Source: an uncultured Carboxylicivirga sp. (GTDB lineage: Bacteria > Bacteroidota > Bacteroidia > Bacteroidales > Marinilabiliaceae). Taken from it: DNA of 64,000 bases. Both the position numbers and the translations under genes were made by a program. The stretch is taken from contig NZ_OY764327.1 of assembly GCF_963668385.1 (NCBI RefSeq), positions 4,498,501-4,562,500 on the forward strand, given 5' to 3'. Below, one piece after another: positions 1-64,000 of this stretch. How positions within the stretch are numbered: position 1 is the stretch's first letter; each line of letters begins with the position of its first letter. The notes beneath the pieces were generated by a model. That model did not search any database and was not told where the DNA came from. It saw nothing but the letters and a program-made list of their open reading frames with translations.

Positions 1-2
1 AA

Positions 3-2246
3 GCTATTGGCTTTGAAATAAGGGATAAAAAGGTTGATATGAGGCCTGTTCTGGTATTGGAAAAAGATTTATCGCATAATCCAATCTTAACTTTAAGGTT
101 TCGATACGATCAAAAAGAATATCTGGCCGGAACCAAATCAGAGGTTTTTGTTGATTTACTTAAAAACAAAGGCCGTTATCAGTTTATCCGTTTTAAGCGA
201 AACAAGGAAAAAGAATCAGTTGTTATTGAGTCGCTTAAAAGTATGGGATTGGTCAATGTTAGCGCGTCTCAATATCTTCCAAATGATATTTCTTCCTACT
301 CCGAAGCTATGCTTAGTCGAATAGTTGAGTGGATCAATCATTATTATGGAGAAATTATCTCGAATAATATAATATTGGTTCAGAACGGTTTTGAAGAAAG
401 TTATTATACCGGTAAAGTAAAATTAGAGGTAGCTTATGTTGATGATAATGATTGGTTTGATATAAATGCTGTAATTACAGTAGGAGAATTTAAAATACCA
501 TTTCATAAAATACGTCAACATATTTTAAAAGGAAAACGCGAATATCATCTTCCTAATAAAGAGATTTTTGTGATACCAGAAGAATGGTTTGCTCGTTTCT
601 CAGATCTAATGCATTTTGTTGAAGTGAAGGATGATAAGATGGTTTTGGGTAAAATGCATTTTAATTTGCTTGACAAGGATAAATTGACAGAAGTTTCGCC
701 TGATTGGAAAAATAAAATCGGACAACTGATTAATGAAAGCAATGGTCGGATGTTAGATACTCCGGATGGACTTAATGCTCAGCTTCGCCAATATCAGCAA
801 GAAGGTTTTACTTGGATGCAGCTATTAAGTAAAAACAATTTTGGTGGTATTTTGGCTGATGATATGGGTTTAGGTAAAACCATTCAAACAATATCTCTAT
901 TATTAAATGAGTATAATCATTCGGAGCAAGAGGAAGATAAAGAAAATCCTGAAGAACAATTAGATTTGTTCAATGGCAATATTGTAGGTTTTAACAGAAG
1001 TAATCTTCCAGCATCGTTAATTGTGATGCCAACATCCTTGGTTCATAACTGGGCTAATGAAATCAAAAAATTTGCCCCTCAACTAAAGGTTTATTTATAT
1101 ACAGGTACAAATCGTGTTAAAACAAAAGAAATAGGTAAAATATTACGTCATTATCATGTGGTTTTGAGTAGTTATGGAGTGGTTCGCAACGATATTGATT
1201 ACTTGAGCAATTATAAGTTTCACTACGTAATTTTGGATGAAAGCCAGAATATTAAAAATCCTACATCTAAAATATATCAGGCTGTTTCAGCTTTGCAATC
1301 AACATATCGTTTAGTATTAACGGGTACTCCAATCGAAAATGCTTTGGTGGATCTTTGGGCTCAAATGAATTTTGTGAATAAAGGACTGCTGGGGAGCCTT
1401 AATTTCTTTAAAAACAATTTTGCCGGCCCCATAGAAAAAAAGCAAAATGAAGAAAAAGAGAAGAAATTACAACAACTGATTACGCCGTTTATTTTGCGCA
1501 GGACAAAGGAAATGGTAGCTAAAGAGCTCCCTCCTGTTACTGAACAAGTTTTACTATGCGATATGTCGGAAGATCAGCAAAAGTTTTATGATCGGGAAAA
1601 ATCAGGAATTCGAAATGAGCTATTGAAAGCAGTTGAAAAAACTGGCATTAATAAAAATGCTATTCTGGCTTTAAAAGCATTAACCAAATTACGCCAAATT
1701 GCTAATCACCCGGTATTGGTAGATGATAAATACAAAGGTAAATCAGGTAAGTATCAACAAATTTTTGAAAAATTAGATAGCATCATCACCGAAAAACATA
1801 AAGTACTGATATTCTCTTCTTTTGTTAAAGATTTAGAATTGATTGAGAAGGATTTAAAAGCTAAAAAGCTAAGGTATTCAAAATTAGTAGGATCTACCCT
1901 CGATCGAAATAAAGCGGTAGAAGAATTTACAAAAAATGAAGACTGTCGAATATTTTTGATCTCTTTGAAAGCTGGTGGTGTTGGATTAAATTTGGTGGAA
2001 GCAGACTATGTTTTTGTGTTAAATCCATGGTGGAATCCAGCAGCTGAAGCTCAGGCTGTTAATCGAGCTCATCGTATTGGGCAAACAAAGAATGTATTTG
2101 TTTATAAATTTATATCAGCTGATAGTATTGAAGAGAAAATTATGCGTTTGCAAGAGAAGAAAATGGAGCTGGCAGATACTTTTATAACGACTAATAACCC
2201 ACTAAAAGATATCAGTGATAGTGAACTCAAAGAATTATTTGCATAG
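3..2246 (+). CDS. SNF2-family DEAD/DEAH-box helicase (5' end outside the window)
   Basis: This is a SNF2/Rad54-type ATP-dependent DNA translocase. The reading frame is open upstream of the first ATG (position 39) to the window edge, so the gene starts outside; in related proteins the missing part often holds a SWIM zinc finger. The Walker A region ADDMGLGKTIQ is followed by the DEAH-equivalent DESQNIKNP and the TGTPIENALVDLW motif. The C-terminal helicase lobe ends with the motif VI region QAVNRAHRIGQTKNV. A charged insertion of about 35 residues follows the Walker A helix, a common variation. It lies outside the island and looks like core chromosome. The family is certain; the biological role is not. 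Confidence 0.93.
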   Translation, partial: AIGFEIRDKKVDMRPVLVLEKDLSHNPILTLRFRYDQKEYLAGTKSEVFVDLLKNKGRYQFIRFKRNKEKESVVIESLKSMGLVNVSASQYLPNDISSYSEAMLSRIVEWINHYYGEIISNNIILVQNGFEESYYTGKVKLEVAYVDDNDWFDINAVITVGEFKIPFHKIRQHILKGKREYHLPNKEIFVIPEEWFARFSDLMHFVEVKDDKMVLGKMHFNLLDKDKLTEVSPDWKNKIGQLINESNGRMLDTPDGLNAQLRQYQQEGFTWMQLLSKNNFGGILADDMGLGKTIQTISLLLNEYNHSEQEEDKENPEEQLDLFNGNIVGFNRSNLPASLIVMPTSLVHNWANEIKKFAPQLKVYLYTGTNRVKTKEIGKILRHYHVVLSSYGVVRNDIDYLSNYKFHYVILDESQNIKNPTSKIYQAVSALQSTYRLVLTGTPIENALVDLWAQMNFVNKGLLGSLNFFKNNFAGPIEKKQNEEKEKKLQQLITPFILRRTKEMVAKELPPVTEQVLLCDMSEDQQKFYDREKSGIRNELLKAVEKTGINKNAILALKALTKLRQIANHPVLVDDKYKGKSGKYQQIFEKLDSIITEKHKVLIFSSFVKDLELIEKDLKAKKLRYSKLVGSTLDRNKAVEEFTKNEDCRIFLISLKAGGVGLNLVEADYVFVLNPWWNPAAEAQAVNRAHRIGQTKNVFVYKFISADSIEEKIMRLQEKKMELADTFITTNNPLKDISDSELKELFA

Positions 2247-2323
2247 TTTTTGTAGTTTAGAGCCCTAAATAAATAAAAGAACTAACCTTAATTGGTTCTG
2301 TTGAATTTGAAAAACTTAATTGT

Positions 2324-3007
2324 ATGAAAATAATAAGTACTCTAATTTTATCTTTTACTTTAATCTGCGGATTACAAGCGCAGGATGATGATAGTAATAT
2401 TCAGAAACAGGTTCGTAAAATGGGATCTTTTGATCGCGTTAAGGCCAGTAAAGGGGTTAATGTTACACTAATTGAAGGTGATAAAGAATCGGTTGAAGTA
2501 AATATTAGAAATGGAGAATTAGGCGATGTAATAACCGAATTAAAGAGCCGTCAGCTAGTGGTTAAAATGAAAACCAGAATATATAAAGATATGGCTGTTC
2601 AGGTGTACGTTACTTATAAAACAATTCGGGAGATTGAAACCGGTTCTGGAGGTAGTATAGATGCAGAAAATACTATCTATGCCGATAAACTAAAGATACG
2701 TGCAGGCACTGATTCAAATATAGAATTGGATGTGGATGTTAATGCCATTGAAGCATCGGGTAATGCTGCCAGAATTGAGCTGTCAGGAGCATGTAAAGTT
2801 CAGGAAGTAAATATGGGTACCGGTGGAAAGTATTTAAGCTATCCTCTTGAAAGTAACGAAGCAGTTGTAAAATCTACTTTGGGAAGTAATGTGGAGATAA
2901 CCGTTAATGAAAAATTGAATGCTTCTACTGGTACTGGAGGTGCTGTTTATTACAAAGGCGAGCCGTCAAAAATACAAATAAAGGGAAAAGTTCAGGAAGC
3001 TGATTAA
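2324..3007 (+). CDS. DUF2807 (head-GIN domain) exported protein
   Basis: This 227-residue protein has an N-terminal signal peptide ending near LQAQDD. The rest is a beta-solenoid-like DUF2807 (putative autotransporter adhesin, head GIN) domain, with the characteristic start FDRVKASKGVNVTLIEGD and glycine-rich repeats such as TGSGGSIDAEN and STGTGGAVYYKGEP. Such proteins are abundant in Bacteroidota and are predicted to be exported to the envelope. Their function is unknown. It is in the same direction as the SNF2 gene, 77 bp downstream, and is the last chromosomal gene before the tRNA that holds the island. Confidence 0.85.
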   Translation: MKIISTLILSFTLICGLQAQDDDSNIQKQVRKMGSFDRVKASKGVNVTLIEGDKESVEVNIRNGELGDVITELKSRQLVVKMKTRIYKDMAVQVYVTYKTIREIETGSGGSIDAENTIYADKLKIRAGTDSNIELDVDVNAIEASGNAARIELSGACKVQEVNMGTGGKYLSYPLESNEAVVKSTLGSNVEITVNEKLNASTGTGGAVYYKGEPSKIQIKGKVQEAD

Positions 3008-3141
3008 TTAATCAGCTTCATTACAAATGAATTAGCATAAAAGCATAAATTTTATAGCAAATAAGGTTTGTATATTACAATTGAATTACCTTTCTTTGCA
3101 CCGCATTTGAGCCAAAGGGCTACTAAAGAATGCAAAAAAAA

Positions 3142-3215
3142 GGTTTCGTAGCTTAATTGGATAGAGCACCTGGTTACGGCCCAGGAGGTTGCAGGTTCGA
3201 GTCCTGCCGAGATCA
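3142..3215 (+). tRNA. tRNA-Arg (anticodon ACG)
   Basis: I folded this by eye. The acceptor stem GGTTTCG pairs with CGAGATC (two G-U pairs). The D arm is GCTT/GAGC. The anticodon stem CCTGG/CCAGG holds the loop TTACGGC with anticodon ACG. The T arm is GCAGG/CCTGC around TTCGAGT. The discriminator base is A and CCA is not encoded. The last 14 nt recur at 61750-61763, so the gene is the attachment site of the island. The tRNA remains intact because the island carries the 3' end. Confidence 0.95.
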
Positions 3216-3274
3216 CTTTTAGGTAATCAAAAATGATTAAAAGCCTGTAAATCGTATGATTTACAGGCTTTTTT
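3202..3274 (+). repeat. Left direct repeat (attL): tRNA-Arg 3' end plus terminator
   Basis: Positions 3202-3254 are identical to 61750-61802 (53 bp). After a two-base difference the match continues for 18 bp, giving 71 of 73. The repeat covers the last 14 nt of the tRNA and the whole downstream hairpin. It is the left boundary of the island. Confidence 0.88.
3241..3274 (+). terminator. Rho-independent terminator of tRNA-Arg
   Basis: A 13-bp perfect stem AAGCCTGTAAATC / GATTTACAGGCTT with a 4-nt loop is followed by a T run. It sits 25 bp after the tRNA. A second copy with loop GATT instead of GTAT is at 61789-61823. Confidence 0.9.
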
Positions 3275-3514
3275 ATTTTTACCAAATCATACAAATTCAA
3301 TTAAAACCGTATAATTGGTGAGCTATTAGGTGAATTGCTTTTTACCTTCTCATTATTTTATAAAAATTCTGTATATTAGACTAACAAAGGAATACAGCAG
3401 ATATTACCTCTTGTTAATATTGATTGATTTTTGGTGTTTTTTAGTGCATTTGGGGTGAGCTTTTTTCAACTCTTCTGTATCATAATCGATTAATTAACAT
3501 CAAAACTCAAGATC
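3275..3514. other. Gene-free attL-proximal region upstream of the integrase
   Basis: This 240-bp stretch lies between attL and the integrase. It contains one copy of the 18-bp repeat shared with the right end (3320-3337). I see no ORF. It is where the integrase promoter and arm-type binding sites would be expected. Confidence 0.6.
3320..3337 (+). repeat. 18-bp island-end direct repeat, left copy
   Basis: GAGCTATTAGGTGAATTG occurs here and at 61675-61692, in the same orientation. This copy is 118 bp inside the left boundary; the other is 75 bp inside the right boundary. Arm-type integrase or accessory-factor binding is an inference from position. Confidence 0.7.
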
Positions 3515-4777
3515 ATGCAATCCTATTCAACATTCGGAGTACAATTTATTGTACGTAAATCAAATAACAAAAAAGAGAAACTCATTTACTTAAGAATTAC
3601 CGTTGATGGAATCAGAACAGAATTCTCAACTAAATTATATTGTCCTGATCATCTATGGAATAAGGATAAAAGCAGGGTTAAATCAGACAGAGAATTTTCG
3701 GCTACAAAAACCAACAAACAACTGGAGCAAATTAGAGGTAAGGTTATAGCAATCTATCAGGATCTTCAACTTAAAAATGATCCAATAACTGCACAATTGA
3801 TTAAGAATCATTTTCTGGGAATTAAGAACCAGGGCAAGACTCTTTTTCAATTATTAGATTATTACTTATCTACTCAAAAGCACAGTTTATCACCTTATAC
3901 AATCAGACATTATAAAGTTACACAGAAGTATTTATCTAGGTTCTTAAAAGAAAGCACAAATCAGGACGATTGTTTCCTGCATAATATAAATTTCAGATTC
4001 CTTACTGAATTTGAAGCTTTCCTTAGATCCTGCCGGCCATTTGAAAAGCACATAACTAACCTTTCCCACAATACAGTATTAAAGCACTTAGCCAGACTTA
4101 GAACTATAATCAATCTTGCCATCAAATTGCAATGGATGGATCATTATCCTTTCAAATCATATCGTTTTAAGTATAATAATACAGACAGAGGATTCCTTAC
4201 TAAACAAGAACTAGAAACCATCGAAAACCATACTTTTAAAGAAGCTTTTCTTATCCTCACTCGAGATATTTTCATTTTCTCATGCTATACTGGGTTATCT
4301 TATATTGACATTAAAAACCTTCGTTCCGATCAGATCTCAATAGGTATTGATGGTAAATATTGGATCATTACGAATCGGCAAAAAACAAAAAATAAAGTTC
4401 AGATCCCTCTTTTAGCAGTGGCAGACTCAATCCTTTCTAATTACTCTAACCATCACAAAGTAGTAAACACTGGATTAGCACTACCCGTTATTTCAAATCA
4501 AAAACTCAACAAGAACTTAAAACGATTGGCTGAGCTTTGCGATATTAATAAAAATATTACTTTTCATGTAGCACGCCATACCTTTGCCACTACCGTTACT
4601 TTGGCGAATAATGTACCAATCGAAACGGTTTCCAAACTCCTTGGTCATCAAAACCTTAAGACAACTCAAATCTATGCACGCGTTATTGAGCAAAAAGTTA
4701 GTACCGATATGCTACAACTCGAACAAAAACTACAATCTACAAGCAACTTGATATCAATCAACAAGAAAACAATCTAA
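3515..4777 (+). CDS. int: Tyrosine-type site-specific integrase (phage integrase SAM-like family)
   Basis: This recombinase of 420 residues has an N-terminal arm-binding region, a SAM-like core-binding domain (about 100-215) and a catalytic domain. The box II residues are H351-V-A-R354, followed by L-L-G-H378-Q and the nucleophile Y387. The position of the first catalytic arginine, normally in TGLR, reads TGLS (residues SYIDIKNL follow). IntDOT of the Bacteroides element CTnDOT also has serine there, so this is a lineage feature rather than inactivation. The gene sits 240 bp from attL and points into the island, as island integrases usually do. It should catalyse integration at, and excision from, tRNA-Arg. 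Confidence 0.93.
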   Translation: MQSYSTFGVQFIVRKSNNKKEKLIYLRITVDGIRTEFSTKLYCPDHLWNKDKSRVKSDREFSATKTNKQLEQIRGKVIAIYQDLQLKNDPITAQLIKNHFLGIKNQGKTLFQLLDYYLSTQKHSLSPYTIRHYKVTQKYLSRFLKESTNQDDCFLHNINFRFLTEFEAFLRSCRPFEKHITNLSHNTVLKHLARLRTIINLAIKLQWMDHYPFKSYRFKYNNTDRGFLTKQELETIENHTFKEAFLILTRDIFIFSCYTGLSYIDIKNLRSDQISIGIDGKYWIITNRQKTKNKVQIPLLAVADSILSNYSNHHKVVNTGLALPVISNQKLNKNLKRLAELCDINKNITFHVARHTFATTVTLANNVPIETVSKLLGHQNLKTTQIYARVIEQKVSTDMLQLEQKLQSTSNLISINKKTI

Positions 4778-4886
4778 AACAAATATTAAAAACTACTCCT
4801 TTATTATCATTTTATCCACAAAACTAATATTATGAAGTATTACATTGGTCTATATACCCAGTATTTCTCATCTAAATTCTTACCAT

Positions 4887-6008
4887 ATGAAGAATACCCT
4901 AACCCAATTGGAGATTCTTATAGAATCATTTTACTCCGATCCAACCCACCATAACTGGTGCCAATTAAAAGATCGCATTTATTACTTATGCCAAAAATCT
5001 AAAAAAAGCTTTATTATCAGGACCCATGACTCCGAGAATCATGAAGCCTTAAAAACATTAGTAAGTACTTACCAGTACAACCTTATTAAGATATTGGATG
5101 ATCTTTATGAAATAAAGCGACATAACAAAATAGAAATGAAAGAAAACAAATGCGTTGGAAAAGTATCTAATTATCTTCTTGCGTTATTAAGCTTCTTAAA
5201 AAGTAAATACAAACGTTTTTTCGATTTTAATGCTTATGTACCCTTCATAGAATTATCCAAGCATAAATCGTTTTTTGAAACTAAGATTCTTAAAATAACA
5301 AAACATCTTTCAGATAAAGGTTTTACACAACATTTACAAATTCTACTTCTCCCCATAGCTCAGTTTATTACACAGAAGAACAGGGCTTCATATTATCAAT
5401 TAAAATTCCTTTCGGGGTACTGTAATAACTTAATGAACTATCAAGCTCCTTTGTTTTTTAACGAAACAGAAGAAGTAATCAAAATATTGGTATCTAATAA
5501 TATTAATACAAACGAAACGATTGGCTTTATCATTTGGGAATTGGAAAAAATCACATCTAACGAAGTAAACAAATTAATATGGCTTTATCGCATTCAAAAA
5601 GTCATCAAACAATATAAACCTATCCAAAAACATCGCTTTATCAGGCAAAATAAGCCGCTGAAAAAAAACTTATCAAACTGGATAGATCACGAAATTCTAT
5701 ACCACAAGAGACTTAACAAATACAGCATCATATCTAAAGATATTCAAAAAAATAAATATGATTTTAAAGTCGAAACCAAATTCTCAATTGCGCAAATAGC
5801 TTACCTCATTAAATTGTTAATTGAATCAGGTTTGGTAAAGAAAGAGACTAAGGAAAAACTATTCACAATTATTTCTGAAAATTTCACTAGTGTTCGTAGT
5901 GAAAGCATAGCTATTTCAACTCTAAATTCAAGATATAAAGAAATCACATTGCATACTCAGACCTCTATTCGAAATGTACTATTAAAACTTATCAAAGGTA
6001 TAAAGTGA
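4887..6008 (+). CDS. RteC-like mobile-element protein
   Basis: The frame is open from a TTG at 4845, but the first ATG is at 4887, which I take as the start (373 residues). The protein is basic and helical. Its C-terminal part (residues about 290-373) has the pattern FSIAQIAYLIKLLIESGLV and TLNSRYKEI, which resembles the C-terminus of RteC-family proteins of Bacteroidota integrative elements. In CTnDOT, RteC activates excision genes. I recognise the similarity by pattern only. It lies 109 bp after the integrase and just before a palindromic operator and an excisionase-like gene, which fits a role in excision control. Confidence 0.6.
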   Translation: MKNTLTQLEILIESFYSDPTHHNWCQLKDRIYYLCQKSKKSFIIRTHDSENHEALKTLVSTYQYNLIKILDDLYEIKRHNKIEMKENKCVGKVSNYLLALLSFLKSKYKRFFDFNAYVPFIELSKHKSFFETKILKITKHLSDKGFTQHLQILLLPIAQFITQKNRASYYQLKFLSGYCNNLMNYQAPLFFNETEEVIKILVSNNINTNETIGFIIWELEKITSNEVNKLIWLYRIQKVIKQYKPIQKHRFIRQNKPLKKNLSNWIDHEILYHKRLNKYSIISKDIQKNKYDFKVETKFSIAQIAYLIKLLIESGLVKKETKEKLFTIISENFTSVRSESIAISTLNSRYKEITLHTQTSIRNVLLKLIKGIK

Positions 6009-6063
6009 TTTTTTTGCAAAAAAGTAATGCTTCGTTAGTGTCATTATATCAAACTATTACAAA

Positions 6064-6099
6064 AGTGTACCATAAGTGTACCGGTACACTTGGTACACT
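6064..6099. promoter_or_regulatory. Quadruple GTGTACC palindromic operator or iteron
   Basis: The site consists of AGTGTACC at 6064-6071 and 6075-6082, then their inverted copies GGTACACT at 6083-6090 and 6092-6099. The two inner units abut to form a 16-bp perfect palindrome. It lies between the RteC-like gene and the HTH gene, 80 bp before the HTH start. A regulator operator or a replication iteron are both possible; the sequence does not decide between them. Confidence 0.75.
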
Positions 6100-6178
6100 C
6101 TCCTTTCTGCAATTATTCTAATCTTCGTTTTGCACTAAAATCAATCAAATAATAAAATCATCTTTTCTAACTAAAACT

Positions 6179-6451
6179 ATGAAAATGAACAAAGATCAAA
6201 TTGTAACAACAGAACATTTGCAACAATTCAAATCTGAATTACTGAGTGAAATTAAGACGATTATCAATACTGGTGAATCAAAAAAACAATGGCTAAAATC
6301 CAAAGACGTTATTAAACAATTAAAAATATCTCCAGGTACCCTTCAGAACATGAGAGTAAACGGCATCATTCCATTTACTCGTATAGGAGGTGTTATCTAT
6401 TACGACCAGGACGACATCCAGCAGATGCTAATCCAAAACAAACAAACTTAA
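6179..6451 (+). CDS. Helix-turn-helix protein, excisionase/MerR-like (HTH_17)
   Basis: This small 90-residue protein carries a C-terminal winged helix-turn-helix of the excisionase type: WLKSKDVIKQLKISPGTLQN (residues about 38-57), then RVNGIIPFTRIGGVIYYDQD and a final helix. Such proteins stand next to integrases in Bacteroidota elements and act as excision directionality factors or as regulators of the replication genes. The palindromic GTGTACC site immediately upstream could be its own operator (inference). N-terminal residues 1-37 form a helix with no recognised domain. Confidence 0.82.
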   Translation: MKMNKDQIVTTEHLQQFKSELLSEIKTIINTGESKKQWLKSKDVIKQLKISPGTLQNMRVNGIIPFTRIGGVIYYDQDDIQQMLIQNKQT

Positions 6452-6710
6452 TTAATTAACAAAGGTCTTTTTTGAATTAAGCGTAATGCTTCCCTCGCCT
6501 TTTAGAAGAAGGTCTGGATGAGGTAAAACTCTAACAGGCAAAGCCGTTCTATAGAAGCATCAGTTTCGCTCTATCATCTATAAGTCGTACAGCAACGTTC
6601 AAACTTAAAATATCTAAAGCGTAGCATCCGGAAGCAAGACTCTGTTTTGTATTGCATTTAAGGTTGATCTCTGACTTTTTATTGTCAGTCTTTATACTTG
6701 ATACTATAAA

Positions 6711-7436
6711 ATGAACTACATCAAGCACCAAACCAATGTTTTTGCCTTGATGGACCAGGTTACTAGCTTCAAACCCTATCATATAAGCTTATACCTTGTC
6801 TTGTTCCGGATGTGGAATGCAAACCGATTCGAAAATCCTATTTCAATCTCAAGAAAAGAAACTATGAAACGGGCACACATTGGATCTAATAAAACCTATT
6901 TGAGAACACTTAGAGATTTACATCATTATGGTTTTATTCGTTACGATCCATCATTTGATTCAAATGTTGGAAGTAAAGTACACCTGTACACTTTTGACCA
7001 TGGCGCCTGTTCCCTACCTGGGTCAAAAATGCCCCCTTCTATAAACAATAAACAAACAAATACTCTATATAGGGAAAATGAAAATTCTAATATAAGTCAA
7101 AATAATGATGATATGAAAAATCCAACATCTCAACATCCACCCCTCCGTCACATCCAAATCTACTTCCAATCGAAAGGGCAACCCATCGAAGAAGCCGAAA
7201 GATTCTTCAACTACTATGAATCCAACGGTTGGCTTGTCGGCGGTCGCTCAAAAATGAAAGACTGGAAAGCCGCCTCCCGAAACTGGATCCTCAACACCAA
7301 ACGCTTCAACTCAAGAACGAGCAGTGGACCTTGCCGAAGTACGACATCCAACAATCAAAATCCCCACAAGGCAACAGAGCCAAGTCGCCGCAGTTCCCAG
7401 AACACGTCGGAGGGTAACTACAGCGAACCATTATAA
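6711..7436 (+). CDS. Replication-initiator-like protein (DnaD/winged-helix type)
   Basis: The N-terminal 100 residues resemble a winged-helix module of mobile-element replication proteins (ISLYLVLFRMWNANRF, then SRKETMKRAHIGSNKTYLR). A variable polar linker follows. Around residues 150-200 is a segment ending MKDWKAASRNWILN, the hallmark of DnaD-like and primosomal C-terminal domains. The tail after residue 205 is rich in Ser, Arg, Asn and Thr. The gene pairs with the DnaC-like ATPase downstream, a usual arrangement for an element that recruits the host helicase after excision. Assignment rests on motif patterns, so the exact family is uncertain. Confidence 0.62.
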   Translation: MNYIKHQTNVFALMDQVTSFKPYHISLYLVLFRMWNANRFENPISISRKETMKRAHIGSNKTYLRTLRDLHHYGFIRYDPSFDSNVGSKVHLYTFDHGACSLPGSKMPPSINNKQTNTLYRENENSNISQNNDDMKNPTSQHPPLRHIQIYFQSKGQPIEEAERFFNYYESNGWLVGGRSKMKDWKAASRNWILNTKRFNSRTSSGPCRSTTSNNQNPHKATEPSRRSSQNTSEGNYSEPL

Positions 7437-7470
7437 ATCTAAAGAGTAGCCTCCCCAAGAAGCGTCAGCT

Positions 7471-7517
7471 TCGTCCTAAAACCTAAAAGATGCGAAGCAT
7501 CGTTCTAAAACCTAATA
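7471..7517. repeat. Short tandem repeat with hairpin
   Basis: TCGTCCTAAAACCTAAAA (7471-7488) and TCGTTCTAAAACCTAATA (7500-7517) differ at two positions. Between and across them lies the hairpin GATGC-GAA-GCATC (7489-7501). They fill the gap before the DnaC-like gene. No function is evident. Confidence 0.6.
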
Positions 7518-7525
7518 TCTAGAAA

Positions 7526-8173
7526 ATGTTCTACACAATCCAAAACAACACAATGCTCTACAATTACCAAAAGAGTCTTGATTTCCTTCTTTCTAAAGGG
7601 AAAGAAAAGTACGGGCCATGCTTCAAATTTTACAACGAAGACAAGCAAATTATCAAAAAGCTATTCACTTACATTATTCGTGATGAGGTACAAGCCAAAG
7701 AGTTAAATCTTGACCTTCGAAAAGGATTATTCTTATGTGGTCCCGTTGGTTGTGGCAAAACATCATTGATGCACCTTATTCAATTACTTATTCATCCGAC
7801 CAAACGCTTTGGTCTAAAAGCTTGCAGAGATGTTAGTTTTGAATTTCAAAAACAAGGATTTGATATCATTCATCGTTATAGCAAAAGATGTTTCTCTATC
7901 ACTCCTGGTTCCAAAGTACCAATCACAACCTGCTTTGATGACTTGGGAGCCGAACAAAATCTCAAATACTTTGGAAGCGAATGTAATGTCATGGCCGAAG
8001 TCATTCTCTCGCGTTACGAACTTTTCGTATCCGACAAGCTAATCACGCATCTAACCAGTAACCTCAACGCCAATCAAATTGAAGAAATGTATGGCACCAG
8101 GGTACGCAGTCGCCTCCGCGAAATGATGAACGTCATCTCTTGGTCCGACACTGCCACCGACAAACGCCAATAG
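7526..8173 (+). CDS. DnaC-like AAA+ ATPase (helicase loader of the element)
   Basis: This 215-residue P-loop protein has Walker A GPVGCGKTS (about residues 73-81) and a Walker B-like CFDDLGAE (about 132-139). The following region has a conserved LSRYELF and a sensor-type THLTSNLN, then an arginine-finger-like RVRSRLREMM. This is the DnaC/IstB-type architecture without an IstB transposition partner. Next to a DnaD-like protein it most likely loads the replicative helicase on the excised element. A second Met (MLYNYQKS, 7553) is an alternative start. The gene is followed by IS debris rather than by mobilization genes. Confidence 0.75.
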   Translation: MFYTIQNNTMLYNYQKSLDFLLSKGKEKYGPCFKFYNEDKQIIKKLFTYIIRDEVQAKELNLDLRKGLFLCGPVGCGKTSLMHLIQLLIHPTKRFGLKACRDVSFEFQKQGFDIIHRYSKRCFSITPGSKVPITTCFDDLGAEQNLKYFGSECNVMAEVILSRYELFVSDKLITHLTSNLNANQIEEMYGTRVRSRLREMMNVISWSDTATDKRQ

Positions 8174-8450
8174 CCTGCAATTAATGCTGTTATTTTCTTC
8201 TTAGCTAGTAGTTAAAACTCTAACGTGCAAAGACAGATATTGTCCATTGGGTTCTCTCTCCAAAATGGAGAGGGATTAATAGATATTTATCTTTAAATTT
8301 CTTGATATGGTTATACGAAGAAAATTAATCATTTAATACAAATTTAACATCAACTAATTTGGCATACGTGATAGCATAATTCCCATGTTAATATAATCCT
8401 TTCCATGCCCACCTAATAGCTTAATAAATGTATTCTTTAAATCACTAGTA
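8174..8450. other. Intergenic region with a short hairpin
   Basis: There is no credible ORF. A hairpin of the form CTCTCC-AAAAT-GGAGAG lies at 8255-8271. A segment TTAAAACTCTAAC near 8212-8224 resembles GTAAAACTCTAAC near 6523-6535. It ends at the left inverted repeat of the IS element. Confidence 0.5.
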
Positions 8451-9821
8451 TCCGGTAAAAATTTACCGGGCAGAACATTTTAAAGAACTGCCCGATATGT
8501 CTACTTTTAGTTTACCACAACAAAAAAGTAAGACATGGGTAAAAGTACAATTTTTAGCGGACAGCCTATATTTAATCAGCTGTTAACGTTCATTGACAAG
8601 AGTGAGATTAGAAAAATAGCGAAACAACACGGCAGCGAACGGTATGTAAAGAAGTTTACGACCTATAACCATTTGGTTGTGATGTTATTTGTTGCATTAG
8701 AAGGTTACTCCTCGATACGCGAGGTTATTCTTGGTTTACTTGCTAATGCGCATAAATTATCCCATTTAGGATTAAGTTATCTGGTAAAACGCAGTACTTT
8801 TTCAGAGGCTAATAAACGCCGAAGTAGCAAGGTCTTCGAAGATATTTACATGTCTGTCTACAGAAAACATGCTTCCAGTTTAGCGGACAGCCGGCTGCAA
8901 GAGAAAGAACTCAAGCGATTGTATATCATGGATTCGTCAACTATTTCCTTGTTCAAGGATATTTTGAAAGGAGTTGGACGCAATCCTAAAAATGGCAAAA
9001 GAAAGGCGGCATCAAGGCTCATACACTGATAAAAGCAGACGAGAACATACCTTGTTTAATCCGATATAGCGAAGCTGCCAAACACGACCATCTGTTTTTA
9101 GCAAAGGCAATGCATTTGCCGTCCGGTTCAATCATAACCTTTGACAAAGGCTATGTTGATTATGCCCGCTATGAGGCGTTTAGCGATAAGTCAATTTGGT
9201 ATGATACCCGATTAAAAGACAACGCTCTTTATAAAGCCAGGCAAGAGTTTGATATACCAGATGATGCAGATTCCGGTGTACTAAAAGATGAAGAAATCGT
9301 GCTTCTTTATGGTAGAAACAAAACAAAGGAACATAAAGCAAGACGTATTGCATACTGGGATAATGAAAATGCGCGAGTGTTTGAGTTTGTCACCAATAAC
9401 ATGGAACTTGCATACATCTACAAGAAGCGCTGGCAAATAGAGCTGCTATTTAAGCAACTCAAACAAAATTTTCCATTAAAGTATTTTCTTGGCGATAATG
9501 AGAACGCAATTAAAATTCAGATATGGGTAGCAATGTTAGCAAACCTGCTTATTGCCCTTGTAAAGAGTAAGTTGAAGCGTAATTGGGCATTCTCGAATAT
9601 GGTTTCTATTATCAGGCAACAATTAATGAATTATATCAATATATATGCCTTCTTAGAAAATCCTGAAAAAAGCTGGCTGGTATTGATTAAAGAAGATAAA
9701 AACAAGTATCAGAATTCGCTATTCCCAAAAATTTAAGGGGCTTACTTTTCGAAATTAAAAATGCCCGATTTGTATATCAGGCATTATATTGATATAATTA
9801 AAGCTATTCCGCTTTACCGGA
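8451..9821 (+). mobile_element. IS4-family insertion sequence (defective)
   Basis: The ends are TCCGGTAAAAA (8451) and the inverted GCTTTACCGGA (9811-9821), with 9 matching terminal bases. They enclose about 1.37 kb with one split transposase frame. No convincing target-site duplication is visible at the ends, so the exact tips may be a few bases off. It separates the replication module from the adhesin locus of the island. Confidence 0.75.
8535..9736 (+). pseudogene. IS4-family transposase, broken by a frameshift near 9003
   Basis: The first part (8535-9029, 164 residues) contains an N-terminal DUF4372-like region and the first catalytic aspartate in YIMDSSTISLF. The frame then breaks near AAAGAAAGGCGGC; reading continues one base back as GGIKAHTLIKADEN and joins the second part (to 9736). 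That part has the second aspartate in TFDKGYVDY and the IS4 signature Y-(2)-R-(3)-E-(6)-K in YKKRWQIELLFKQLK. All catalytic parts exist but in two frames. No X-XXY-YYZ slippery heptamer is at the junction and IS4 elements normally use one ORF, so a loss-of-function indel is more likely than programmed frameshifting. Confidence 0.88.
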
Positions 9822-10040
9822 CAACAATGGGTATTTTTACAAAACACATGATATTAATTTACTAAACAATTTGTACTTAATAACGTTTTTTTTAATGATG
9901 AACTATTTGATTTAGTTTAAATTAATTATTACCTTGAATATCTTTTAACTTCAAACAACGCATTTAATGTAGGCGTGTTTAATATTACGAGTATATATTG
10001 ATTAATATGTCATTTGTCCCATTTTGAGATGTAGTAATTT

Positions 10041-12992
10041 ATGGAAGTATTTTACAAAAGTGAAACTATAATCAGCATTATAGATCTTTTTAAAATGTTT
10101 AGTCAATTCAGAAGTAAGAAGCTCAATTCTATTGGGATTACTTATCTTGATGCTTATTTAACTTCTATTTTGTCGACTAAAACACGACTCGAATATCTCG
10201 ATTATTATAAGTTTATTCTTGAAAATATAAATGATAACTCAATTAATAAACAAGAACTTGAAAAGGTTGTTCTTGCTCTCAATTCAGATCTAGACGAATC
10301 ACAAAAATATCAGTTGTATATTTCTCTTTTTGAATACGCAAACTTCCTAAAAAATCCACTAAATAGAAATGAGATTCGATATTTGTTGAATGAAATTCAT
10401 TTGAATTTTAGTTTAGAACAGGAATTGATTGAGGATATTGAATCTTTTTGTTCTCATAATATTGAATTGATTAGTAAACGGAACAATGTTTTAATCATTT
10501 GTGATTTAAATAAAGTCAATGTCAAGTCATTTTTAGCTTATAATTGTTCTTTTTTGAGTGGAAGCATTTATACATACTACATTCAACCTATTAAAGCATT
10601 TTTAGTAAGATACAGTGGATCGGATCCATTAACTTTGAATAATCACCCAATTTTCACTAATAAAACCTATCAATTTACAATTGGAAGTATTATTGAAGGG
10701 GAATTTATTCAGCCAATTTTTTATAGTGATATTAGTTTTAAAATTTACGAAATTAAGAAAGAAAGAATTGAGTTAACCGTTGATCGTATTTCAAAAATTT
10801 ATGGTAAAACGAATCTCGGAATCCAATCTTTAAGCTTTCAAATTGCATCAGGACAGTTAATGGCAATAATTGGAGGAAGTGGAAGTGGTAAAACAACCCT
10901 TTTAAACCTTTTAAGTGCAAACATCAAACCTGATTCAGGTGCAATTTATATAAATGGTAAAGAATTAGAAACGAATCAATATCTGCTTAGGAAGCATATC
11001 GGTTTTGTGCCACAAGATGATCTTTTAATGGAAGATCTTACGGTTTATCAAAATTTGCTATTTAGTACCATTCTTTGTAGAGATGATCTGAATTTTTTAG
11101 AACAAAAAAGTTTAGTTGCAAAAACACTCGAAGAATTAGATTTATTTCATATTCAACATCTAAAAGTTGGTAATCCATTAAACAAAGTGATTAGCGGAGG
11201 TCAACGAAAAAGATTAAATATAGCACTCGAACTTATTAGAAAACCTTCAATAATTTATCTAGATGAACCTACTTCAGGACTCTCTTCATCCGATGCTCTT
11301 TCTGTAATCTCATTATTAAAAGAAATTACCCATTTAGGAAAAATTGTCATTATCAATATTCATCAACCTTCATCCGATATTTTCTATCTGTTTGATAAAC
11401 TCTTAATACTAGATAATAATGGATATACAAGTTACTTTGGTAATCCAATTTGGGCGGCTAACTATTTTAAACGTCTTTTAAATTTTGAAGACTCAGTAAT
11501 TGATGATAATATTAAATTTGGTCATTATAGTCCCGAACGTATTATTAATTTAATGGAATCCAAAAGAAGGGATGAAAAGGGGAACATTACCTCAAAAAGA
11601 ATTTATAATAGTAAGGATTGGTATGAAAGATTACACACGAATATTGGAGATCCTCCCTCAAAACTTCCACCCAAAGTTACAGACTTGCCACTATCTCATA
11701 CAATTAAGCCTTCAATAATTAAACAATTTATAGTTTTTACTATTCGTAATTTTTTAAACCGAATTGCAGATACATCTTATGTGCTAATGTTATTGATAAG
11801 TGCACCTGTCCTAGCACTTATGATGTCTTTCTTTTTGAAATCGACAGACTTAATTACACATCAATATTGGTTTATTAATAATGATAATATTCCTACCTAT
11901 TTATTCATAAGCGTTGTTATTTCAATATTTCAAGGTATGGTTGTAAGTGCTGGAGAAATATTCAGAGACTTGACTATTTTAAAAAGAGAGACCTTTTTAC
12001 AGCTAAGTCCTTTTGCTTATCTTAACTCAAAGTTAGTATATTTATTTATATTAAATGCCTATCATATAGGTGTTTATGTACTAATAGGAAATACTGTACT
12101 ACAGATAAAAAATTTAAATATTTACTATTTTATACTTCTTTGGATTACGGCTAATACATCAAGTCTCATAGGTTTGTACATATCGTCCAAATTGCATTCC
12201 ATCTTATCTATTTATATCACAATACCTTTTATTTTAATCCCCAAAATACTGCTTGCTGGAGCTATCCTAAATTTTGATAAAATCCATCATTCTTTGGCTT
12301 CTGATAAATATGTGCCCATTTATGCAAACCTGGCTATCTCGAGATGGACCTACGAAGGTTTAGTGAATATTCAATTCTCGTTAAATGAATACGATTACGA
12401 AATCTACGATCATTTAATAGATAAGAGTTCGCTTCAATATCAACTGTATTTTGTGCTTCCTTATCTAAAAACTAAGATTAACAATTTAAGTAAAGAACAA
12501 CAAGGTGACATAGATATTTCGAAAACCATGGTTAAAAATGTTTTTAATGAACTAAGAACGGATTTTCCCGTGTTAGGTAAAGAATTGTTATCAAGCAAAA
12601 TAAGTTACAATGATACCGAATCTTTATTATTTTTGATAAACAAAATTGAAAAGTGGTTAAAATTGAGTTTACAACAAATCAATTCTATTATTGAAAATAA
12701 GAGAACTAAAAGAAACATTGACAAAAGAAAGTATTTTAATCGTCAATTGGCTGAATTTGCACTTACATCAAGCGAATACGTCAATTATGTGCATAAAGGG
12801 AATAAACTAATACGAAAATACCAACCTTGTTATTTCATATCAAGAAGCAAGGTTGGCCGTTCACATTATTACGCTCCGTATAAAAGAATTGGTAGCATAA
12901 AAATTGAAACATGGAAATATAATTCTTTTATCCTGATCATTTATGGACTTCTATTTTATTTTTTAATATTTTATCGTTTATCAAAAAGATAA
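10041..12992 (+). CDS. ABCG-like ATP-binding/permease fusion transporter
   Basis: This 983-residue half-transporter combines both modules in ABCG order. An N-terminal region of about 240 residues of unknown fold comes first. The ATPase follows with Walker A GGSGSGKTT (about residue 278), signature ISGGQRKRLNIA, and Walker B IYLDEPTSGLSSSD with a downstream INIHQPS switch. The ABC-2-type membrane part has about six segments from residue 580, with a large soluble insertion between the fifth and the last (near the C-terminus). The substrate is unknown. It heads a row of co-directional genes with two secreted proteins and a response regulator. Such fusions are common in Bacteroidota but poorly characterised. 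Confidence 0.85.
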   Translation: MEVFYKSETIISIIDLFKMFSQFRSKKLNSIGITYLDAYLTSILSTKTRLEYLDYYKFILENINDNSINKQELEKVVLALNSDLDESQKYQLYISLFEYANFLKNPLNRNEIRYLLNEIHLNFSLEQELIEDIESFCSHNIELISKRNNVLIICDLNKVNVKSFLAYNCSFLSGSIYTYYIQPIKAFLVRYSGSDPLTLNNHPIFTNKTYQFTIGSIIEGEFIQPIFYSDISFKIYEIKKERIELTVDRISKIYGKTNLGIQSLSFQIASGQLMAIIGGSGSGKTTLLNLLSANIKPDSGAIYINGKELETNQYLLRKHIGFVPQDDLLMEDLTVYQNLLFSTILCRDDLNFLEQKSLVAKTLEELDLFHIQHLKVGNPLNKVISGGQRKRLNIALELIRKPSIIYLDEPTSGLSSSDALSVISLLKEITHLGKIVIINIHQPSSDIFYLFDKLLILDNNGYTSYFGNPIWAANYFKRLLNFEDSVIDDNIKFGHYSPERIINLMESKRRDEKGNITSKRIYNSKDWYERLHTNIGDPPSKLPPKVTDLPLSHTIKPSIIKQFIVFTIRNFLNRIADTSYVLMLLISAPVLALMMSFFLKSTDLITHQYWFINNDNIPTYLFISVVISIFQGMVVSAGEIFRDLTILKRETFLQLSPFAYLNSKLVYLFILNAYHIGVYVLIGNTVLQIKNLNIYYFILLWITANTSSLIGLYISSKLHSILSIYITIPFILIPKILLAGAILNFDKIHHSLASDKYVPIYANLAISRWTYEGLVNIQFSLNEYDYEIYDHLIDKSSLQYQLYFVLPYLKTKINNLSKEQQGDIDISKTMVKNVFNELRTDFPVLGKELLSSKISYNDTESLLFLINKIEKWLKLSLQQINSIIENKRTKRNIDKRKYFNRQLAEFALTSSEYVNYVHKGNKLIRKYQPCYFISRSKVGRSHYYAPYKRIGSIKIETWKYNSFILIIYGLLFYFLIFYRLSKR

Positions 12993-13027
12993 ACATAACA
13001 CTTTAAACAAACCTAAATCATTTCAAA

Positions 13028-13516
13028 ATGTCAAAAGTTAAAATTATTACATTGCTTTTATTTGGCATATTAGCCAATAAGTACTTGCAAGCGCAAGATT
13101 ATAAACACCTGTTTGATTCAACTCCTCCTTTGGGTGAAAAATTTGATACAAAGTCAGACAGACTAATTGTTGTAACCAAGGAAAAGTCAATTAAAATTGT
13201 AAGGTTCTTTTATGGAGATAGTAATTATAACATTGCCTTAACTAAAGATGACAAAAACGTAAAAATAGGGCTTCAAATAGTAAATACAGAAAATCTTGAG
13301 GTTTTATGGGATAATTCAGATAAGAATTATCAAGAAGAAATAGATATCTCGTTAAAAAAATCTTGTAGAGTTGCTATCGTAATAAGTTTAGTCTCTGAAA
13401 ATAAAACAGCAAATTCCCATCATATTGTTCTTACAGTACGATCTTTCAAAAAAGTAGGTAGCCTTTCGTCTGAAGAAACTTCACCACCACCATCTTCACC
13501 AATTCCTAACTTATAA
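13028..13516 (+). CDS. Secreted protein of unknown function, family A (copy 1)
   Basis: I do not recognise a named domain. The protein has a signal peptide (hydrophobic core ITLLLFGILANK, ending near LQAQ) and 160 residues in total. The body looks all-beta (KIVRFFYGDSNYNIALTK, IGLQIVN, RVAIVISLVSE), and the C-terminus is rich in Pro and Ser. The protein encoded at 24063-24494 has the same length, signal peptide and spacing of the central strands and is a likely paralog. Both stand beside a member of a second secreted family and a signalling protein. An envelope role is inferred from the signal peptide only. Confidence 0.6.
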   Translation: MSKVKIITLLLFGILANKYLQAQDYKHLFDSTPPLGEKFDTKSDRLIVVTKEKSIKIVRFFYGDSNYNIALTKDDKNVKIGLQIVNTENLEVLWDNSDKNYQEEIDISLKKSCRVAIVISLVSENKTANSHHIVLTVRSFKKVGSLSSEETSPPPSSPIPNL

Positions 13517-13567
13517 TATGCTAATTTAAGCTTATAGTGTAAAACCTAATTATTTTAGATACAGCAT

Positions 13568-14665
13568 ATGGAAAGAAAAGGCCGAATTTTAATAGTAGAT
13601 GACAATCCTAAAAACCTTCAGGTATTAGCTAATATTTTAAGTAATAATAGTTATGAAGTTGAAGTTGGAAAGAACAGTGTAGATGTATTCAATTGGCTTG
13701 ATGATGATTTTTTTGATATTCTGTTACTGGATGTACTAATGCCAGGAATGACAGGTTTTGAAGTGTGTAAAAAACTTAGACAAAACAAAAAGCTTGATAT
13801 AATGCCAATCATATTTATTTCGGCCCAAACTGATCCGGAAAGTATGGTTGAAGGATTTAATGCAGGTGGACAAGACTATGTTTCTAAACCTTTTGAACAG
13901 GCTGAGTTGTTGGCTCGAATTAAAACCCATATTGAATTGAAAAGAAGTAAGGAGGAGCTTACTTTATTAAACACTAACTTAGAGAAAACAATTTCACAAA
14001 GAACGAAAGAACTCCAAATTGCAAATCAGAGATTAATCGAACTTTCGTTAACAAAGGATCGTTTTTTGACGTTTTTGAGCAAAGTACTTACTTCTCCATT
14101 ATATTCTGTTTCTAAGGTTGTGGATGTTATAAAACAGTCTTCAGAGTCTTCAAAAATGTCTGAAATGATAATGCTTCTTGATCAATCTATCAACAAGCTT
14201 AATCAAATTGTACAGATGGCCACTTTTATCACCCAAATGATTTCGCCTAATGATATTTATGAAAAAAGAAAATTCTCGTTACTTTCTGTTATCGACTTTA
14301 CACTATTAGAACTTCAGGATGATTTATATAAAAAAAATCTTGATGTAGTACTTGATATTGATAAAAACATAAGTATAATAGGTAACAACGAGTTATTTAA
14401 AAGCTCACTTAAAGCGATATTTTCAGTAATTATTAAAGTTATAGAAAAGGATCAACAAATAAAATTTCGTTCATTTGAAAAGGATAATCATTATAAATTC
14501 ATCATTCAATCTACTATTCTTGATTGGCTCTCAATTGACAATAACTTACAAGAAGAACTTAACTTATTTATCGATTATAGTCAGACAATCATGTCGTTAG
14601 ATGGAGGATCATTCGAATTAATTGTTGGAGATGAGCATCACCATCTGTTTCAATGGATTTTTTAA
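13568..14665 (+). CDS. Response regulator fused to a degenerate histidine kinase
   Basis: The receiver domain (residues 5-120) is intact: acidic pair DD near 11, phospho-acceptor D55 in LLLDVLMPG, and K107 in SKPFE. A coiled coil (125-160) leads to a dimerization-like helix KDRFLTFLSKVLTSPL. It aligns with a HisKA H-box, but the histidine position is lysine (K172). The C-terminal part lacks a clear N box and glycine-rich G boxes, so it is unlikely to bind ATP normally. It probably works as a phospho-receiving scaffold or output protein. The receiver is closely similar to that of the protein at 29717, whose kinase is intact. Confidence 0.8.
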   Translation: MERKGRILIVDDNPKNLQVLANILSNNSYEVEVGKNSVDVFNWLDDDFFDILLLDVLMPGMTGFEVCKKLRQNKKLDIMPIIFISAQTDPESMVEGFNAGGQDYVSKPFEQAELLARIKTHIELKRSKEELTLLNTNLEKTISQRTKELQIANQRLIELSLTKDRFLTFLSKVLTSPLYSVSKVVDVIKQSSESSKMSEMIMLLDQSINKLNQIVQMATFITQMISPNDIYEKRKFSLLSVIDFTLLELQDDLYKKNLDVVLDIDKNISIIGNNELFKSSLKAIFSVIIKVIEKDQQIKFRSFEKDNHYKFIIQSTILDWLSIDNNLQEELNLFIDYSQTIMSLDGGSFELIVGDEHHHLFQWIF

Positions 14666-14705
14666 GTGTACTTAGTTTAAGATTAAACGAATAAAACCAT
14701 AAATT

Positions 14706-15611
14706 ATGAAAACAAAATTAACAAGTATAGCAGGATTGATATCAACTATTATAGCAATATCACTTTTACAAGGATGCAGCAGCTGTCAGCAAGATAAATC
14801 ACAACCAGAAATAGGAGAAGGTATCAATTTAAACAGTATAAATCTGGTTGATTCCATTGAGACAGTTATTACTGCCCTTCCATCTCCAGAAGAGGTAATC
14901 CAATATATTAAGAGTAACGATGTAAATTTTGATCCTGATTTGTTAGTACCAACTAAGATGTCCATTTTACTGACATCACTAAATAGCAAAAAACAGTTAC
15001 TTGGAATGTATTTGGCTGATTTAGCCTATTTATCATCCTTTTCTAGAACAGATTATATATCAGATTTGCTAAAAACAATTGACAACTTGATGAAGGATTT
15101 AGAGCTAACTCCCGTTGTTTCTGAAGATATGCGTACAATGATTCTTGAATCCTCATATACTCCTAATGATGTTTATACAATTTCACAAGAATTATACGAT
15201 TCTGTAATCAACTACCTGTACGATATAGATGATGGAAAGACACTCACTTTAATATCAATAGGTACCTTTTATGAAGTTATGTATATTACAACCAACATAC
15301 ATAACAACTATGATTTGTACATTAGTTCGATAAATAAAATAGGTGAGCAAAAGTTTATTTACACTGATTTACTAGAAATGTCGAAATCTTTTAGAGAAAA
15401 AGGTTTAAGTGAGGAATACGAAGATTTACTTATGCTTGAACAACCTTTCAAGAATATAAACTATCAATCAAAAATAGTAGATTCATATACTACTGAAGAT
15501 AGTGTGTTATATATTAAATCTTTGTCAACCACAGATATGTCTAGCAAAAAGTATGACGAATTCTGTTATATTATTAATCATATTAGAAATAAATTAGTTA
15601 CATTTAAATAA
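14706..15611 (+). CDS. Predicted lipoprotein of unknown function, family B (copy 1)
   Basis: The N-terminus has a lipoprotein signal peptide with lipobox LLQGC (C24). The mature part of about 277 residues is mainly helical. It shares LPSPEEVIQYIKSND, LLGMYLADLAY and a similar helix order with the protein at 23191-24060 (FPSPDELMAFIKTKE, LLGIYMADMAY), so the two are paralogs. No enzymatic motif is visible. It ends the co-directional run ABC transporter - family A - response regulator - family B, and is followed by a bidirectional terminator. Confidence 0.65.
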   Translation: MKTKLTSIAGLISTIIAISLLQGCSSCQQDKSQPEIGEGINLNSINLVDSIETVITALPSPEEVIQYIKSNDVNFDPDLLVPTKMSILLTSLNSKKQLLGMYLADLAYLSSFSRTDYISDLLKTIDNLMKDLELTPVVSEDMRTMILESSYTPNDVYTISQELYDSVINYLYDIDDGKTLTLISIGTFYEVMYITTNIHNNYDLYISSINKIGEQKFIYTDLLEMSKSFREKGLSEEYEDLLMLEQPFKNINYQSKIVDSYTTEDSVLYIKSLSTTDMSSKKYDEFCYIINHIRNKLVTFK

Positions 15612-15615
15612 ACAT

Positions 15616-15660
15616 ATAAACGCCTACCCTAAAGTATTCAATTTAAGGGTAGGTGTTTAT
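15616..15660. terminator. Bidirectional terminator between convergent genes
   Basis: The stem AAACGCCTACCCT pairs with AGGGTAGGTGTTT around a loop of about 12 nt, with A and T tracts at the two ends. It lies between the stop of the family B lipoprotein (+) and the stop of the OmpA-family gene (-). Confidence 0.75.
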
Positions 15661-15665
15661 CTCTC

Positions 15666-17714
15666 CTATTTAATTCCTTCAATTACAAATTCGGTTCTCC
15701 TATTTTTCGTTCGCCCTTCAATATTATCTGATCCATCAGCATTTTCATTTTTTGCAATAGGCTCTCTTTCTCCTCTACCCTCTGCTCGTAATTGATCAGG
15801 ATTTGCTCCTTTTGAAATTAGATAGTTTACAACATTATCAGCTCGCTTTTCCGACAAGCGTTGATTATATTTTTCACTACCTAAATTATCTGTGTGTGAA
15901 ATAATACGTATAATCAGCTCAGGATACTTTTGTATAAAATTCAACAGAGTTGAGTCTAAATTTGTTTTAGCTTCAAAAGTAAGCTCAGTTTTATCAAACT
16001 CATAATAAATATCTTTAATTTCAATTGGTTGTGCCGAAAATGTTAGTACAGGTTTTAAATCAAGTGAAATGTTATCATTTTCCTCCGTACATTTAGTATT
16101 GAAACTAAATCGACCACCTGCGACCAATGTATCTTTTACCTGAATTCGGTATTCATGATTTCTATCCAGCCAAATTCCAAATTCACCATTTGCATTAGTT
16201 GTAGTTTCTTTAATTAATAAAGAAGCCGCAGTATCAGATATTTGCGAAATCGCAATTAATTGATTTGCTAGAATTCCTTGTTCTGAAAACTGGTCTGTTA
16301 AATTTTCAAGTGTTTGACCTTTTAATAATTTCGCAGTTTCAATTTTTCCATGCACAAAAACACGCGCAATTGCAGTTTCTTCAAAGGCAAAAATGTTATT
16401 AAGCATTTGTCCATATTGAGATTCTTCTCCACTTCTATTGGATGCCACCAAGCCTCTCTTACCTGATTCATTTCTAAAAAAATCAATATCATCAAAGGAT
16501 GAATTAATTGGGTATCCAATATTTTGATGATTTTGCCAATTAACTAATTCTCCTTTACAATAAAAAATATCGTATCCTCCAACCGTTGGTAGACCATTAG
16601 AACTAAAAAACAACGCGTGTGATTCTAAATCGTAAAAAGGTGTAATTTCATCTCCGCTTGTATTAATATAAACACCTGCGTTAAATGGCTTTGAATGTTT
16701 TTGATTATTCTTGTTATATATTATATACCATATATCATTACCTCCAGCACCTCCCTTTTTGTCTGATACAAAATATATTACTTCTAATGAAGGATCGTAG
16801 CATGTTCCAACGGTTGGTTGTGATGATGAATATCCTTTCTTGTTAATGTTTTTATTTAAAGCGATTGGATTTGACCATAAACCATTCTCGAATTTAGACA
16901 TATAAAGATGGCAGATGTACCTGTTTTGAAGATTTCTTGCACATTTGGTATAATAGAAGCGTAATCCGTCAATTGAATAAGTTCCATCGCCAGTATCATA
17001 GTCGCTATAATTAAAAAAAGGTTCTGGTACATTTTCTTCTAATGTCCAGATACTGTCATTTTCTATCGCATATTTAAATCCACGTTTTGATTGATATTGA
17101 ATGTCCAGATTTTCATTCAAATTATCTGGATCTGAAATGGCACCAAAAATCATTTCTCTCTCTGAGATCAATTTTGGGGCAAATTCAATATGATCTGTGT
17201 TAATTGAATTACCGATTGGTCTAATTTTGGTGTAAACAACAGTGTCGCGATAGCTAATTGCTAAATCACAACCTGCAATTGAATTATCAATACGCTCTCG
17301 GGTTATATTTCCCATCTTAATACGTTTAGATCTTCTTCGCAATCGGATCAAAATTTCTTTAGCTTCCTCATAATTCCCGTACATTTTTTCTAATTCAGCC
17401 AAAAAAAATGCAATTTCACCATTTGTATAGGGACTAATTTTGAAGTGTTGTCCTAAAATTTCATAAGCTTTTTCGTACTGATAACTTTTTATTAAAGCTT
17501 TGATTTGGTAAACTATAAAGTTTTCACTTTCTGGTTTACTTAATACTAATTCATTCGCGATTACAGAAGCAGTAATGTAGTCATTTAGCCAAACAGCTTC
17601 TTTATACATTTTTTTTAATTGCCACCTATTGAAGTCCGAGTAGTTTACATTGCTCTGACCGTTAATATTGATCCATGCTGGTAATATTAAGATAATCGCC
17701 AGTTTTTTCAACAT
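15666..17714 (-). CDS. OmpA-family protein with TPR-like and WD40-like (PD40) repeats
   Basis: This 682-residue envelope protein has a signal peptide, then helical TPR-like repeats (about 30-150). A beta-propeller-like PD40 region with motifs such as YFVSDKKGGAGGNDIWY and LFFSSNGLPTVGGYDIFY follows, then a carboxypeptidase-regulatory-like segment. The C-terminal OmpA peptidoglycan-binding domain (about 560-680) has ISHTDNLGSEKYNQRLSEKR and the final RTKNRRTEFVIEG. This architecture matches T9SS-associated PorE-like proteins that link outer-membrane components to peptidoglycan. It is 2 bp after the PorP/SprF gene, so the two are co-transcribed. It is an accessory homolog rather than the core T9SS copy (inference). 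Confidence 0.85.
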   Translation of the reverse strand: MLKKLAIILILPAWININGQSNVNYSDFNRWQLKKMYKEAVWLNDYITASVIANELVLSKPESENFIVYQIKALIKSYQYEKAYEILGQHFKISPYTNGEIAFFLAELEKMYGNYEEAKEILIRLRRRSKRIKMGNITRERIDNSIAGCDLAISYRDTVVYTKIRPIGNSINTDHIEFAPKLISEREMIFGAISDPDNLNENLDIQYQSKRGFKYAIENDSIWTLEENVPEPFFNYSDYDTGDGTYSIDGLRFYYTKCARNLQNRYICHLYMSKFENGLWSNPIALNKNINKKGYSSSQPTVGTCYDPSLEVIYFVSDKKGGAGGNDIWYIIYNKNNQKHSKPFNAGVYINTSGDEITPFYDLESHALFFSSNGLPTVGGYDIFYCKGELVNWQNHQNIGYPINSSFDDIDFFRNESGKRGLVASNRSGEESQYGQMLNNIFAFEETAIARVFVHGKIETAKLLKGQTLENLTDQFSEQGILANQLIAISQISDTAASLLIKETTTNANGEFGIWLDRNHEYRIQVKDTLVAGGRFSFNTKCTEENDNISLDLKPVLTFSAQPIEIKDIYYEFDKTELTFEAKTNLDSTLLNFIQKYPELIIRIISHTDNLGSEKYNQRLSEKRADNVVNYLISKGANPDQLRAEGRGEREPIAKNENADGSDNIEGRTKNRRTEFVIEGIK

Positions 17715-17716
17715 AT

Positions 17717-18748
17717 CTAAAATCTTTCTGAAGGATGAATAATGTTTCGTATTGAGGAACTTGGTAGGATATAAACTAATCCAAATTCAAAACCATTACT
17801 ATTCGAATAACTCTTTTTTAATCCCGAAATATCATAATCATAACTTGTAAAAAATCTCCACTTATGGTAGCTGAATCCAAATGCAAAAATTAAGCTTTCG
17901 ACATCATTTAAAATTCCATTTCTAACAAACACACCTGCCATTATATTATCTAGTTCAGATGTTTCCTTTAAATCATAACCAATATTTGTTCCAAGTAAGG
18001 ATTGTTTTGCTTTACCCTGCATTATCAGAACTAATGCTGGTAATGCAAAAAAATGATCAGCAAAAGTATAGTCAACTTTAAGATGAAATACATTTCTGAT
18101 GTTAGTTTTATATTCAATATTAAAAAACGTATCATTAGGTCTGTTAATATTTTGCATGGAGTATCCTATGCTGGCATTTTTACCATTAAATGTCTTAATT
18201 GCCAAAAATCCTACTCCCGCTGAAAAGGAACTACTTGTACTCATTTCAAATAATTCGCTTGTGGGTAAATGAGGATCAAAAGACCCTAAGTCGCGATTAT
18301 ATTGATCGGGAAATGTTTCATTTGTTCCATCAAACATTCTTCTATTATATCCAAGTTGAATACCTGTTGAGAATGATAATGACTGCGATAATTTTAATTT
18401 TTTTGCTAAGCTTAAATATAAATAATGTGCCGGTAGCGTATTTCCAGCTGAATTATCATAGCTATAATAGATTCCAAAATCAATTTGCTCACCAAAAGGG
18501 AAAAAAGGCTTTTCAAAGCTGGTATAAAAAGTACTATATGGTTTACTAATGTTAGTTCCTTGAGCCCTGTATAGGCCAACAACTCTCATATCACCAATAA
18601 AATTACCTATGCTAGCAGGATTCAAAGTTAAATGAGTAACATATACATTTGAAAAGTGAATATTTTGTGCATACCCAACATTATTTAATAGTATCATTAA
18701 TAAGAATACCAGTTTATTATAGATGGTTTTAATATTTTTCTCAGTCAT
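17717..18748 (-). CDS. PorP/SprF-family T9SS membrane protein
   Basis: This outer-membrane beta-barrel protein of about 343 residues has a signal peptide (FLLMILLNNVGYAQN). The family start FSNVYVTHLTLNPASIGNF is characteristic of PorP/SprF (TIGR03519), and the C-terminus has amphipathic strands ending FEFGLVYILPSS. In Flavobacterium johnsoniae, SprF is needed for secretion of the adhesin SprB. Here the gene is divergent from a giant PKD protein with a type B sorting domain, so it is most likely that protein's dedicated secretion or anchoring partner. Divergent spacing is 97 bp. Confidence 0.9.
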   Translation of the reverse strand: MTEKNIKTIYNKLVFLLMILLNNVGYAQNIHFSNVYVTHLTLNPASIGNFIGDMRVVGLYRAQGTNISKPYSTFYTSFEKPFFPFGEQIDFGIYYSYDNSAGNTLPAHYLYLSLAKKLKLSQSLSFSTGIQLGYNRRMFDGTNETFPDQYNRDLGSFDPHLPTSELFEMSTSSSFSAGVGFLAIKTFNGKNASIGYSMQNINRPNDTFFNIEYKTNIRNVFHLKVDYTFADHFFALPALVLIMQGKAKQSLLGTNIGYDLKETSELDNIMAGVFVRNGILNDVESLIFAFGFSYHKWRFFTSYDYDISGLKKSYSNSNGFEFGLVYILPSSSIRNIIHPSERF

Positions 18749-18845
18749 AAACTATCAGTAATTTATAATCAAATTAAGGTATACAATTGAAAATAGCAAT
18801 TTATTTAATTAAATTAGTAAACAACCAATTACATACTAACCAGCT

Positions 18846-21800
18846 ATGAGAAGTCTTTTAGTAATAAATATTCTACTTAGCATAACAAGTGTAGCAAAGT
18901 CACAATTCATTCTTGATTTTACATCAGATATTGAGAATGGATGTTCGCCCATAGTTGTTAGTTTCGAGAATACTTCTACTTATCCAGAGAATGCACAATA
19001 CTTTTGGGAATTTGGAAACGGTAACACATCCACTGAAAAAAATCCTCAAACTTCATACATCAATCCTGGTAGTTATAATATTACTTTGCAAGTTGAATTT
19101 AATGGGGTGAAAGAATCTATATCAAAAAATGGCTATATTCAAGTTTATGCAGCACCTGATATTGATTTTTCTCTTGTGGATTCCCCAAATGGCTGCGTTC
19201 CCTTTAAAATTCGTACAATTCCTTTTAGCTCTGAAATTGAAGCAATTTCTAAATATAGTTGGAGTTTTGGTGATGGTTATATAAGTAATTTACAAGAGCC
19301 TGAGCACATCTATAATATACAAGGTGATTTTTCGATCACTCTTATTGTTGAAAATGAATTTGGATGTAAAGCCTCCGTAACCAAAAATCAATTGGTAAGT
19401 ACTTATAAGCCAATTGCAAAATTTGGAGTTAATAATACATATGGCTGTTATGGTGTATTAAATGTTGATTTTAATAACTTATCAGAGAGTGTTTTAGATT
19501 ATTCGAGTACATGGAGTTACGGGGATAATGAATCATCCTCAAGAAATTCGCCTGAGCATACTTATACGAGTAAAGGCATATATGATGTATCTCTTAAAAT
19601 TGTGGATGAACTTGGTTGTACAGATTCGATTGGTGTTGATAGACTAATTACTGTTGAAAAAGTGCAGGCAAGTTTCTCGATTAGTAAGGATACAATATGT
19701 TTAGGTGAGACTTTAAAAACAAGTAACTTTAGCACTGATGCCGATACCTACTTATGGTCGTTTGATGGGAACAGAAATTCTACAGAATACGAACCCGAAA
19801 CATTTTTTAATCAATATGGAAATCATTCCATAACCTTAACTGCTAGTAGGAAAAACTGCCAATCTGATACAACTGTTGATATAACTGTTGAATTTGTTGA
19901 AGCTAATTTTTCACCTCTGGATACCTTTCTTTGTAAAGCTGAAGAATTAATGTTCTATAATGACATGTCGGTAAATGCTGTAGAATGGAATTGGCGATTT
20001 GGATATGGAGCCACATCAAGTAATCAAAATCCTGTTGTTCTGATTCCCAATTCAAAAGAATTGCAAGAGGAGCATAAAATGGTTTACACAGATACATTAA
20101 CAGTGACAAGTAAACACGGGTGCAGGAATACGAAAGTAGCAGAAAGAAATATCACCATTCAAACTCCACAAATAAACCTTAATGGAGATCCAATATCTGG
20201 ATGTGCACCAGTTATTGCAAACTTATCAGCCAATGTAATTTACGATACTAATAAAGATACGATTAAAACACAGTTTTGGTCTGTTAATGCTCAAAGTGTT
20301 TCAACAGAAAATACTTACCAATATACTCAATCAGAAATAGGTTCCCAGTCCATTGTATACGAAATAGAAACTGAATACGGTTGTGTGTTCACTTCTAATA
20401 TAAGAATAAGTGCAGGAGAAAAATTAACTCCAACCTTTACTATAGATCCAGCAGGCCCTATTTGTGCATCAGAAACAGTAATATTAACCGGATCAGTTGA
20501 AGAACAAGATAAACTATTCAAAGTGTTTTGGGATCTAGATGATAATAGTGAAATTATGCCATCTCAAATAATGCCACATGCTTTTCAGGATACTGGCTAT
20601 ATGAATATTACTTTTGGTGTCGATAATTATGGATGCTATAGTAGTATCACAAAAGATGATGCTATTTATGTAAAAGGTCCATTTGTTCAGGTGAATGTGA
20701 ACAGAGATTGTGAAAATCCTTTAGATTACTCCTTCAATGCGGAAGTAAAAGGGGCTGATTCCTTTTATTGGAATTTTAATGATGGATCAGCTTTACTCTA
20801 TGATAATGCTAATCCCGCACATACTTATGTGCAAACTGGAGATTATCCTGCAATAATTATAGCGGATAATCTGACAAATGGATGTTCTTTTGAATCGAAA
20901 GTTAATGTAAGAGTAAGAGATTTGCAAGCAAGATTTTCTTATGATCCAATTATGCGCTGTCTGAATAGTCCTATAACTTTTGATCCCACAACAACAGATG
21001 ACAATTATTATTTTAGCTATAATAATCAGAGTATTGAATATTTATTTTTAATCGACAATAAGCCTTATGTAGCCGAAGACTTATTAACTTATGCATTTAA
21101 AGAAAAAGGTAATCATGACGTAAGTTTAGTAGTGCATGATGTAAATCAATGTGTTGATACTTTAACCAAGGCAGTACATATTTTTCATCCTGATGTGGAT
21201 TTTGAAAGTAATTACAAAATAGGCTGTATGCCAGTTACTTTTGAGTTTGTAGACAAAACATTATCTGATACAATTTTACAAAGTTGGAATTGGTCTTTTG
21301 GGGATGGTGGCAGTTCTATTATTCAATCACCTGAACATGATTATATGGAGTTTGGAAAATATAATGTTACACTAACCGTTCAAGATGCTGAAGGGTGTAC
21401 GGCATCACTAGAAAAAAAAGAAGATATTCTTGCAATATTGCCAGGTGCATCTTTTACTGCCGATGATTCAACTGCATGCATTAATCAAGAAATTAATTTA
21501 TTTGAAAATACTCAGAGTCAAATCAAATCGTATAAATGGTATATAGATGATGTTTTAATTTCAGAAGAAGAATCTCCTATATTTATTCCTGTAGATACTG
21601 GTTATTATAAAGTAGCTCTCGAAATAATTGATGATCATGGATGTGAGGCTAGCAAAATTAAAAGTAATTTTATTCATATTCAAAAACCTCCTATTGCCGA
21701 ATTTAATTCATCTAGTACATATTCAGATTGTTATCCTTTTTTAGTTCAGTTTTATGATGATTCACAAACAGATTATCCTGGCACTTGGAATTGGTTGTTT

Positions 21801-23177
21801 GATGAGGGTAACAACAAGTCTGTTTTGCAAAATCCATCCTTTATATATTCAAAACCTGGCAATTATGATGTAACATTAATTAGCTTTAGTTCTTATGGAT
21901 GTAGTGATACTATTACAAAACCAGATTATATACATGTAAAAGGACCTTATGCAGTTCCTGTAATTCAAGATACAATTTGTACATTTAGTCCTACTCATTT
22001 TACGGTAGTAGATACTGTTGATATTTACGAAATTGCCTGGGATTTGGGTGATGGTAATTTAAGATACACACATGAATTAGATTATACATATAATTATGCT
22101 GGCCATAAATATCCATCCTTAATAATTAAATCAGATAGCATAGGTACGTGTAATATATTAATTCAGGATACTGTTTATGTTATGGATTTTTCATCTGATT
22201 TTATTCTGGATATCAATCCTAACAGTGGATGTATTCCCCTTAATGCAGATTTAATAAATCAGTCATCAAATGCAAATGTATTCGAGTGGTTTGTTAATGA
22301 TGAATCGAGTTCAGTAAAATTAAACCACTCAATTAACATTAATAAGGCTGGTGTAACTCAAGTGCATTTAGTGGCTAAAAATAGTCTGTACGCTTGTATT
22401 GATACAAGTAGTATAAAAACCATAGAAGCATTCCCTCCTCCTATTATTGAAACAAGTGCTGATACGCTAATATGTTTAGGTGATCAAATAATTATAAAGG
22501 CAAAAGGAGGTGTCCAATATCAATGGTCGCCAGTATCTGGTTTAGACGATTCATTAATTGATTCACCAATTGCTCAACCCGATATTTCCACTAGCTATAG
22601 CGTATTAGTCACGGATGAAAACAAATGTTTTGCTTCTGATACTGTTTTTATTGAAGTGCAACAAATTCCTTATATATCTTTTGAAGACACTACTATATTT
22701 ATTGGTGAGACGGTAAATATTACAGTTCCACATAAAGGTCTTTTATCCGCAGAATGGAAAGATTTACCCGGCCTTAGTTGTCTCAATTGCTTTACAAATA
22801 CTCTACAACCATTATTAACAACTGAATATCAAGTGTGGATCACAGATTCTAATAATTGTTTTACAGTAAATTATCCTTATCTTATAGAAGTAATAAAAAA
22901 ATATTCAGTTGATGTTCCATCTGCTTTTACTCCCAATGGAGATGGGATTAATGATCTTTTATTCGTGAAAGGATGGGGTATAAAACAATTAATTGAATTT
23001 AAGGTGTTTAATCGCTTCGGTGAGATGGTTTATGAATCAAATGAGTTAGAGAAAGGATGGGATGGCATATATAAAGGTAGCCCTTTACCAACCGAAACCT
23101 ATCAGTATTTATTACAAGTACTTACATATGATAATGAGGTATTAAAAAAATCTGGAAGTATAAAAATAATTAGATAA
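18846..23177 (+). CDS. Giant PKD-repeat surface adhesin with T9SS type B sorting domain
   Basis: This 1443-residue secreted protein has a signal peptide ending at SVAKSQ. It continues as a long row of PKD-type domains of about 85-90 residues, each with a W-x-F-G-D/N-G-like core (for example WSFGDGYISN, WNWSFGDGGSS) and paired cysteines. The C-terminal about 90 residues, from SAFTPNGDGINDLLFV to the final SGSIKIIR, form the gliding-motility-associated type B C-terminal domain (TIGR04131). In SprB-type systems that domain directs secretion through T9SS and needs a PorP/SprF partner, which is encoded divergently next door. Adhesion or matrix binding is the likely role; the ligand is unknown. Confidence 0.92.
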   Translation: MRSLLVINILLSITSVAKSQFILDFTSDIENGCSPIVVSFENTSTYPENAQYFWEFGNGNTSTEKNPQTSYINPGSYNITLQVEFNGVKESISKNGYIQVYAAPDIDFSLVDSPNGCVPFKIRTIPFSSEIEAISKYSWSFGDGYISNLQEPEHIYNIQGDFSITLIVENEFGCKASVTKNQLVSTYKPIAKFGVNNTYGCYGVLNVDFNNLSESVLDYSSTWSYGDNESSSRNSPEHTYTSKGIYDVSLKIVDELGCTDSIGVDRLITVEKVQASFSISKDTICLGETLKTSNFSTDADTYLWSFDGNRNSTEYEPETFFNQYGNHSITLTASRKNCQSDTTVDITVEFVEANFSPLDTFLCKAEELMFYNDMSVNAVEWNWRFGYGATSSNQNPVVLIPNSKELQEEHKMVYTDTLTVTSKHGCRNTKVAERNITIQTPQINLNGDPISGCAPVIANLSANVIYDTNKDTIKTQFWSVNAQSVSTENTYQYTQSEIGSQSIVYEIETEYGCVFTSNIRISAGEKLTPTFTIDPAGPICASETVILTGSVEEQDKLFKVFWDLDDNSEIMPSQIMPHAFQDTGYMNITFGVDNYGCYSSITKDDAIYVKGPFVQVNVNRDCENPLDYSFNAEVKGADSFYWNFNDGSALLYDNANPAHTYVQTGDYPAIIIADNLTNGCSFESKVNVRVRDLQARFSYDPIMRCLNSPITFDPTTTDDNYYFSYNNQSIEYLFLIDNKPYVAEDLLTYAFKEKGNHDVSLVVHDVNQCVDTLTKAVHIFHPDVDFESNYKIGCMPVTFEFVDKTLSDTILQSWNWSFGDGGSSIIQSPEHDYMEFGKYNVTLTVQDAEGCTASLEKKEDILAILPGASFTADDSTACINQEINLFENTQSQIKSYKWYIDDVLISEEESPIFIPVDTGYYKVALEIIDDHGCEASKIKSNFIHIQKPPIAEFNSSSTYSDCYPFLVQFYDDSQTDYPGTWNWLFDEGNNKSVLQNPSFIYSKPGNYDVTLISFSSYGCSDTITKPDYIHVKGPYAVPVIQDTICTFSPTHFTVVDTVDIYEIAWDLGDGNLRYTHELDYTYNYAGHKYPSLIIKSDSIGTCNILIQDTVYVMDFSSDFILDINPNSGCIPLNADLINQSSNANVFEWFVNDESSSVKLNHSININKAGVTQVHLVAKNSLYACIDTSSIKTIEAFPPPIIETSADTLICLGDQIIIKAKGGVQYQWSPVSGLDDSLIDSPIAQPDISTSYSVLVTDENKCFASDTVFIEVQQIPYISFEDTTIFIGETVNITVPHKGLLSAEWKDLPGLSCLNCFTNTLQPLLTTEYQVWITDSNNCFTVNYPYLIEVIKKYSVDVPSAFTPNGDGINDLLFVKGWGIKQLIEFKVFNRFGEMVYESNELEKGWDGIYKGSPLPTETYQYLLQVLTYDNEVLKKSGSIKIIR

Positions 23178-23190
23178 GAGCTTTAGAAAA

Positions 23191-24060
23191 ATGAAATACA
23201 GATATATACTTTTTTTACTAGGATGTAAGGTATTGATGATGCAATCGGTTTGGGCAACCCAAACTCAAACTGTACTATATTCCAATAAAACGAGTCCAGA
23301 TAGTATAACTAATTACATTTATTCGTTTCCAAGCCCTGATGAATTAATGGCCTTTATTAAAACCAAAGAGCTTGAATTTATTCCTGATTATTTAGTAGAA
23401 CCATCTAATTTATATTTATATGATACTGACCATGAAAAACTTTTACTATTGGGTATTTATATGGCAGATATGGCCTATTGTACTATGTTGAATGAATCGA
23501 CAAGAGGTGTTAAATATATAGATAACATTACCAAAATAGCTGAAGAATTAAGCCTATATCCTTTTATCGATGATGTCCTAAAAGATAGAATGATTACGAA
23601 TCTAGGTAACGTAGATTCATTAACAATAATATCTACTGAAATACATAAATCAACAGTAGAGTTTCTTTGGTATAATGAACGATTTAGCTCTTATGCCGTT
23701 ATTTCATTAAGTAGTATTGTAGAAAGTCTTTTTCTATTGCTTAACTCTTATGATTTATCTAAATCGAATGATATTTTAAATCAAAAAATAGTCGATCAAA
23801 AGGGACTTTTTTCTAATCTGGATGAAATGTTATTCAAATATGCTGATAATGAAAAAATAATGTTATTACGCAATGAATTACAAACCATCATTTTAGCTTA
23901 TAAAAAAATTATTGAAGATAAAGAAGCTAGGGTAATTGAAACCCCAAAAGGTATTATCATAATAGGTCAGAAAAACAATCAAATTATAGATAAAGAGAAG
24001 ATTATTCATTTAAGGAAAGAAATTAATAAACTAAGATATAAATGGATTAAAAATGAATAA
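23191..24060 (+). CDS. Secreted protein of unknown function, family B (copy 2)
   Basis: This protein is a paralog of the lipoprotein at 14706-15611: FPSPDELMAFIKTKELEFIP and LLGIYMADMAYCT match LPSPEEVIQYIKSND and LLGMYLADLAYLS in place and spacing. It has an ordinary signal peptide (LFLLGCKVLMMQSVWA) without a clear lipobox at the cleavage site, so one copy may be lipid-anchored and the other periplasmic. It is mostly helical. It starts 13 bp after the giant adhesin and ends 2 bp before family A copy 2, so it is in the adhesin operon. Confidence 0.65.
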   Translation: MKYRYILFLLGCKVLMMQSVWATQTQTVLYSNKTSPDSITNYIYSFPSPDELMAFIKTKELEFIPDYLVEPSNLYLYDTDHEKLLLLGIYMADMAYCTMLNESTRGVKYIDNITKIAEELSLYPFIDDVLKDRMITNLGNVDSLTIISTEIHKSTVEFLWYNERFSSYAVISLSSIVESLFLLLNSYDLSKSNDILNQKIVDQKGLFSNLDEMLFKYADNEKIMLLRNELQTIILAYKKIIEDKEARVIETPKGIIIIGQKNNQIIDKEKIIHLRKEINKLRYKWIKNE

Positions 24061-24062
24061 TT

Positions 24063-24494
24063 ATGAAAACTTTCCCATACCTAATACTACTAATGTCTTT
24101 TCTAGTTTCGATGAGCAGTCACGGTCAGGATTGCAGAAATTTTGAAAAGAAATGCCCAAGTCCGCCCAAAGATTATAAGATAAGTTCATTATCCAAGTCC
24201 TTTTCGTTGCGCAAAAAACAGATCATACATGTAAAACTAACATTGTTTTCAAATCGATTGTATTTCTTTTCTGTAGATGGGAAAAAGAACCTTGGAGTTA
24301 TTCATTTTCGAATTTTTGAAGATAACGAAGAACGACGCATCATATATGATAATGCCTCAAATGGGTTCGATAAAACCAAAATTTTAAACATTCAATCTAC
24401 TGTTAACTTAGTGATTGAAGTTTCAGCTCCCTCCTATTTCAAAGATAGAGTGAGAGAATGTTCAGGTCTCCTTGTTGCCTATAAGGCATTGTAG
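24063..24494 (+). CDS. Secreted protein of unknown function, family A (copy 2)
   Basis: This 143-residue protein has a signal peptide (ILLMSFLVSMSSHGQ). The predicted beta-rich body (IIHVKLTLFSNRLYFFSVDG, LGVIHFRIF, TVNLVIEVSAP) has the same layout as the family A protein at 13028-13516. Sequence identity is low but order and length agree. It has several cysteines near the mature N-terminus (DCRNFEKKCPSPPK). No function can be assigned. Confidence 0.6.
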   Translation: MKTFPYLILLMSFLVSMSSHGQDCRNFEKKCPSPPKDYKISSLSKSFSLRKKQIIHVKLTLFSNRLYFFSVDGKKNLGVIHFRIFEDNEERRIIYDNASNGFDKTKILNIQSTVNLVIEVSAPSYFKDRVRECSGLLVAYKAL

Positions 24495-24549
24495 TAAAAT
24501 ATGTAGTCATTTTATTCCTCGAAGATTATTAACGCATTAAAATCTTGTA

Positions 24550-27500
24550 ATGAAACGCACTTCGTCAACATTTACATTATGTACTTGGATACTTTGCCAG
24601 ACATTTGTTTTGGCCAACTCAAAAATCGACATTAATAAACCAGTTGATGAGCAAAAAAAAATAATTGTTGTTGCTGAATCAAATTATTATCCCTTCTCAT
24701 ATGTTAACGAAAACGGTGAAGCTGAAGGATTCTCAATTGAGATCTTAAATGCAGCAATCGAATCATCACAATTTGAGACTCAAATCAATTTTGGAATATG
24801 GACAAATAATATAGATGATTTATTAAATGGCAATGCAGATGTAATTCCAATTATGGCTAAAAATGTGGATAGAGAACAATATTATGCATTCTCGTATCCT
24901 TATTATACTATGAAAGGGGCTGTTTTTGTCAGAAGTAGAGAAAATTCAATTAAAACCATGAAAGATCTGAAGAATAAGAAGATTTTGGTCATGAAAGATG
25001 ATATTGCACACGAATATCTATTACGAGAGCACTTAACCGACTCTATTTATACAGCTACATCATATCAAGAAGCTTTTAGAATACTAGATAGTGGTAAATG
25101 TGATGCTGTATTAGCACAAAAATTAGTTGGTTCAAAAATTTTAGAACAATTAAGTATTACTAGTATAAAACCTATTAATTTAATACTTCCCAATTATAGT
25201 ACTGATTTTTGTTTTGCAGTAAAAAAAGAAAATACAGCTCTAATAGATACCTTAAACAGAGGTTTAACTAACATCATTTCAAATGGTATTTATGATCGTA
25301 TTCAAGATAAATGGTTTAGTAAAGAAACTCCTAAACAATTAACATTTAAAGAGAGAGTTTGGATATTGTTAATTGTTTTAATTCCTGTTCTACTAATTAC
25401 TTCAACTATTATTATCTATTTTCTTAAAAACAGTATTAGAAAACGCTCTGTTCAATTAAAGAAAGAAATCGAACAACATAAACAAACTCTATTTAGATTA
25501 AGTTATCAGAATAATTTACAGGAAATAACCGAGAATATAACCAAAGTAGGCGGTTGGTTCTTTAACGTTAATACTCAGAGAATATCACTTACAAATGGGG
25601 TATATAAAATACTAGAACTGGATCCTCAGAAATTTCAAATTTCAAGTCTTGGTAGTTTTTTTGCTCTTTTTAACAAAGAAACACAATATATTATACGCCA
25701 AAAAATTAATTACTTGGTAGATGAGGGCAATAATTTTAGTATTGAAATACCATATCCAATTAGTAAAAATCGAGATAAATGGTTGCATGTATTCGGTAAG
25801 GCAAAAAAAGAAAATAATAAAATAAAAATCATATACGGAAATATACGCGATATCACCAATCAAAAAGATGTCCAAAATAATTTAACGATAAGTCAAAAAA
25901 GATATCAAAGATTATTTGAACAGATGACTCAAGGAGTCATATATACTGATGCAGAAGGAATCGTTATAGAAGCTAATCCTTCTGCTGAAAGAATTATAGG
26001 TTTAAATAGGGAGCAAATGCAAGATACAAACCTTTTAAACCCAAGATGGAAAAGAGTTCATAAAGGATCATTGATTCCACTTATAGAAGAAAATCCTGCA
26101 TTAATTACTTTAAAAACAGGAAAACCAATAGTTAACGAGTTATATGCTATTGACAAGCCTGGTTCGAAAAATCCAACTTGGGTCTTAGTCGATTCAAAAT
26201 TAGAATATTATGGATATGATAATAATACGAAGGTCGTTTTTACAACTTTTACAAACATTACAGAACTGAAAGAAGCTGAAGAACAATTACAAAAAAGTGA
26301 ATTAATGCATCGTTTACTTTTTGATAATAATCCAATGCCAATGTGTGTTTATGATCATAAAACGATGAAATTTATAAACGTAAATAATACTGCATGTGAG
26401 GTTTATGGTTATTCAAAAAAAGAATTTATGGAAATTGATATGAAAGAATTAATTCCCTACGAAGATCTGGAAACTTTAAATAAAGACATTAATCAAGCTG
26501 CAGAATTGGAGGCTTATCATACTATAAATAGGAGACATAAATTAAAAAATGGTAAGGTTATTTATGTTGAGACATTTTCTAATTCATTTAAGGTGAAAGA
26601 TCAAAATGCTAGAATAGTTGCAGTAAGTGATATTACAGAAAAACATAAAGTAATCGAAAAAATAAAACTTAGTGAAGAAAAATTAAATTTTTCACAAGTT
26701 ACAGCTAAAATGGGTAACTGGACAAAAAATTTTGAGACAGGAGAGTTTACGTATTCAGAAAATTATATTAAACTTTTAAATCTGAATAATAAAATAACTC
26801 CTATTACTGATTTTGATATAATTCGTAATATCCATCCTGATGATCAGGCAATGTTCGATAATCCAAATGTAAATAATATTGAAAATAACTCCATTCAGTT
26901 CAGATATATAATGCCCGATAAAAGCATTAAATGGTTTCAGTTAATTGTGCAACCTTCAATAAAGAATAAACAAATTAATGAAGTTTCTGGAGTTATTATT
27001 GACATAACAGAAAAGAAAAATATAGAACTAAAGTTAGTTGAGCATAACGAAAAGCTGAATACTATAATTAATTCAATACCAGATCAACTCTTTGTCCATG
27101 ACTCAGACGGTGTTTTTTTAGAAGCTTATACCAAAGGCACAAACAAGCAAACACTTAATAATAAGTCTATAATTGGTAAAAAATTGTTTGATATTTATGG
27201 TGAAAAATCGGGTAAAGAAAATCTTACTAAAATTGAACAATGCATAAAATCGCAATCAATAGTATTTCATGAATTTACTATAACGGTTGATCATACAACA
27301 TTTCATCTCGAGGTTAGAACTGTACCTTATCTTCAAGATAAGGTAATTAGACTGGTTCGAAATATCACTGATAGAATTGCTAATCAGAATGAAATTCGTA
27401 AATTAAGCCTTGCTGTAGAACAAAGTCCGGTATCTATTTTAATAACTGATATTAATTTCCAAATTGAATATGCGAATGAAGCTTTTGTGAAGTATTCCGG

Positions 27501-29703
27501 AGAGAGTTATCACCAAATAATTGGTAAAGATTTAGATTATATTTTTGGTAATAATATTGATATTGCACATGATATGCATCATGCAGTTAAACAAGGCAAT
27601 ATTTGGGAGAGAGAAATAAATATCATCAATCAAAGCACTATACCACAATGGATTATGACAACTATTAATCCTGTAAAAAACAATCAATCAATCAATAATT
27701 ATATTGTAATAATTCAAGATATAACTGATCGTAAATATCACGAATCAAGAATATTGGAACTTAACGAAGATCTTGAAAACAAAGTTAGTGAAAGAACCTC
27801 ACAGTTGTCGGAACTTAATCAAAAATTACAGTTTAAAATAAATGAGCAAATTCAGTTCGAAAAAGCTCTAAAAAGTAAATCTGAAGAGTTAGAAAAATTC
27901 TTTAGTTTGTCTATTGATTTGTTATGTATAGGTAGATTTTCAGGCCATTTCATTAAAGTTAATAAAGCATGGGAGAACTTATTGGGCTACAGTTCAGTGG
28001 ATTTAGAAAATAAAAGTATTCTGGAATTTATACATAAAGAGGATGTGGAAGCAACAAAAGAAGCCTTAGGAAAGTTGGCCAATAATGAAATTGTAATTGG
28101 CCATTTAACCAGATTTTTAAATAAGCATGGTGGATATAGGTATCTTGATTGGCATGCTGCCTCCTTTAACGATTTTATTTATGCTGCTGCCCGAGATATA
28201 ACAGATCAGAGAAATTATGAACAAACACTTTTAAACGCTCAAGAGGAAGCTTTTAGGGCTAACAATGCAAAAAGTGAATTTTTAGCTAATATGAGCCACG
28301 AAATTCGAACCCCAATGAACGCAATACTCGGATACTCTAATTTATTGAATAATTATATTAAATCACCCCGTGAAAAAGAATTTTTACAATCAATAATCAT
28401 AAGTGGTAATTCGTTATTAAATCTTATAAATGACATTTTGGATTTATCGAAAGTTGAAGCAGGTAAAATCGAACTGACACCTGATTACGTCGAAGGTGTT
28501 TCTTTTTTTAATGAGTTTGAAAAGATTTTTGAACTAACTGCTGCAGAAAAAAACCTTCATTTTGAAGTAACCAAAGACTTTCCGTTGGGAACTTCATTCT
28601 ATCTTGATGGATCTCGACTCAGACAAGTTTTAATCAATCTAGTTGGTAATGCTATTAAATTTACGGATTCTGGATCTGTAAATTTAATGGTAAAAGTACA
28701 TAAGCATAAAAATAACAACGGATTGTCCGACGAAAAAATTAAACTACAAATAGATATAATCGACACAGGCATTGGAATACCAACAGAATTTAAAAGTAAA
28801 ATTTTTCAATCATTTGTTCAGTTAAAAAAATATCACACTAAAGGTGGAACTGGATTAGGGTTAGCAATATGTAAGCAAATTATTAATTTGATGGGTGGAG
28901 ATATTTCTGTAGATTCTCAAGTTGGGCATGGAAGTACTTTTAGTATTGTTTTACCCAAAATTGCTTGTCGTCAAATAGATGTAGCAACCACAAAAGAACA
29001 AGATGTTAATCCTCAAAACATTAGGTTTTTAAAGTCAAAAATTATGGTTATAGATGACATTGAGGAAAATCGAAAATTTATAAAAGATGTGTTATATGAA
29101 TCTAATATCGAAATAATAGAAGCAAATAATGGAATAGAAGCACTTAATCTATTAAAATTCCATCTTCCAAATTTATTTATAATTGACATCACAATGCCTG
29201 ATATGACCGGGCACGAATTAAACGATCAAATTAAGAAGAATGAACTGTTAAAAAACATACCTGTTTTTGCCTATTCAGCATCTGTTATGGTAGAGCAAGA
29301 AAGAAAAGTCAAAGCAAATGATTTTGCTGGCCTATTACCTAAACCTTTACAAATAAATGATTTGTTTAATGCGTTAATGAAGTATTTACCTTATGAAATA
29401 GAACGTAATACTGATGCAGCGGTTGAAAATATTTACCATGATGAAAAGATTATCAACGTTTCGGAATTGAAACAAATATTAATTGATGATTTTAAAACCA
29501 GATATCATGATCTAACCATAAAACAACCAATAGCAGATGTGAAAAGTTTTGGAAATGATCTTTCTCTTTTAGGGGTAAAACATAACTACAAATTATTACA
29601 AAACTATGGTAATGATCTGAAAATGGCTGCTGACAACTTTAATATTGAGAAGATTCTAAGGCTATTACGGGACTATAAAAAGATAGCAGAATCAATTAGT
29701 TAA
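24550..29703 (+). CDS. Large hybrid sensor histidine kinase with solute-binding sensor and multiple PAS domains
   Basis: This protein of 1717 residues has a signal peptide, then a family 3 solute-binding-like domain (about 36-260; ESNYYPFSYVNENGEAEGFS). One membrane helix (about 272-294) and at least five PAS/PAC modules (about 320-1170) follow. A HisKA domain has H1250 in NMSHEIRTPMN, then a HATPase domain (DTGIGIP, GGTGLGLAI) and a receiver with D1546 in LFIIDITMPDM. A helical tail of about 110 residues ends the protein, of the kind common in EvgS/BarA-like hybrids but without an obvious Hpt histidine. It should sense a small periplasmic solute. It is directly followed by a receiver-kinase. 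Confidence 0.92.
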   Translation: MKRTSSTFTLCTWILCQTFVLANSKIDINKPVDEQKKIIVVAESNYYPFSYVNENGEAEGFSIEILNAAIESSQFETQINFGIWTNNIDDLLNGNADVIPIMAKNVDREQYYAFSYPYYTMKGAVFVRSRENSIKTMKDLKNKKILVMKDDIAHEYLLREHLTDSIYTATSYQEAFRILDSGKCDAVLAQKLVGSKILEQLSITSIKPINLILPNYSTDFCFAVKKENTALIDTLNRGLTNIISNGIYDRIQDKWFSKETPKQLTFKERVWILLIVLIPVLLITSTIIIYFLKNSIRKRSVQLKKEIEQHKQTLFRLSYQNNLQEITENITKVGGWFFNVNTQRISLTNGVYKILELDPQKFQISSLGSFFALFNKETQYIIRQKINYLVDEGNNFSIEIPYPISKNRDKWLHVFGKAKKENNKIKIIYGNIRDITNQKDVQNNLTISQKRYQRLFEQMTQGVIYTDAEGIVIEANPSAERIIGLNREQMQDTNLLNPRWKRVHKGSLIPLIEENPALITLKTGKPIVNELYAIDKPGSKNPTWVLVDSKLEYYGYDNNTKVVFTTFTNITELKEAEEQLQKSELMHRLLFDNNPMPMCVYDHKTMKFINVNNTACEVYGYSKKEFMEIDMKELIPYEDLETLNKDINQAAELEAYHTINRRHKLKNGKVIYVETFSNSFKVKDQNARIVAVSDITEKHKVIEKIKLSEEKLNFSQVTAKMGNWTKNFETGEFTYSENYIKLLNLNNKITPITDFDIIRNIHPDDQAMFDNPNVNNIENNSIQFRYIMPDKSIKWFQLIVQPSIKNKQINEVSGVIIDITEKKNIELKLVEHNEKLNTIINSIPDQLFVHDSDGVFLEAYTKGTNKQTLNNKSIIGKKLFDIYGEKSGKENLTKIEQCIKSQSIVFHEFTITVDHTTFHLEVRTVPYLQDKVIRLVRNITDRIANQNEIRKLSLAVEQSPVSILITDINFQIEYANEAFVKYSGESYHQIIGKDLDYIFGNNIDIAHDMHHAVKQGNIWEREINIINQSTIPQWIMTTINPVKNNQSINNYIVIIQDITDRKYHESRILELNEDLENKVSERTSQLSELNQKLQFKINEQIQFEKALKSKSEELEKFFSLSIDLLCIGRFSGHFIKVNKAWENLLGYSSVDLENKSILEFIHKEDVEATKEALGKLANNEIVIGHLTRFLNKHGGYRYLDWHAASFNDFIYAAARDITDQRNYEQTLLNAQEEAFRANNAKSEFLANMSHEIRTPMNAILGYSNLLNNYIKSPREKEFLQSIIISGNSLLNLINDILDLSKVEAGKIELTPDYVEGVSFFNEFEKIFELTAAEKNLHFEVTKDFPLGTSFYLDGSRLRQVLINLVGNAIKFTDSGSVNLMVKVHKHKNNNGLSDEKIKLQIDIIDTGIGIPTEFKSKIFQSFVQLKKYHTKGGTGLGLAICKQIINLMGGDISVDSQVGHGSTFSIVLPKIACRQIDVATTKEQDVNPQNIRFLKSKIMVIDDIEENRKFIKDVLYESNIEIIEANNGIEALNLLKFHLPNLFIIDITMPDMTGHELNDQIKKNELLKNIPVFAYSASVMVEQERKVKANDFAGLLPKPLQINDLFNALMKYLPYEIERNTDAAVENIYHDEKIINVSELKQILIDDFKTRYHDLTIKQPIADVKSFGNDLSLLGVKHNYKLLQNYGNDLKMAADNFNIEKILRLLRDYKKIAESIS

Positions 29704-29716
29704 AGGAGGCTCTGAT

Positions 29717-30892
29717 ATGAATAAACAGACTCAAATACCAAAGGCAAATAAAATATTAATAGTTGACGATAATCCAAAAAACTTACAAGTTTTGAGCAAT
29801 ATTTTAGCTCAAAATAATTATCAGATCGAATTTGCAACAAACGGAAGAACCGCTTTAGATTGGATTGATCAGGAAAAATTTGACATGCTTTTATTAGACG
29901 TTGTTATGCCAGATATCTCAGGTTTTGATGTATGTAAACAAGTACGTAAGAGTTCAAAATTTAACAATGTGCCCATCATATTTTTATCAGCTCATAACGA
30001 CAGGAAAACCATCCATTATGGTTTTTCTATAGGAGCTCAAGATTTTGTTTCAAAACCATTTGATAGTAGTGAACTTTTAATGAGAGTTAGTACACACCTT
30101 ACATTAAAAAATAATATTCAAGAGTTAGAACAAATAAACGGCCGGCTTGAACAAATAGTAGAAGAACGAACAAAAGAACTGAAAACAGCAAAAGAATTAG
30201 CCGAAAATAGTGATCAATTGAAAACAATATTTCTACAGAATTTATCCCATGAAATAAGAACTCCACTCAATGGTATTTTAGGATTTGCACAACTATTAAA
30301 AGATAATTTAGAAGATCCCAATAGTATTATCAATTATATCGATATCATTGAAAAATCTGGAGAACGTATGTTAACCATGATAAATGATTTAGTAAATATA
30401 TCAAGAATTGAATCAGGAGAACCGCTAATAATTAATGGAAATGAAATTATCATATCAGACTTGTTTAACGAACTTTATAGTTTTTTTAAATCACGGATTG
30501 AAGAGAAAGGATTAAGACTATACTATCTTAGTGATATACCACAAGAAACAACAATAATTGCAGATAAAGAGAAATTATTTCAGGTGTTCACTAACCTAAT
30601 TAATAATGCAATTAAATTTACAGATGAAGGATCAATTGAGCTAAGTGCTCAACTAAAAAATAACCTAATTGAATTTTCGATCAAGGATACTGGTATTGGT
30701 ATTGCTAGTGAACTACATGACGTAATTTTTGAACGTTTTATACAAGGCAACATGCACTATAATCGACCCTATGAAGGTTCCGGATTAGGATTATCTATTT
30801 CTAAATCATTTATTGAAGCAATGGGTGGACATATATGGGTTGAAAGTGTCAAGGATAAAGGATCCACCTTCAAGTTTGATATTCCTATCTAA
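29717..30892 (+). CDS. Response regulator-histidine kinase (REC-HisKA-HATPase)
   Basis: This cytosolic protein of 391 residues has a receiver with D61 (LLLDVVMPD), a short coiled coil, HisKA with H178 in NLSHEIRTPLNG, and a HATPase domain with NNAIKF, DTGIGI and GSGLGLSI. It starts 13 bp after the large hybrid kinase and may relay phosphate from its receiver. The receiver domain is closely related to that of the degenerate kinase at 13568-14665 (shared ILIVDDNPKNLQVL), so the two derive from one duplication. No DNA-binding output is present. Confidence 0.9.
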   Translation: MNKQTQIPKANKILIVDDNPKNLQVLSNILAQNNYQIEFATNGRTALDWIDQEKFDMLLLDVVMPDISGFDVCKQVRKSSKFNNVPIIFLSAHNDRKTIHYGFSIGAQDFVSKPFDSSELLMRVSTHLTLKNNIQELEQINGRLEQIVEERTKELKTAKELAENSDQLKTIFLQNLSHEIRTPLNGILGFAQLLKDNLEDPNSIINYIDIIEKSGERMLTMINDLVNISRIESGEPLIINGNEIIISDLFNELYSFFKSRIEEKGLRLYYLSDIPQETTIIADKEKLFQVFTNLINNAIKFTDEGSIELSAQLKNNLIEFSIKDTGIGIASELHDVIFERFIQGNMHYNRPYEGSGLGLSISKSFIEAMGGHIWVESVKDKGSTFKFDIPI

Positions 30893-30893
30893 A

Positions 30894-33185
30894 TTAAATA
30901 GTATTAACCAAGTTTTTTTTAATTCGCAATAGCAATTCTTTTTTATTAATTGGCTTAATAACTACATCGTTAAATCCAATTTCATTTAAATCTTCTCCCA
31001 TTCCCAAGTTAGCAGTGGCTGTTTGTGCAATGATAACGGATTTTTTATTGAACTCTCTTATTTTTTTTACTGCATCTACCCCATTTAAATTAGGCATTTT
31101 AATATCCATTAAAATTAAATTGATGTCACCATGTCGTTTACAAAATTCAAGTGCTTCTAGGCCATCGCGAGCAATATAAATATGCTTAAAATATGGTTTT
31201 AACAGCTCTGATAAAAACATTTCTGATACCTGATCATCTTCAGTAATTAGGACATTACAATCATTAAAATACTCCTCTTCTGTTTTTTGTATCATCGAGT
31301 CTGGTATATTAGAATCATTACAGGGCAAATCAACTGTAAATCTAGATCCTTTTCCTAATCTACTAGTAACATTGATTTTACCATCCATCATATTTACATA
31401 TGCTTTTGTTATTGACAACCCTATTCCTGATCCTTGATATAGATTTACACTATCATAATTAACTTGAATGAATCTATCAAATATCACATCTTGTTTTTCC
31501 AGTGGAATTCCAACTCCTGTATCTTCTACATAAAGCCTAAAGTAGTGTAAATTATTCTCATTAACAAGTGTATATCCAACTTCAATATAACCTTCAATAG
31601 TAAATTTAATTGCATTCTTTATTAAGTTTGTTAAAATGGAGTCGAATTTCTGCTCGTCAATTTCCATTACAATATCTAATTCTAAATTACTTCTATTGAG
31701 ATTGAATGTGAGATTTTTTTGTTTTACTTCATTGCTGAAGAATGAAAATATACTTTCGATTTTTTTTGTAATATTTATGTTTGATTTTTTAACTTCAATC
31801 AGACTAGATTCAATTTTCGAAATATCTACAATATCATTAATGGTATTTAGCATTCTTTGTCCACTTGCTTGTATAATTTCTATGTATTTTTGTTGATCCT
31901 TTCCTGTTAGATCTGGGGTTTTTAATAAATTCATGAAACCAATGATACCATTCATAGGAGTTCTGATTTCGTGACTCATATTGGTTAAAAAAGCAGTTTT
32001 AAGTCTCTCTGATTCTTCAGCTTTTTCTTTAGCTTTAACTAGTTCTTCGGTTCGTAATTCAACTATCTTTTCTAAATTAACATATGATTCTTTTAACTTC
32101 TTTTCGGCAGTTTGTTTTTTGCTAATCTGTTGACTAATAATTTTGGAGAATACAAAAAGACTAAACAAGATAATTAACGAAGAAATGATATATTCTTTAT
32201 AAATTGGAAATAGTATAGCTTTTAATTCAGCTTTAGATATAAAAGTACAAAACTTCCAATAATTGGTATTTATTTCATTAATAATGAATAGTTCATCATC
32301 TTTTAGTGAAACTATATTTTTATTATCGTATCGTGTTGGTGTGATAGTTGTAAAGGTATAAATGCCTTTATTGTTATTGATTACACCGCTGTACTTTTGA
32401 TTTATCTCAGTCCACGCAGCCTGATGTTCTTCCTTAAATGTGTATTCTTTAACATTATTAAACATAAAGGAGAATTCCTTATATACACTATCTGCATGTA
32501 GATAAAAACCATCATTATTAATTAAAATATTCACTCCTTTTGAGTCATATACATTTCTCTCCATACCCGATAATATGGGATCCAATAAGTAATTGATTAC
32601 TATTATGCCTTTAAACAAATTTTCTTTCGAGTAAACTGGAGCACAAAAGCGAACCATTGGTTTAAAAGGATATTCAATTTTTGAATGCTCAATATTAAGA
32701 TCTGCTGGTGATATATAAATGTGGTTTTCTTTTAACGCTGCTGTCTTTTTAAAATAATACCTGTCTTTTTTGTTCTGTAATTCATCTTCTTCAACAATTG
32801 TTGGAACTCTTTCTGATATATTTATTCGAACAACTTCATCTCCATTATTATTTATGAAACGTAATTGATCATACATCCGTCTCCTTCCTTTTGAGAAACT
32901 AAGAAAGATCTCTTGTAATTCCTTTATATCAGAGTGTTTGTAATTAAATTGATGAGTATTCTTTATCCTTTTACTCTGTTCAACTAAAAGAACTAAATCG
33001 TCAACAACAACTTCAAACGTTTCGTTAATTGCTAGCTGCTGCATTTGCATAACATATCGTTCATTTTTAAATAACTCTCTTTTTTTTTCAACAATTTTTA
33101 AATAATAAAAAAAAGAGAGTATCCCAATAAAAATAAATGACAGCATAAAAAATATTCCAATATTTAATTTACTTCTCATTTTCAT
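30894..33185 (-). CDS. Membrane-bound hybrid sensor histidine kinase (Cache-like sensor)
   Basis: This protein of 763 residues has a membrane helix at the N-terminus (IGIFFMLSFIFIGILSFFYY), a periplasmic region of about 290 residues resembling double Cache sensors, and a second helix (about 335-355). A coiled coil leads into HisKA with H405 in NMSHEIRTPMNG. A HATPase domain (DTGVGIP, GSGIGLSI) and a C-terminal receiver (ILMDIKMPNLNG) follow. It converges on the receiver-kinase, with the two stops 1 bp apart. It is transcribed towards the adhesin locus, with no obvious partner of its own. Confidence 0.9.
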   Translation of the reverse strand: MKMRSKLNIGIFFMLSFIFIGILSFFYYLKIVEKKRELFKNERYVMQMQQLAINETFEVVVDDLVLLVEQSKRIKNTHQFNYKHSDIKELQEIFLSFSKGRRRMYDQLRFINNNGDEVVRINISERVPTIVEEDELQNKKDRYYFKKTAALKENHIYISPADLNIEHSKIEYPFKPMVRFCAPVYSKENLFKGIIVINYLLDPILSGMERNVYDSKGVNILINNDGFYLHADSVYKEFSFMFNNVKEYTFKEEHQAAWTEINQKYSGVINNNKGIYTFTTITPTRYDNKNIVSLKDDELFIINEINTNYWKFCTFISKAELKAILFPIYKEYIISSLIILFSLFVFSKIISQQISKKQTAEKKLKESYVNLEKIVELRTEELVKAKEKAEESERLKTAFLTNMSHEIRTPMNGIIGFMNLLKTPDLTGKDQQKYIEIIQASGQRMLNTINDIVDISKIESSLIEVKKSNINITKKIESIFSFFSNEVKQKNLTFNLNRSNLELDIVMEIDEQKFDSILTNLIKNAIKFTIEGYIEVGYTLVNENNLHYFRLYVEDTGVGIPLEKQDVIFDRFIQVNYDSVNLYQGSGIGLSITKAYVNMMDGKINVTSRLGKGSRFTVDLPCNDSNIPDSMIQKTEEEYFNDCNVLITEDDQVSEMFLSELLKPYFKHIYIARDGLEALEFCKRHGDINLILMDIKMPNLNGVDAVKKIREFNKKSVIIAQTATANLGMGEDLNEIGFNDVVIKPINKKELLLRIKKNLVNTI

Positions 33186-33261
33186 TCCGGTATGACTTTA
33201 GTTAAAAGATAAGAAGTTAAATAATAATTGTAAAGAGTTTAAAAGTAATAATTATTACCCG

Positions 33262-34437
33262 TTAAGTTGGTCTCCTCATTGCTCTTTCCCAGTTTACACT
33301 TTGTTTATTTCTAATATATCGTAAGAATCCTTTAAATACAGCATAGTTCATCATTACAAAATAATAAGGCACAAAGGCTATTTTTAGCTTAATTTTAAAT
33401 TTATCAAGTAGATAACCAATAAAAGATAAAGAATAGGCGACTAATTGCATCCACAGTATATATTGATAGACAATACTGTTGTTATATATCAATATATTAA
33501 TACCTAACAGAACTAATAATGCAATTGGTGTAATTGTCCAGCGTAATACTCTATGTGATAAATATTGAAAGGAAAGTAAACCATATATAAAGATATTAAA
33601 TAAAGGCAGCAACCTAAAAATAGATTGTATGCCTCCGGCAGCAATTCTAATTTTCCTTTTTAACTCCTCCTGCACATTAGCAGACGCTTCTTCCATAGCA
33701 TAAATTTCAGGATCATATTGAATCGAATATCCTTTCATATTAATGCGCATGGCAATCATAAAATCATCTAGCAATGTATCTGGTTCAGGCTCAATAAATA
33801 GTTCTGATCGAATGGCAAACAATTCTCCAGCGGCTCCTACTGTAGTTGATAGTTCGGCATCCCATTTTTTCAAGGATGATTCATATTTCCAATAAATACT
33901 TTCTCCAGCAGTGGCAGCATCGTCCTCACTATTACTTTTAATCCTTTTTTCACCAGCAATTCCACCTACTTTTGGGTTACTAAACAATGCAACCATATTT
34001 TTAATAGCTTCTTTATTAATCGTAGTATTAGCATCGGTAAATACAACTATGGGAGTGGATATTAATTTCATCGCTCTATTAATTGCAGCAATTTTTCCTC
34101 TTCGTTCGGCTTGATGAAAAACCTGTACATTTTCATATTGTTGCAAAAACTCTGGAGTACCATCATTTGAACCATCTGTTACCCAAATCTGATGAAGTTT
34201 CTCGGGCGGATAATCCAGACTTTTGGTGTTAATAACCTTTCGTTCAACGTATTCCTTTTCATTGTAGGCCGCAATTAATATGGTTACTTCCGGTTCATAA
34301 TTATCGATTTTAAAGCTCTTTTTTTTACCATATATTCTTTTAATACGAACAATGATATATATTAAAATGCCATAACCTAAATAGGTATAGAAGACTAGAC
34401 CTATTAAAATCCAAAACAGTATTTCTGGTATTTTCAT
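33262..34437 (-). CDS. Family 2 glycosyltransferase, membrane-associated
   Basis: This GT2-fold protein of 391 residues has an N-terminal membrane helix. The catalytic domain begins VTILIAAYNEKEYV with VTDGSNDGT, the metal-binding aspartates in FTDANTT, a GAAGELFAI acceptor loop and LLDDFMIAMR. Two or more C-terminal membrane helices (about 290-360) follow. This resembles processive polysaccharide synthases, though I do not see a canonical Q-x-x-R-W. It is the last gene of a six-gene glycosyltransferase/acetyltransferase run that starts at 39592. The sugar donor is unknown. Confidence 0.85.
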   Translation of the reverse strand: MKIPEILFWILIGLVFYTYLGYGILIYIIVRIKRIYGKKKSFKIDNYEPEVTILIAAYNEKEYVERKVINTKSLDYPPEKLHQIWVTDGSNDGTPEFLQQYENVQVFHQAERRGKIAAINRAMKLISTPIVVFTDANTTINKEAIKNMVALFSNPKVGGIAGEKRIKSNSEDDAATAGESIYWKYESSLKKWDAELSTTVGAAGELFAIRSELFIEPEPDTLLDDFMIAMRINMKGYSIQYDPEIYAMEEASANVQEELKRKIRIAAGGIQSIFRLLPLFNIFIYGLLSFQYLSHRVLRWTITPIALLVLLGINILIYNNSIVYQYILWMQLVAYSLSFIGYLLDKFKIKLKIAFVPYYFVMMNYAVFKGFLRYIRNKQSVNWERAMRRPT

Positions 34438-34458
34438 TATTAGTGTTTTAGTTTATAA

Positions 34459-35079
34459 CTATGATACAAAGCGCACCCATTTATTGGTCTCACTTTCGTA
34501 TGTTTTAATAATTTTAGCAGGATTTCCTGCAACTACAGAATACGAAGGCACATTTTTAGTGACCACACTTCCTGCTGCTATGATACAGTGTTTTCCAATG
34601 AATAAACCTGGTAAAATTACCGCATTAGCACCTATCCAGGTCTCATCTCCAATGTAAATTTCATTGGTATTAATACCTTGTTCTGATATGGGTCTGGTAA
34701 TATCTTCGTAGTTATGATTTAAAGCAGATACAACAACATTTTGAGCTAACCGCACATAATTACCTATTTGAATGGGACCAATTAATACAGATCCAATACC
34801 TATTCTTGTTTCATTACCTATTATAATACGTCCTACGCCATTATTAATAGTACAAAAGTCTTCTATGGTTGATTTATCGCCTAAATAAAAGCTATTATTA
34901 GGCAATACATCCATTCTTACTCTTTTGCGTATCAAAGCTCCTTTTCCTCGTTTTACATAGAATGGAAATAATAGGAATTGTACCCATCTACGAGGACGTG
35001 CCTGACCTTTGGGTGTGAAAAACCAAATAGCCAGTTTCTTTAGTTTTGGATCGGTTTTGATTTTTTCTACCAGTGTCAT
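34459..35079 (-). CDS. Hexapeptide-repeat acyltransferase (exopolysaccharide O-acetyltransferase-like)
   Basis: This 206-residue left-handed beta-helix protein has hexapeptide repeats in the form IIIGNETRIGIGSVLIGP and IYIGDETWIGANAVILPG. The typical CIIAAGSVVTKNVPSYSVVA and GNPAKIIK ending marks the serine-acetyltransferase/WcaF-like group. The catalytic histidine is in SALNHNYED. It likely adds acetyl groups to the polysaccharide or its precursors. Its ATG overlaps the stop of the upstream glycosyltransferase by 4 bp, showing translational coupling. Confidence 0.87.
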   Translation of the reverse strand: MTLVEKIKTDPKLKKLAIWFFTPKGQARPRRWVQFLLFPFYVKRGKGALIRKRVRMDVLPNNSFYLGDKSTIEDFCTINNGVGRIIIGNETRIGIGSVLIGPIQIGNYVRLAQNVVVSALNHNYEDITRPISEQGINTNEIYIGDETWIGANAVILPGLFIGKHCIIAAGSVVTKNVPSYSVVAGNPAKIIKTYESETNKWVRFVS

Positions 35080-36344
35080 AATTTTAGTAATTGAGAGGGT
35101 TGAATATTTTGGAGTGAACTATCATTTGGGTGATTGTTCTGTTGCTTTGTATTATTTTCGAATTTTATAATTTGGTTACCTATTTCAGCTACATTGTGTT
35201 CCCATGTATGTTGGTTGGCAAAATCTCTTCTAATTTTATTTTCCATTGGCGAAATGGTTTTTAGTGCTTTTTCGATAGCATTAATCCAATCTGATGGAGA
35301 TTCTGCAAGGTGAACATGTTCATCAAAGTAAACCATTGCGTCTGTTTTTGTGGCAACCACCGGCTTACCCATTGCTAAATATTCATCAATCTTTCTAGGA
35401 TAATTTCCTCTGGTAACTTCATTTAATATTTGAGGATTGATTGTCACATCCAATGCATTTATATACTCAGGCAACTCATATTCGGCTTTGGATCCTAAAA
35501 AATGAACATTTGATAATTGATGTAATTTGCTATTTTGAAAGTCCTTATCTTCAGGACCTATCAATACTATGCTCCACTCTGTTTTATTCAGAGCAATGTA
35601 TTCCAATACTGATAGATCTAATCGTAGTGATTTAAGTACACCAACATAACCTATTAATGGACCCTTGATATCTTTTACATCATTAGGTATTTCATGACTT
35701 TCTTTAGGTTGAAAGGCCGAAACATTGCATCCCTGCCCCACGAAATAACTTTTAGGATTATGTGCAAGTGCTAATTTTTTCAGATAAGTAGAATTTGTTA
35801 ATACAATATCAGAAGACTTCATTATTATTGGCTCAATACGTTGACCTTGAACCTGCCAGTATTTTACTGCTTGCAAATTATCTCTACTATAGTATACAAA
35901 AGTTTTTGGCTTTAGTAATTCTTTTAGATGCAAACTTCTAAACATATCACTATCACAGAAATGTATAAAATCCGAAAATTTTAAATGCTCGATCGCTTTA
36001 TGGATTTCTAGTGCAAATCGTTCATTATTTTTTTTGTTAAAATAATCAAACAGTCCATTAAAGGGAAGCCTGCTTATTGACTCTAAAATAGTTTCAGGTT
36101 GAAAGACCCATAAATTGGCGCTAACTTGTTTTAGTAATAAATCAGTTGATTTGTCTCTCTTTTCTTGTTTTAGCTTGTTTAGTATTTTATTTTTACTAAA
36201 TGTAGCCAATCGATCGAAAGAACGGTTGACATACAATACCCGATTATTTTTTGCCAACTCAATTGCAATGTTTTTACAATTACTTCCAATATTTATGTGC
36301 CATGATTGTAAACCAGTTATGATAATATCTCGATTTTTTAGCAT
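35076..36344 (-). CDS. Glycosyltransferase, GT-B fold (TuaH-like)
   Basis: This GT-B enzyme of 422 residues has an N-terminal donor-independent lobe (SWHINIGSNCKNIAIELAKN). The C-terminal lobe has GYVGVLKSLRLDLSVLEYIA and the nucleotide-sugar loop YPRKIDEYLAMGKPVVATKT. The pattern fits the group annotated as teichuronic-acid TuaH-like or family 1/4 glycosyltransferases. The last 25 residues are rich in Asn and Gln and look disordered. It sits in the polysaccharide operon. Confidence 0.85.
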   Translation of the reverse strand: MLKNRDIIITGLQSWHINIGSNCKNIAIELAKNNRVLYVNRSFDRLATFSKNKILNKLKQEKRDKSTDLLLKQVSANLWVFQPETILESISRLPFNGLFDYFNKKNNERFALEIHKAIEHLKFSDFIHFCDSDMFRSLHLKELLKPKTFVYYSRDNLQAVKYWQVQGQRIEPIIMKSSDIVLTNSTYLKKLALAHNPKSYFVGQGCNVSAFQPKESHEIPNDVKDIKGPLIGYVGVLKSLRLDLSVLEYIALNKTEWSIVLIGPEDKDFQNSKLHQLSNVHFLGSKAEYELPEYINALDVTINPQILNEVTRGNYPRKIDEYLAMGKPVVATKTDAMVYFDEHVHLAESPSDWINAIEKALKTISPMENKIRRDFANQHTWEHNVAEIGNQIIKFENNTKQQNNHPNDSSLQNIQPSQLLKL

Positions 36345-36383
36345 GATTGTGGATTTAGTGTTAAATATGATTCTTGTAATTGT

Positions 36384-37496
36384 TTATGCATATTTTGCAT
36401 ATACAGCTTCAACTTTCTGAACTAATTGTTGAATGCTATAATTAGAAACAACCTTTTTATAAGCGTTATCAGCCACCTGATCACTTAGAATCTTGTCATT
36501 GTAAATGGAAAGAATTGATTCAGCTAATTTTTCAGGGTTCTTCTCTTCCACCAAAAAACCTGAATGATTATGTTCTATTAATTCTACTGTACCATCAACA
36601 GGTGTGGCTAAAACAGGTTTTCGCATAGCCATTGCTTCTAAAATTCCAATAGGAAATCCTTCCCACAAAGAAGGCAGACAGTATAAATCAATACCATTTA
36701 ATACATTAGGGATATCTTGGCGGAAAGGTTCAAAGATAACTCTTCGTTGTAATCCTAACTTATTTACTAAATTGATAGTTTGTTCCTTTAATTCTCCATC
36801 ACCTACCATCAATAGTTGAATGTTATCATTTACTGATGCAATGTGCTTCATTGCCTTTACAAGAGTAAGTGGTTCTTTCTGAACTGTCATACGTGCTATA
36901 AAACCAACTACGTAATGGTTATCTGTAAATCCTAGTTGTTCACGAAGAGGTTCGTAATCCCTGTTCGGATTAAATTTTTCTAAATTAATTGCATTATTAA
37001 TTACTTCTGAACGTTGAAGGTTAATATCTCTTTGACCTGTTTGTTGGTTACTTTTTGATACACAGATAGTAGAAGTTGCTTTGGAGCTCAGAAATTTTTC
37101 TGCTTGCTTTCTGAGGAACTTCATAACAAAAGGTTGATCCTGGTGAAACGACCATCCGTGTACGGTATATATTAAAGGCAACTTTAACTTATTTGCAGAA
37201 CGATATGTGTTTGATAATGCTCTGGTTCCATGAGCATGGACTAAGTCAATATTTTCATTTTTCATCAATTGCTCAACTTCGATGCGAACCCGTTTATCAA
37301 ATGGCTTTTCAGTTTCGATTACTTTGGTTTGTATACCATTCTCCTTTAAAATATCAACCATGGGGCCATAAGTAAAAGATAATACAACTGGCTTAAACCT
37401 GGTTTGATCTAAATGATTAACTAAATCGAGCACATGTGACTCCCCTCCTCCTATTTTTCCTTGTCTAATGGTTTCAAGAATTTTAATTGGTCTCAT
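36384..37496 (-). CDS. Family 4 glycosyltransferase
   Basis: This GT4 protein of 370 residues starts with the glycine-rich acceptor loop QGKIGGGESHVLDLVNHL. It has the retaining-enzyme signature LWEGFPIGILEAMAMRKPVL with the conserved E-x7-E arrangement. The linker HAHGTRALSNTYR is a typical GT4 motif. It lies 3 bp after the upstream GT2 gene in the same operon. The donor and linkage cannot be told from sequence. Confidence 0.9.
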   Translation of the reverse strand: MRPIKILETIRQGKIGGGESHVLDLVNHLDQTRFKPVVLSFTYGPMVDILKENGIQTKVIETEKPFDKRVRIEVEQLMKNENIDLVHAHGTRALSNTYRSANKLKLPLIYTVHGWSFHQDQPFVMKFLRKQAEKFLSSKATSTICVSKSNQQTGQRDINLQRSEVINNAINLEKFNPNRDYEPLREQLGFTDNHYVVGFIARMTVQKEPLTLVKAMKHIASVNDNIQLLMVGDGELKEQTINLVNKLGLQRRVIFEPFRQDIPNVLNGIDLYCLPSLWEGFPIGILEAMAMRKPVLATPVDGTVELIEHNHSGFLVEEKNPEKLAESILSIYNDKILSDQVADNAYKKVVSNYSIQQLVQKVEAVYAKYA

Positions 37497-37499
37497 AGC

Positions 37500-38699
37500 C
37501 TAATTTTTTATACCATGTTGTGTGTGAATAAATCGTTTATTTGCACCTTTCATCTGAAATAAGGCAACAAGCATCAAAGCAAACATTTTTGGTAACTCAA
37601 GAATTGATCTCCACAAATGAATATTTAGCTTTTCCTTTGGTATAGCTATTATAACGGCTATTACATTTAGTATGAAAGATACGATCCATAATGCTGACAA
37701 AATTTCATTGTAATTCAGATAATAGTAAACCATCATATGAATGACTGTAAGTAGAAATGTTGTACCAAGTGCCAGGATACGAGGAGGCACAAGAAACTGT
37801 AATATTTTATCCACATAATCGATATTTCCCTTGAGCAGATGTTTAAATAATAACCTTTTTTTAATATGTGTAAAATATTTCCATTGAGCCGACAACCATC
37901 TTCTTCTTTGACCAATAAAAGCTTCTTCTTTTTGTATTTTTTCGTCATAAACAATTGCATCATCATCATAAGCAATTCTAATACTCCTCTCCACCAACAT
38001 TACCTCTAGTTCTTTATCAAATCCACCAACCGATTTACTTTCTTCCATCATTGAACGAAATAAATGAAAATCAAAAGCAAATGCAGATCCGATTAAAGAC
38101 GCTGATAGGCCTAACATATTATGACCTTTTCTAAATATTGAATTATTAACCTCCTCGCTAATACCATCAAGAATAGCAAGTGTAGTATTATTGTTTTTTG
38201 CAGTTCTATGGCCTTGCACAACAAGATAACCTTCGTCCAATCGATGGATCAAATGATCTACAAATCCTACCTCTGGTATATTATCTGCATCTAATACAAT
38301 AGCATAATGATAATCTGCTTTAAGTTGTGCTAAACACGTTTTAATAGCTTTCGATTTGGTAGATTTTTCAAAAACTACTTTAAGCACCTTAATGGGTAAG
38401 TTATTTAATTTAGCTAATGTGCTTTCTTTAAGAGAATCTGCTATTACCCATACATCAAAATCACAAGCCATACTTTTATGATATGCCATGGCTTTAGCTG
38501 ATTCAATAATAACATCATCTTCTTTGTACGCCGGGATAAGTATAGCTGCCCGTTTCTGAGGAGTACTTGTTTTTTTTACTTTTCTATCTTTATAAAATAG
38601 TGCGGCTATGGCAAATACCGCAAAGTAAATTCCGGCCATGAGGAAATAGCTTAAGAAGATAGTATCTATTATTTCCAACGTGATTATGATATAATCCAT
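37500..38699 (-). CDS. Family 2 glycosyltransferase, processive synthase-like
   Basis: The N-terminal membrane helix (IDTIFLSYFLMAGIYFAVFAI) is followed by a GT2 domain beginning ILIPAYKEDDVI. The metal-binding motif is VLDADNIPE, and a Q-x-x-R-W motif reads GQRRRWLSAQW. Two or three C-terminal membrane helices follow. The D, D, D, QxxRW order is that of cellulose/hyaluronan/poly-N-acetylglucosamine synthases, so this enzyme may extend a chain at the membrane. Its start overlaps the preceding GT2 gene by 16 bp. Confidence 0.88.
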   Translation of the reverse strand: MDYIIITLEIIDTIFLSYFLMAGIYFAVFAIAALFYKDRKVKKTSTPQKRAAILIPAYKEDDVIIESAKAMAYHKSMACDFDVWVIADSLKESTLAKLNNLPIKVLKVVFEKSTKSKAIKTCLAQLKADYHYAIVLDADNIPEVGFVDHLIHRLDEGYLVVQGHRTAKNNNTTLAILDGISEEVNNSIFRKGHNMLGLSASLIGSAFAFDFHLFRSMMEESKSVGGFDKELEVMLVERSIRIAYDDDAIVYDEKIQKEEAFIGQRRRWLSAQWKYFTHIKKRLLFKHLLKGNIDYVDKILQFLVPPRILALGTTFLLTVIHMMVYYYLNYNEILSALWIVSFILNVIAVIIAIPKEKLNIHLWRSILELPKMFALMLVALFQMKGANKRFIHTQHGIKN

Positions 38700-39592
38700 T
38701 TTTCTTTATTTTTTAAGGTGATATGCCAAATAAGAGCATCGTAATAAGCTGACAGATGCTTATAATTGTTTTTAATGATGAATCTTATGGTATTTGCGGG
38801 AATTGAAATACAAAGAAGATAAAGAAACGTAAGCACTTTGATATACCACTTAAAATGCCTTCGCATAAATAAAATACGGTTCCTGTTTAAAAAGTAAGTT
38901 TTTAAAGGACTGTCTTTTCCGGTGGATACAGATTCTTTGTGGAAAACACATGATTGTGGTTGAAACATTATTTTAAAACCTGCTCTCCGAATACGTTCAC
39001 TCCAATCGTGCTCTTCATAATACAAGAAATAAGCTTCTTCCATTAATCCAACCTGATTGATTACCCGCTTGGGAATCATCATTGCACAACCATGTGCGAA
39101 TGGTGTTTCTTGCGGTTTAATATGTTGTCCTTCATTTTTTTGATACTGCCCAATCCCTTTCATTCTTAATGTTAAGGGATTCATTTTGGTAAATCCGGCA
39201 TATTGAATTATTCCGGGTCGTTCAGTGTACTGAATTAAAGGACTTACAGCACCAATTTTATCATCGGCCTCAAGTAAATCAACCATAGGTTTCAAAAAAG
39301 TTGGATCAACAAGTGTATCGTTGTTTAAAAGTAGGATGTACTTTCCCTTTGCTTGATTAATTCCTAAGTTATTACCTCCCGAAAATCCTAGATTGCGAAT
39401 TGATTTAATGAGCTTAACATTAGGGAAATCGAGGTTTAATTTTTCAAGTTCCTCTTCTCCTGAGTTATTATCAACAATGATAACTTCAAAATCAACATTG
39501 CTAACTAATTGTAATGATTTAAGCAGTTCATTTGTCATTTCTGATTGCTTGTAATTTATAGTTACAATTGATATGAAGATACTTTGCTGCAT
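38684..39592 (-). CDS. Family 2 glycosyltransferase (rhamnosyltransferase-like)
   Basis: The frame is open from a TTG at 39610, but the ATG at 39592 (MQQSIFISIVTINYKQ) fits the family start and lies 24 bases after the sigma-54-like -12 element, so I use it. The GT2 domain shows VIIVDNNSGEE, GFSGGNNLGINQAKGKYILL and NNDTLVDP, then EEHDWSERIRRAGF. A C-terminal membrane-associated helix follows. It resembles WbbL-type rhamnosyltransferases. It is the first gene of the glycosyltransferase operon. Confidence 0.88.
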   Translation of the reverse strand: MQQSIFISIVTINYKQSEMTNELLKSLQLVSNVDFEVIIVDNNSGEEELEKLNLDFPNVKLIKSIRNLGFSGGNNLGINQAKGKYILLLNNDTLVDPTFLKPMVDLLEADDKIGAVSPLIQYTERPGIIQYAGFTKMNPLTLRMKGIGQYQKNEGQHIKPQETPFAHGCAMMIPKRVINQVGLMEEAYFLYYEEHDWSERIRRAGFKIMFQPQSCVFHKESVSTGKDSPLKTYFLNRNRILFMRRHFKWYIKVLTFLYLLCISIPANTIRFIIKNNYKHLSAYYDALIWHITLKNKEKWIIS

Positions 39593-39615
39593 GTTTAAAT
39601 ATTTTTTCAAATAAT

Positions 39616-39632
39616 TTCAAGCAGTGTGCCAA
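39616..39632 (-). promoter_or_regulatory. Sigma-54-like -24/-12 promoter (P2) of the glycosyltransferase operon
   Basis: On the minus strand it reads TTGGCAC-ACTGC-TTGAA, followed by AT. The -24 box is a full match to the sigma-54 consensus TTGGCAC and the 5-bp spacer is exact. The -12 box is TTGAA rather than TTGC(A/T), with one base differing. The distance to the ATG (39592) is 24 bases, identical to P1. Confidence 0.6.
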
Positions 39633-39699
39633 TGACATTAATATTCAGTATTACAAATTGTTATATAGCTTGGTTTGAGAAATGCGTAAGGATAATGTC

Positions 39700-39711
39700 T
39701 TCAGAAATGAA
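39700..39711. promoter_or_regulatory. TTCA-N4-TGAA dyad, candidate activator site for P2
   Basis: TTCAGAAATGAA lies 67 bp upstream of the P2 -24 box. A second dyad (39730) is 30 bp away and a third precedes P1. The position fits an upstream site for an NtrC-type activator. Confidence 0.5.
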
Positions 39712-39729
39712 GAACCTTATTGATAGAAG

Positions 39730-39741
39730 TTCAAAAATGAA
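39730..39741. promoter_or_regulatory. TTCA-N4-TGAA dyad, candidate activator site for P3
   Basis: TTCAAAAATGAA lies 69 bp upstream of the P3 -24 box. It is identical in its 12 bases to the dyad before P1 (49978-49989). Confidence 0.5.
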
Positions 39742-39810
39742 GATTATTGATAAGAAATATACTCTACAATAATAATCATACATCATTATATATCAATATG
39801 ATATAACTTT

Positions 39811-39826
39811 CGGCATACTCATTGAA
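39811..39826 (+). promoter_or_regulatory. Weaker sigma-54-like promoter (P3) of the methyltransferase gene
   Basis: It reads CGGCAT-ACTCA-TTGAA on the plus strand. The spacing and -12 box are the same as in P1 and P2; the -24 box differs at two positions from TGGCAC. A possible TTG start for the downstream gene falls inside the -12 box, which argues for the ATG at 39858. Confidence 0.45.
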
Positions 39827-39857
39827 AATACATTTACAAACTTATAATCAAAGAACT

Positions 39858-40595
39858 ATGAAAGTAAGAAATCCCCAATCTCGCTATCACTTAGAAATAA
39901 AAAAGTATGCTAAAGTTTTAGAAGTAGGTGGTGGACATAATCCTCATTACAGATCCAATGTAGTAGTTGACAAGTACTTGGATTCCAACTATCATCGAAA
40001 AACAGATATTAAAGTACATAAGCATCAGAAATTTCTGAAAGCTGATGGTGAAAACCTTCCTTTTGAAGATAATTCGTTCGATTATGTTATTTGTAATCAA
40101 GTACTAGAACATGTAGAAAATCCACAAGCTTTTTTAAAAGAGCAAACCAGAGTGGCAAAAGCCGGATATATCGAGGTTCCTTCACTAATAGGTGAATATT
40201 TGTTTCCCAAAGAAGCACATAAATGGTTGATTCTTGAGTTGGATAACAAACTTGTATTGATGGAGAAAGAGAACCTATGGTTTAAAACGGGCCTCGATTT
40301 CGGCTTTTTGTTTTTAACTTGGTTACAGAAAACATCAATAGGTTATAAAATTTTAATGGATACAAAACCTAATTTTATGACAGTAAGGTATGAATGGAAA
40401 GACGATATAGAATTTTTGGTAAATCCCAAGGATGAAAAATACACCAGGTATTTTACCGAAGCATGGAATGAAGAAATGGTTCATTTGTTCTTTCCTCATC
40501 AATCTAATTTTTCGGAATTTAAAGAAACATCAAAATCATTGGGAAATATTATTTGGAGAGCTATGGGGGGGCGCTTAGTGAGCAAAAGATCCTGA
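39858..40595 (+). CDS. Class I SAM-dependent methyltransferase
   Basis: I place the start at the ATG 39858 (MKVRNPQSRYHLEIK) because the longer frame begins inside the promoter element. The protein has a Rossmann-like glycine motif VLEVGGGHNPH, an acidic loop, and the motif FEDNSFDYVICNQVLEHVEN typical of Methyltransf_11. The substrate is unknown; in a polysaccharide cluster it may methylate a sugar or a lipid carrier. It is the only plus-strand gene of the cluster and is convergent with the polymerase gene. Confidence 0.85.
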   Translation: MKVRNPQSRYHLEIKKYAKVLEVGGGHNPHYRSNVVVDKYLDSNYHRKTDIKVHKHQKFLKADGENLPFEDNSFDYVICNQVLEHVENPQAFLKEQTRVAKAGYIEVPSLIGEYLFPKEAHKWLILELDNKLVLMEKENLWFKTGLDFGFLFLTWLQKTSIGYKILMDTKPNFMTVRYEWKDDIEFLVNPKDEKYTRYFTEAWNEEMVHLFFPHQSNFSEFKETSKSLGNIIWRAMGGRLVSKRS

Positions 40596-40620
40596 ATCCT
40601 ATGGTTCAGGATTTTCTTCT
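40589..40620. terminator. Bidirectional terminator between methyltransferase and polymerase genes
   Basis: The stem ATCCTGAA/TTCAGGAT with an 8-nt loop is followed by TTTTCTTCTTTTT. It overlaps the stop codons of both convergent genes. Confidence 0.65.
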
Positions 40621-42044
40621 TTTTCCCATTCTGGCATTAAGTGTATAAAAGCAATACTCATATAAACAATTAAACCGTTGGGCATTTGTCCTAATGCTCC
40701 ACTTCCATATGAAGCGGCCATTATACCTGCCATTCCAGCTAATAAGGCTGTAGCCTTCATTTTATAAGCTTCTGTTTTTAATTTAAAGACAATCAGATAA
40801 CTACTGTGTGTCAAAATGTAAAAAAGAATAAGTAGATGAAGTGTTAAGCCAACTCTACCTTGTTCTGCCCATATTTGTACATACCAACTGTCAGTAGGCG
40901 TTTCTGCAAGAAAGGTACCAGGAGAAAAGCGTAATCCCCAATTACCTGCTGAGCCCAGTCCACCGCCAAATGGTCGGGTGGCTAAATATGCTTTTAAAAG
41001 TTTTTGATTTTCCTTACGTACCATTAAAGATGGATTATCAGGATCCAAACCGGTCCTAAATCGTCGAATTTCATAAACACTATTACCTATTGTTGAATAC
41101 TTAAGAAACACAAATGCAGAAAGCATAATAAACGCACCAGCTAACAATAATTTTATTTTACGACTAAGCACAGCATATATTGTTAACCCGGCAAAAGGAA
41201 CAGCCATTGCCCCACGTGTACCCGATATTAACATACCATAAAATGCAGCCATTCCGACAATACCCCAAAATATTTTGTCCTTACGTTTATTAGTATGTAA
41301 TGCCATAATTGAAAAAACCACCCCCGAATATCCCATTGAACCTCCATAGGTAGCAGCATCTGTAAAAAAGGAAAAAACACGCAACCCTCCTGGTAATAAA
41401 TGGGTTTTTCCTCCAATAACCGCCAACCAATGTTGTTCCCATGGATCAGGACCAATAACTAATTGCATCATCCCTTTTGCAACGCCCGCTAAAGTAAAAT
41501 AAGCCCACATTTTGATCATAAGATCAAAATCAACCCTCCTATTAAAAGTTAAAAAGATTAAAGGAATAGTTAGAAACATATAAAGTGCCACTCCGCGCAT
41601 AGCATAAAACCATGCTATTCGGCTAATAGCTTCAGGGTTTACAAGTTCAAATAAAGCATATAAATACCAAATAATAGCAACAAATGTAAAACCATTCCAT
41701 GCCTTACGCCAATTAACACTTTTATTAAACTGACTGAATATAACCGCTAGCCAGGTTGCAACCAATAAACCATCAACTGATAATCCTAATGGCCCTGGAA
41801 CATAGCGAGCCAACCCCATGGCAAAGTAGTTGGCTATAAAAACAATAATGATCCCAACTCGAGGTTGCAAAAAAATCATTGCCAGCACAATTACAATGAA
41901 TGGTAAAATTATTAATGCTAATGCTAAGGGAAGTTGTGCCTTAGCAAGAAATAGCATCATTAAAATGATTAATAATGATAATATTGAACCAATTACTATT
42001 CTCAGTACCTGAGCATATTTTCCTTTGTTAGGAGGTGCTACCAT
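40599..42044 (-). CDS. wzy: O-antigen polymerase/ligase-like membrane protein (Wzy)
   Basis: This polytopic protein of 481 residues has about 12 hydrophobic segments. A large loop near residues 335-385 contains RKENQKLLKAYLATRPFGGG and the following LGSAGNWGLRFSPGTF, with a downstream ETPTDSWYVQIWAEQGRVGL. The pattern ending in a W-x-E-Q/G-G-x-x-G motif is that of Wzy_C/O-antigen ligase proteins. Downstream of a Wzx-type flippase and a Wzz-type protein it is the probable repeat-unit polymerase. It overlaps the flippase gene by 17 bp and ends the operon from P1. Confidence 0.85.
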   Translation of the reverse strand: MVAPPNKGKYAQVLRIVIGSILSLLIILMMLFLAKAQLPLALALIILPFIVIVLAMIFLQPRVGIIIVFIANYFAMGLARYVPGPLGLSVDGLLVATWLAVIFSQFNKSVNWRKAWNGFTFVAIIWYLYALFELVNPEAISRIAWFYAMRGVALYMFLTIPLIFLTFNRRVDFDLMIKMWAYFTLAGVAKGMMQLVIGPDPWEQHWLAVIGGKTHLLPGGLRVFSFFTDAATYGGSMGYSGVVFSIMALHTNKRKDKIFWGIVGMAAFYGMLISGTRGAMAVPFAGLTIYAVLSRKIKLLLAGAFIMLSAFVFLKYSTIGNSVYEIRRFRTGLDPDNPSLMVRKENQKLLKAYLATRPFGGGLGSAGNWGLRFSPGTFLAETPTDSWYVQIWAEQGRVGLTLHLLILFYILTHSSYLIVFKLKTEAYKMKATALLAGMAGIMAASYGSGALGQMPNGLIVYMSIAFIHLMPEWEKEENPEP

Positions 42045-43371
42045 TCAGTTGAGTTCTTAGAAACACTCTTAAATTTAAGTTTTTTCTTGAAATAATAATT
42101 TCTTTATCACGATAAATATATAACCAACCTAAAGCAGATCCTAAAAGAGTAAATAAAACGGTAGCTACTGCAATATATATTAAGGATTGAAAAATCAATA
42201 CGGCTAAAAAGTCGAATATTATATTTGCAATTAACATTAGCATAATTTTTATGAAATTCTGTTTAGGTTTATTCATTGCAAACAATGCAACTCCAGTATA
42301 TCTATCGAAAGGTAAAACCAGAATATGAACACAAAAAACAAATAATATCACTCGTTGAACAGAAATATAATCAAGGTAATTGCTTCCACCAATTAGTTTT
42401 AAAGCAAAATCTGGAAAAATCAATAATCCTATAATAACTGGCACTAAAATAATGGATGTGATAAGAGTATAGCTAATTAGCAATTTAAAAAATTCTCCGT
42501 TCTTCTTTTTTAAACTGGCAGATAGTTGAGGAAATGCGGCAGATGAAAAACTTCGTAATGGTATTTCAACTAACTCAACAAACTTGACTGGTATGGCATA
42601 AATTGCAATTGCTTCGGGTCCCATAAAAGGGAACATACTCAAAATAAAGGTGTCGGAGCTTTTTAACAAATTACTACCTATATAACCTGCTGTAGCATAT
42701 TTACCAAAATGCATAATTCTCGACCTATAGTCATATACTTTATCGAATATTTGAGCTATTCCGTCCCAATTTTTAATCATGGCTATGATACTTGATATCG
42801 CATTGGCAGTAATTACTATTAGAATTAAATCTTTTAAAATATATTGATCTTTTACACTTAAATAAACTATAGTTAATAGCAAGATGGAAGCTCCATTAAT
42901 TGTTTTTAAAACAGAAACACGGTTAAGCTTTTGATCACCTTGTGCAACAACCGAAGCTTGATGAAAAGGTAAATTGGCAATAGATAAAAACGGATAGAAT
43001 AAAAATACAGCTAAATACGCCTCTGATCCTATATAATTGAAACATACAAAGTAAATCAAAAAAGAAAGTATACTTACTGTAACAGTAGATATTACAGATA
43101 GTTGGTAAGAAGCCGCTATTATATTTTTACGCTGATCAATTGCATTTGAAGAAATTAGTCGAATTGCTGCTGTTCCTGTTAAGCCTAACCGAAGCATATC
43201 CAACAAGGTGGCGGCGGTTATAAAAATAACATATTGTCCAAATAACTGTTGGTTAAGATGCCTAGTTAGTAAAAGAAAGGAGAGAAATCCAAATAAAGCC
43301 TGAGAAATATTTCCCGACAATGCATGTATATTGTCTTTAACTGTAGAACTGGAGAGTATAGATATTTTCAT
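42028..43371 (-). CDS. wzx: Oligosaccharide flippase (Wzx/MATE-like)
   Basis: This protein of 447 residues has about 12-14 membrane helices and no soluble domain. The start ISILSSSTVKDNIHALSGNI and the region GKYATAGYIGSNLLKSSDTF, followed by PVKFVELVEIPLRSFSSAAF, are typical of polysaccharide_synt flippases. It should move lipid-linked repeat units across the inner membrane. The ATG overlaps the Wzz-like stop by 4 bp. Wzx and Wzy together define this as a Wzx/Wzy-dependent cluster. Confidence 0.9.
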   Translation of the reverse strand: MKISILSSSTVKDNIHALSGNISQALFGFLSFLLLTRHLNQQLFGQYVIFITAATLLDMLRLGLTGTAAIRLISSNAIDQRKNIIAASYQLSVISTVTVSILSFLIYFVCFNYIGSEAYLAVFLFYPFLSIANLPFHQASVVAQGDQKLNRVSVLKTINGASILLLTIVYLSVKDQYILKDLILIVITANAISSIIAMIKNWDGIAQIFDKVYDYRSRIMHFGKYATAGYIGSNLLKSSDTFILSMFPFMGPEAIAIYAIPVKFVELVEIPLRSFSSAAFPQLSASLKKKNGEFFKLLISYTLITSIILVPVIIGLLIFPDFALKLIGGSNYLDYISVQRVILFVFCVHILVLPFDRYTGVALFAMNKPKQNFIKIMLMLIANIIFDFLAVLIFQSLIYIAVATVLFTLLGSALGWLYIYRDKEIIISRKNLNLRVFLRTQLNGSTS

Positions 43372-45461
43372 GATATCAATCTTTTAAAAACTTGTTCCTT
43401 AATTAACCTCCTGAATTTGGATCGCTTTTTGGGTATCTGACCTATCATTTCCTCCATATTTTCAGGTCGAAGGTTATTTAACAAACCGAGAGGTTCAATC
43501 TGTACTGTTTCCTTAAGATGATTTAAGATAAATGTATCTGAAGACGACCATGTTCGATTTGCATCAGCAATTAAAAAATGAAGCTTTCCTTTTTTGAGCT
43601 CTACCGGATCAATAATATTATCTGAGAGTGATTTAATTTCAGTCGTTATAATTTTAGCTTTTTCATTTGTATTGCTTAATTCATTCTTAGAACCTGAAAC
43701 AATATCATATCCTTTATCCATTAATAATTTATTAATCTGGTTGATACAATAAGTTTTTCCTTCACCACTCCAATTGCTTAAAAATTGTATTTCGAAAGAT
43801 TCATTATTATCTCTTTTATTGTATTTATAAAGAATCATTTCTACTGCCGGTTTTAAACCTCGAGCTATAATATCATCTTTTGCAAGAATTGTTTCTGTAG
43901 TTGTATTAGGTAAAGTACCTGCTATGTGAATGGATGCCATAGAAGCAAATCTTTTACCTGTTTTAATCGTTTTATCCAAAAGTTCAAAAAGAAAAATACC
44001 TAAAAAAGTAAACATAAATGTCGCCACCATAATCACCAAAACAAAAATCTTTCGCTGCGTAGGTTCTGCATCAATTGGGAGGTGCGGTTTATCCAAAAGC
44101 TTCATATTTGATCTCATCTCATCGTTTTGCTGTTTTAGTTTGGCTAAACCAAGATGATGAAGGATTTCCAAATAGGATTTTTCTTTTACATCAATTTCAC
44201 GTTCAATTCTTTTGAGAGTAGCTCCTAAAGGAGCATACTGATTATATAATTCTTTAAACTCAGCACTTTTAACCTCCATTGCTAATAATCGAGCTTTGGC
44301 ACTTTCATAATCAATTACATTTTGTAACCAATCATTCAATAACTTTTCTATTGCAATGCCATCACTGTGTTTTTCATAGATGTATAGTGAATCCATTTTT
44401 GCATTCAAACTTGTTTCTAAATCTTTCTTTTTATCATTCAGTTGCTGCTGCTTTTGCTGCTGCACGTTTGTATGTAAGTCACTTAATTCCATCTCAGCAA
44501 GCATTCTATTCACACTTATTAAATGATTACGCAGCTGCATAATCTCTTTGGTTTTTAAATTGATATTAAATCGAGACTGGGTTTCTGCTTCAAGCTTTGA
44601 AAGAATAGCCTCAGAAGCTTTGTATTCTAACAATACATCCTGAAGCTTGACCTCTATTTTTTCTTGTTGAGAAGAGATGTGTTTTGTTTGTTCGTAATAG
44701 TTAACAATATTATTACTTGAATTAAATTGTAACAACCTATCTTCAGCGCTATTTAAGTCTGCAGCTGCATTATTCAATTGCCTTGTAAAATATTGAATTA
44801 TCTCATCCGTTTGATTTCTTTTTAATAAACTATACTTATCTAAAAATACTTCTATTAAAATTCTCAATGTTTGAAACGTTATGCCAGGATCATTTGATTT
44901 ATATGATAAAACGATAACATCACTACCTCCATCCTGAACAGTTTTAATACTAGATATTGCTTTAAAGCTATAGTGTGGATGATCAAAGTTGATTAAACTA
45001 TATAAGAAGTTACTTTTGTCCTGCTTCATATAATCCAGAAGCCTTAAATAAGTCTTTTCCTCATTATCTTTTACAACTAACTCTTTGACGTCACCAGGAA
45101 CTGTTTCTTGAAATTTAGTGAATGATTCTTTTGATATAATAGATGGAATTGGTTCTTCTGTTATAAGATGTAAGGCCAATAAACGCAAGGCGGTTTCCTC
45201 AATTACACTTCTTGAATTTAAGATTGACAACAGATTGTTATAAGCCGTTTTAGTTGCAAAATAATCAACCCTACTGTTACCTAAGTCTTCCAACGATGAT
45301 CCGGAAGCTATTGCTGTAAAAATGCTCGCGTTTGTTGAATACTCAAATGTTGGATTACGGGTTAAAAAATACATAATACTACCCGTAATAATAGGTAGTA
45401 TGAACAACCATTTACTCTGACGAATTAAAACCTGTATAAATCGATAAATATCCATTTCCAT
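43368..45461 (-). CDS. Polysaccharide co-polymerase (Wzz/GumC-like) with a degenerate tyrosine-kinase tail
   Basis: This protein of 697 residues has an N-terminal membrane helix (LFILPIITGSIMYFL), a Wzz-type periplasmic domain with long coiled coils (about 200-430), and a second helix (about 477-497; KIFVLVIMVATFMFTFLGIF). The cytosolic tail has a Walker A-like SNWSGEGKTYCINQINKLL but lacks clear A' and B motifs and a terminal tyrosine cluster. The bacterial tyrosine kinase portion thus looks reduced and probably does not autophosphorylate. It should set chain length and couple export to the outer-membrane protein encoded 7 bp upstream. Confidence 0.85.
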   Translation of the reverse strand: MEMDIYRFIQVLIRQSKWLFILPIITGSIMYFLTRNPTFEYSTNASIFTAIASGSSLEDLGNSRVDYFATKTAYNNLLSILNSRSVIEETALRLLALHLITEEPIPSIISKESFTKFQETVPGDVKELVVKDNEEKTYLRLLDYMKQDKSNFLYSLINFDHPHYSFKAISSIKTVQDGGSDVIVLSYKSNDPGITFQTLRILIEVFLDKYSLLKRNQTDEIIQYFTRQLNNAAADLNSAEDRLLQFNSSNNIVNYYEQTKHISSQQEKIEVKLQDVLLEYKASEAILSKLEAETQSRFNINLKTKEIMQLRNHLISVNRMLAEMELSDLHTNVQQQKQQQLNDKKKDLETSLNAKMDSLYIYEKHSDGIAIEKLLNDWLQNVIDYESAKARLLAMEVKSAEFKELYNQYAPLGATLKRIEREIDVKEKSYLEILHHLGLAKLKQQNDEMRSNMKLLDKPHLPIDAEPTQRKIFVLVIMVATFMFTFLGIFLFELLDKTIKTGKRFASMASIHIAGTLPNTTTETILAKDDIIARGLKPAVEMILYKYNKRDNNESFEIQFLSNWSGEGKTYCINQINKLLMDKGYDIVSGSKNELSNTNEKAKIITTEIKSLSDNIIDPVELKKGKLHFLIADANRTWSSSDTFILNHLKETVQIEPLGLLNNLRPENMEEMIGQIPKKRSKFRRLIKEQVFKRLIS

Positions 45462-45468
45462 ATATCAA

Positions 45469-46188
45469 TCAAAATTCAAGACCTGTAAGTTCCATCAATT
45501 GATGATAATGAGCATAAAAATTATGCTTTGCTTTATTATAATCATCTTTAGCCTTACCTACTGTTGATGCTAAAAGTGCAAACTTGTTGATGTCTGTTCT
45601 ACCGTTCAGTAAATCCTTTTCAGCTTTAACATATGCAACATTTAATGTCTGATAAATATCATAGTAAGTACGCATACTCTCATCTAAGTATTTGAGATTA
45701 TAATATGCCTCAATTATAACAGTTCGAAGTTGGTTTTCTGCATCTTGCATTGTAAATAATGATTTTTTCTTAACCAACTCTAGCTTTTCTACCTCTTTAG
45801 TTCTACTTGTTAATGATGAAAACGGAAGTTTTATACCAACTCCCCCATAGTAACGAGTACTTTCTCCACGATTTAAAAAACCATAATTGTATGAGCCATC
45901 TGGTGAAGTATTATCTTGTAATATAACCTGGTCATATATTCCATAGTTAGCAGTTCCTTCAATAAATAAATAATCAAGCCATTTTCTTTTTTGCAAGCTT
46001 ATTTCCTTTTCATCTATTTCCATTTGTGTATGCTGCGATTGAATAAATGGAGAATGTTCAATAGCTGCCTCTACTAATTCATTTATACTGGGTAAATTAA
46101 TAAGCGAAGAATCAGATTCGGTTTGAGCAGCAACAATAGTTGTAGATATGAACAAAATTGATAGTAAAAATAGTTTAACTAATTCCAT
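45469..46188 (-). CDS. Short TolC-like outer-membrane factor
   Basis: This protein of 239 residues has a signal peptide (FLLSILFISTTIVAAQ) and long helices of the outer-membrane efflux (OEP/TolC) family: SLINLPSINELVEAAIEHSP, followed by QMEIDEKEISLQKRKW. Typical TolC-family proteins have about 430-500 residues with two repeats. This one has a single repeat length and no sign of truncation by frameshift. It may form a half-type factor or an oligomer with more subunits. In an exopolysaccharide cluster it takes the place normally held by a Wza-type export protein, which is absent. Confidence 0.75.
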   Translation of the reverse strand: MELVKLFLLSILFISTTIVAAQTESDSSLINLPSINELVEAAIEHSPFIQSQHTQMEIDEKEISLQKRKWLDYLFIEGTANYGIYDQVILQDNTSPDGSYNYGFLNRGESTRYYGGVGIKLPFSSLTSRTKEVEKLELVKKKSLFTMQDAENQLRTVIIEAYYNLKYLDESMRTYYDIYQTLNVAYVKAEKDLLNGRTDINKFALLASTVGKAKDDYNKAKHNFYAHYHQLMELTGLEF

Positions 46189-46211
46189 ATCTTATTGAAT
46201 ATCATGTTATA

Positions 46212-47327
46212 TTAAACACTTTCATGTTGAAAGACAGCCGGAATTGTCTTAACCAAAATCCACATATCTCCCCAAAAGCTATTGTTTTCAGCATATTGAA
46301 CATCGAGTTCCTTTCTACCATCAGCCGACATTTGATTTAGCTTTGCTCTTTCTGTTACCTGCCATAAGCCAGTTAAGCCTGCAGGAGCTAAAAATCTTTT
46401 TGCCCATCGATCAGTCGTTAATTTTTCAGCTTCGTATAATGGCAAAGGGCGATTTCCTACAATAGACATATCTCCTTTTAGTACATTAAATAGCTGAGGT
46501 AATTCATCCATACTTGTATTGCGAAGAAGTCTTCCTACTTTTGTTATCCGAGGGTCATTGGATACTTTAAAAAAGGCTCTTTTTTGTTTAAGTTTCTTTT
46601 CCTGTGCATGACTGTTCTCATTAATAAATCCAGAATCTCCAAGAAGTAGGGCAGCATATTTAAGCTCTTTTAAACTATTAACCTCTTCAAAATCTTTTGT
46701 CTTATATTGATTTTGACTTAATAATTCGGCAATACGTTTATCAGCATCTGGATACATGGACCTAAACTTATAGAAATCAAAAATTTTATAACCAGAGCCT
46801 ACTCGTTTAGATGAATAAATTACTTTTCCTTTTGATTCAAGACGAATTAATATCGCAATTAACAACATTAACGGTGAAAGGACAATAATTAATGATCCAG
46901 CAAATAATATATCAAATATTCTTTTGGGAAGCCTTGTAGTGTAATTTAAATATGTTTTATCATAAATATTATCATCATTCACTGAATATTTACAAAGAAA
47001 TAGAGCTCTTGTCAAAATTTGATTGAACGAAGAATTGGTAGAAAAGAGTTCATTCATTCCATGTCCTTGATATTTCGCAAAATACATAGGATCACCTATA
47101 ATCATTAACTCTATACCTGAATTAATTATTAAAAGCTTTAAGCGTTGAATTTGATGAATCTGATTTGATAAATTACCTTCAAGCTTAAGGATTATTACAT
47201 CTATTCCTTCCAAAGGCTTTTCAAGATAATTAATTGATTCACATACAACAATATCGAGCTCTTCCTTTTGTTTAGATAACTCTCCCTGTGCAACTTTATC
47301 TCCAATATACAACACTCTGAATTTCAT
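46212..47327 (-). CDS. Undecaprenyl-phosphate sugar transferase with a receiver-like N-terminus
   Basis: Residues 1-120 resemble a receiver-like Rossmann fold (KFRVLYIGDKV, VIILKLEG) but without the catalytic aspartate pattern. The C-terminal half is a bacterial sugar transferase (WbaP/WcaJ family): a membrane anchor after TRLPKRIFDILFAGS, then KVIYSSKRVGSGYKIFDFYK and FRSMYPDADK. The ending RVGRLLRNTSMDELPQLFNV and LKGDMSIVGNRPLP is the family signature. It should start repeat-unit assembly on the lipid carrier. A co-operonic CheY-like protein just upstream could interact with the N-terminus (inference). Confidence 0.9.
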   Translation of the reverse strand: MKFRVLYIGDKVAQGELSKQKEELDIVVCESINYLEKPLEGIDVIILKLEGNLSNQIHQIQRLKLLIINSGIELMIIGDPMYFAKYQGHGMNELFSTNSSFNQILTRALFLCKYSVNDDNIYDKTYLNYTTRLPKRIFDILFAGSLIIVLSPLMLLIAILIRLESKGKVIYSSKRVGSGYKIFDFYKFRSMYPDADKRIAELLSQNQYKTKDFEEVNSLKELKYAALLLGDSGFINENSHAQEKKLKQKRAFFKVSNDPRITKVGRLLRNTSMDELPQLFNVLKGDMSIVGNRPLPLYEAEKLTTDRWAKRFLAPAGLTGLWQVTERAKLNQMSADGRKELDVQYAENNSFWGDMWILVKTIPAVFQHESV

Positions 47328-47381
47328 AATAATTAAGATTAAATTTATTCAAATTCAATGCATTAAATCTGCACAATTAAC

Positions 47382-47762
47382 TTAAATAGCTTGTGATACA
47401 TTTAATAGTCTTTTGATTCGAGCTTGTAATTCTGAAGGGTTAAAAGGTTTCTCTAAATAATCGGCAGCCCCTTTTAGTATTAAATTCGTTTTGTTTTCAC
47501 TTGAATCATTACTCGATAAAATAATTATAGGTATATGGCGATAGATCTCACTGGCTTTTATTTGTTCAAGAAAAGCATTACCATCAACTCGTGGCATATT
47601 TAAATCGGTTACAATTAAATCAGGAAAGTATCCCGCCTGAACAATCGCTAGACCTTCTAAACCGTTTTTGGCTGTATTAACCTCATAATCTGACAATAAT
47701 ATTGCTCGCAATAACTGTCTGAAATCATCTTTGTCGTCAACTAATAGAATCTTTTTTTTCAT
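47382..47762 (-). CDS. Single-domain response regulator (CheY-like)
   Basis: This 126-residue receiver has the acidic residues DDKDD at 9-13, phospho-acceptor D53 (IVTDLNMPRVDG), a Ser in IILSSNDSS and K near the end in YLEKPFNP. There is no output domain. It lies 21 bp after the LruC gene and 54 bp before the sugar transferase, inside the exopolysaccharide operon. A post-translational switch of an export or assembly protein is therefore more likely than chemotaxis. Confidence 0.9.
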   Translation of the reverse strand: MKKKILLVDDKDDFRQLLRAILLSDYEVNTAKNGLEGLAIVQAGYFPDLIVTDLNMPRVDGNAFLEQIKASEIYRHIPIIILSSNDSSENKTNLILKGAADYLEKPFNPSELQARIKRLLNVSQAI

Positions 47763-47783
47763 ACATAAGGTTTTATTTGATTA

Positions 47784-49871
47784 TTAGTAGATTTTGTTAT
47801 TATTCCGATAACCAGGCATATCTTTATACCAATCCATATAATTATATCCTCTTGAAACGGCCCATGGAGAAAACATTAAATGAGCTTTTTGTACATCTTC
47901 TTTTTCAATGGGATAACTAAAACTAACTGGAATATTAATTGCCCATGGCAAATATTTATTAGATACATAGTATTCGCCAATTGATGGGTTTGAATCATCA
48001 TCCCCTGTGCCTAATAGAGTTTGGTCAACCAAATCAGTAGGTTCTTTATTGGGTAAATGCACTTCAACACCTCTATCTCTGTTTATAATCATAAAAGGAT
48101 TGTATGGAGCGGTACCTAATATTGCAAAGGTAAGTGGTTCCACAAAATCAATGTTTACAAATTGAGTGTCTGGCACTACATAAGGTGCATTCGTCGACGT
48201 ATTTACTCCTATTCCACTTCCTGGATAAGGTAAATTGTTAAAAGCATCATCAAATAGAATTATTGAAGCTTTGCTTTGATTATTCTCTGTTCCGTTAGAT
48301 GAAATATCCAAATAATTACGGGTAAATCGCTGTCCACTAACAGATGCAATGTTGTTAGGACTAGTATTAAGAAGCAATCCAAAGGCATTATGGTAGGAAG
48401 CTCCAATAGCCTTCACAACTATTTTAGATTGAATTCCTGTGATGTGATTTTGAGCATCAGTAACCTGATTGAAGTTATAGTCAATAACTAAATCATTAAA
48501 ATCATAGTCCCCCTTGTACGGCCACAAATCTTCATAAACAAGAGTACCAAATAAATTCTCCCCGGGATAATGATTTTGGAACGCTTTTGATGGATCATTA
48601 GGATAAGCATCAAAAACATCTGTAACACCATCTCCGTCACTATCAGTAGGAGTATCAATGGGTTGATAGAATTCTGTATTTACCGCTGTATTAGGTGTAA
48701 TCGTTGTATAAAATACAGCGTCATTAAAATCTTCATCACTACCGCTATCTCTTCTTATATCTTCAAATCCCAATAGCAAAATATTACGCTGATCGTCATA
48801 TAACATTACATTATGCTTTTTTAAATCCGCATCTTGTTCAGCATTAAATTTAATATCGGAATAATGAGTATAAATACCATTGGTAACAGTTCCATTTCTC
48901 CAACCCTGACCAGTAATAAACCAACTAACCACTGTATTAGGAGGAAAAAACCTGGAATATTCATTTGTTATAGGATCTAAGTAATAAAGTTGAACCTTTT
49001 CTCCCGATAGTAACCCACCTCCTGAGTTTTGATAGGAAACATTTGGAAATATCACAGTTTTATCCCTGATATCATCAACTGTCGCAGGAGGATCATCTAT
49101 AGAATAAGTATAATAACCCAATAAATTTAACCATCCGGCTCCTTCATGAACAAAAGTTACCCAAATTTCACATTGTTCGTTTACAATAAGGTTTGCATCT
49201 GAATTACTTGCTAAGTACTGTGGATGCGATTGGGGTAAAGTAATCCCTTCTGGTAGCGATGCATTAACATCATTTAAAAACGCTTGATCAATTTCATCCT
49301 TAACAGGATCTAAGTAATTGGGTACACCTTGAGAATTCCAACTACCCAATGTATAATACCCATTCACTATTGTTACAGACTCAACTTGAGAACTTTTTAA
49401 TATTGCTGAATTTGTATTGGTATATTCAAGGCTCCCACCAATAATTATATTAGTATAACCGTAAGTACTAACTGCTGTTTTGTGGGGTAATCCAATGTAT
49501 TTACTGATAATATAAATACTATCCACAATACTTGGTAAATCTAATTTTACAGTATATTCCCCATTTTCATTTGTTATACCTGTTGCTACTTTATATTGAG
49601 TATTGTTTTCGACTAAAATCCCTTGTTCATCTAACGGATTCTGAGTATATATTTCTAATACCGCTCCTTTAATGGGTTCATTAGAAAAATTTAAAGTTGT
49701 AATTGTGTAATCCTGATTTTGAGTTGTATTAAATTCGAATCCCTGATAGATACCTGAACTATCAATTTGCTGTTCAATAGACTCTATTTGTTTTTCTAAG
49801 CAGCTACTAAAGTTCAGGCTTAATAACAACAAAACAAATACGTTTACTTTAATATGTTTATTCTTTTCCAT
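47784..49871 (-). CDS. LruC-domain surface lipoprotein
   Basis: This protein of 695 residues has a lipoprotein signal (LLLLSLNFSSC). It continues with a CarboxypepD-like beta domain (about 65-120), a DUF4114-like region containing LLGFEDIRRDSGSDEDFNDA, and a calcium-binding thrombospondin type 3 motif DSDGDGVTDVFDAYPND. The C-terminal LruC region starts YEDLWPYKGDYDFNDLVIDY. LruC proteins are exported in Bacteroidota and other phyla, with unknown function. It is the first gene after the sigma-54-like promoter P1 and precedes all export genes, so it may be a matrix component or surface anchor for the polysaccharide. Confidence 0.85.
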   Translation of the reverse strand: MEKNKHIKVNVFVLLLLSLNFSSCLEKQIESIEQQIDSSGIYQGFEFNTTQNQDYTITTLNFSNEPIKGAVLEIYTQNPLDEQGILVENNTQYKVATGITNENGEYTVKLDLPSIVDSIYIISKYIGLPHKTAVSTYGYTNIIIGGSLEYTNTNSAILKSSQVESVTIVNGYYTLGSWNSQGVPNYLDPVKDEIDQAFLNDVNASLPEGITLPQSHPQYLASNSDANLIVNEQCEIWVTFVHEGAGWLNLLGYYTYSIDDPPATVDDIRDKTVIFPNVSYQNSGGGLLSGEKVQLYYLDPITNEYSRFFPPNTVVSWFITGQGWRNGTVTNGIYTHYSDIKFNAEQDADLKKHNVMLYDDQRNILLLGFEDIRRDSGSDEDFNDAVFYTTITPNTAVNTEFYQPIDTPTDSDGDGVTDVFDAYPNDPSKAFQNHYPGENLFGTLVYEDLWPYKGDYDFNDLVIDYNFNQVTDAQNHITGIQSKIVVKAIGASYHNAFGLLLNTSPNNIASVSGQRFTRNYLDISSNGTENNQSKASIILFDDAFNNLPYPGSGIGVNTSTNAPYVVPDTQFVNIDFVEPLTFAILGTAPYNPFMIINRDRGVEVHLPNKEPTDLVDQTLLGTGDDDSNPSIGEYYVSNKYLPWAINIPVSFSYPIEKEDVQKAHLMFSPWAVSRGYNYMDWYKDMPGYRNNNKIY

Positions 49872-49894
49872 ACCCTGACTTTTATCGATAACAA

Positions 49895-49911
49895 TTCAAG
49901 TCATGTGCCAA
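49895..49911 (-). promoter_or_regulatory. Sigma-54-like -24/-12 promoter (P1) of the LruC-wzy operon
   Basis: On the minus strand it reads TTGGCAC-ATGAC-TTGAA. The last base of the -12 box is 24 bases before the ATG (49871), the same as at P2. The full -24 match and exact spacer support sigma-54; the -12 box departs by one base (TTGA for TTGC). It is just downstream of the NtrC-type gene. Confidence 0.62.
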
Positions 49912-49977
49912 TACAACTATATGCTTATTTTACTGCATGTTGCATATATCTAACAGTTTGGTATTAGCTGGATATTC

Positions 49978-49989
49978 TTCAAAAATGAA
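49978..49989. promoter_or_regulatory. TTCA-N4-TGAA dyad, candidate activator site for P1
   Basis: TTCAAAAATGAA lies 66 bp upstream of the P1 -24 box. The same 12 bases occur at 39730-39741 and a one-base variant at 39700-39711, each close to another sigma-54-like promoter. Confidence 0.5.
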
Positions 49990-50034
49990 CACTACCCTCT
50001 TCTTTTCCAAAGGAAATATTGAAATTGAAGAATT

Positions 50035-51417
50035 CTAATTTTTCATTGTGATATTGTATTTAGAAATACGACGATATAGTGCATTCCAATCTAAATTTAA
50101 AAGACGTGCAGCCTCAGCTTTATTATAATCAACTTTTTCAAGAACTTTTTGAATTGTCTGTTTTTCTATTTCTTTTAGATCGTAGGTATGCTCAGAAATA
50201 TAAACCTCTTCTTTTACGTTAAAACTATTGATGAAAGTGAAATGATGAGGTGCTAATTCGTTAGAATTGCACATTATAACTGCACGTTCAACCATATTTT
50301 TCAACTCACGAACATTACCCGGAAAAGAATATTTTGATAATAAATAGATGGCATCTGGATGTATCTCTTTTATGTTCTTTCCCATCTTGGCGGATAAGTT
50401 TTTAAGAAAGTGTTTAGCCAACAGTGGAATATCCTCAACTCTTTCTCTTAATGGGGGAATATTAATAATGAAGGTTCCAACACGATGAAACAAATCTAAG
50501 CGAAAGTTTTTCCCATTTGTTAATTCTTCAACCGATTTATTAGTTGCAGAAATAATTCTAATATCAAAGTGTTGAGTTTGATGTGTTCCAACTTTGGTAA
50601 ATTTTCTTTCTTCCAAGACTCTCAGTAACTTTACTTGAAGTCCCAGTGTCATTTCTCCTATCTCGTCAAAAAAAAGTGTTCCTTTATTGGCAGATTCAAA
50701 CCAACCAGCTTTATCAGAGATGGCTCCGGTAAAACTACCTTTTTTATGCCCAAAAAGTTCACTTTCAAATAATGCCTCAGGTATAGCCGACATGTTAAGA
50801 GCACCAAAGAACTCATCATTTCTATTACTCAAATGATGTATACCTCTGGCAACCACCTCCTTCCCTGTCCCACTTTCTCCGATAAGTAAAACGGATGTAT
50901 CCGGGGTTTGCGATACCAACTGCATTTGTTCTTTAATGCTTTCAATCAATTTACTCTTCCCAACAATGGTATTACCTATTTTACTATCTACCTCTGCTTG
51001 CAGTAATTTATTTTTCTTGATTGCTTTTTTATATCCACTCTTTAAATCAGAAAATTTTCGCGTTCTTTCTATCGCTAACCATAACTGTTCGGATGAAATA
51101 GGTTTCCGACAATAGTCTGTAGCACCCTGACGAAGTGCTCCAATAACAGTTTCCATCTTATCAGAAGAACTAATCATTATGACTTCAATATCAGGGTACT
51201 CATCTTTAACTTTTTGAATCATTGATAATCCATCCATTTCAGGCATATGAAAATCCATAATAATAAGATCTATTCTTTCATTCGATAGTATTTTAAAACC
51301 AACAGATGGCTTATCGGCTGTAAATATGTTTAACTTGTCTTTTAACATGGATTGCACCATATTTCTAACAATTGGATCATCATCTATAATAAGTACATTA
51401 AGAGAATATATTTTCAT
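50035..51417 (-). CDS. NtrC-family sigma-54-dependent response regulator
   Basis: This protein of 460 residues has the full domain order: a receiver with D55 (LIIMDFHMPEMDG), an AAA+ domain with Walker A GESGTGKE (180-187), the sigma-54 contact loop GSFTGA (227-232), Walker B FFDEIGE, and a C-terminal Fis-type HTH (DYNKAEAARLLNLDWNALYR). Serine in place of the first alanine of GAFTGA is a known tolerated variant. It follows the receiver-kinase by 3 bp in the H-NOX operon and precedes P1. It is the obvious candidate activator of the exopolysaccharide promoters. Confidence 0.93.
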   Translation of the reverse strand: MKIYSLNVLIIDDDPIVRNMVQSMLKDKLNIFTADKPSVGFKILSNERIDLIIMDFHMPEMDGLSMIQKVKDEYPDIEVIMISSSDKMETVIGALRQGATDYCRKPISSEQLWLAIERTRKFSDLKSGYKKAIKKNKLLQAEVDSKIGNTIVGKSKLIESIKEQMQLVSQTPDTSVLLIGESGTGKEVVARGIHHLSNRNDEFFGALNMSAIPEALFESELFGHKKGSFTGAISDKAGWFESANKGTLFFDEIGEMTLGLQVKLLRVLEERKFTKVGTHQTQHFDIRIISATNKSVEELTNGKNFRLDLFHRVGTFIINIPPLRERVEDIPLLAKHFLKNLSAKMGKNIKEIHPDAIYLLSKYSFPGNVRELKNMVERAVIMCNSNELAPHHFTFINSFNVKEEVYISEHTYDLKEIEKQTIQKVLEKVDYNKAEAARLLNLDWNALYRRISKYNITMKN

Positions 51418-51420
51418 AAT

Positions 51421-52524
51421 TTAGTTTCTAGTTGATGGACTCTTGTATAATGAAATTTTAACCAAAGTACCTACATCTACTTCACTTTCTACCTCTAAGG
51501 TGCCACCATTATATTCAACAAAATCTTTAATTAGTAAAAAACCTAATCCTGTTCCCGATTCATTATTTGTTCCGTATGTTGATATAGACTTATTCTCAGT
51601 CAATATGTTTTTTAGCATCTGTTCACTCATTCCAACACCCGTATCCTCTACCATTAGCTTTACTTTAGGACCATCGTCTTCAAAAAATACTCTTATCATC
51701 CCTTTTTCTGGGGTGAATTTGATAGCATTGGAAAGAATATTTCTAAAAACTGTGTTAATTGTTGTTTTATCATAAAATACATGCAGATTTGTAGGCATAT
51801 CTACGGATACTTTAATAAACTTTGAATCGGCTGTTTGCTGAAGTAAGTGAACTGTTTCATATACCATTGCCGATAGGTCATTCATTTGGGGCGAAAGTAC
51901 ACTCATATCAGACTGGAAACGAGTCCATGTAAGTAAATTTTGTAATAAAGCATAAGTACTATTGGTGCTTTCTAAGAGTCGATCAATTGTTTCTTTAAAT
52001 AAGTCAGATCCGCATTCGATATATCCATGTTTAAAGGCATCAATCATTAGCATAATATTTGAAAATGGTGTTTTAATATCATGAGCAATGATCGAGTACA
52101 TTCTATCACGACTTCGATTCATGTTTTCGATTCTCTTGCGCGCCAAAAACAAATCCAAATGAATCTTTACCCTTGAAATTAATTCATCTTTATGAAATGG
52201 CTTGGTAACATAATCAACACCACCTACTTTATAGGCTTCTACTAAGTCTTCAGTGGCTGTTTTTGCAGTTAAAAAAATGATTGGAACATCCTCTAGTAAT
52301 GGATTACTCTTTATTTTTCTACAAGTTTCTATTCCATCCATTCCTGGCATCATTATATCTAAAAGTATTAGATCTGGTTTATATGTTTCTATTTGATCTA
52401 AAGCAGCTTGTCCACTCTGAGCCAACCCAATTCTATATCCAAGTTTACGCAAGAAATTAGTTGTTACCTGAAGATTGACTACATTATCATCAACAATAAG
52501 TATAAATGGCTCTATTTTATTCAT
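51421..52524 (-). CDS. Response regulator-histidine kinase (REC-HisKA-HATPase)
   Basis: This protein of 367 residues has a receiver with D56 (LILLDIMMPGMDG) and K in VTKPF, then HisKA with H148 in YSIIAHDIKTPFSN. The HATPase domain shows NAIKFTPE, DTGVGM and a G-x-G-x-G loop (SGTGLGFLL). It carries no membrane segment. Its place between the hybrid kinase (5 bp upstream) and the NtrC regulator (3 bp downstream) suggests a relay: hybrid kinase receiver or own receiver, then own kinase, then NtrC D55. Confidence 0.9.
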   Translation of the reverse strand: MNKIEPFILIVDDNVVNLQVTTNFLRKLGYRIGLAQSGQAALDQIETYKPDLILLDIMMPGMDGIETCRKIKSNPLLEDVPIIFLTAKTATEDLVEAYKVGGVDYVTKPFHKDELISRVKIHLDLFLARKRIENMNRSRDRMYSIIAHDIKTPFSNIMLMIDAFKHGYIECGSDLFKETIDRLLESTNSTYALLQNLLTWTRFQSDMSVLSPQMNDLSAMVYETVHLLQQTADSKFIKVSVDMPTNLHVFYDKTTINTVFRNILSNAIKFTPEKGMIRVFFEDDGPKVKLMVEDTGVGMSEQMLKNILTENKSISTYGTNNESGTGLGFLLIKDFVEYNGGTLEVESEVDVGTLVKISLYKSPSTRN

Positions 52525-52529
52525 AAACT

Positions 52530-55181
52530 TTAGGATAAAAGGTTATTTTGCTCAATTTTTTTAATGATTTCAGGAAATCGATTTAATTCTTCGGATAATG
52601 ATTCTAGTTGAATTAATTCAATACATTCAATCAAATGATTAGCATAATCAATTATATACTGAAAGTGGTATTGATTACCTAATTTAATTAGTTTTAAAGC
52701 AAACTCTTCGATTTCGAAGAGCACAATATGGTCTTTTAATTTATTCCACTTTGGTAAGAGTTCTGTTTTTAATACTGTCAAAATTGAAGTTAAATGAGGT
52801 ATTAGATCACCAGGAATTACAGGATCACTTTCAATTTTATTTACTAATACTTCTCCCTTATCAGTAACATTTGTATAGTTCAGATACTTCATCATCACTC
52901 TTATTAAATCTTCTCTTTTAATGGGTTTACAAAGTATATCATCAAAATAAACAGAATCTTTAACTCTATCCATTTCAAAAACTGAAGCGGTATATGCAAT
53001 AATTGGTAATTTAGGTTTTGATTTACGCATTTCAATTATTCTACTAGCTACTTCAAATCCTTCCATATCCGGTAATCTGATATCTAAGAAAAGAATATCA
53101 TATTCATTTTGAGCTATTTTTGTTAAAGCTCCGTTTCCATTAACAGCCACAGATGATTTAACTTTATGAAATTCAAGTAATGATTCAAGGATCTCGGCAT
53201 TGGTAGAAATATCATCAACGATCAGAGCTGTGCTATTCTCAAATGTAATTGAATTCAATTCAAAACTTTTATCGTCTTTATAATTATGTACATCCGAAAC
53301 TGAAACGTCGGGTATTGTAACTATAAACTCGGCACCTTTTCCTAGCTCACTCTTTACACTTATAGTACCTCCCATTTTTTCAATTAATCGTCTTGATATA
53401 GCCAACCCCAAACCAACTCCTTCATATTCTCGGTTAGCTTGTCCGGATTGTTGCGTAAAATTTTCGAAGATTAATTCCGATTTATCAGGATTTAATCCAA
53501 TTCCTGTATCTTTCACAATGAATTTTACTAAACCTTTATGTATATCATATGGAATAAAATCAGCGCGGATATTTACAAAGCCTTTATCGGTAAATTTAAT
53601 TCCATTTCCAACCAGATTAAAGCAAACTTGTTTAATTCTGTTTTCATCCATCAATAGCAACTGCGGAAAATTAGGTGTTAATTGATAAGTAAGATTAATA
53701 CCTTTTTTTTGAGCTTTATGAACAAATAGCTGCTTTATATCAAACAGAAGATTTTCAATGTTAACAGGTTTAGTAAATAATTCAAGTTTGCCAGCTTCTA
53801 TTTTTGATAGATCAAGTATATCATTTAATAATGTTAAAAGAAGATTTCCACTTTTTACAATAGATGCAATCATGTTCTTCTCTTCTGGTATATTTAACTT
53901 TTGATGTAATGCTTCACTGAATCCTAAAATAGCATTCATTGGAGTGCGTATTTCATGACTCATATTAGCTAAAAATTCACTTTTTGCCTGATTAGCCTGT
54001 TCTGCATTATCTCTTTCATTAATTAATGATTGTTCCATTAATTTTCGTTCATATGCATTGGCAATAATACCTGAAATAGTGCGAAGTAATTCCAATTCGG
54101 TCTTGGTCCATTTTTTATTTCGTTGACATTCATCAAATCCAATAAATCCAAAAAAAACACCCTTTACATATAAGGGATAGCTAATGATAGATTTTATATT
54201 TTGAGGTTCCAAAATTTCTTGTAAATCTTGTGGTAGCTCGCTTATTTTTTCAGAATATAAACGTCCTTGAGTTTTAATAATCTCCTTCCACGAAGGGATT
54301 AAGTCATAAGGAATATCTTGAAGATCTGATATTTGTGCTTCAATACTTTTATTGCACCACTCATACGTATTAGATGTATGTGTTCCATCTGCATTATCTT
54401 CAAAAATGTATACTCTACTAACATCTGTATGTTCACCAATCTCTTTTAGAATATTGTTAATTCTTATGTCAAAATCCTCAATTGTATTAAGTTTTAAAGC
54501 AATATCAGAAAGAATTGATTGCTGAACCAAACCTTGTTCTAATGCGATACTTTGATCATGTAATGTTTTGGCTATTAGTCTTGAACGAGTTATGTCGCGT
54601 GCTACAATAATGACCTCATTAAAACTACAATCTTCTTTGATTCTGAGTTCATCGGTATTTAATAAAGCACACAACCTGTCGTTACATTCAATACATCGTT
54701 GGTTAAAAAATTGAAGGTTGACGCCAAACCACTTCGGCTGTTTATTTTTGGTATTAAACCTTACTTCATGGTAGCTTAAACATTTCCCTTTTTTTATGCT
54801 ATCTGCATAAATTCTTTGGAATTTAATTTTTGAGCGAGACAAAATTAAGGCAAAAAAAGATTGGTTGATTAACTCTTCTGTATCATAACCAAGTATTTGA
54901 GAAACAATCGGATTAACAAAAGTGATAATTCCGTCTAGTCTGGTCTTAAAAATGATATCATTAATACTCTCAACCAAAGCTTTATACTCTTGCTCACGTT
55001 GTTGTAATTTTTGAGTACGTTCGTCCACTAACTGAGTAAGGGTTGCATTTAATGCCGCCAGCTTTTTATTGGTTTCATATAATTCTAACGATTTTACTTC
55101 AAGAAGTTGCTCTGCTTCAATACGGGCATTTCTTTCCCTTTCGGCCTTTCGTTTATAAATATTTTCATTATCGCTGCTCAT
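52530..55181 (-). CDS. Cytosolic hybrid histidine kinase with PAS and GAF domains, H-NOX partner
   Basis: This soluble protein of 883 residues has an N-terminal coiled coil (1-65) and a PAS domain (about 66-200) containing C163-x2-C166-x4-C171-x13-C185. A GAF domain (about 220-385; KSIISYPLYVKGVFFGFIGF) precedes HisKA with H409 (NMSHEIRTPMNA) and HATPase (DTGIGL, GVGLGLAI). A receiver (LFLDIRLPDMEG) and a helical C-terminal tail of about 100 residues end the protein. The start codon abuts the H-NOX stop, so they are co-translated. In known H-NOX systems the NO-bound sensor inhibits the adjacent kinase. That this one does so is inferred. Confidence 0.9.
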   Translation of the reverse strand: MSSDNENIYKRKAERERNARIEAEQLLEVKSLELYETNKKLAALNATLTQLVDERTQKLQQREQEYKALVESINDIIFKTRLDGIITFVNPIVSQILGYDTEELINQSFFALILSRSKIKFQRIYADSIKKGKCLSYHEVRFNTKNKQPKWFGVNLQFFNQRCIECNDRLCALLNTDELRIKEDCSFNEVIIVARDITRSRLIAKTLHDQSIALEQGLVQQSILSDIALKLNTIEDFDIRINNILKEIGEHTDVSRVYIFEDNADGTHTSNTYEWCNKSIEAQISDLQDIPYDLIPSWKEIIKTQGRLYSEKISELPQDLQEILEPQNIKSIISYPLYVKGVFFGFIGFDECQRNKKWTKTELELLRTISGIIANAYERKLMEQSLINERDNAEQANQAKSEFLANMSHEIRTPMNAILGFSEALHQKLNIPEEKNMIASIVKSGNLLLTLLNDILDLSKIEAGKLELFTKPVNIENLLFDIKQLFVHKAQKKGINLTYQLTPNFPQLLLMDENRIKQVCFNLVGNGIKFTDKGFVNIRADFIPYDIHKGLVKFIVKDTGIGLNPDKSELIFENFTQQSGQANREYEGVGLGLAISRRLIEKMGGTISVKSELGKGAEFIVTIPDVSVSDVHNYKDDKSFELNSITFENSTALIVDDISTNAEILESLLEFHKVKSSVAVNGNGALTKIAQNEYDILFLDIRLPDMEGFEVASRIIEMRKSKPKLPIIAYTASVFEMDRVKDSVYFDDILCKPIKREDLIRVMMKYLNYTNVTDKGEVLVNKIESDPVIPGDLIPHLTSILTVLKTELLPKWNKLKDHIVLFEIEEFALKLIKLGNQYHFQYIIDYANHLIECIELIQLESLSEELNRFPEIIKKIEQNNLLS

Positions 55182-55718
55182 TTAGTTTTTTGTTATAACA
55201 AATTGTACTTTACTGCCATCATCTTCGATATAATCTTTATTTATAGTAACCTCCTCTTTGAAATAAGAAAAACATCCTAACATTAAACCCTCAGCAAAAT
55301 CACTCATCTTTCTACCCGAACTGTAGGTAACTTCTAATCTCTCGTCAATTTGATGAACAACTAAACTTGGCAGCTCTGCTTCTGGGTACAATTTCAATAC
55401 TTCTTTATGAATGGTATTTTCAACATATTTTAAAAAAGTAAAACCATCGTTTATACCTTCGAACATGTTGCCATAACGTTCATGAAAAACAAGAAACAGG
55501 TACTTTCCAAATTCTTTTAATAATACGTTAATTTCTACATGCGTTTGGTGGCTTAATTCAACTACTAGATTTACTAATTCAACATGTTCATATGTTCCAA
55601 CTGAAGTGTAAGCTCCATTATTAGGTAAATTGGCTTTTTGTATGATCTGATCCAATATTGTATCACCAAATTTTAATTCAGTCATATTAAGAAATTCTGT
55701 AAATATTAAGCCTTTCAT
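55182..55718 (-). CDS. H-NOX (heme NO-binding) sensor protein
   Basis: The open frame extends to 55751, but H-NOX proteins begin MKGLIFTEFL, which is encoded from the ATG at 55718; I use it (178 residues). The proximal heme ligand is H104 in NTIHKEVLKLYPEAELP. The propionate-binding Y-x-S-x-R motif is Y132-S-S134-G-R136. These are the defining residues of heme-binding H-NOX, so it should bind heme and sense nitric oxide. It leads a four-gene signalling operon (kinase, receiver-kinase, NtrC regulator). Bacterial H-NOX proteins usually act on an adjacent kinase or cyclic-di-GMP enzyme. Confidence 0.93.
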   Translation of the reverse strand: MKGLIFTEFLNMTELKFGDTILDQIIQKANLPNNGAYTSVGTYEHVELVNLVVELSHQTHVEINVLLKEFGKYLFLVFHERYGNMFEGINDGFTFLKYVENTIHKEVLKLYPEAELPSLVVHQIDERLEVTYSSGRKMSDFAEGLMLGCFSYFKEEVTINKDYIEDDGSKVQFVITKN

Positions 55719-55764
55719 AAAACTGATTTTTATTATTAAAGGTATGCTCATTTTATTAAAAAAT

Positions 55765-55772
55765 CAAAATTA
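55765..55772 (-). promoter_or_regulatory. Candidate -7 box for the H-NOX operon
   Basis: TAATTTTG on the minus strand matches the Bacteroidota housekeeping -7 consensus TAnnTTTG and lies 47 bp before the H-NOX ATG. I see no clear -33 TTTG at the right distance, so support is weak. Confidence 0.3.
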
Positions 55773-56400
55773 TCATAATGACAGTGTTTAAGAAAAAGAA
55801 TGCTAAATGAAATAATGTTTGGCTTTCCAATGTGATTGTTTTTGTTTCAAAACGCACAAATATTACGTATAAAACATCGCCTCAGGCATTGGTTCGTTCA
55901 ATAACAAAGTTTTCTTTAAAGTAGCTCACCTATGAACGAGACATCATTCTTGAATAGATAATTATGCAACGGTATAGTATTAAAACTTGCATCAGATTTC
56001 AAAAAGTCTATCTAACTGTAGATTTGATATTCTAGAATAAATCCACCCAAATATCGATAGTTTTCATAAAACAAAGGCAACATTACTATTTACTCATATA
56101 GATCCACTACAAACCTTTAATATCTAATGTCTATCAGGGATAATAGGGATATTATTTATCTTTCCTTCTATGCAACTCTATAACGAACTAAATTATAAAA
56201 ATTAAACAATCTTCTTTGGTTTTAGTTGGACAGTAATGATTTGTTTTAATGTATTTTGAAAACCAATTATTATATCACTATAACCCACTAAAGTCAGAAT
56301 TCATAAAATTATCTTCTAAAACACCCATTTATTGTGTATCGGCCCTATTTATCGGTAATCACCAAATTATTAATTGACTCATTGTAATTGATAATTGTCC
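55773..56400. other. AT-rich gene-free region
   Basis: I find no credible ORF or strong hairpin. The base composition is like the rest of the island. It lies upstream of the H-NOX operon and may hold regulatory sequence. Confidence 0.6.
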
Positions 56401-57215
56401 CATCGTACAATTGGTAACAGGTCCATCGGTGTTCGTCATCCCTTCTCAGCAAAAGATCCCGCCGGGCATTCGCAGCACTATTTAATAGCTGTTTGTTTTT
56501 AAGGCATTAAATAAAGCTGCTCTCCTCCGGTCAATTCATGGTTGGCGTTGTGGGTATGCTTCCCTTGGGAAGCTGTCAGCATTAAGCTGACTGATGGGGC
56601 CTAACTAAACATTCGTCAATCCCCACATCACACATCCATTCATTGAGCCCGTCATGCCTTTTGCGTTCGTACGATCTTCCTCACGGCAGCTCTCTCAGTT
56701 CATCGGTCACTTGCCTGGCTACGCTGCGGCAAAAAACCGCTGTCCTGCCGCTGCCCATATTAGGCTCGCCTGCTAGTCGCTGCGGGCCGGGGTGATAATA
56801 TCCATTTGCCTCCGCTACGCTCTAGCCCGGTCTAGCGTCACCCCGGTGGCATACGTCTCGGGTGTCATGTTTTTTGCTTGGTTCCCTTTTTATTATTCAT
56901 ATTAGAAACTATTGGTCTTATAAGAATAGCGCACAGGCACATCAAACAATTGAAAATCGGCTAATCATACTTCTGCCTTCTGCCTGATAACTTTTGCCTT
57001 AAAAGCAAAAATACACGCCACCCATTCCTTTGCCATATGCCGTCCACCGTTCCGTACGTCACTCTCAGTCCGCCACCCTTGCTCCACTCGCAGGCGGCTC
57101 GCGATGCTCGTCAGGTTCATGCAACCCGCCCCGACCCATCGGGGCTCATTGCCTTCACCTTCCGGCCGTTTAGCCGCAGGCGCTTGTACCTCTGTGTAAA
57201 CTATCAAGTGTAATG
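56401..57215. other. GC-rich, hairpin-dense non-coding region
   Basis: The G+C content is visibly above that of the flanks (many CCGG, CGCTGCGG and GCCCGTC tracts). Perfect inverted repeats include GCTTCCC-TT-GGGAAGC (56558-56573), GTCAGC-ATTAA-GCTGAC (56575-56591), GCGG/CCGC (56726-56740) and CCGGGGTGA/TCACCCCGG (56787-56846, with an inner CTAG-CCCGGT-CTAG). Frames are short and cut by stops; an 80-residue minus-strand frame at 56965-57207 shows no recognised domain. It resembles debris or a transfer-origin-type region of a conjugative element, but I cannot confirm this. Confidence 0.5.
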
Positions 57216-57395
57216 TAGCTATATGATTATTTTGTTTACATTTAAACCTAATTTAACGTTTAATTAATTTATTCGCCTATAAATAATTCGTAACGTTATT
57301 TGTGCATTTAATCAGACAGTTGATTAAGACATTTCAACTATGACGTTTTGCAACTAGTTGTGGTGCATTACCAACATAAATTAAGCTAGAAAATT

Positions 57396-58292
57396 ATGAT
57401 TGAAAACAACCTGTTATATATTATTGGCAATGGATTCGATAGATATCATGATTTCGCAACTTCTTATTGTGATTTTGAAAACTTCATGAAAGATTGGTCA
57501 AGAGAGATGTATTACGAAATACATGAATACTGGAATTTTAATGTAAGGGATGGTAAATGGTGCGACTTTGAAAAAGATTTATCTTCATACAATAGCAGTA
57601 AAATGTATATAGATTGTGCCAAGGGTAAAAAGAAATCTGAAGATATAGCTCATGAATGTTCATTCATAACAGAACAAATCTATAATGGGATAACCAAATG
57701 CTTCTTGGAATGGGTAAAAAGCATACAGCTTAATCCCAAGACTAAACAGGTACAACTGAACCAAAATGCTCAATACATCAACTTCAACTACACTAGAACA
57801 CTTCAAGATATATACGAAATCCCTGAAAATTCAATTTGGCATATACATGGCTCTAGCCTTGATAAAGAAGTGATTTTTGGTCATAAAGTCAAACAAGAAA
57901 TTGAATACAACTACAGTGATGATACAGGCATGCCATCAACAGAAGAAGAATGGGATGAAGACGCCAGACGTTTTGCTAAGTTGCTACATACTAAATTCAG
58001 GAAGCAAACCGAACAAGTAATAAGTAAAAATAGAACACAATTCCTGCGCTACCAAGATTTAGAAACTATTTATGTTCTTGGTCATTCACTTTCTGATGTT
58101 GATTTGCCATACTTTGAAATGATACAAAAGAAAAATAAACAGGCAAGATGGTGTGTTTCATGCTATAATTATTCTGAGCAAGAGTATTTATGTTCTCAAT
58201 TAAAAAAAGTTGGAGTACAAAAATCTCAAATTAAGATGCTTAAATTGGATGATTTAGATGCATCAACAAAAATAACGACACCACAACAATAA
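57396..58292 (+). CDS. AbiH-family abortive infection protein
   Basis: This 298-residue protein starts with IENNLLYIIGNGFDRYHDFA, the typical AbiH (PF14253) N-terminus with a GNGFD loop. It has the conserved NFNYTRTLQDIY and WHIHGS motifs and a later VLGHSLSDVDLPYF. AbiH was first described as a lactococcal phage-abortive-infection gene; its mechanism is not established. It is a single-gene module in the accessory right part of the island, next to the GC-rich region. The leader is AT-rich, with a Bacteroidota-like gap to the ATG. Confidence 0.88.
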   Translation: MIENNLLYIIGNGFDRYHDFATSYCDFENFMKDWSREMYYEIHEYWNFNVRDGKWCDFEKDLSSYNSSKMYIDCAKGKKKSEDIAHECSFITEQIYNGITKCFLEWVKSIQLNPKTKQVQLNQNAQYINFNYTRTLQDIYEIPENSIWHIHGSSLDKEVIFGHKVKQEIEYNYSDDTGMPSTEEEWDEDARRFAKLLHTKFRKQTEQVISKNRTQFLRYQDLETIYVLGHSLSDVDLPYFEMIQKKNKQARWCVSCYNYSEQEYLCSQLKKVGVQKSQIKMLKLDDLDASTKITTPQQ

Positions 58293-58771
58293 ATAAATAT
58301 ACCTAATGCGGGGCGAAGTGGTAAATTTAAACTTTTGTACATTTAATAAAAGTTATTTGGGTTTGATAGTGATGAGCTTTAAAAACCTGCACTCCACATA
58401 TTATGCCATTATCGCTTAATTGATTGCTTAAAAAATTTTAAAAGTCAGGGCTGAATGCTGCCAAAAGACTACGGCATAAACCGCTACGCTATTTATTCCG
58501 TTTCCTTTTGTCCGCTTCACCCCTTCCGTTTTTTTGTGGTTTAAGCATTCAAATAAGCCTCTCCTGCACTTACCTTGAAGAATATACAATTGAGAAGATT
58601 AAAACAATTCTCGGACTATGGACTTTCGGACTTAGAGCTATCAACTTACAATCCTCGGTCATCCCTCTTCCGTCTTCTGTCTTCTATCTTCCGTCTTGTA
58701 CATCTTCATCAACACATCAATCAATTGACAATCGATCAATCATCACTTTTTACTTTTGAATTTTACCTTGA
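58293..58771. other. Gene-free region with a repeat copy
   Basis: Short overlapping frames at 58508-58898 are low-complexity translations of the TCTTCCGTCTTCTGTC-type repeat and are not credible genes. The region ends in the repeat also found at 59811-59896. Confidence 0.6.
58652..58758 (+). repeat. Direct repeat flanking the nuclease gene, copy 1
   Basis: Positions 58693-58758 match 59831-59896 with one mismatch over 66 bp. Upstream, CCTCGGTCATCC is also shared, with an internal expansion of TCTTCTGTCTTC-type units in this copy. Confidence 0.85.
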
Positions 58772-59647
58772 CTACTCCCACATCTCACTCACCACTACCG
58801 CCTCAATTCTTTCTTCCACATCCTTGGGTAAATCCGTAAAAAAGTCCAAACCGGTTTTTCGTTCTATTTCATTTACCGACACTGCATATTTCAAATGATC
58901 CTTGTCTTTTCGCTCCGTATCCTGAGGATAGATAAAAGCCATGACTAGCGGATCTGTTTGACCATCTTCTTCTCTTACTACTATTTTAAAAAAAGCGTCT
59001 GGTACAGCAACCGGTAACTCACCTTTTTCCTCTTCTCCAATATAAGATGACGGTGTTTTATCAGTAATCACCGGTCCACATATTACCCATATCTGCCCGT
59101 ACTTATCAGCCCAATCAATGGTTTTATACTCCATATCCAGCCAGATTCCCGCATTGTTATGCTCCCTTTGCGGACAAGCATTCAGCATCGTATGAGTATT
59201 CCAATCCGCATTTTCACCCAAACGCCAGGCAATTAACTTCATACACATGTGGCCGCGGGCATACCAGTTCGGATGCTCCTTCCTGAAGTCACTACTGTAC
59301 TTATAGCTATCATCATTCGCACAAATACCTTGCTCATACAAATCTTTATCGGTAATCCATTTCGATGGTCTTTTCGGACCCTTACCCGGATCATCCATCG
59401 CTTTCATCTCATACGATACCCATTCCGGTATTCGCCAATAATCGGCTACTCCGTCACCATTATCATCATCACTACCATCAAACGAAACCGTATAGGCTCT
59501 GAACTGTCTGAGTATATCCTTGGGTTGTGTATTGTATTTATCATGGTTATAATCCGGATGCAGCTCAATGAGTTTTAGTTGCTGAGCTGATATATTAATA
59601 GCCGCAATAAACAGAATGATCGACAGGAAGAATTTAGATGTTGACAT
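58772..59647 (-). CDS. Secreted DNA/RNA non-specific endonuclease (NUC1 family)
   Basis: This 291-residue protein has a signal peptide (FFLSIILFIAAINISAQ). The nuclease core has the active-site motif in the form ARGHMCMK, where the first Asp of the usual DRGH is Ala but the general-base His remains. The metal-binding asparagine region is NACPQREHNNAGIWLDME. Enzymes of this family (Serratia nuclease, NucA) use a His-Asn pair and Mg. A role in DNA scavenging or in remodelling extracellular DNA in a biofilm is plausible. It is flanked on both sides by copies of a 66-bp direct repeat. Confidence 0.87.
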   Translation of the reverse strand: MSTSKFFLSIILFIAAINISAQQLKLIELHPDYNHDKYNTQPKDILRQFRAYTVSFDGSDDDNGDGVADYWRIPEWVSYEMKAMDDPGKGPKRPSKWITDKDLYEQGICANDDSYKYSSDFRKEHPNWYARGHMCMKLIAWRLGENADWNTHTMLNACPQREHNNAGIWLDMEYKTIDWADKYGQIWVICGPVITDKTPSSYIGEEEKGELPVAVPDAFFKIVVREEDGQTDPLVMAFIYPQDTERKDKDHLKYAVSVNEIERKTGLDFFTDLPKDVEERIEAVVVSEMWE

Positions 59648-59958
59648 AGGATGTATTTAAGTTTTTACAATGTAAAAATAGCTAAAATTAAAAATAGTAA
59701 ACTTTTAGATAAACATCATTACCGATTATTTAAACTCCAATTATTCGTTGCATTCCATAAATACTATGGTTTGTTACGCATTCCAATAAAACCCGGAATG
59801 CAGATTTCCGTCCTCGGTCATCCGTCTTCTGTCTTGTACATCTTCATCAACACATCAATCAATTGACATTCGATCAATCATCACTTTTTACTTTTGCTTT
59901 TATCTTCTGCCTCCCCAATAACTATCGGGGCTACTGACTACTGACTCATCTCTACTGA
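59648..59958. other. Gene-free region with a repeat copy
   Basis: It holds the upstream region of the nuclease gene and the second repeat copy (59811-59896). Short CTACTGACTACTGACT-type repeats lie at its end. There is no credible ORF. Confidence 0.55.
59811..59896 (+). repeat. Direct repeat flanking the nuclease gene, copy 2
   Basis: The 66-bp core 59831-59896 matches 58693-58758 with one mismatch. CCTCGGTCATCC upstream is shared as well. Both copies are in the same orientation with the nuclease gene between them. Confidence 0.85.
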
Positions 59959-59996
59959 CTAAAAACAAAAGCCCCCGATTACGTATAACCGAGGGC
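59959..59996 (-). terminator. Rho-independent terminator of the small membrane-protein gene
   Basis: On the minus strand GCCCTCGGTTATACG folds on the following GTAATCGGGGGC with one bulge, and TTTTGTTTTT follows. It lies 29 bp after the stop at 60025. Confidence 0.7.
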
Positions 59997-60024
59997 CCTC
60001 AACTCAAGCATCTGTCCAAACTAC

Positions 60025-60261
60025 CTAACCATGCTTCTTAAATATCTTTTTACTTACACACTTAATACATTGCGATACTCCATAACTTACAAGGGTACCA
60101 ACGGCAGCATATACTATGGTCTCCACAACACCTTCAAAGGATATTCCTTTCCAGATACTAACCATTGCACCTCCCATAAACGCCACATTATGGCTACCAT
60201 GTATGATTGAAAAATTTACCACAACAGTTTTGTAACAATTCAATTCAAATAAGCTCATCAA
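60025..60261 (-). CDS. Small predicted membrane protein of unknown function
   Basis: This protein of up to 78 residues has one hydrophobic segment VVETIVYAAVGTLVSYGVSQ and a basic tail KCVSKKIFKKHG. Met29 or Met33 (in FMGGAMVS) are alternative starts and would give a compact 46-50-residue holin-like peptide. It follows the 251-residue protein on the same strand by 54 bp and has its own terminator. No family is recognised. Confidence 0.5.
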   Translation of the reverse strand: MMSLFELNCYKTVVVNFSIIHGSHNVAFMGGAMVSIWKGISFEGVVETIVYAAVGTLVSYGVSQCIKCVSKKIFKKHG

Positions 60262-60315
60262 TCAATTGAATAATTAACAACCTACACATTAATTAATCGA
60301 TAATCGAGAAATTAG

Positions 60316-61071
60316 TTAAACAACATCAACTGCCACCATTGCCAACGGATTGGAAGCATTATTATTCAATGGGTACATAGCTCCGTTTACCAATTGGTAA
60401 AACTCAACGCCAAACACCATTAAAATCGGATTCGGGCTATCTGCACTCAAAGCACCTGCTATATTTAAAGCTGCTTGTGCATCTGTACCAATAACAATCT
60501 CGGCGCTTTCCGCAACATCCACTTCGTAACTACCATTTGTAAAATCAATGGCTGCAGCTGCAGCAATAAATTGCAGATGAGTGGCTCCTTCCACAACTGC
60601 AATTTCGGTAGTTGGTACAAACTCTTGTACATTAACCGTAAAAGTACCGGCAGCCCGGTCAATAGCAATAGTAAAAGGTGCTGTTACAATCGATTCTAAC
60701 GATTGTTTGGCATTAAATTCAAACCCTTGTAAAAGGCTTAAATCACCATCAATAACAGTTCTTTCGCCCCTGGCATTAGTGGTATCTGCTTGTATTGCTT
60801 TCAATACCAGTGCAGCCAAACGGCTGGATACTTTATTATCTGCAGCCTTTTTTATAGGCACCTTTAAAGCATTCCGGATCAGCTTACCCGCTTTTCCCGC
60901 TCGTCCAAATTCCTGCCCGTTTTCTCTGGTCCTTGCATATGCAGGATCATTTTTAATACGGTCACCTTCCACTCCTCCTTTCGAACGAGCCAGGTAATCA
61001 TTTCCACTTTTGTAGAAAGACAAATCCCCGATTCTTCCTTCCAGTTTTATAATTCCCTTTTGCCTTGCCAT
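60316..61071 (-). CDS. Conserved Bacteroidota protein of unknown function
   Basis: This 251-residue protein begins MARQKGIIKLEGRIGDLSFY with KSGNDYLARSKGGV, a start I recall from many uncharacterised Bacteroidota proteins. The first 110 residues are basic and rich in Arg, Lys and Gly (RTRENGQEFGRAGKAGKLIR). The rest is predicted beta-rich, with alanine-rich segments. It has no signal peptide. A phage or mobile-element structural role is possible but unsupported. It lies upstream of the small membrane protein and divergent from the small HTH-like gene. Confidence 0.6.
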   Translation of the reverse strand: MARQKGIIKLEGRIGDLSFYKSGNDYLARSKGGVEGDRIKNDPAYARTRENGQEFGRAGKAGKLIRNALKVPIKKAADNKVSSRLAALVLKAIQADTTNARGERTVIDGDLSLLQGFEFNAKQSLESIVTAPFTIAIDRAAGTFTVNVQEFVPTTEIAVVEGATHLQFIAAAAAIDFTNGSYEVDVAESAEIVIGTDAQAALNIAGALSADSPNPILMVFGVEFYQLVNGAMYPLNNNASNPLAMVAVDVV

Positions 61072-61245
61072 AAATCACATCTTTACATTTAGCTTAGTCA
61101 ATTTATGTTCTTAGATTGTTTCCCACAAAAAGCAAAGTCTCTCCTGTCCTATTGTGGTACATTTGTCTGATATTTACTCACAACAATCAAACATTTATAG
61201 TAAATTAGAAGTACGAATCAAGTAACCCATAAGTATAGATAAAGC

Positions 61246-61452
61246 ATGAGATCATTCAAGACAACCAGGATTTGTATTTATCCCAAAGACGTCCAACGTC
61301 TCACAGGAAAAAGTGAAAAGTCTGGCCGTAGGCTACTAAAAAAGATCCGCGAAGAACTTGGAAAAGAAGACCACCAGTTCATCACCACCGAAGAATTTGC
61401 AAAATACACCGGTATCAACAAAGAAACCATCAATCAATACCTGTTGGACTGA
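61246..61452 (+). CDS. Small helix-turn-helix-like protein
   Basis: This 68-residue protein has two helical repeats: CIYPKDVQRLTGKSEKSGRR and FITTEEFAKYTGINKETINQ. Both resemble short HTH units of Bacteroidota mobile elements. It is the last gene before the right end of the island and divergent from the 251-residue protein (174 bp apart), so it might regulate that gene. Function is not known. Confidence 0.65.
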   Translation: MRSFKTTRICIYPKDVQRLTGKSEKSGRRLLKKIREELGKEDHQFITTEEFAKYTGINKETINQYLLD

Positions 61453-61749
61453 GACATATTATTTGAATCAAATTATCTCACTTTGATCGATTACGAATTG
61501 TATTAAATCAATCAATCTTTCCATAAAAAATACAATTCCTGCTGATATCCTTCCCAAAACTTCATACTAATGGATGCAATTTACTATATTTTAGCGCATT
61601 AAATTCTGCCATTTTACGTATCTTTGTAATGTCAGAGGACAATAAAAAACATCATTAGCAAACAAATAAAAAGGGAGCTATTAGGTGAATTGAATTTTAA
61701 GACAGTTGGTAATTACTTATATTACAATATCATACAAAATAGGCTGTGA
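61453..61749. other. Gene-free attR-proximal region
   Basis: This AT-rich stretch has no ORF. It contains the right copy of the 18-bp repeat (61675-61692). The sequence ends at the tRNA fragment that marks attR. Confidence 0.55.
61675..61692 (+). repeat. 18-bp island-end direct repeat, right copy
   Basis: GAGCTATTAGGTGAATTG is identical to 3320-3337 and in the same orientation. It lies 75 bp before the attR repeat. Confidence 0.7.
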
Positions 61750-61822
61750 TCCTGCCGAGATCACTTTTAGGTAATCAAAAATGATTAAAAGCCTGTAAAT
61801 CGATTGATTTACAGGCTTTTTT
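61750..61822 (+). repeat. Right direct repeat (attR): tRNA-Arg fragment plus terminator
   Basis: It carries the last 14 nt of tRNA-Arg (61750-61763), the same 25-bp spacer and the same hairpin as the left copy, with loop GATT. There is no tRNA body upstream, so it is a remnant created by integration. Recombination with the left copy would excise about 58.5 kb and restore one tRNA with terminator. Confidence 0.88.
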
Positions 61823-61823
61823 T
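61789..61823 (+). terminator. Orphan copy of the tRNA-Arg terminator
   Basis: The perfect stem AAGCCTGTAAATC/GATTTACAGGCTT is followed by seven T. It is part of attR and may insulate the chromosome from island transcription. Confidence 0.85.
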
Positions 61824-61912
61824 ATACTGTTCTGTTCTAAATAACCTTCCCCAGCACTGTTCATTTGTTTTCTCATACTTCTTACAAACGGATACAAATA
61901 ATTCAATACTAA

Positions 61913-62401
61913 TTATCTCTTGTCTCCAAACTTGATGTGTCTTAGCTTCAGATCTAGTATTATTTCATCATTTTGCAATATATAAAGATGCTCTCCATCA
62001 TTTCGAATTTGAGCAAGAAATGTAGGTTGGATATGATTCAAATCCGGTTTTGGATGATCCTTCAAATATTTATCAAGGTATTTTCCAATCGTTGCATCCA
62101 TTACCGATTTTCCGAGTATTGGACTTAAGTCAACAGCGACCTCATAAAGATCGTATTTATGATAGCCAACAGGGTTATAATATCCAATTGATCCATCCTT
62201 AAATATCATGACGTCTTTACCTTCGGTCGAAACTTTATTGTAGACCAAATTTCTATATGAGCCATCTTTATAAAATAGAAAGAACGTGGAAGATTGCTCT
62301 TTTTGATTTATCCAGGTACCTCTAATTTCTTTTTTCTCAGAATTACAGGTGCCAAGGATGCAAGGCATGATAAATATGAAGAAAAAGATAATTGGCTTCA
62401 T
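61913..62401 (-). CDS. Small predicted lipoprotein, lipocalin-like
   Basis: This 162-residue protein has a lipoprotein signal with lipobox ILGTC. The segments IRGTWINQKEQSSTFFLFYK and DGSYRNLVY near the mature start are of the lipocalin-like G-x-W type. The remainder has predicted strands and KYLDKYLKDHPKPD. There is no recognised catalytic motif. It is the first gene outside the right end of the island. Confidence 0.6.
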   Translation of the reverse strand: MKPIIFFFIFIMPCILGTCNSEKKEIRGTWINQKEQSSTFFLFYKDGSYRNLVYNKVSTEGKDVMIFKDGSIGYYNPVGYHKYDLYEVAVDLSPILGKSVMDATIGKYLDKYLKDHPKPDLNHIQPTFLAQIRNDGEHLYILQNDEIILDLKLRHIKFGDKR

Positions 62402-62794
62402 TATAGTCGTGTAAATTATAGACTATAAGCAAGTTCGAGAAATTCATTATAAAAGTCAAACATAAGAAAGATGCATATTCAAATCTTTCATGAGAGAGCT
62501 GTCTCTATTGCCGGGTTTTCAATCTGTAACGGTAATACCCCTCTCCTTGCAGGATGTATTTGTGTTGTAGTTCAATATTATCTCATCCTAATGCAATTTA
62601 TACAACTTCTCGCACCGTTTTTAGTAGGCTTAGCACAATTTTATAGTGTCCTGGGTCAATATAATCCCATCCAAATGAAATTTTTATATCAATTTAGCTA
62701 TTTTCTGTTATCAATCTAAATACAAATTATGGTTCAGATAATTATAATCTTCAAATACTATAAAATGTTTAATCGTTGTCTTGCCTTATTCTGA
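62402..62794. other. Gene-free region, probably decayed sequence
   Basis: An 82-residue frame at 62471-62719 is hydrophobic with no recognisable domain and unusual composition; I do not call it. The stretch leads into a histidine-kinase remnant and may be decayed sequence of the same gene. Confidence 0.45.
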
Positions 62795-62913
62795 ATGAAA
62801 AATGATTTGCATTATTTTTGCAAAGAATTTATTGAACAACACAAAGGAAACATCTGGGCCGAAAGCCAAAAGGTATTGGAACAACCTTTTATTTTACTTT
62901 ACCCATACAATAA
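62795..62913 (+). pseudogene. Remnant of a histidine kinase C-terminus
   Basis: One frame reads FCKEFIEQHKGNIWAESQK; after a one-base shift the next frame reads GIGTTFYFTLPIQ and a stop (TAA at 62911). Together they match the end of a HATPase domain (CKEF-x-x-x-H-x-G-x-I-W-x-E-S, then G-x-G-T-x-F-x-F-T-L-P). Nothing of the H box, N box or receiver is left upstream. The remnant is clear, but its parent gene is unknown. Confidence 0.75.
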
Positions 62914-62945
62914 TAAAAAAAGGCAAGAATATGAACTCCTTGCCT
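62912..62945 (-). terminator. Rho-independent terminator of the DoxX gene
   Basis: On the minus strand AGGCAAG and CTTGCCT form a stem with an 11-nt loop, followed by TTTTTTATTAT. Confidence 0.75.
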
Positions 62946-62970
62946 CTTCTAACTTTTATATCTTCTCGGA

Positions 62971-63372
62971 TTAGTCCCAGTTATTGCTACTCGAAATGGC
63001 ATATTTACCAGCTCCAGTGAAAAATAAAGCAACAGCACCAAATAAATACAAGCCTAAAAGTTCAACAGCCCATCCTCCATGTTCACTCATTGAGAATAAT
63101 TGACCTGCATGAGCCATTGCAATTGCCACAATACAGTTAAATGCAAAAATAGCAGCTGCAATACGTGTTCTAAATCCGGCAATAATTGCAATTGGAGCTA
63201 ACACCTCTCCAACTAAAACACCATAAGCAATAAATGATGGTAAGCCCATGCTACCAAGCATTCCTTTTATAAAATCTAAACCATGTACTAGTTTGGCAAT
63301 TCCATGCAATAACATCAAGACACCTACTGATAAACGTAAAACTAGTAATCATAAATCGTTGTTTCTATTCAT
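62971..63372 (-). pseudogene. DoxX family membrane protein, premature TGA at codon 8
   Basis: The family start MNRNNDL is encoded from the ATG at 63372. Codon 8 is TGA (63349-63351), where the family usually has glycine, and the frame goes on without other stops as LLVLRLSVGVLMLLHGIAKL. The remaining four-helix DoxX body (about 115 residues from Met at 63318; GEVLAPIAIIAGFRTRIAAA) is intact, with a normal stop and terminator. A restart inside helix 1 would remove half of that helix. A single G-to-T change, a sequencing error, or a recently dead gene would explain this. Confidence 0.8.
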
Positions 63373-63619
63373 TTTCCCCTTATTGAAATTAATAATTCAA
63401 TTTGCCTCTTGGCAAAAAACATTTCTTTTAATATTTCAAACTCAAACATTGGTGTTTCATCGTTTGTTCAAAGCTAATTTGCTGTTTAGTACTTTTTAAC
63501 TTCCATTTAACAACTAACACCAATTATTGAAATATGTCTGCAAATTTAACGTAGGAAGCTCCAATAAAGACTTGATCTATGTTAAGAAAAATCGGTTACT
63601 ATAGAAACCTAAGAAAGTA
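63373..63619. other. Gene-free region upstream of DoxX
   Basis: There is no ORF with recognisable content. The stretch lies between the DoxX start and the terminator of the HIT gene. Confidence 0.5.
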
Positions 63620-63652
63620 GGAACAAAAAAAGGTGTCTAACTTAGGCACCTT
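63620..63652 (-). terminator. Rho-independent terminator of the HIT gene
   Basis: On the minus strand AAGGTG and CACCTT flank an 11-nt loop with further internal pairing, followed by TTTTTTTGTTCC. Confidence 0.7.
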
Positions 63653-63676
63653 CTAATATTTTGATAGACTTGATTA

Positions 63677-64000
63677 TTATAAGTTTGCTTTAATTTTTTT
63701 AATCATTTCTGAATATTCTTCATCTGTAAGATAGGTTTGTTGTGGATTCATCTCAAAAACGCCTCCGAATTTATATCCATCTACATATTTTGGTGCAATA
63801 TGCATGTGAATATGAGTTAATGTATCGGAATAGGCACTGTAATTAATCTTTGTTGGATTAAAGGTTTTTTGTATGGCTCTACCCACTTTTGCAACATCGG
63901 CCATAAAAGCATTTCGTTCACTATCGCTTAATTCATGAAATTCAATTCCATGATCTTTGTAAACAACATTGCATCGTCCGGTATACGATTGTTCTTTAAA
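63677..64000 (-). CDS. HIT-family protein (5' end outside the window)
   Basis: The frame is open to the window edge, with in-frame YTGRCNVVYKDHGIEFHELS upstream of the first internal Met, so the gene continues outside. The histidine triad H-x-H-x-H reads HIHMHIAPKY. The 108 visible residues are most of a HIT domain (a nucleotide-binding hydrolase or transferase such as an Ap4A/AMP-lysine hydrolase). The C-terminus with DEEYSEMIKKIKANL is ordinary for the family. It lies in chromosomal flank, outside the island. Confidence 0.9.
   Translation of the reverse strand, partial: FKEQSYTGRCNVVYKDHGIEFHELSDSERNAFMADVAKVGRAIQKTFNPTKINYSAYSDTLTHIHMHIAPKYVDGYKFGGVFEMNPQQTYLTDEEYSEMIKKIKANL

Follow-up and report, generated by a model that had tools for sequence, protein, structure and literature searches.

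The window, a stretch of 64,000 nucleotides from the genome of an uncultured Carboxylicivirga sp., probably encodes a single-locus gas-to-coat circuit, in which an H-NOX protein would act through a hybrid kinase on an NtrC-type activator of RpoN-dependent polysaccharide genes. The regulatory operon (55718-50035, minus strand) is immediately followed by a Wzx/Wzy polysaccharide cluster of 14 genes (49871-33262), and the gaps between its four genes are 0-5 nt. The parts of the circuit that sequence supports are the proteins, the geometry of palindromes and promoters with its link to activator orthologs, synteny, rpoN and the failure to find GGDEF domains. The operon has the composition given in the first-pass annotation, each protein scoring above Pfam cut-offs:

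55182-55718, minus strand: H-NOX (haem NO-binding) protein, 178 aa from the second ATG (PF07700)
52530-55181, minus strand: hybrid histidine kinase with coiled coil, Cys-rich PAS, GAF, HisKA (H409), HATPase, REC (D700) and a C-terminal part (Pfam, conserved residues)
54627-54782, minus strand: residues 134-185 of the kinase, a section of the PAS domain bearing five cysteines (C134, C163, C166, C171, C185) (alignment)
51421-52524, minus strand: receiver-kinase, REC (D56)-HisKA (H148)-HATPase (Pfam, conserved residues)
50035-51417, minus strand: NtrC-type sigma-54 activator, REC (D55), AAA+ with GESGTGKE and GSFTGA, Fis-type HTH (Pfam, sequence, alignment)

The H-NOX protein is the single such match in the whole genome, and its HNOB domain (PF07700) scores 128.4 bits against a Pfam cut-off of 25.5. 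The reading frame could also start at 55751; the second ATG at 55718 is the likelier start because solved H-NOX relatives begin there. The region tIHKEVLKLYPEAELP and the sequence YSSGR, which we take to be the proximal haem His and YxSxR motifs, align with solved H-NOX chains and the haem residues are intact; haem and NO binding is predicted. We do not rely on an H-NOX tree that took in part of the sequences and left out minus-strand loci, including that of the related genome G018.

The activator has the Pfam architecture REC-Sigma54_activat-HTH_8. Its GSFTGA loop recurs in 19 of 22 ortholog ORFs (three lack a match) and in 10 of 39 other NtrC ORFs. Membership of the PrsR family was rejected, the TIGR02915 score being 347.7 against a curated cut-off of 502.6. 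All 3759 records of a plasmid search with the activator fell below 60% identity, with 39% the best among the matches listed. Absence of rpoN had been named as fatal to the proposal; the genome has one rpoN, whose product has the RpoN box ARRTVAKYRE.

The polysaccharide genes begin at 49871 (unit A) and 39592 (unit B), as had been claimed:

47784-49871, minus strand: LruC-domain (DUF4842/DUF4114) protein, first gene of unit A (PF16130, PF13448, TIGR04456)
47382-47762, minus strand: single-domain response regulator, REC (PF00072)
46212-47327, minus strand: bacterial sugar transferase of the priming phosphoglycosyl transferase type (PF02397)
45469-46188, minus strand: outer-membrane efflux-type (OEP) protein (PF02321)
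43368-45461, minus strand: Wzz/Wzc-type chain-length protein (PF02706, barely over the cut-off, 25.7 vs 25.5)
42028-43371, minus strand: Wzx-type flippase (PF01943)
40599-42044, minus strand: Wzy/O-antigen ligase type protein, last gene of unit A (PF04932, 32.8 vs 31.7)
39858-40595, plus strand: methyltransferase, divergent cluster gene (PF08241)
33262-39592, minus strand: unit B, six genes for GT2, GT2, GT4, GT4-like, hexapeptide transferase and GT2 (Pfam)

A priming transferase, Wzx, Wzy, Wzz and glycosyltransferases are thus all present. No Poly_export (Wza) match occurs among the proteins scanned, and the OEP protein is present in its stead. The methyltransferase ORF was listed from a TTG at 39822; the sole ATG within 39801-39900 is at 39858.

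A candidate activator palindrome, TTCRTTTTYGAA, lies 79, 80 and 110 bp upstream of candidate -24/-12 elements before 49871 and 39592:

49978-49989, minus strand: palindrome U1, TTCATTTTTGAA, 79 bp upstream of P1
49895-49911, minus strand: P1, candidate -24/-12 element, TTGGCACATGACTTGAA, 39 nt from TGG to the ATG of 49871
39730-39741, minus strand: palindrome U2, TTCATTTTTGAA, 110 bp from P2 and 81 bp from P3
39700-39711, minus strand: palindrome U3, TTCATTTCTGAA, one mismatch, 80 bp from P2
39616-39632, minus strand: P2, candidate -24/-12 element, TTGGCACACTGCTTGAA, 39 nt from TGG to the ATG at 39592
39811-39827, plus strand: P3, weaker divergent candidate -24/-12 element, CGGCATACTCATTGAAA, one mismatch (CGG for TGG), 81 bp from U2

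Two of the sigma-54-like promoters stand where the first-pass annotation placed them, at 49911-49895 and 39632-39616 on the minus strand, but such matches alone are at chance level. A sigma-54 matrix scan of the window gave 22 matches vs 22.6 in first-order randomised sequence at a score of 10, and 8 vs 7.7 at a score of 12, and matrix matches by themselves were rejected as evidence. At -12, P1 and P2 have GA where classical sigma-54 promoters have GC. It is the palindrome at a fixed spacing that raises P1 and P2 above chance. No composite of palindrome and -24/-12 element was found before the H-NOX operon.

The composite recurs with the activator. It was found in the 600 bp that follow the activator gene, at spacings of 60-130 bp, in 12 of the 17 ortholog loci that could be tested vs 0 of 27 other NtrC loci, a count that is partly circular because the palindrome was first spotted by eye in upstream regions later counted. 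Orthologs were defined by a self-set threshold of at least 54% identity; eight further ortholog loci (<120 bp) and eight further other NtrC loci were too short. The best pairs were spaced at 68, 78-80 and 88-89 bp, and first-order randomised versions gave means of 0.03 (ortholog) and 0.01 (other NtrC) loci with a composite. Two of the loci compared, L090 and L094, are near-identical, and no composite was found in ortholog loci L121 and L101. A search of 22 hand-picked sources, covering spacings of 76-82, 86-92 and 108-113 bp, returned 26 promoters at 78-80, 88-91 and 110-112 bp. G018 repeats the double layout, with 79 bp before LruC and 110 plus 79 bp before the glycosyltransferase unit, and its counterpart of P3 (CGGCACCAGCTTTG) lies 78 bp from its palindrome. 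The 110/79-80 layout is thereby kept between two species whose locus proteins are about 44-71% identical.

Across the genome, a looser composite pattern matched four times and its reversed control not at all. Two of these matches are P1 and P2 and a third falls in coding sequence. The fourth, a palindrome with two mismatches and an intergenic -24/-12 element, precedes a gene for a membrane protein and then one for a response regulator (judged from sequence), so that the activator may have other targets. The perfect palindrome alone was set aside as evidence, being hardly enriched genome-wide (30 vs 25 for the reversed pattern).

The proposed search for H-NOX and NtrC genes beside wzx/wzy showed the whole unit to be kept in two relatives, G018 (same genus) and G029 (another genus of the family). 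The order is H-NOX, hybrid kinase, REC-kinase, NtrC, LruC, REC, sugar transferase, OEP, Wzz, Wzx and Wzy, and H-NOX is first in the operon in all three syntenic loci. Elsewhere in Bacteroidales the activator and the polysaccharide genes are found with no H-NOX. G050 (locus L074) retains the activator, the palindrome and the polysaccharide genes, and its genome gave no H-NOX match. The H-NOX profile used in these comparisons and in the class-wide survey of loci was built from the same partial set as the H-NOX tree. H-NOX is therefore not essential to the pair of activator and target.

None of the five PAS cysteines varies among the kinases of the three syntenic H-NOX loci, and each aligned kinase of activator-ortholog loci lacking H-NOX has at most one of them. 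In kinases linked to H-NOX elsewhere in Bacteroidota, similarity to the model ends at about residue 153-165, ahead of most of the cysteines, so the Cys loop was rejected as a general H-NOX companion. A structure predicted for the N-terminal 207 aa of the kinase from a three-row alignment consists of a long helix and a PAS domain (mean pLDDT 77, pTM 0.53), in which the Cys loop is modelled with low confidence. The model's 50 listed Foldseek matches are PAS/LOV domains, haem-PAS FixL included, and we therefore assign neither metal nor haem to the domain.

We infer NO binding, contact between H-NOX and kinase, the phosphate route, the sign and promoter activity. The target of H-NOX, as an NO sensor, would be the hybrid kinase whose gene comes next. 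Signalling by hybrid kinases commonly requires an Hpt protein, and Pfam found no Hpt domain in the operon (E <= 0.001). Phosphate, probably passing through the receiver-kinase, would set phosphorylation of D55 in the activator, which would bind the palindromes at 49978-49989, 39730-39741 and 39700-39711 and drive RpoN-RNA polymerase at P1 (LruC to Wzy), at P2 (glycosyltransferases) and probably at P3 (methyltransferase). All 14 polysaccharide genes would then form one regulon. Most likely NO shuts the polysaccharide off: by analogy with Vibrio fischeri HnoX-HahK, NO-bound H-NOX would inhibit the kinase, and polysaccharide would be made without NO. NO responsiveness and its sign are the weaker elements, as they rest on family knowledge and the analysis covered sequence features only.

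Direct sigma-54 output of the NtrC protein onto the cluster, as first proposed, is well supported at the sequence level by the conserved palindrome at fixed spacing, by rpoN and by the lack of GGDEF matches. We regard it as very improbable that P1-P3 are chance matches in a cluster transcribed from sigma-70-type promoters, with synteny reflecting cassette transfer and not control. The randomised-level counts and the GA at -12 would fit such a view, but palindrome and spacing recur together at ortholog loci, are absent at other NtrC loci and keep their double layout between two diverged species. Output through cyclic-di-GMP, with the neighbouring activator incidental, is less probable still. 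It has been described for other H-NOX kinases (PMC8738867), but the four regulatory genes are tightly spaced and the one-contig genome has no GGDEF match, with a control matched in 8 of 14 genomes. The presence of rpoN together with the lack of GGDEF matches makes this output unlikely.

A more serious, though still unlikely, alternative is that the activator does control the cluster while H-NOX reports oxygen, redox or haem state and the Cys-rich PAS is the main sensor. The invariance of the five cysteines where H-NOX is present, and the existence of the activator-cluster pair where it is absent, speak for such an arrangement. Against it stand the intact haem residues, the first position of H-NOX in all three operons and the finding that the Cys loop does not generally accompany H-NOX in other Bacteroidota. 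NO sensing is, moreover, the usual role of H-NOX proteins without a distal tyrosine. We thus favor the NO-responsive circuit, by which NO could govern the coat and bypass the customary second messenger, a compound that the genome is apparently unable to produce.

Of 29 non-own loci fetched across the class, 11 have H-NOX next to a kinase whose coiled coil and PAS domain are similar. Another NtrC gene adjoins five of these 11 further H-NOX loci, which were found via the kinase N-terminus, and three of the five lie beside polysaccharide genes. No strict TGGCAY-N5-TTG site was found in the separate NtrC-H-NOX-kinase loci (L210-L214). We tentatively raise the possibility, on balance somewhat doubtful, that H-NOX was wired more than once in Bacteroidota to NtrC-type activators controlling surface polymers by transcription: once when H-NOX and a Cys-rich-PAS kinase joined an older Bacteroidales module of activator, palindrome and polysaccharide genes (here with no GGDEF and so no c-di-GMP route), and separately in the NtrC-H-NOX-kinase gene sets. 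If true, sigma-54 transcriptional control of the coat by NO would be a rule of the phylum and not a single case, and the kinase at the present locus would combine haem and cysteine signals.

To our knowledge, control of biofilm by NO through H-NOX has been studied mainly in Proteobacteria, largely through c-di-GMP. The locus offers a compact, testable Bacteroidota case in a marine bacterium, for which candidate binding sites and promoters and their spacings are named. A series of relatives, some having H-NOX and others lacking it, shows how a gas sensor can join an existing coat-control module, and the palindrome allows a regulon search in uncultured Bacteroidales.

PMC8738867 gives c-di-GMP enzymes, the quorum-sensing protein LuxU or HnoC as proteobacterial H-NOX outputs. 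As in those pathways, H-NOX here stands beside a kinase, and the NO control of surface behavior described there is predicted here; in contrast to the c-di-GMP pathway, the Carboxylicivirga genome has no GGDEF match. PrsK-PrsR, described for Proteobacteria in PMC1569441 and PMC9850573 as sigma-54 control of PEP-CTERM genes, likewise pairs a histidine kinase with an NtrC-type activator near exopolysaccharide genes and has a conserved activator motif at sigma-54 promoters, there of surface-protein genes. However, in those accounts PrsK is transmembrane and the system lacks H-NOX, whereas the promoters here precede units with polymer genes.

The first-pass annotation knew of no description of this wiring, which holds for Bacteroidota in the open-access literature searched but not for V. 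fischeri, where an H-NOX, a hybrid kinase and a polysaccharide activator are linked (PMC12369376). There H-NOX acts via HnoX-HahK-SypF/LuxU-SypG on the syp polysaccharide locus (PMC12369376, PMC8738867), SypG being a sigma-54 enhancer-binding protein (PMC10162802). In both bacteria H-NOX shares an operon with a hybrid kinase; in V. fischeri a response regulator directly activates a polysaccharide locus, and the same is predicted here. As far as these sources describe it, hnoX and hahK form an operon of two genes and signalling runs through Hpt domains (SypF, LuxU), whereas here sensor, kinases, activator and polymer genes form one locus in which a REC-kinase stands in between and no Hpt was found in the operon. 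The logic leading from H-NOX to a polysaccharide activator is thus not new, given the V. fischeri precedent; the phylum, the predicted binding site and the single-locus organization appear to be.

The regulatory and polysaccharide genes lie in a host genome of 6.27 Mb, assembled as one contig, with a gap of 163 bp between the activator gene and unit A:

Minus strand: H-NOX, hybrid kinase, REC-kinase and NtrC-type sigma-54 activator, four genes 0-5 nt apart
54627-54782, minus strand: five-Cys PAS loop of the hybrid kinase (C134, C163, C166, C171, C185)
49871 onward, minus strand: unit A, in order LruC protein, REC, priming sugar transferase, OEP, Wzz, Wzx, Wzy
Plus strand, after unit A: methyltransferase gene
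39592 onward, minus strand, beyond the methyltransferase: unit B, six transferase genes

The genome contains one rpoN gene, on whose presence the first-pass annotation had made its sigma-54 circuit depend, and 18 matches to sigma-54 activator domains, 12 of them strong. The host genome gives one H-NOX match, and no GGDEF match was found in it. Upstream of the regulatory operon lie an AbiH abortive-infection family gene (57396-58292, plus strand) and, next to it, a DNA/RNA non-specific endonuclease gene (58772-59647, minus strand). Between the H-NOX and AbiH genes, about 800 bp (56400-57200) of around 50% GC with AT-rich flanks (27-30% GC) contain no ORF longer than 80 aa. Directly after the last polysaccharide gene comes another hybrid kinase (30894-33185, minus strand), whose sensor domain is dCache-like.

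Sigma-54-like promoters had been proposed before the polysaccharide units. A matrix scan recovers them before LruC (P1) and unit B (P2), but performs no better than on randomised sequence. A palindrome, best form CTTCGTTTTCGAAG, became apparent when the DNA preceding LruC was compared at activator-ortholog loci; it occurs in the window at 49978-49989, 39730-39741 and, with one mismatch, 39700-39711. These sites lie 79, 110 and 80 bp, respectively, from the TGG of the -24 element, the two before unit B being 30 bp apart. In G018, a genome of the same genus, palindromes are found 110 and 79 bp from its P2. On the methyltransferase side, the palindrome at 39730-39741 is 81 bp from CGGCATACTCATTGAAA (P3), and in G018 CGGCACCAGCTTTG is located 78 bp from the palindrome; because C replaces the first T in both, P3 is only a candidate methyltransferase promoter. 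A looser composite pattern gives four matches in the whole genome and none when reversed. P1 and P2 account for two of them and a third falls within coding sequence; the fourth, a two-mismatch palindrome with a -24/-12 element, is intergenic and precedes a membrane-protein gene, after which comes a response-regulator gene. TTGGCAC-N5-TTGNW alone gives 12 matches vs 3 for the reversed pattern.

The pairing recurs in relatives. We defined a composite as a palindrome and TGGYAY-N5-TTG, each with at most one mismatch, spaced 60-130 bp apart and 3' of the activator gene, and orthologs as proteins with at least 54% identity to the activator, a threshold of our choosing. The count took in every locus offering 120 bp or more of testable sequence; eight orthologs and eight other NtrC loci were too short. 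The composite follows the activator gene in 12/17 orthologs vs 0/27 other NtrC loci, a count that includes some sequences in which the palindrome was first noticed and two near copies (L090 and L094). Randomised versions gave means of 0.03 and 0.01 loci, respectively. Among the five missed orthologs, L087 carries the composite at 79 bp, past an inserted 125-aa ORF that leaves palindrome and promoter unbroken; L105 and L099 have it at a different place in the locus, with spacings of 79 and 80 bp; none was found at L121 and L101. Across 26 promoters from 22 hand-picked sources, a survey restricted to 76-82, 86-92 and 108-113 bp gave spacings of 78-80, 88-91 and 110-112 bp, with steps approximating one or three helical turns; one of the promoters (L095 at 1486) falls within a short unlabelled ORF. 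The base after the -12 TTG in these promoters (49895-49911, 39616-39632 and 24 in relatives) is A in 14 and C, G and T in four each, TTGA thus being commoner than TTGC. The classical GC may be dispensable for sigma-54 promoters of this group, though RpoN carries the usual box.

The full unit is kept in G018 and in G029, from another genus of the family. With the priming transferase as marker, polysaccharide genes occur at 11 and H-NOX at 2 of at least 25 activator-ortholog loci (at least 54% identity) from a named genome collection in which many contigs are short and some loci share a genome. The G050 locus (L074) has the activator, a palindrome at 78 bp, LruC and polysaccharide genes, and no H-NOX match was found in that genome. 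In the NtrC tree L074 is sister to L087 within a clade of H-NOX-bearing loci; this implies either loss of H-NOX there or more than one gain. At L095 and L050, activator and palindrome precede DUF4402 proteins, among others. Since activator and palindrome occur without H-NOX and before other genes, the module appears to be older than its H-NOX sensor, and the sensor exchangeable.

H-NOX itself is sporadic (6/71 family and 22/393 order genomes, host included in both). For the three remaining family genomes with H-NOX, no kinase was seen beside it in G007 and G009; in G044 a kinase and a short response regulator are present, but the window's unit is not. An activator ortholog was found in 0/22 other H-NOX neighbourhoods of the order (viewed out to six ORFs, often on short contigs, and labelled solely by BLAST to window proteins). 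Searching the class with the kinase N-terminus matched 102/395 genomes; H-NOX adjoins the kinase in 12 of the best 30 loci, window included, and an NtrC-type gene directly precedes H-NOX in 5 of the 11 others (L210-L214). Neighbours of L210 and L211 include Glycos_transf_4 and further transferases, and at L212 an unlabelled ORF, REC, Poly_export and Wzz follow; on inspection, no polysaccharide-type neighbours were seen at L213 and L214. These activators share 30-39% identity with that of the window, in a different gene order; that of L214 lacks GAFTGA, no Fis-type HTH was detected in the two scanned, and strict -24/-12 sites were found at none of the five loci. They are leads to, not proof of, a common rule. 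At L078 (G231), homologs of the window's two GT2 and methyltransferase genes are found close to a distantly related H-NOX (22% identity).

H-NOX retains its haem residues, and the His and Asp positions expected of the two kinases and the activator are conserved. The predicted target of H-NOX is the hybrid kinase; its coiled coil and PAS are also met next to H-NOX in other genomes. As the operon yielded no Hpt, the REC-kinase is probably the final phosphodonor to D55 of the activator receiver. All five PAS cysteines are unchanged across the three syntenic H-NOX loci. Where they align, the kinases at activator-ortholog loci lacking H-NOX have no more than one of these Cys. In other Bacteroidota, the match of H-NOX-linked kinases to the model ends at about residue 153-165, and the loop is apparently missing, which argues that it is specific to this unit rather than general to H-NOX kinases. 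It may provide a second input, redox or metal.

The first-pass annotation regarded the wiring as undescribed. This holds for Bacteroidota, Carboxylicivirga included, as no H-NOX/sigma-54/NtrC/exopolysaccharide circuit was found there among the open-access papers listed, but the V. fischeri system follows the same logic. In that system HnoX inhibits HahK (PMC12369376), and by analogy NO would switch polysaccharide output off here. Sigma-54 control of bacterial surfaces is likewise a known theme (PMC3162934; PMC1569441). What would be new here is a defined predicted binding site and an exchangeable sensor.
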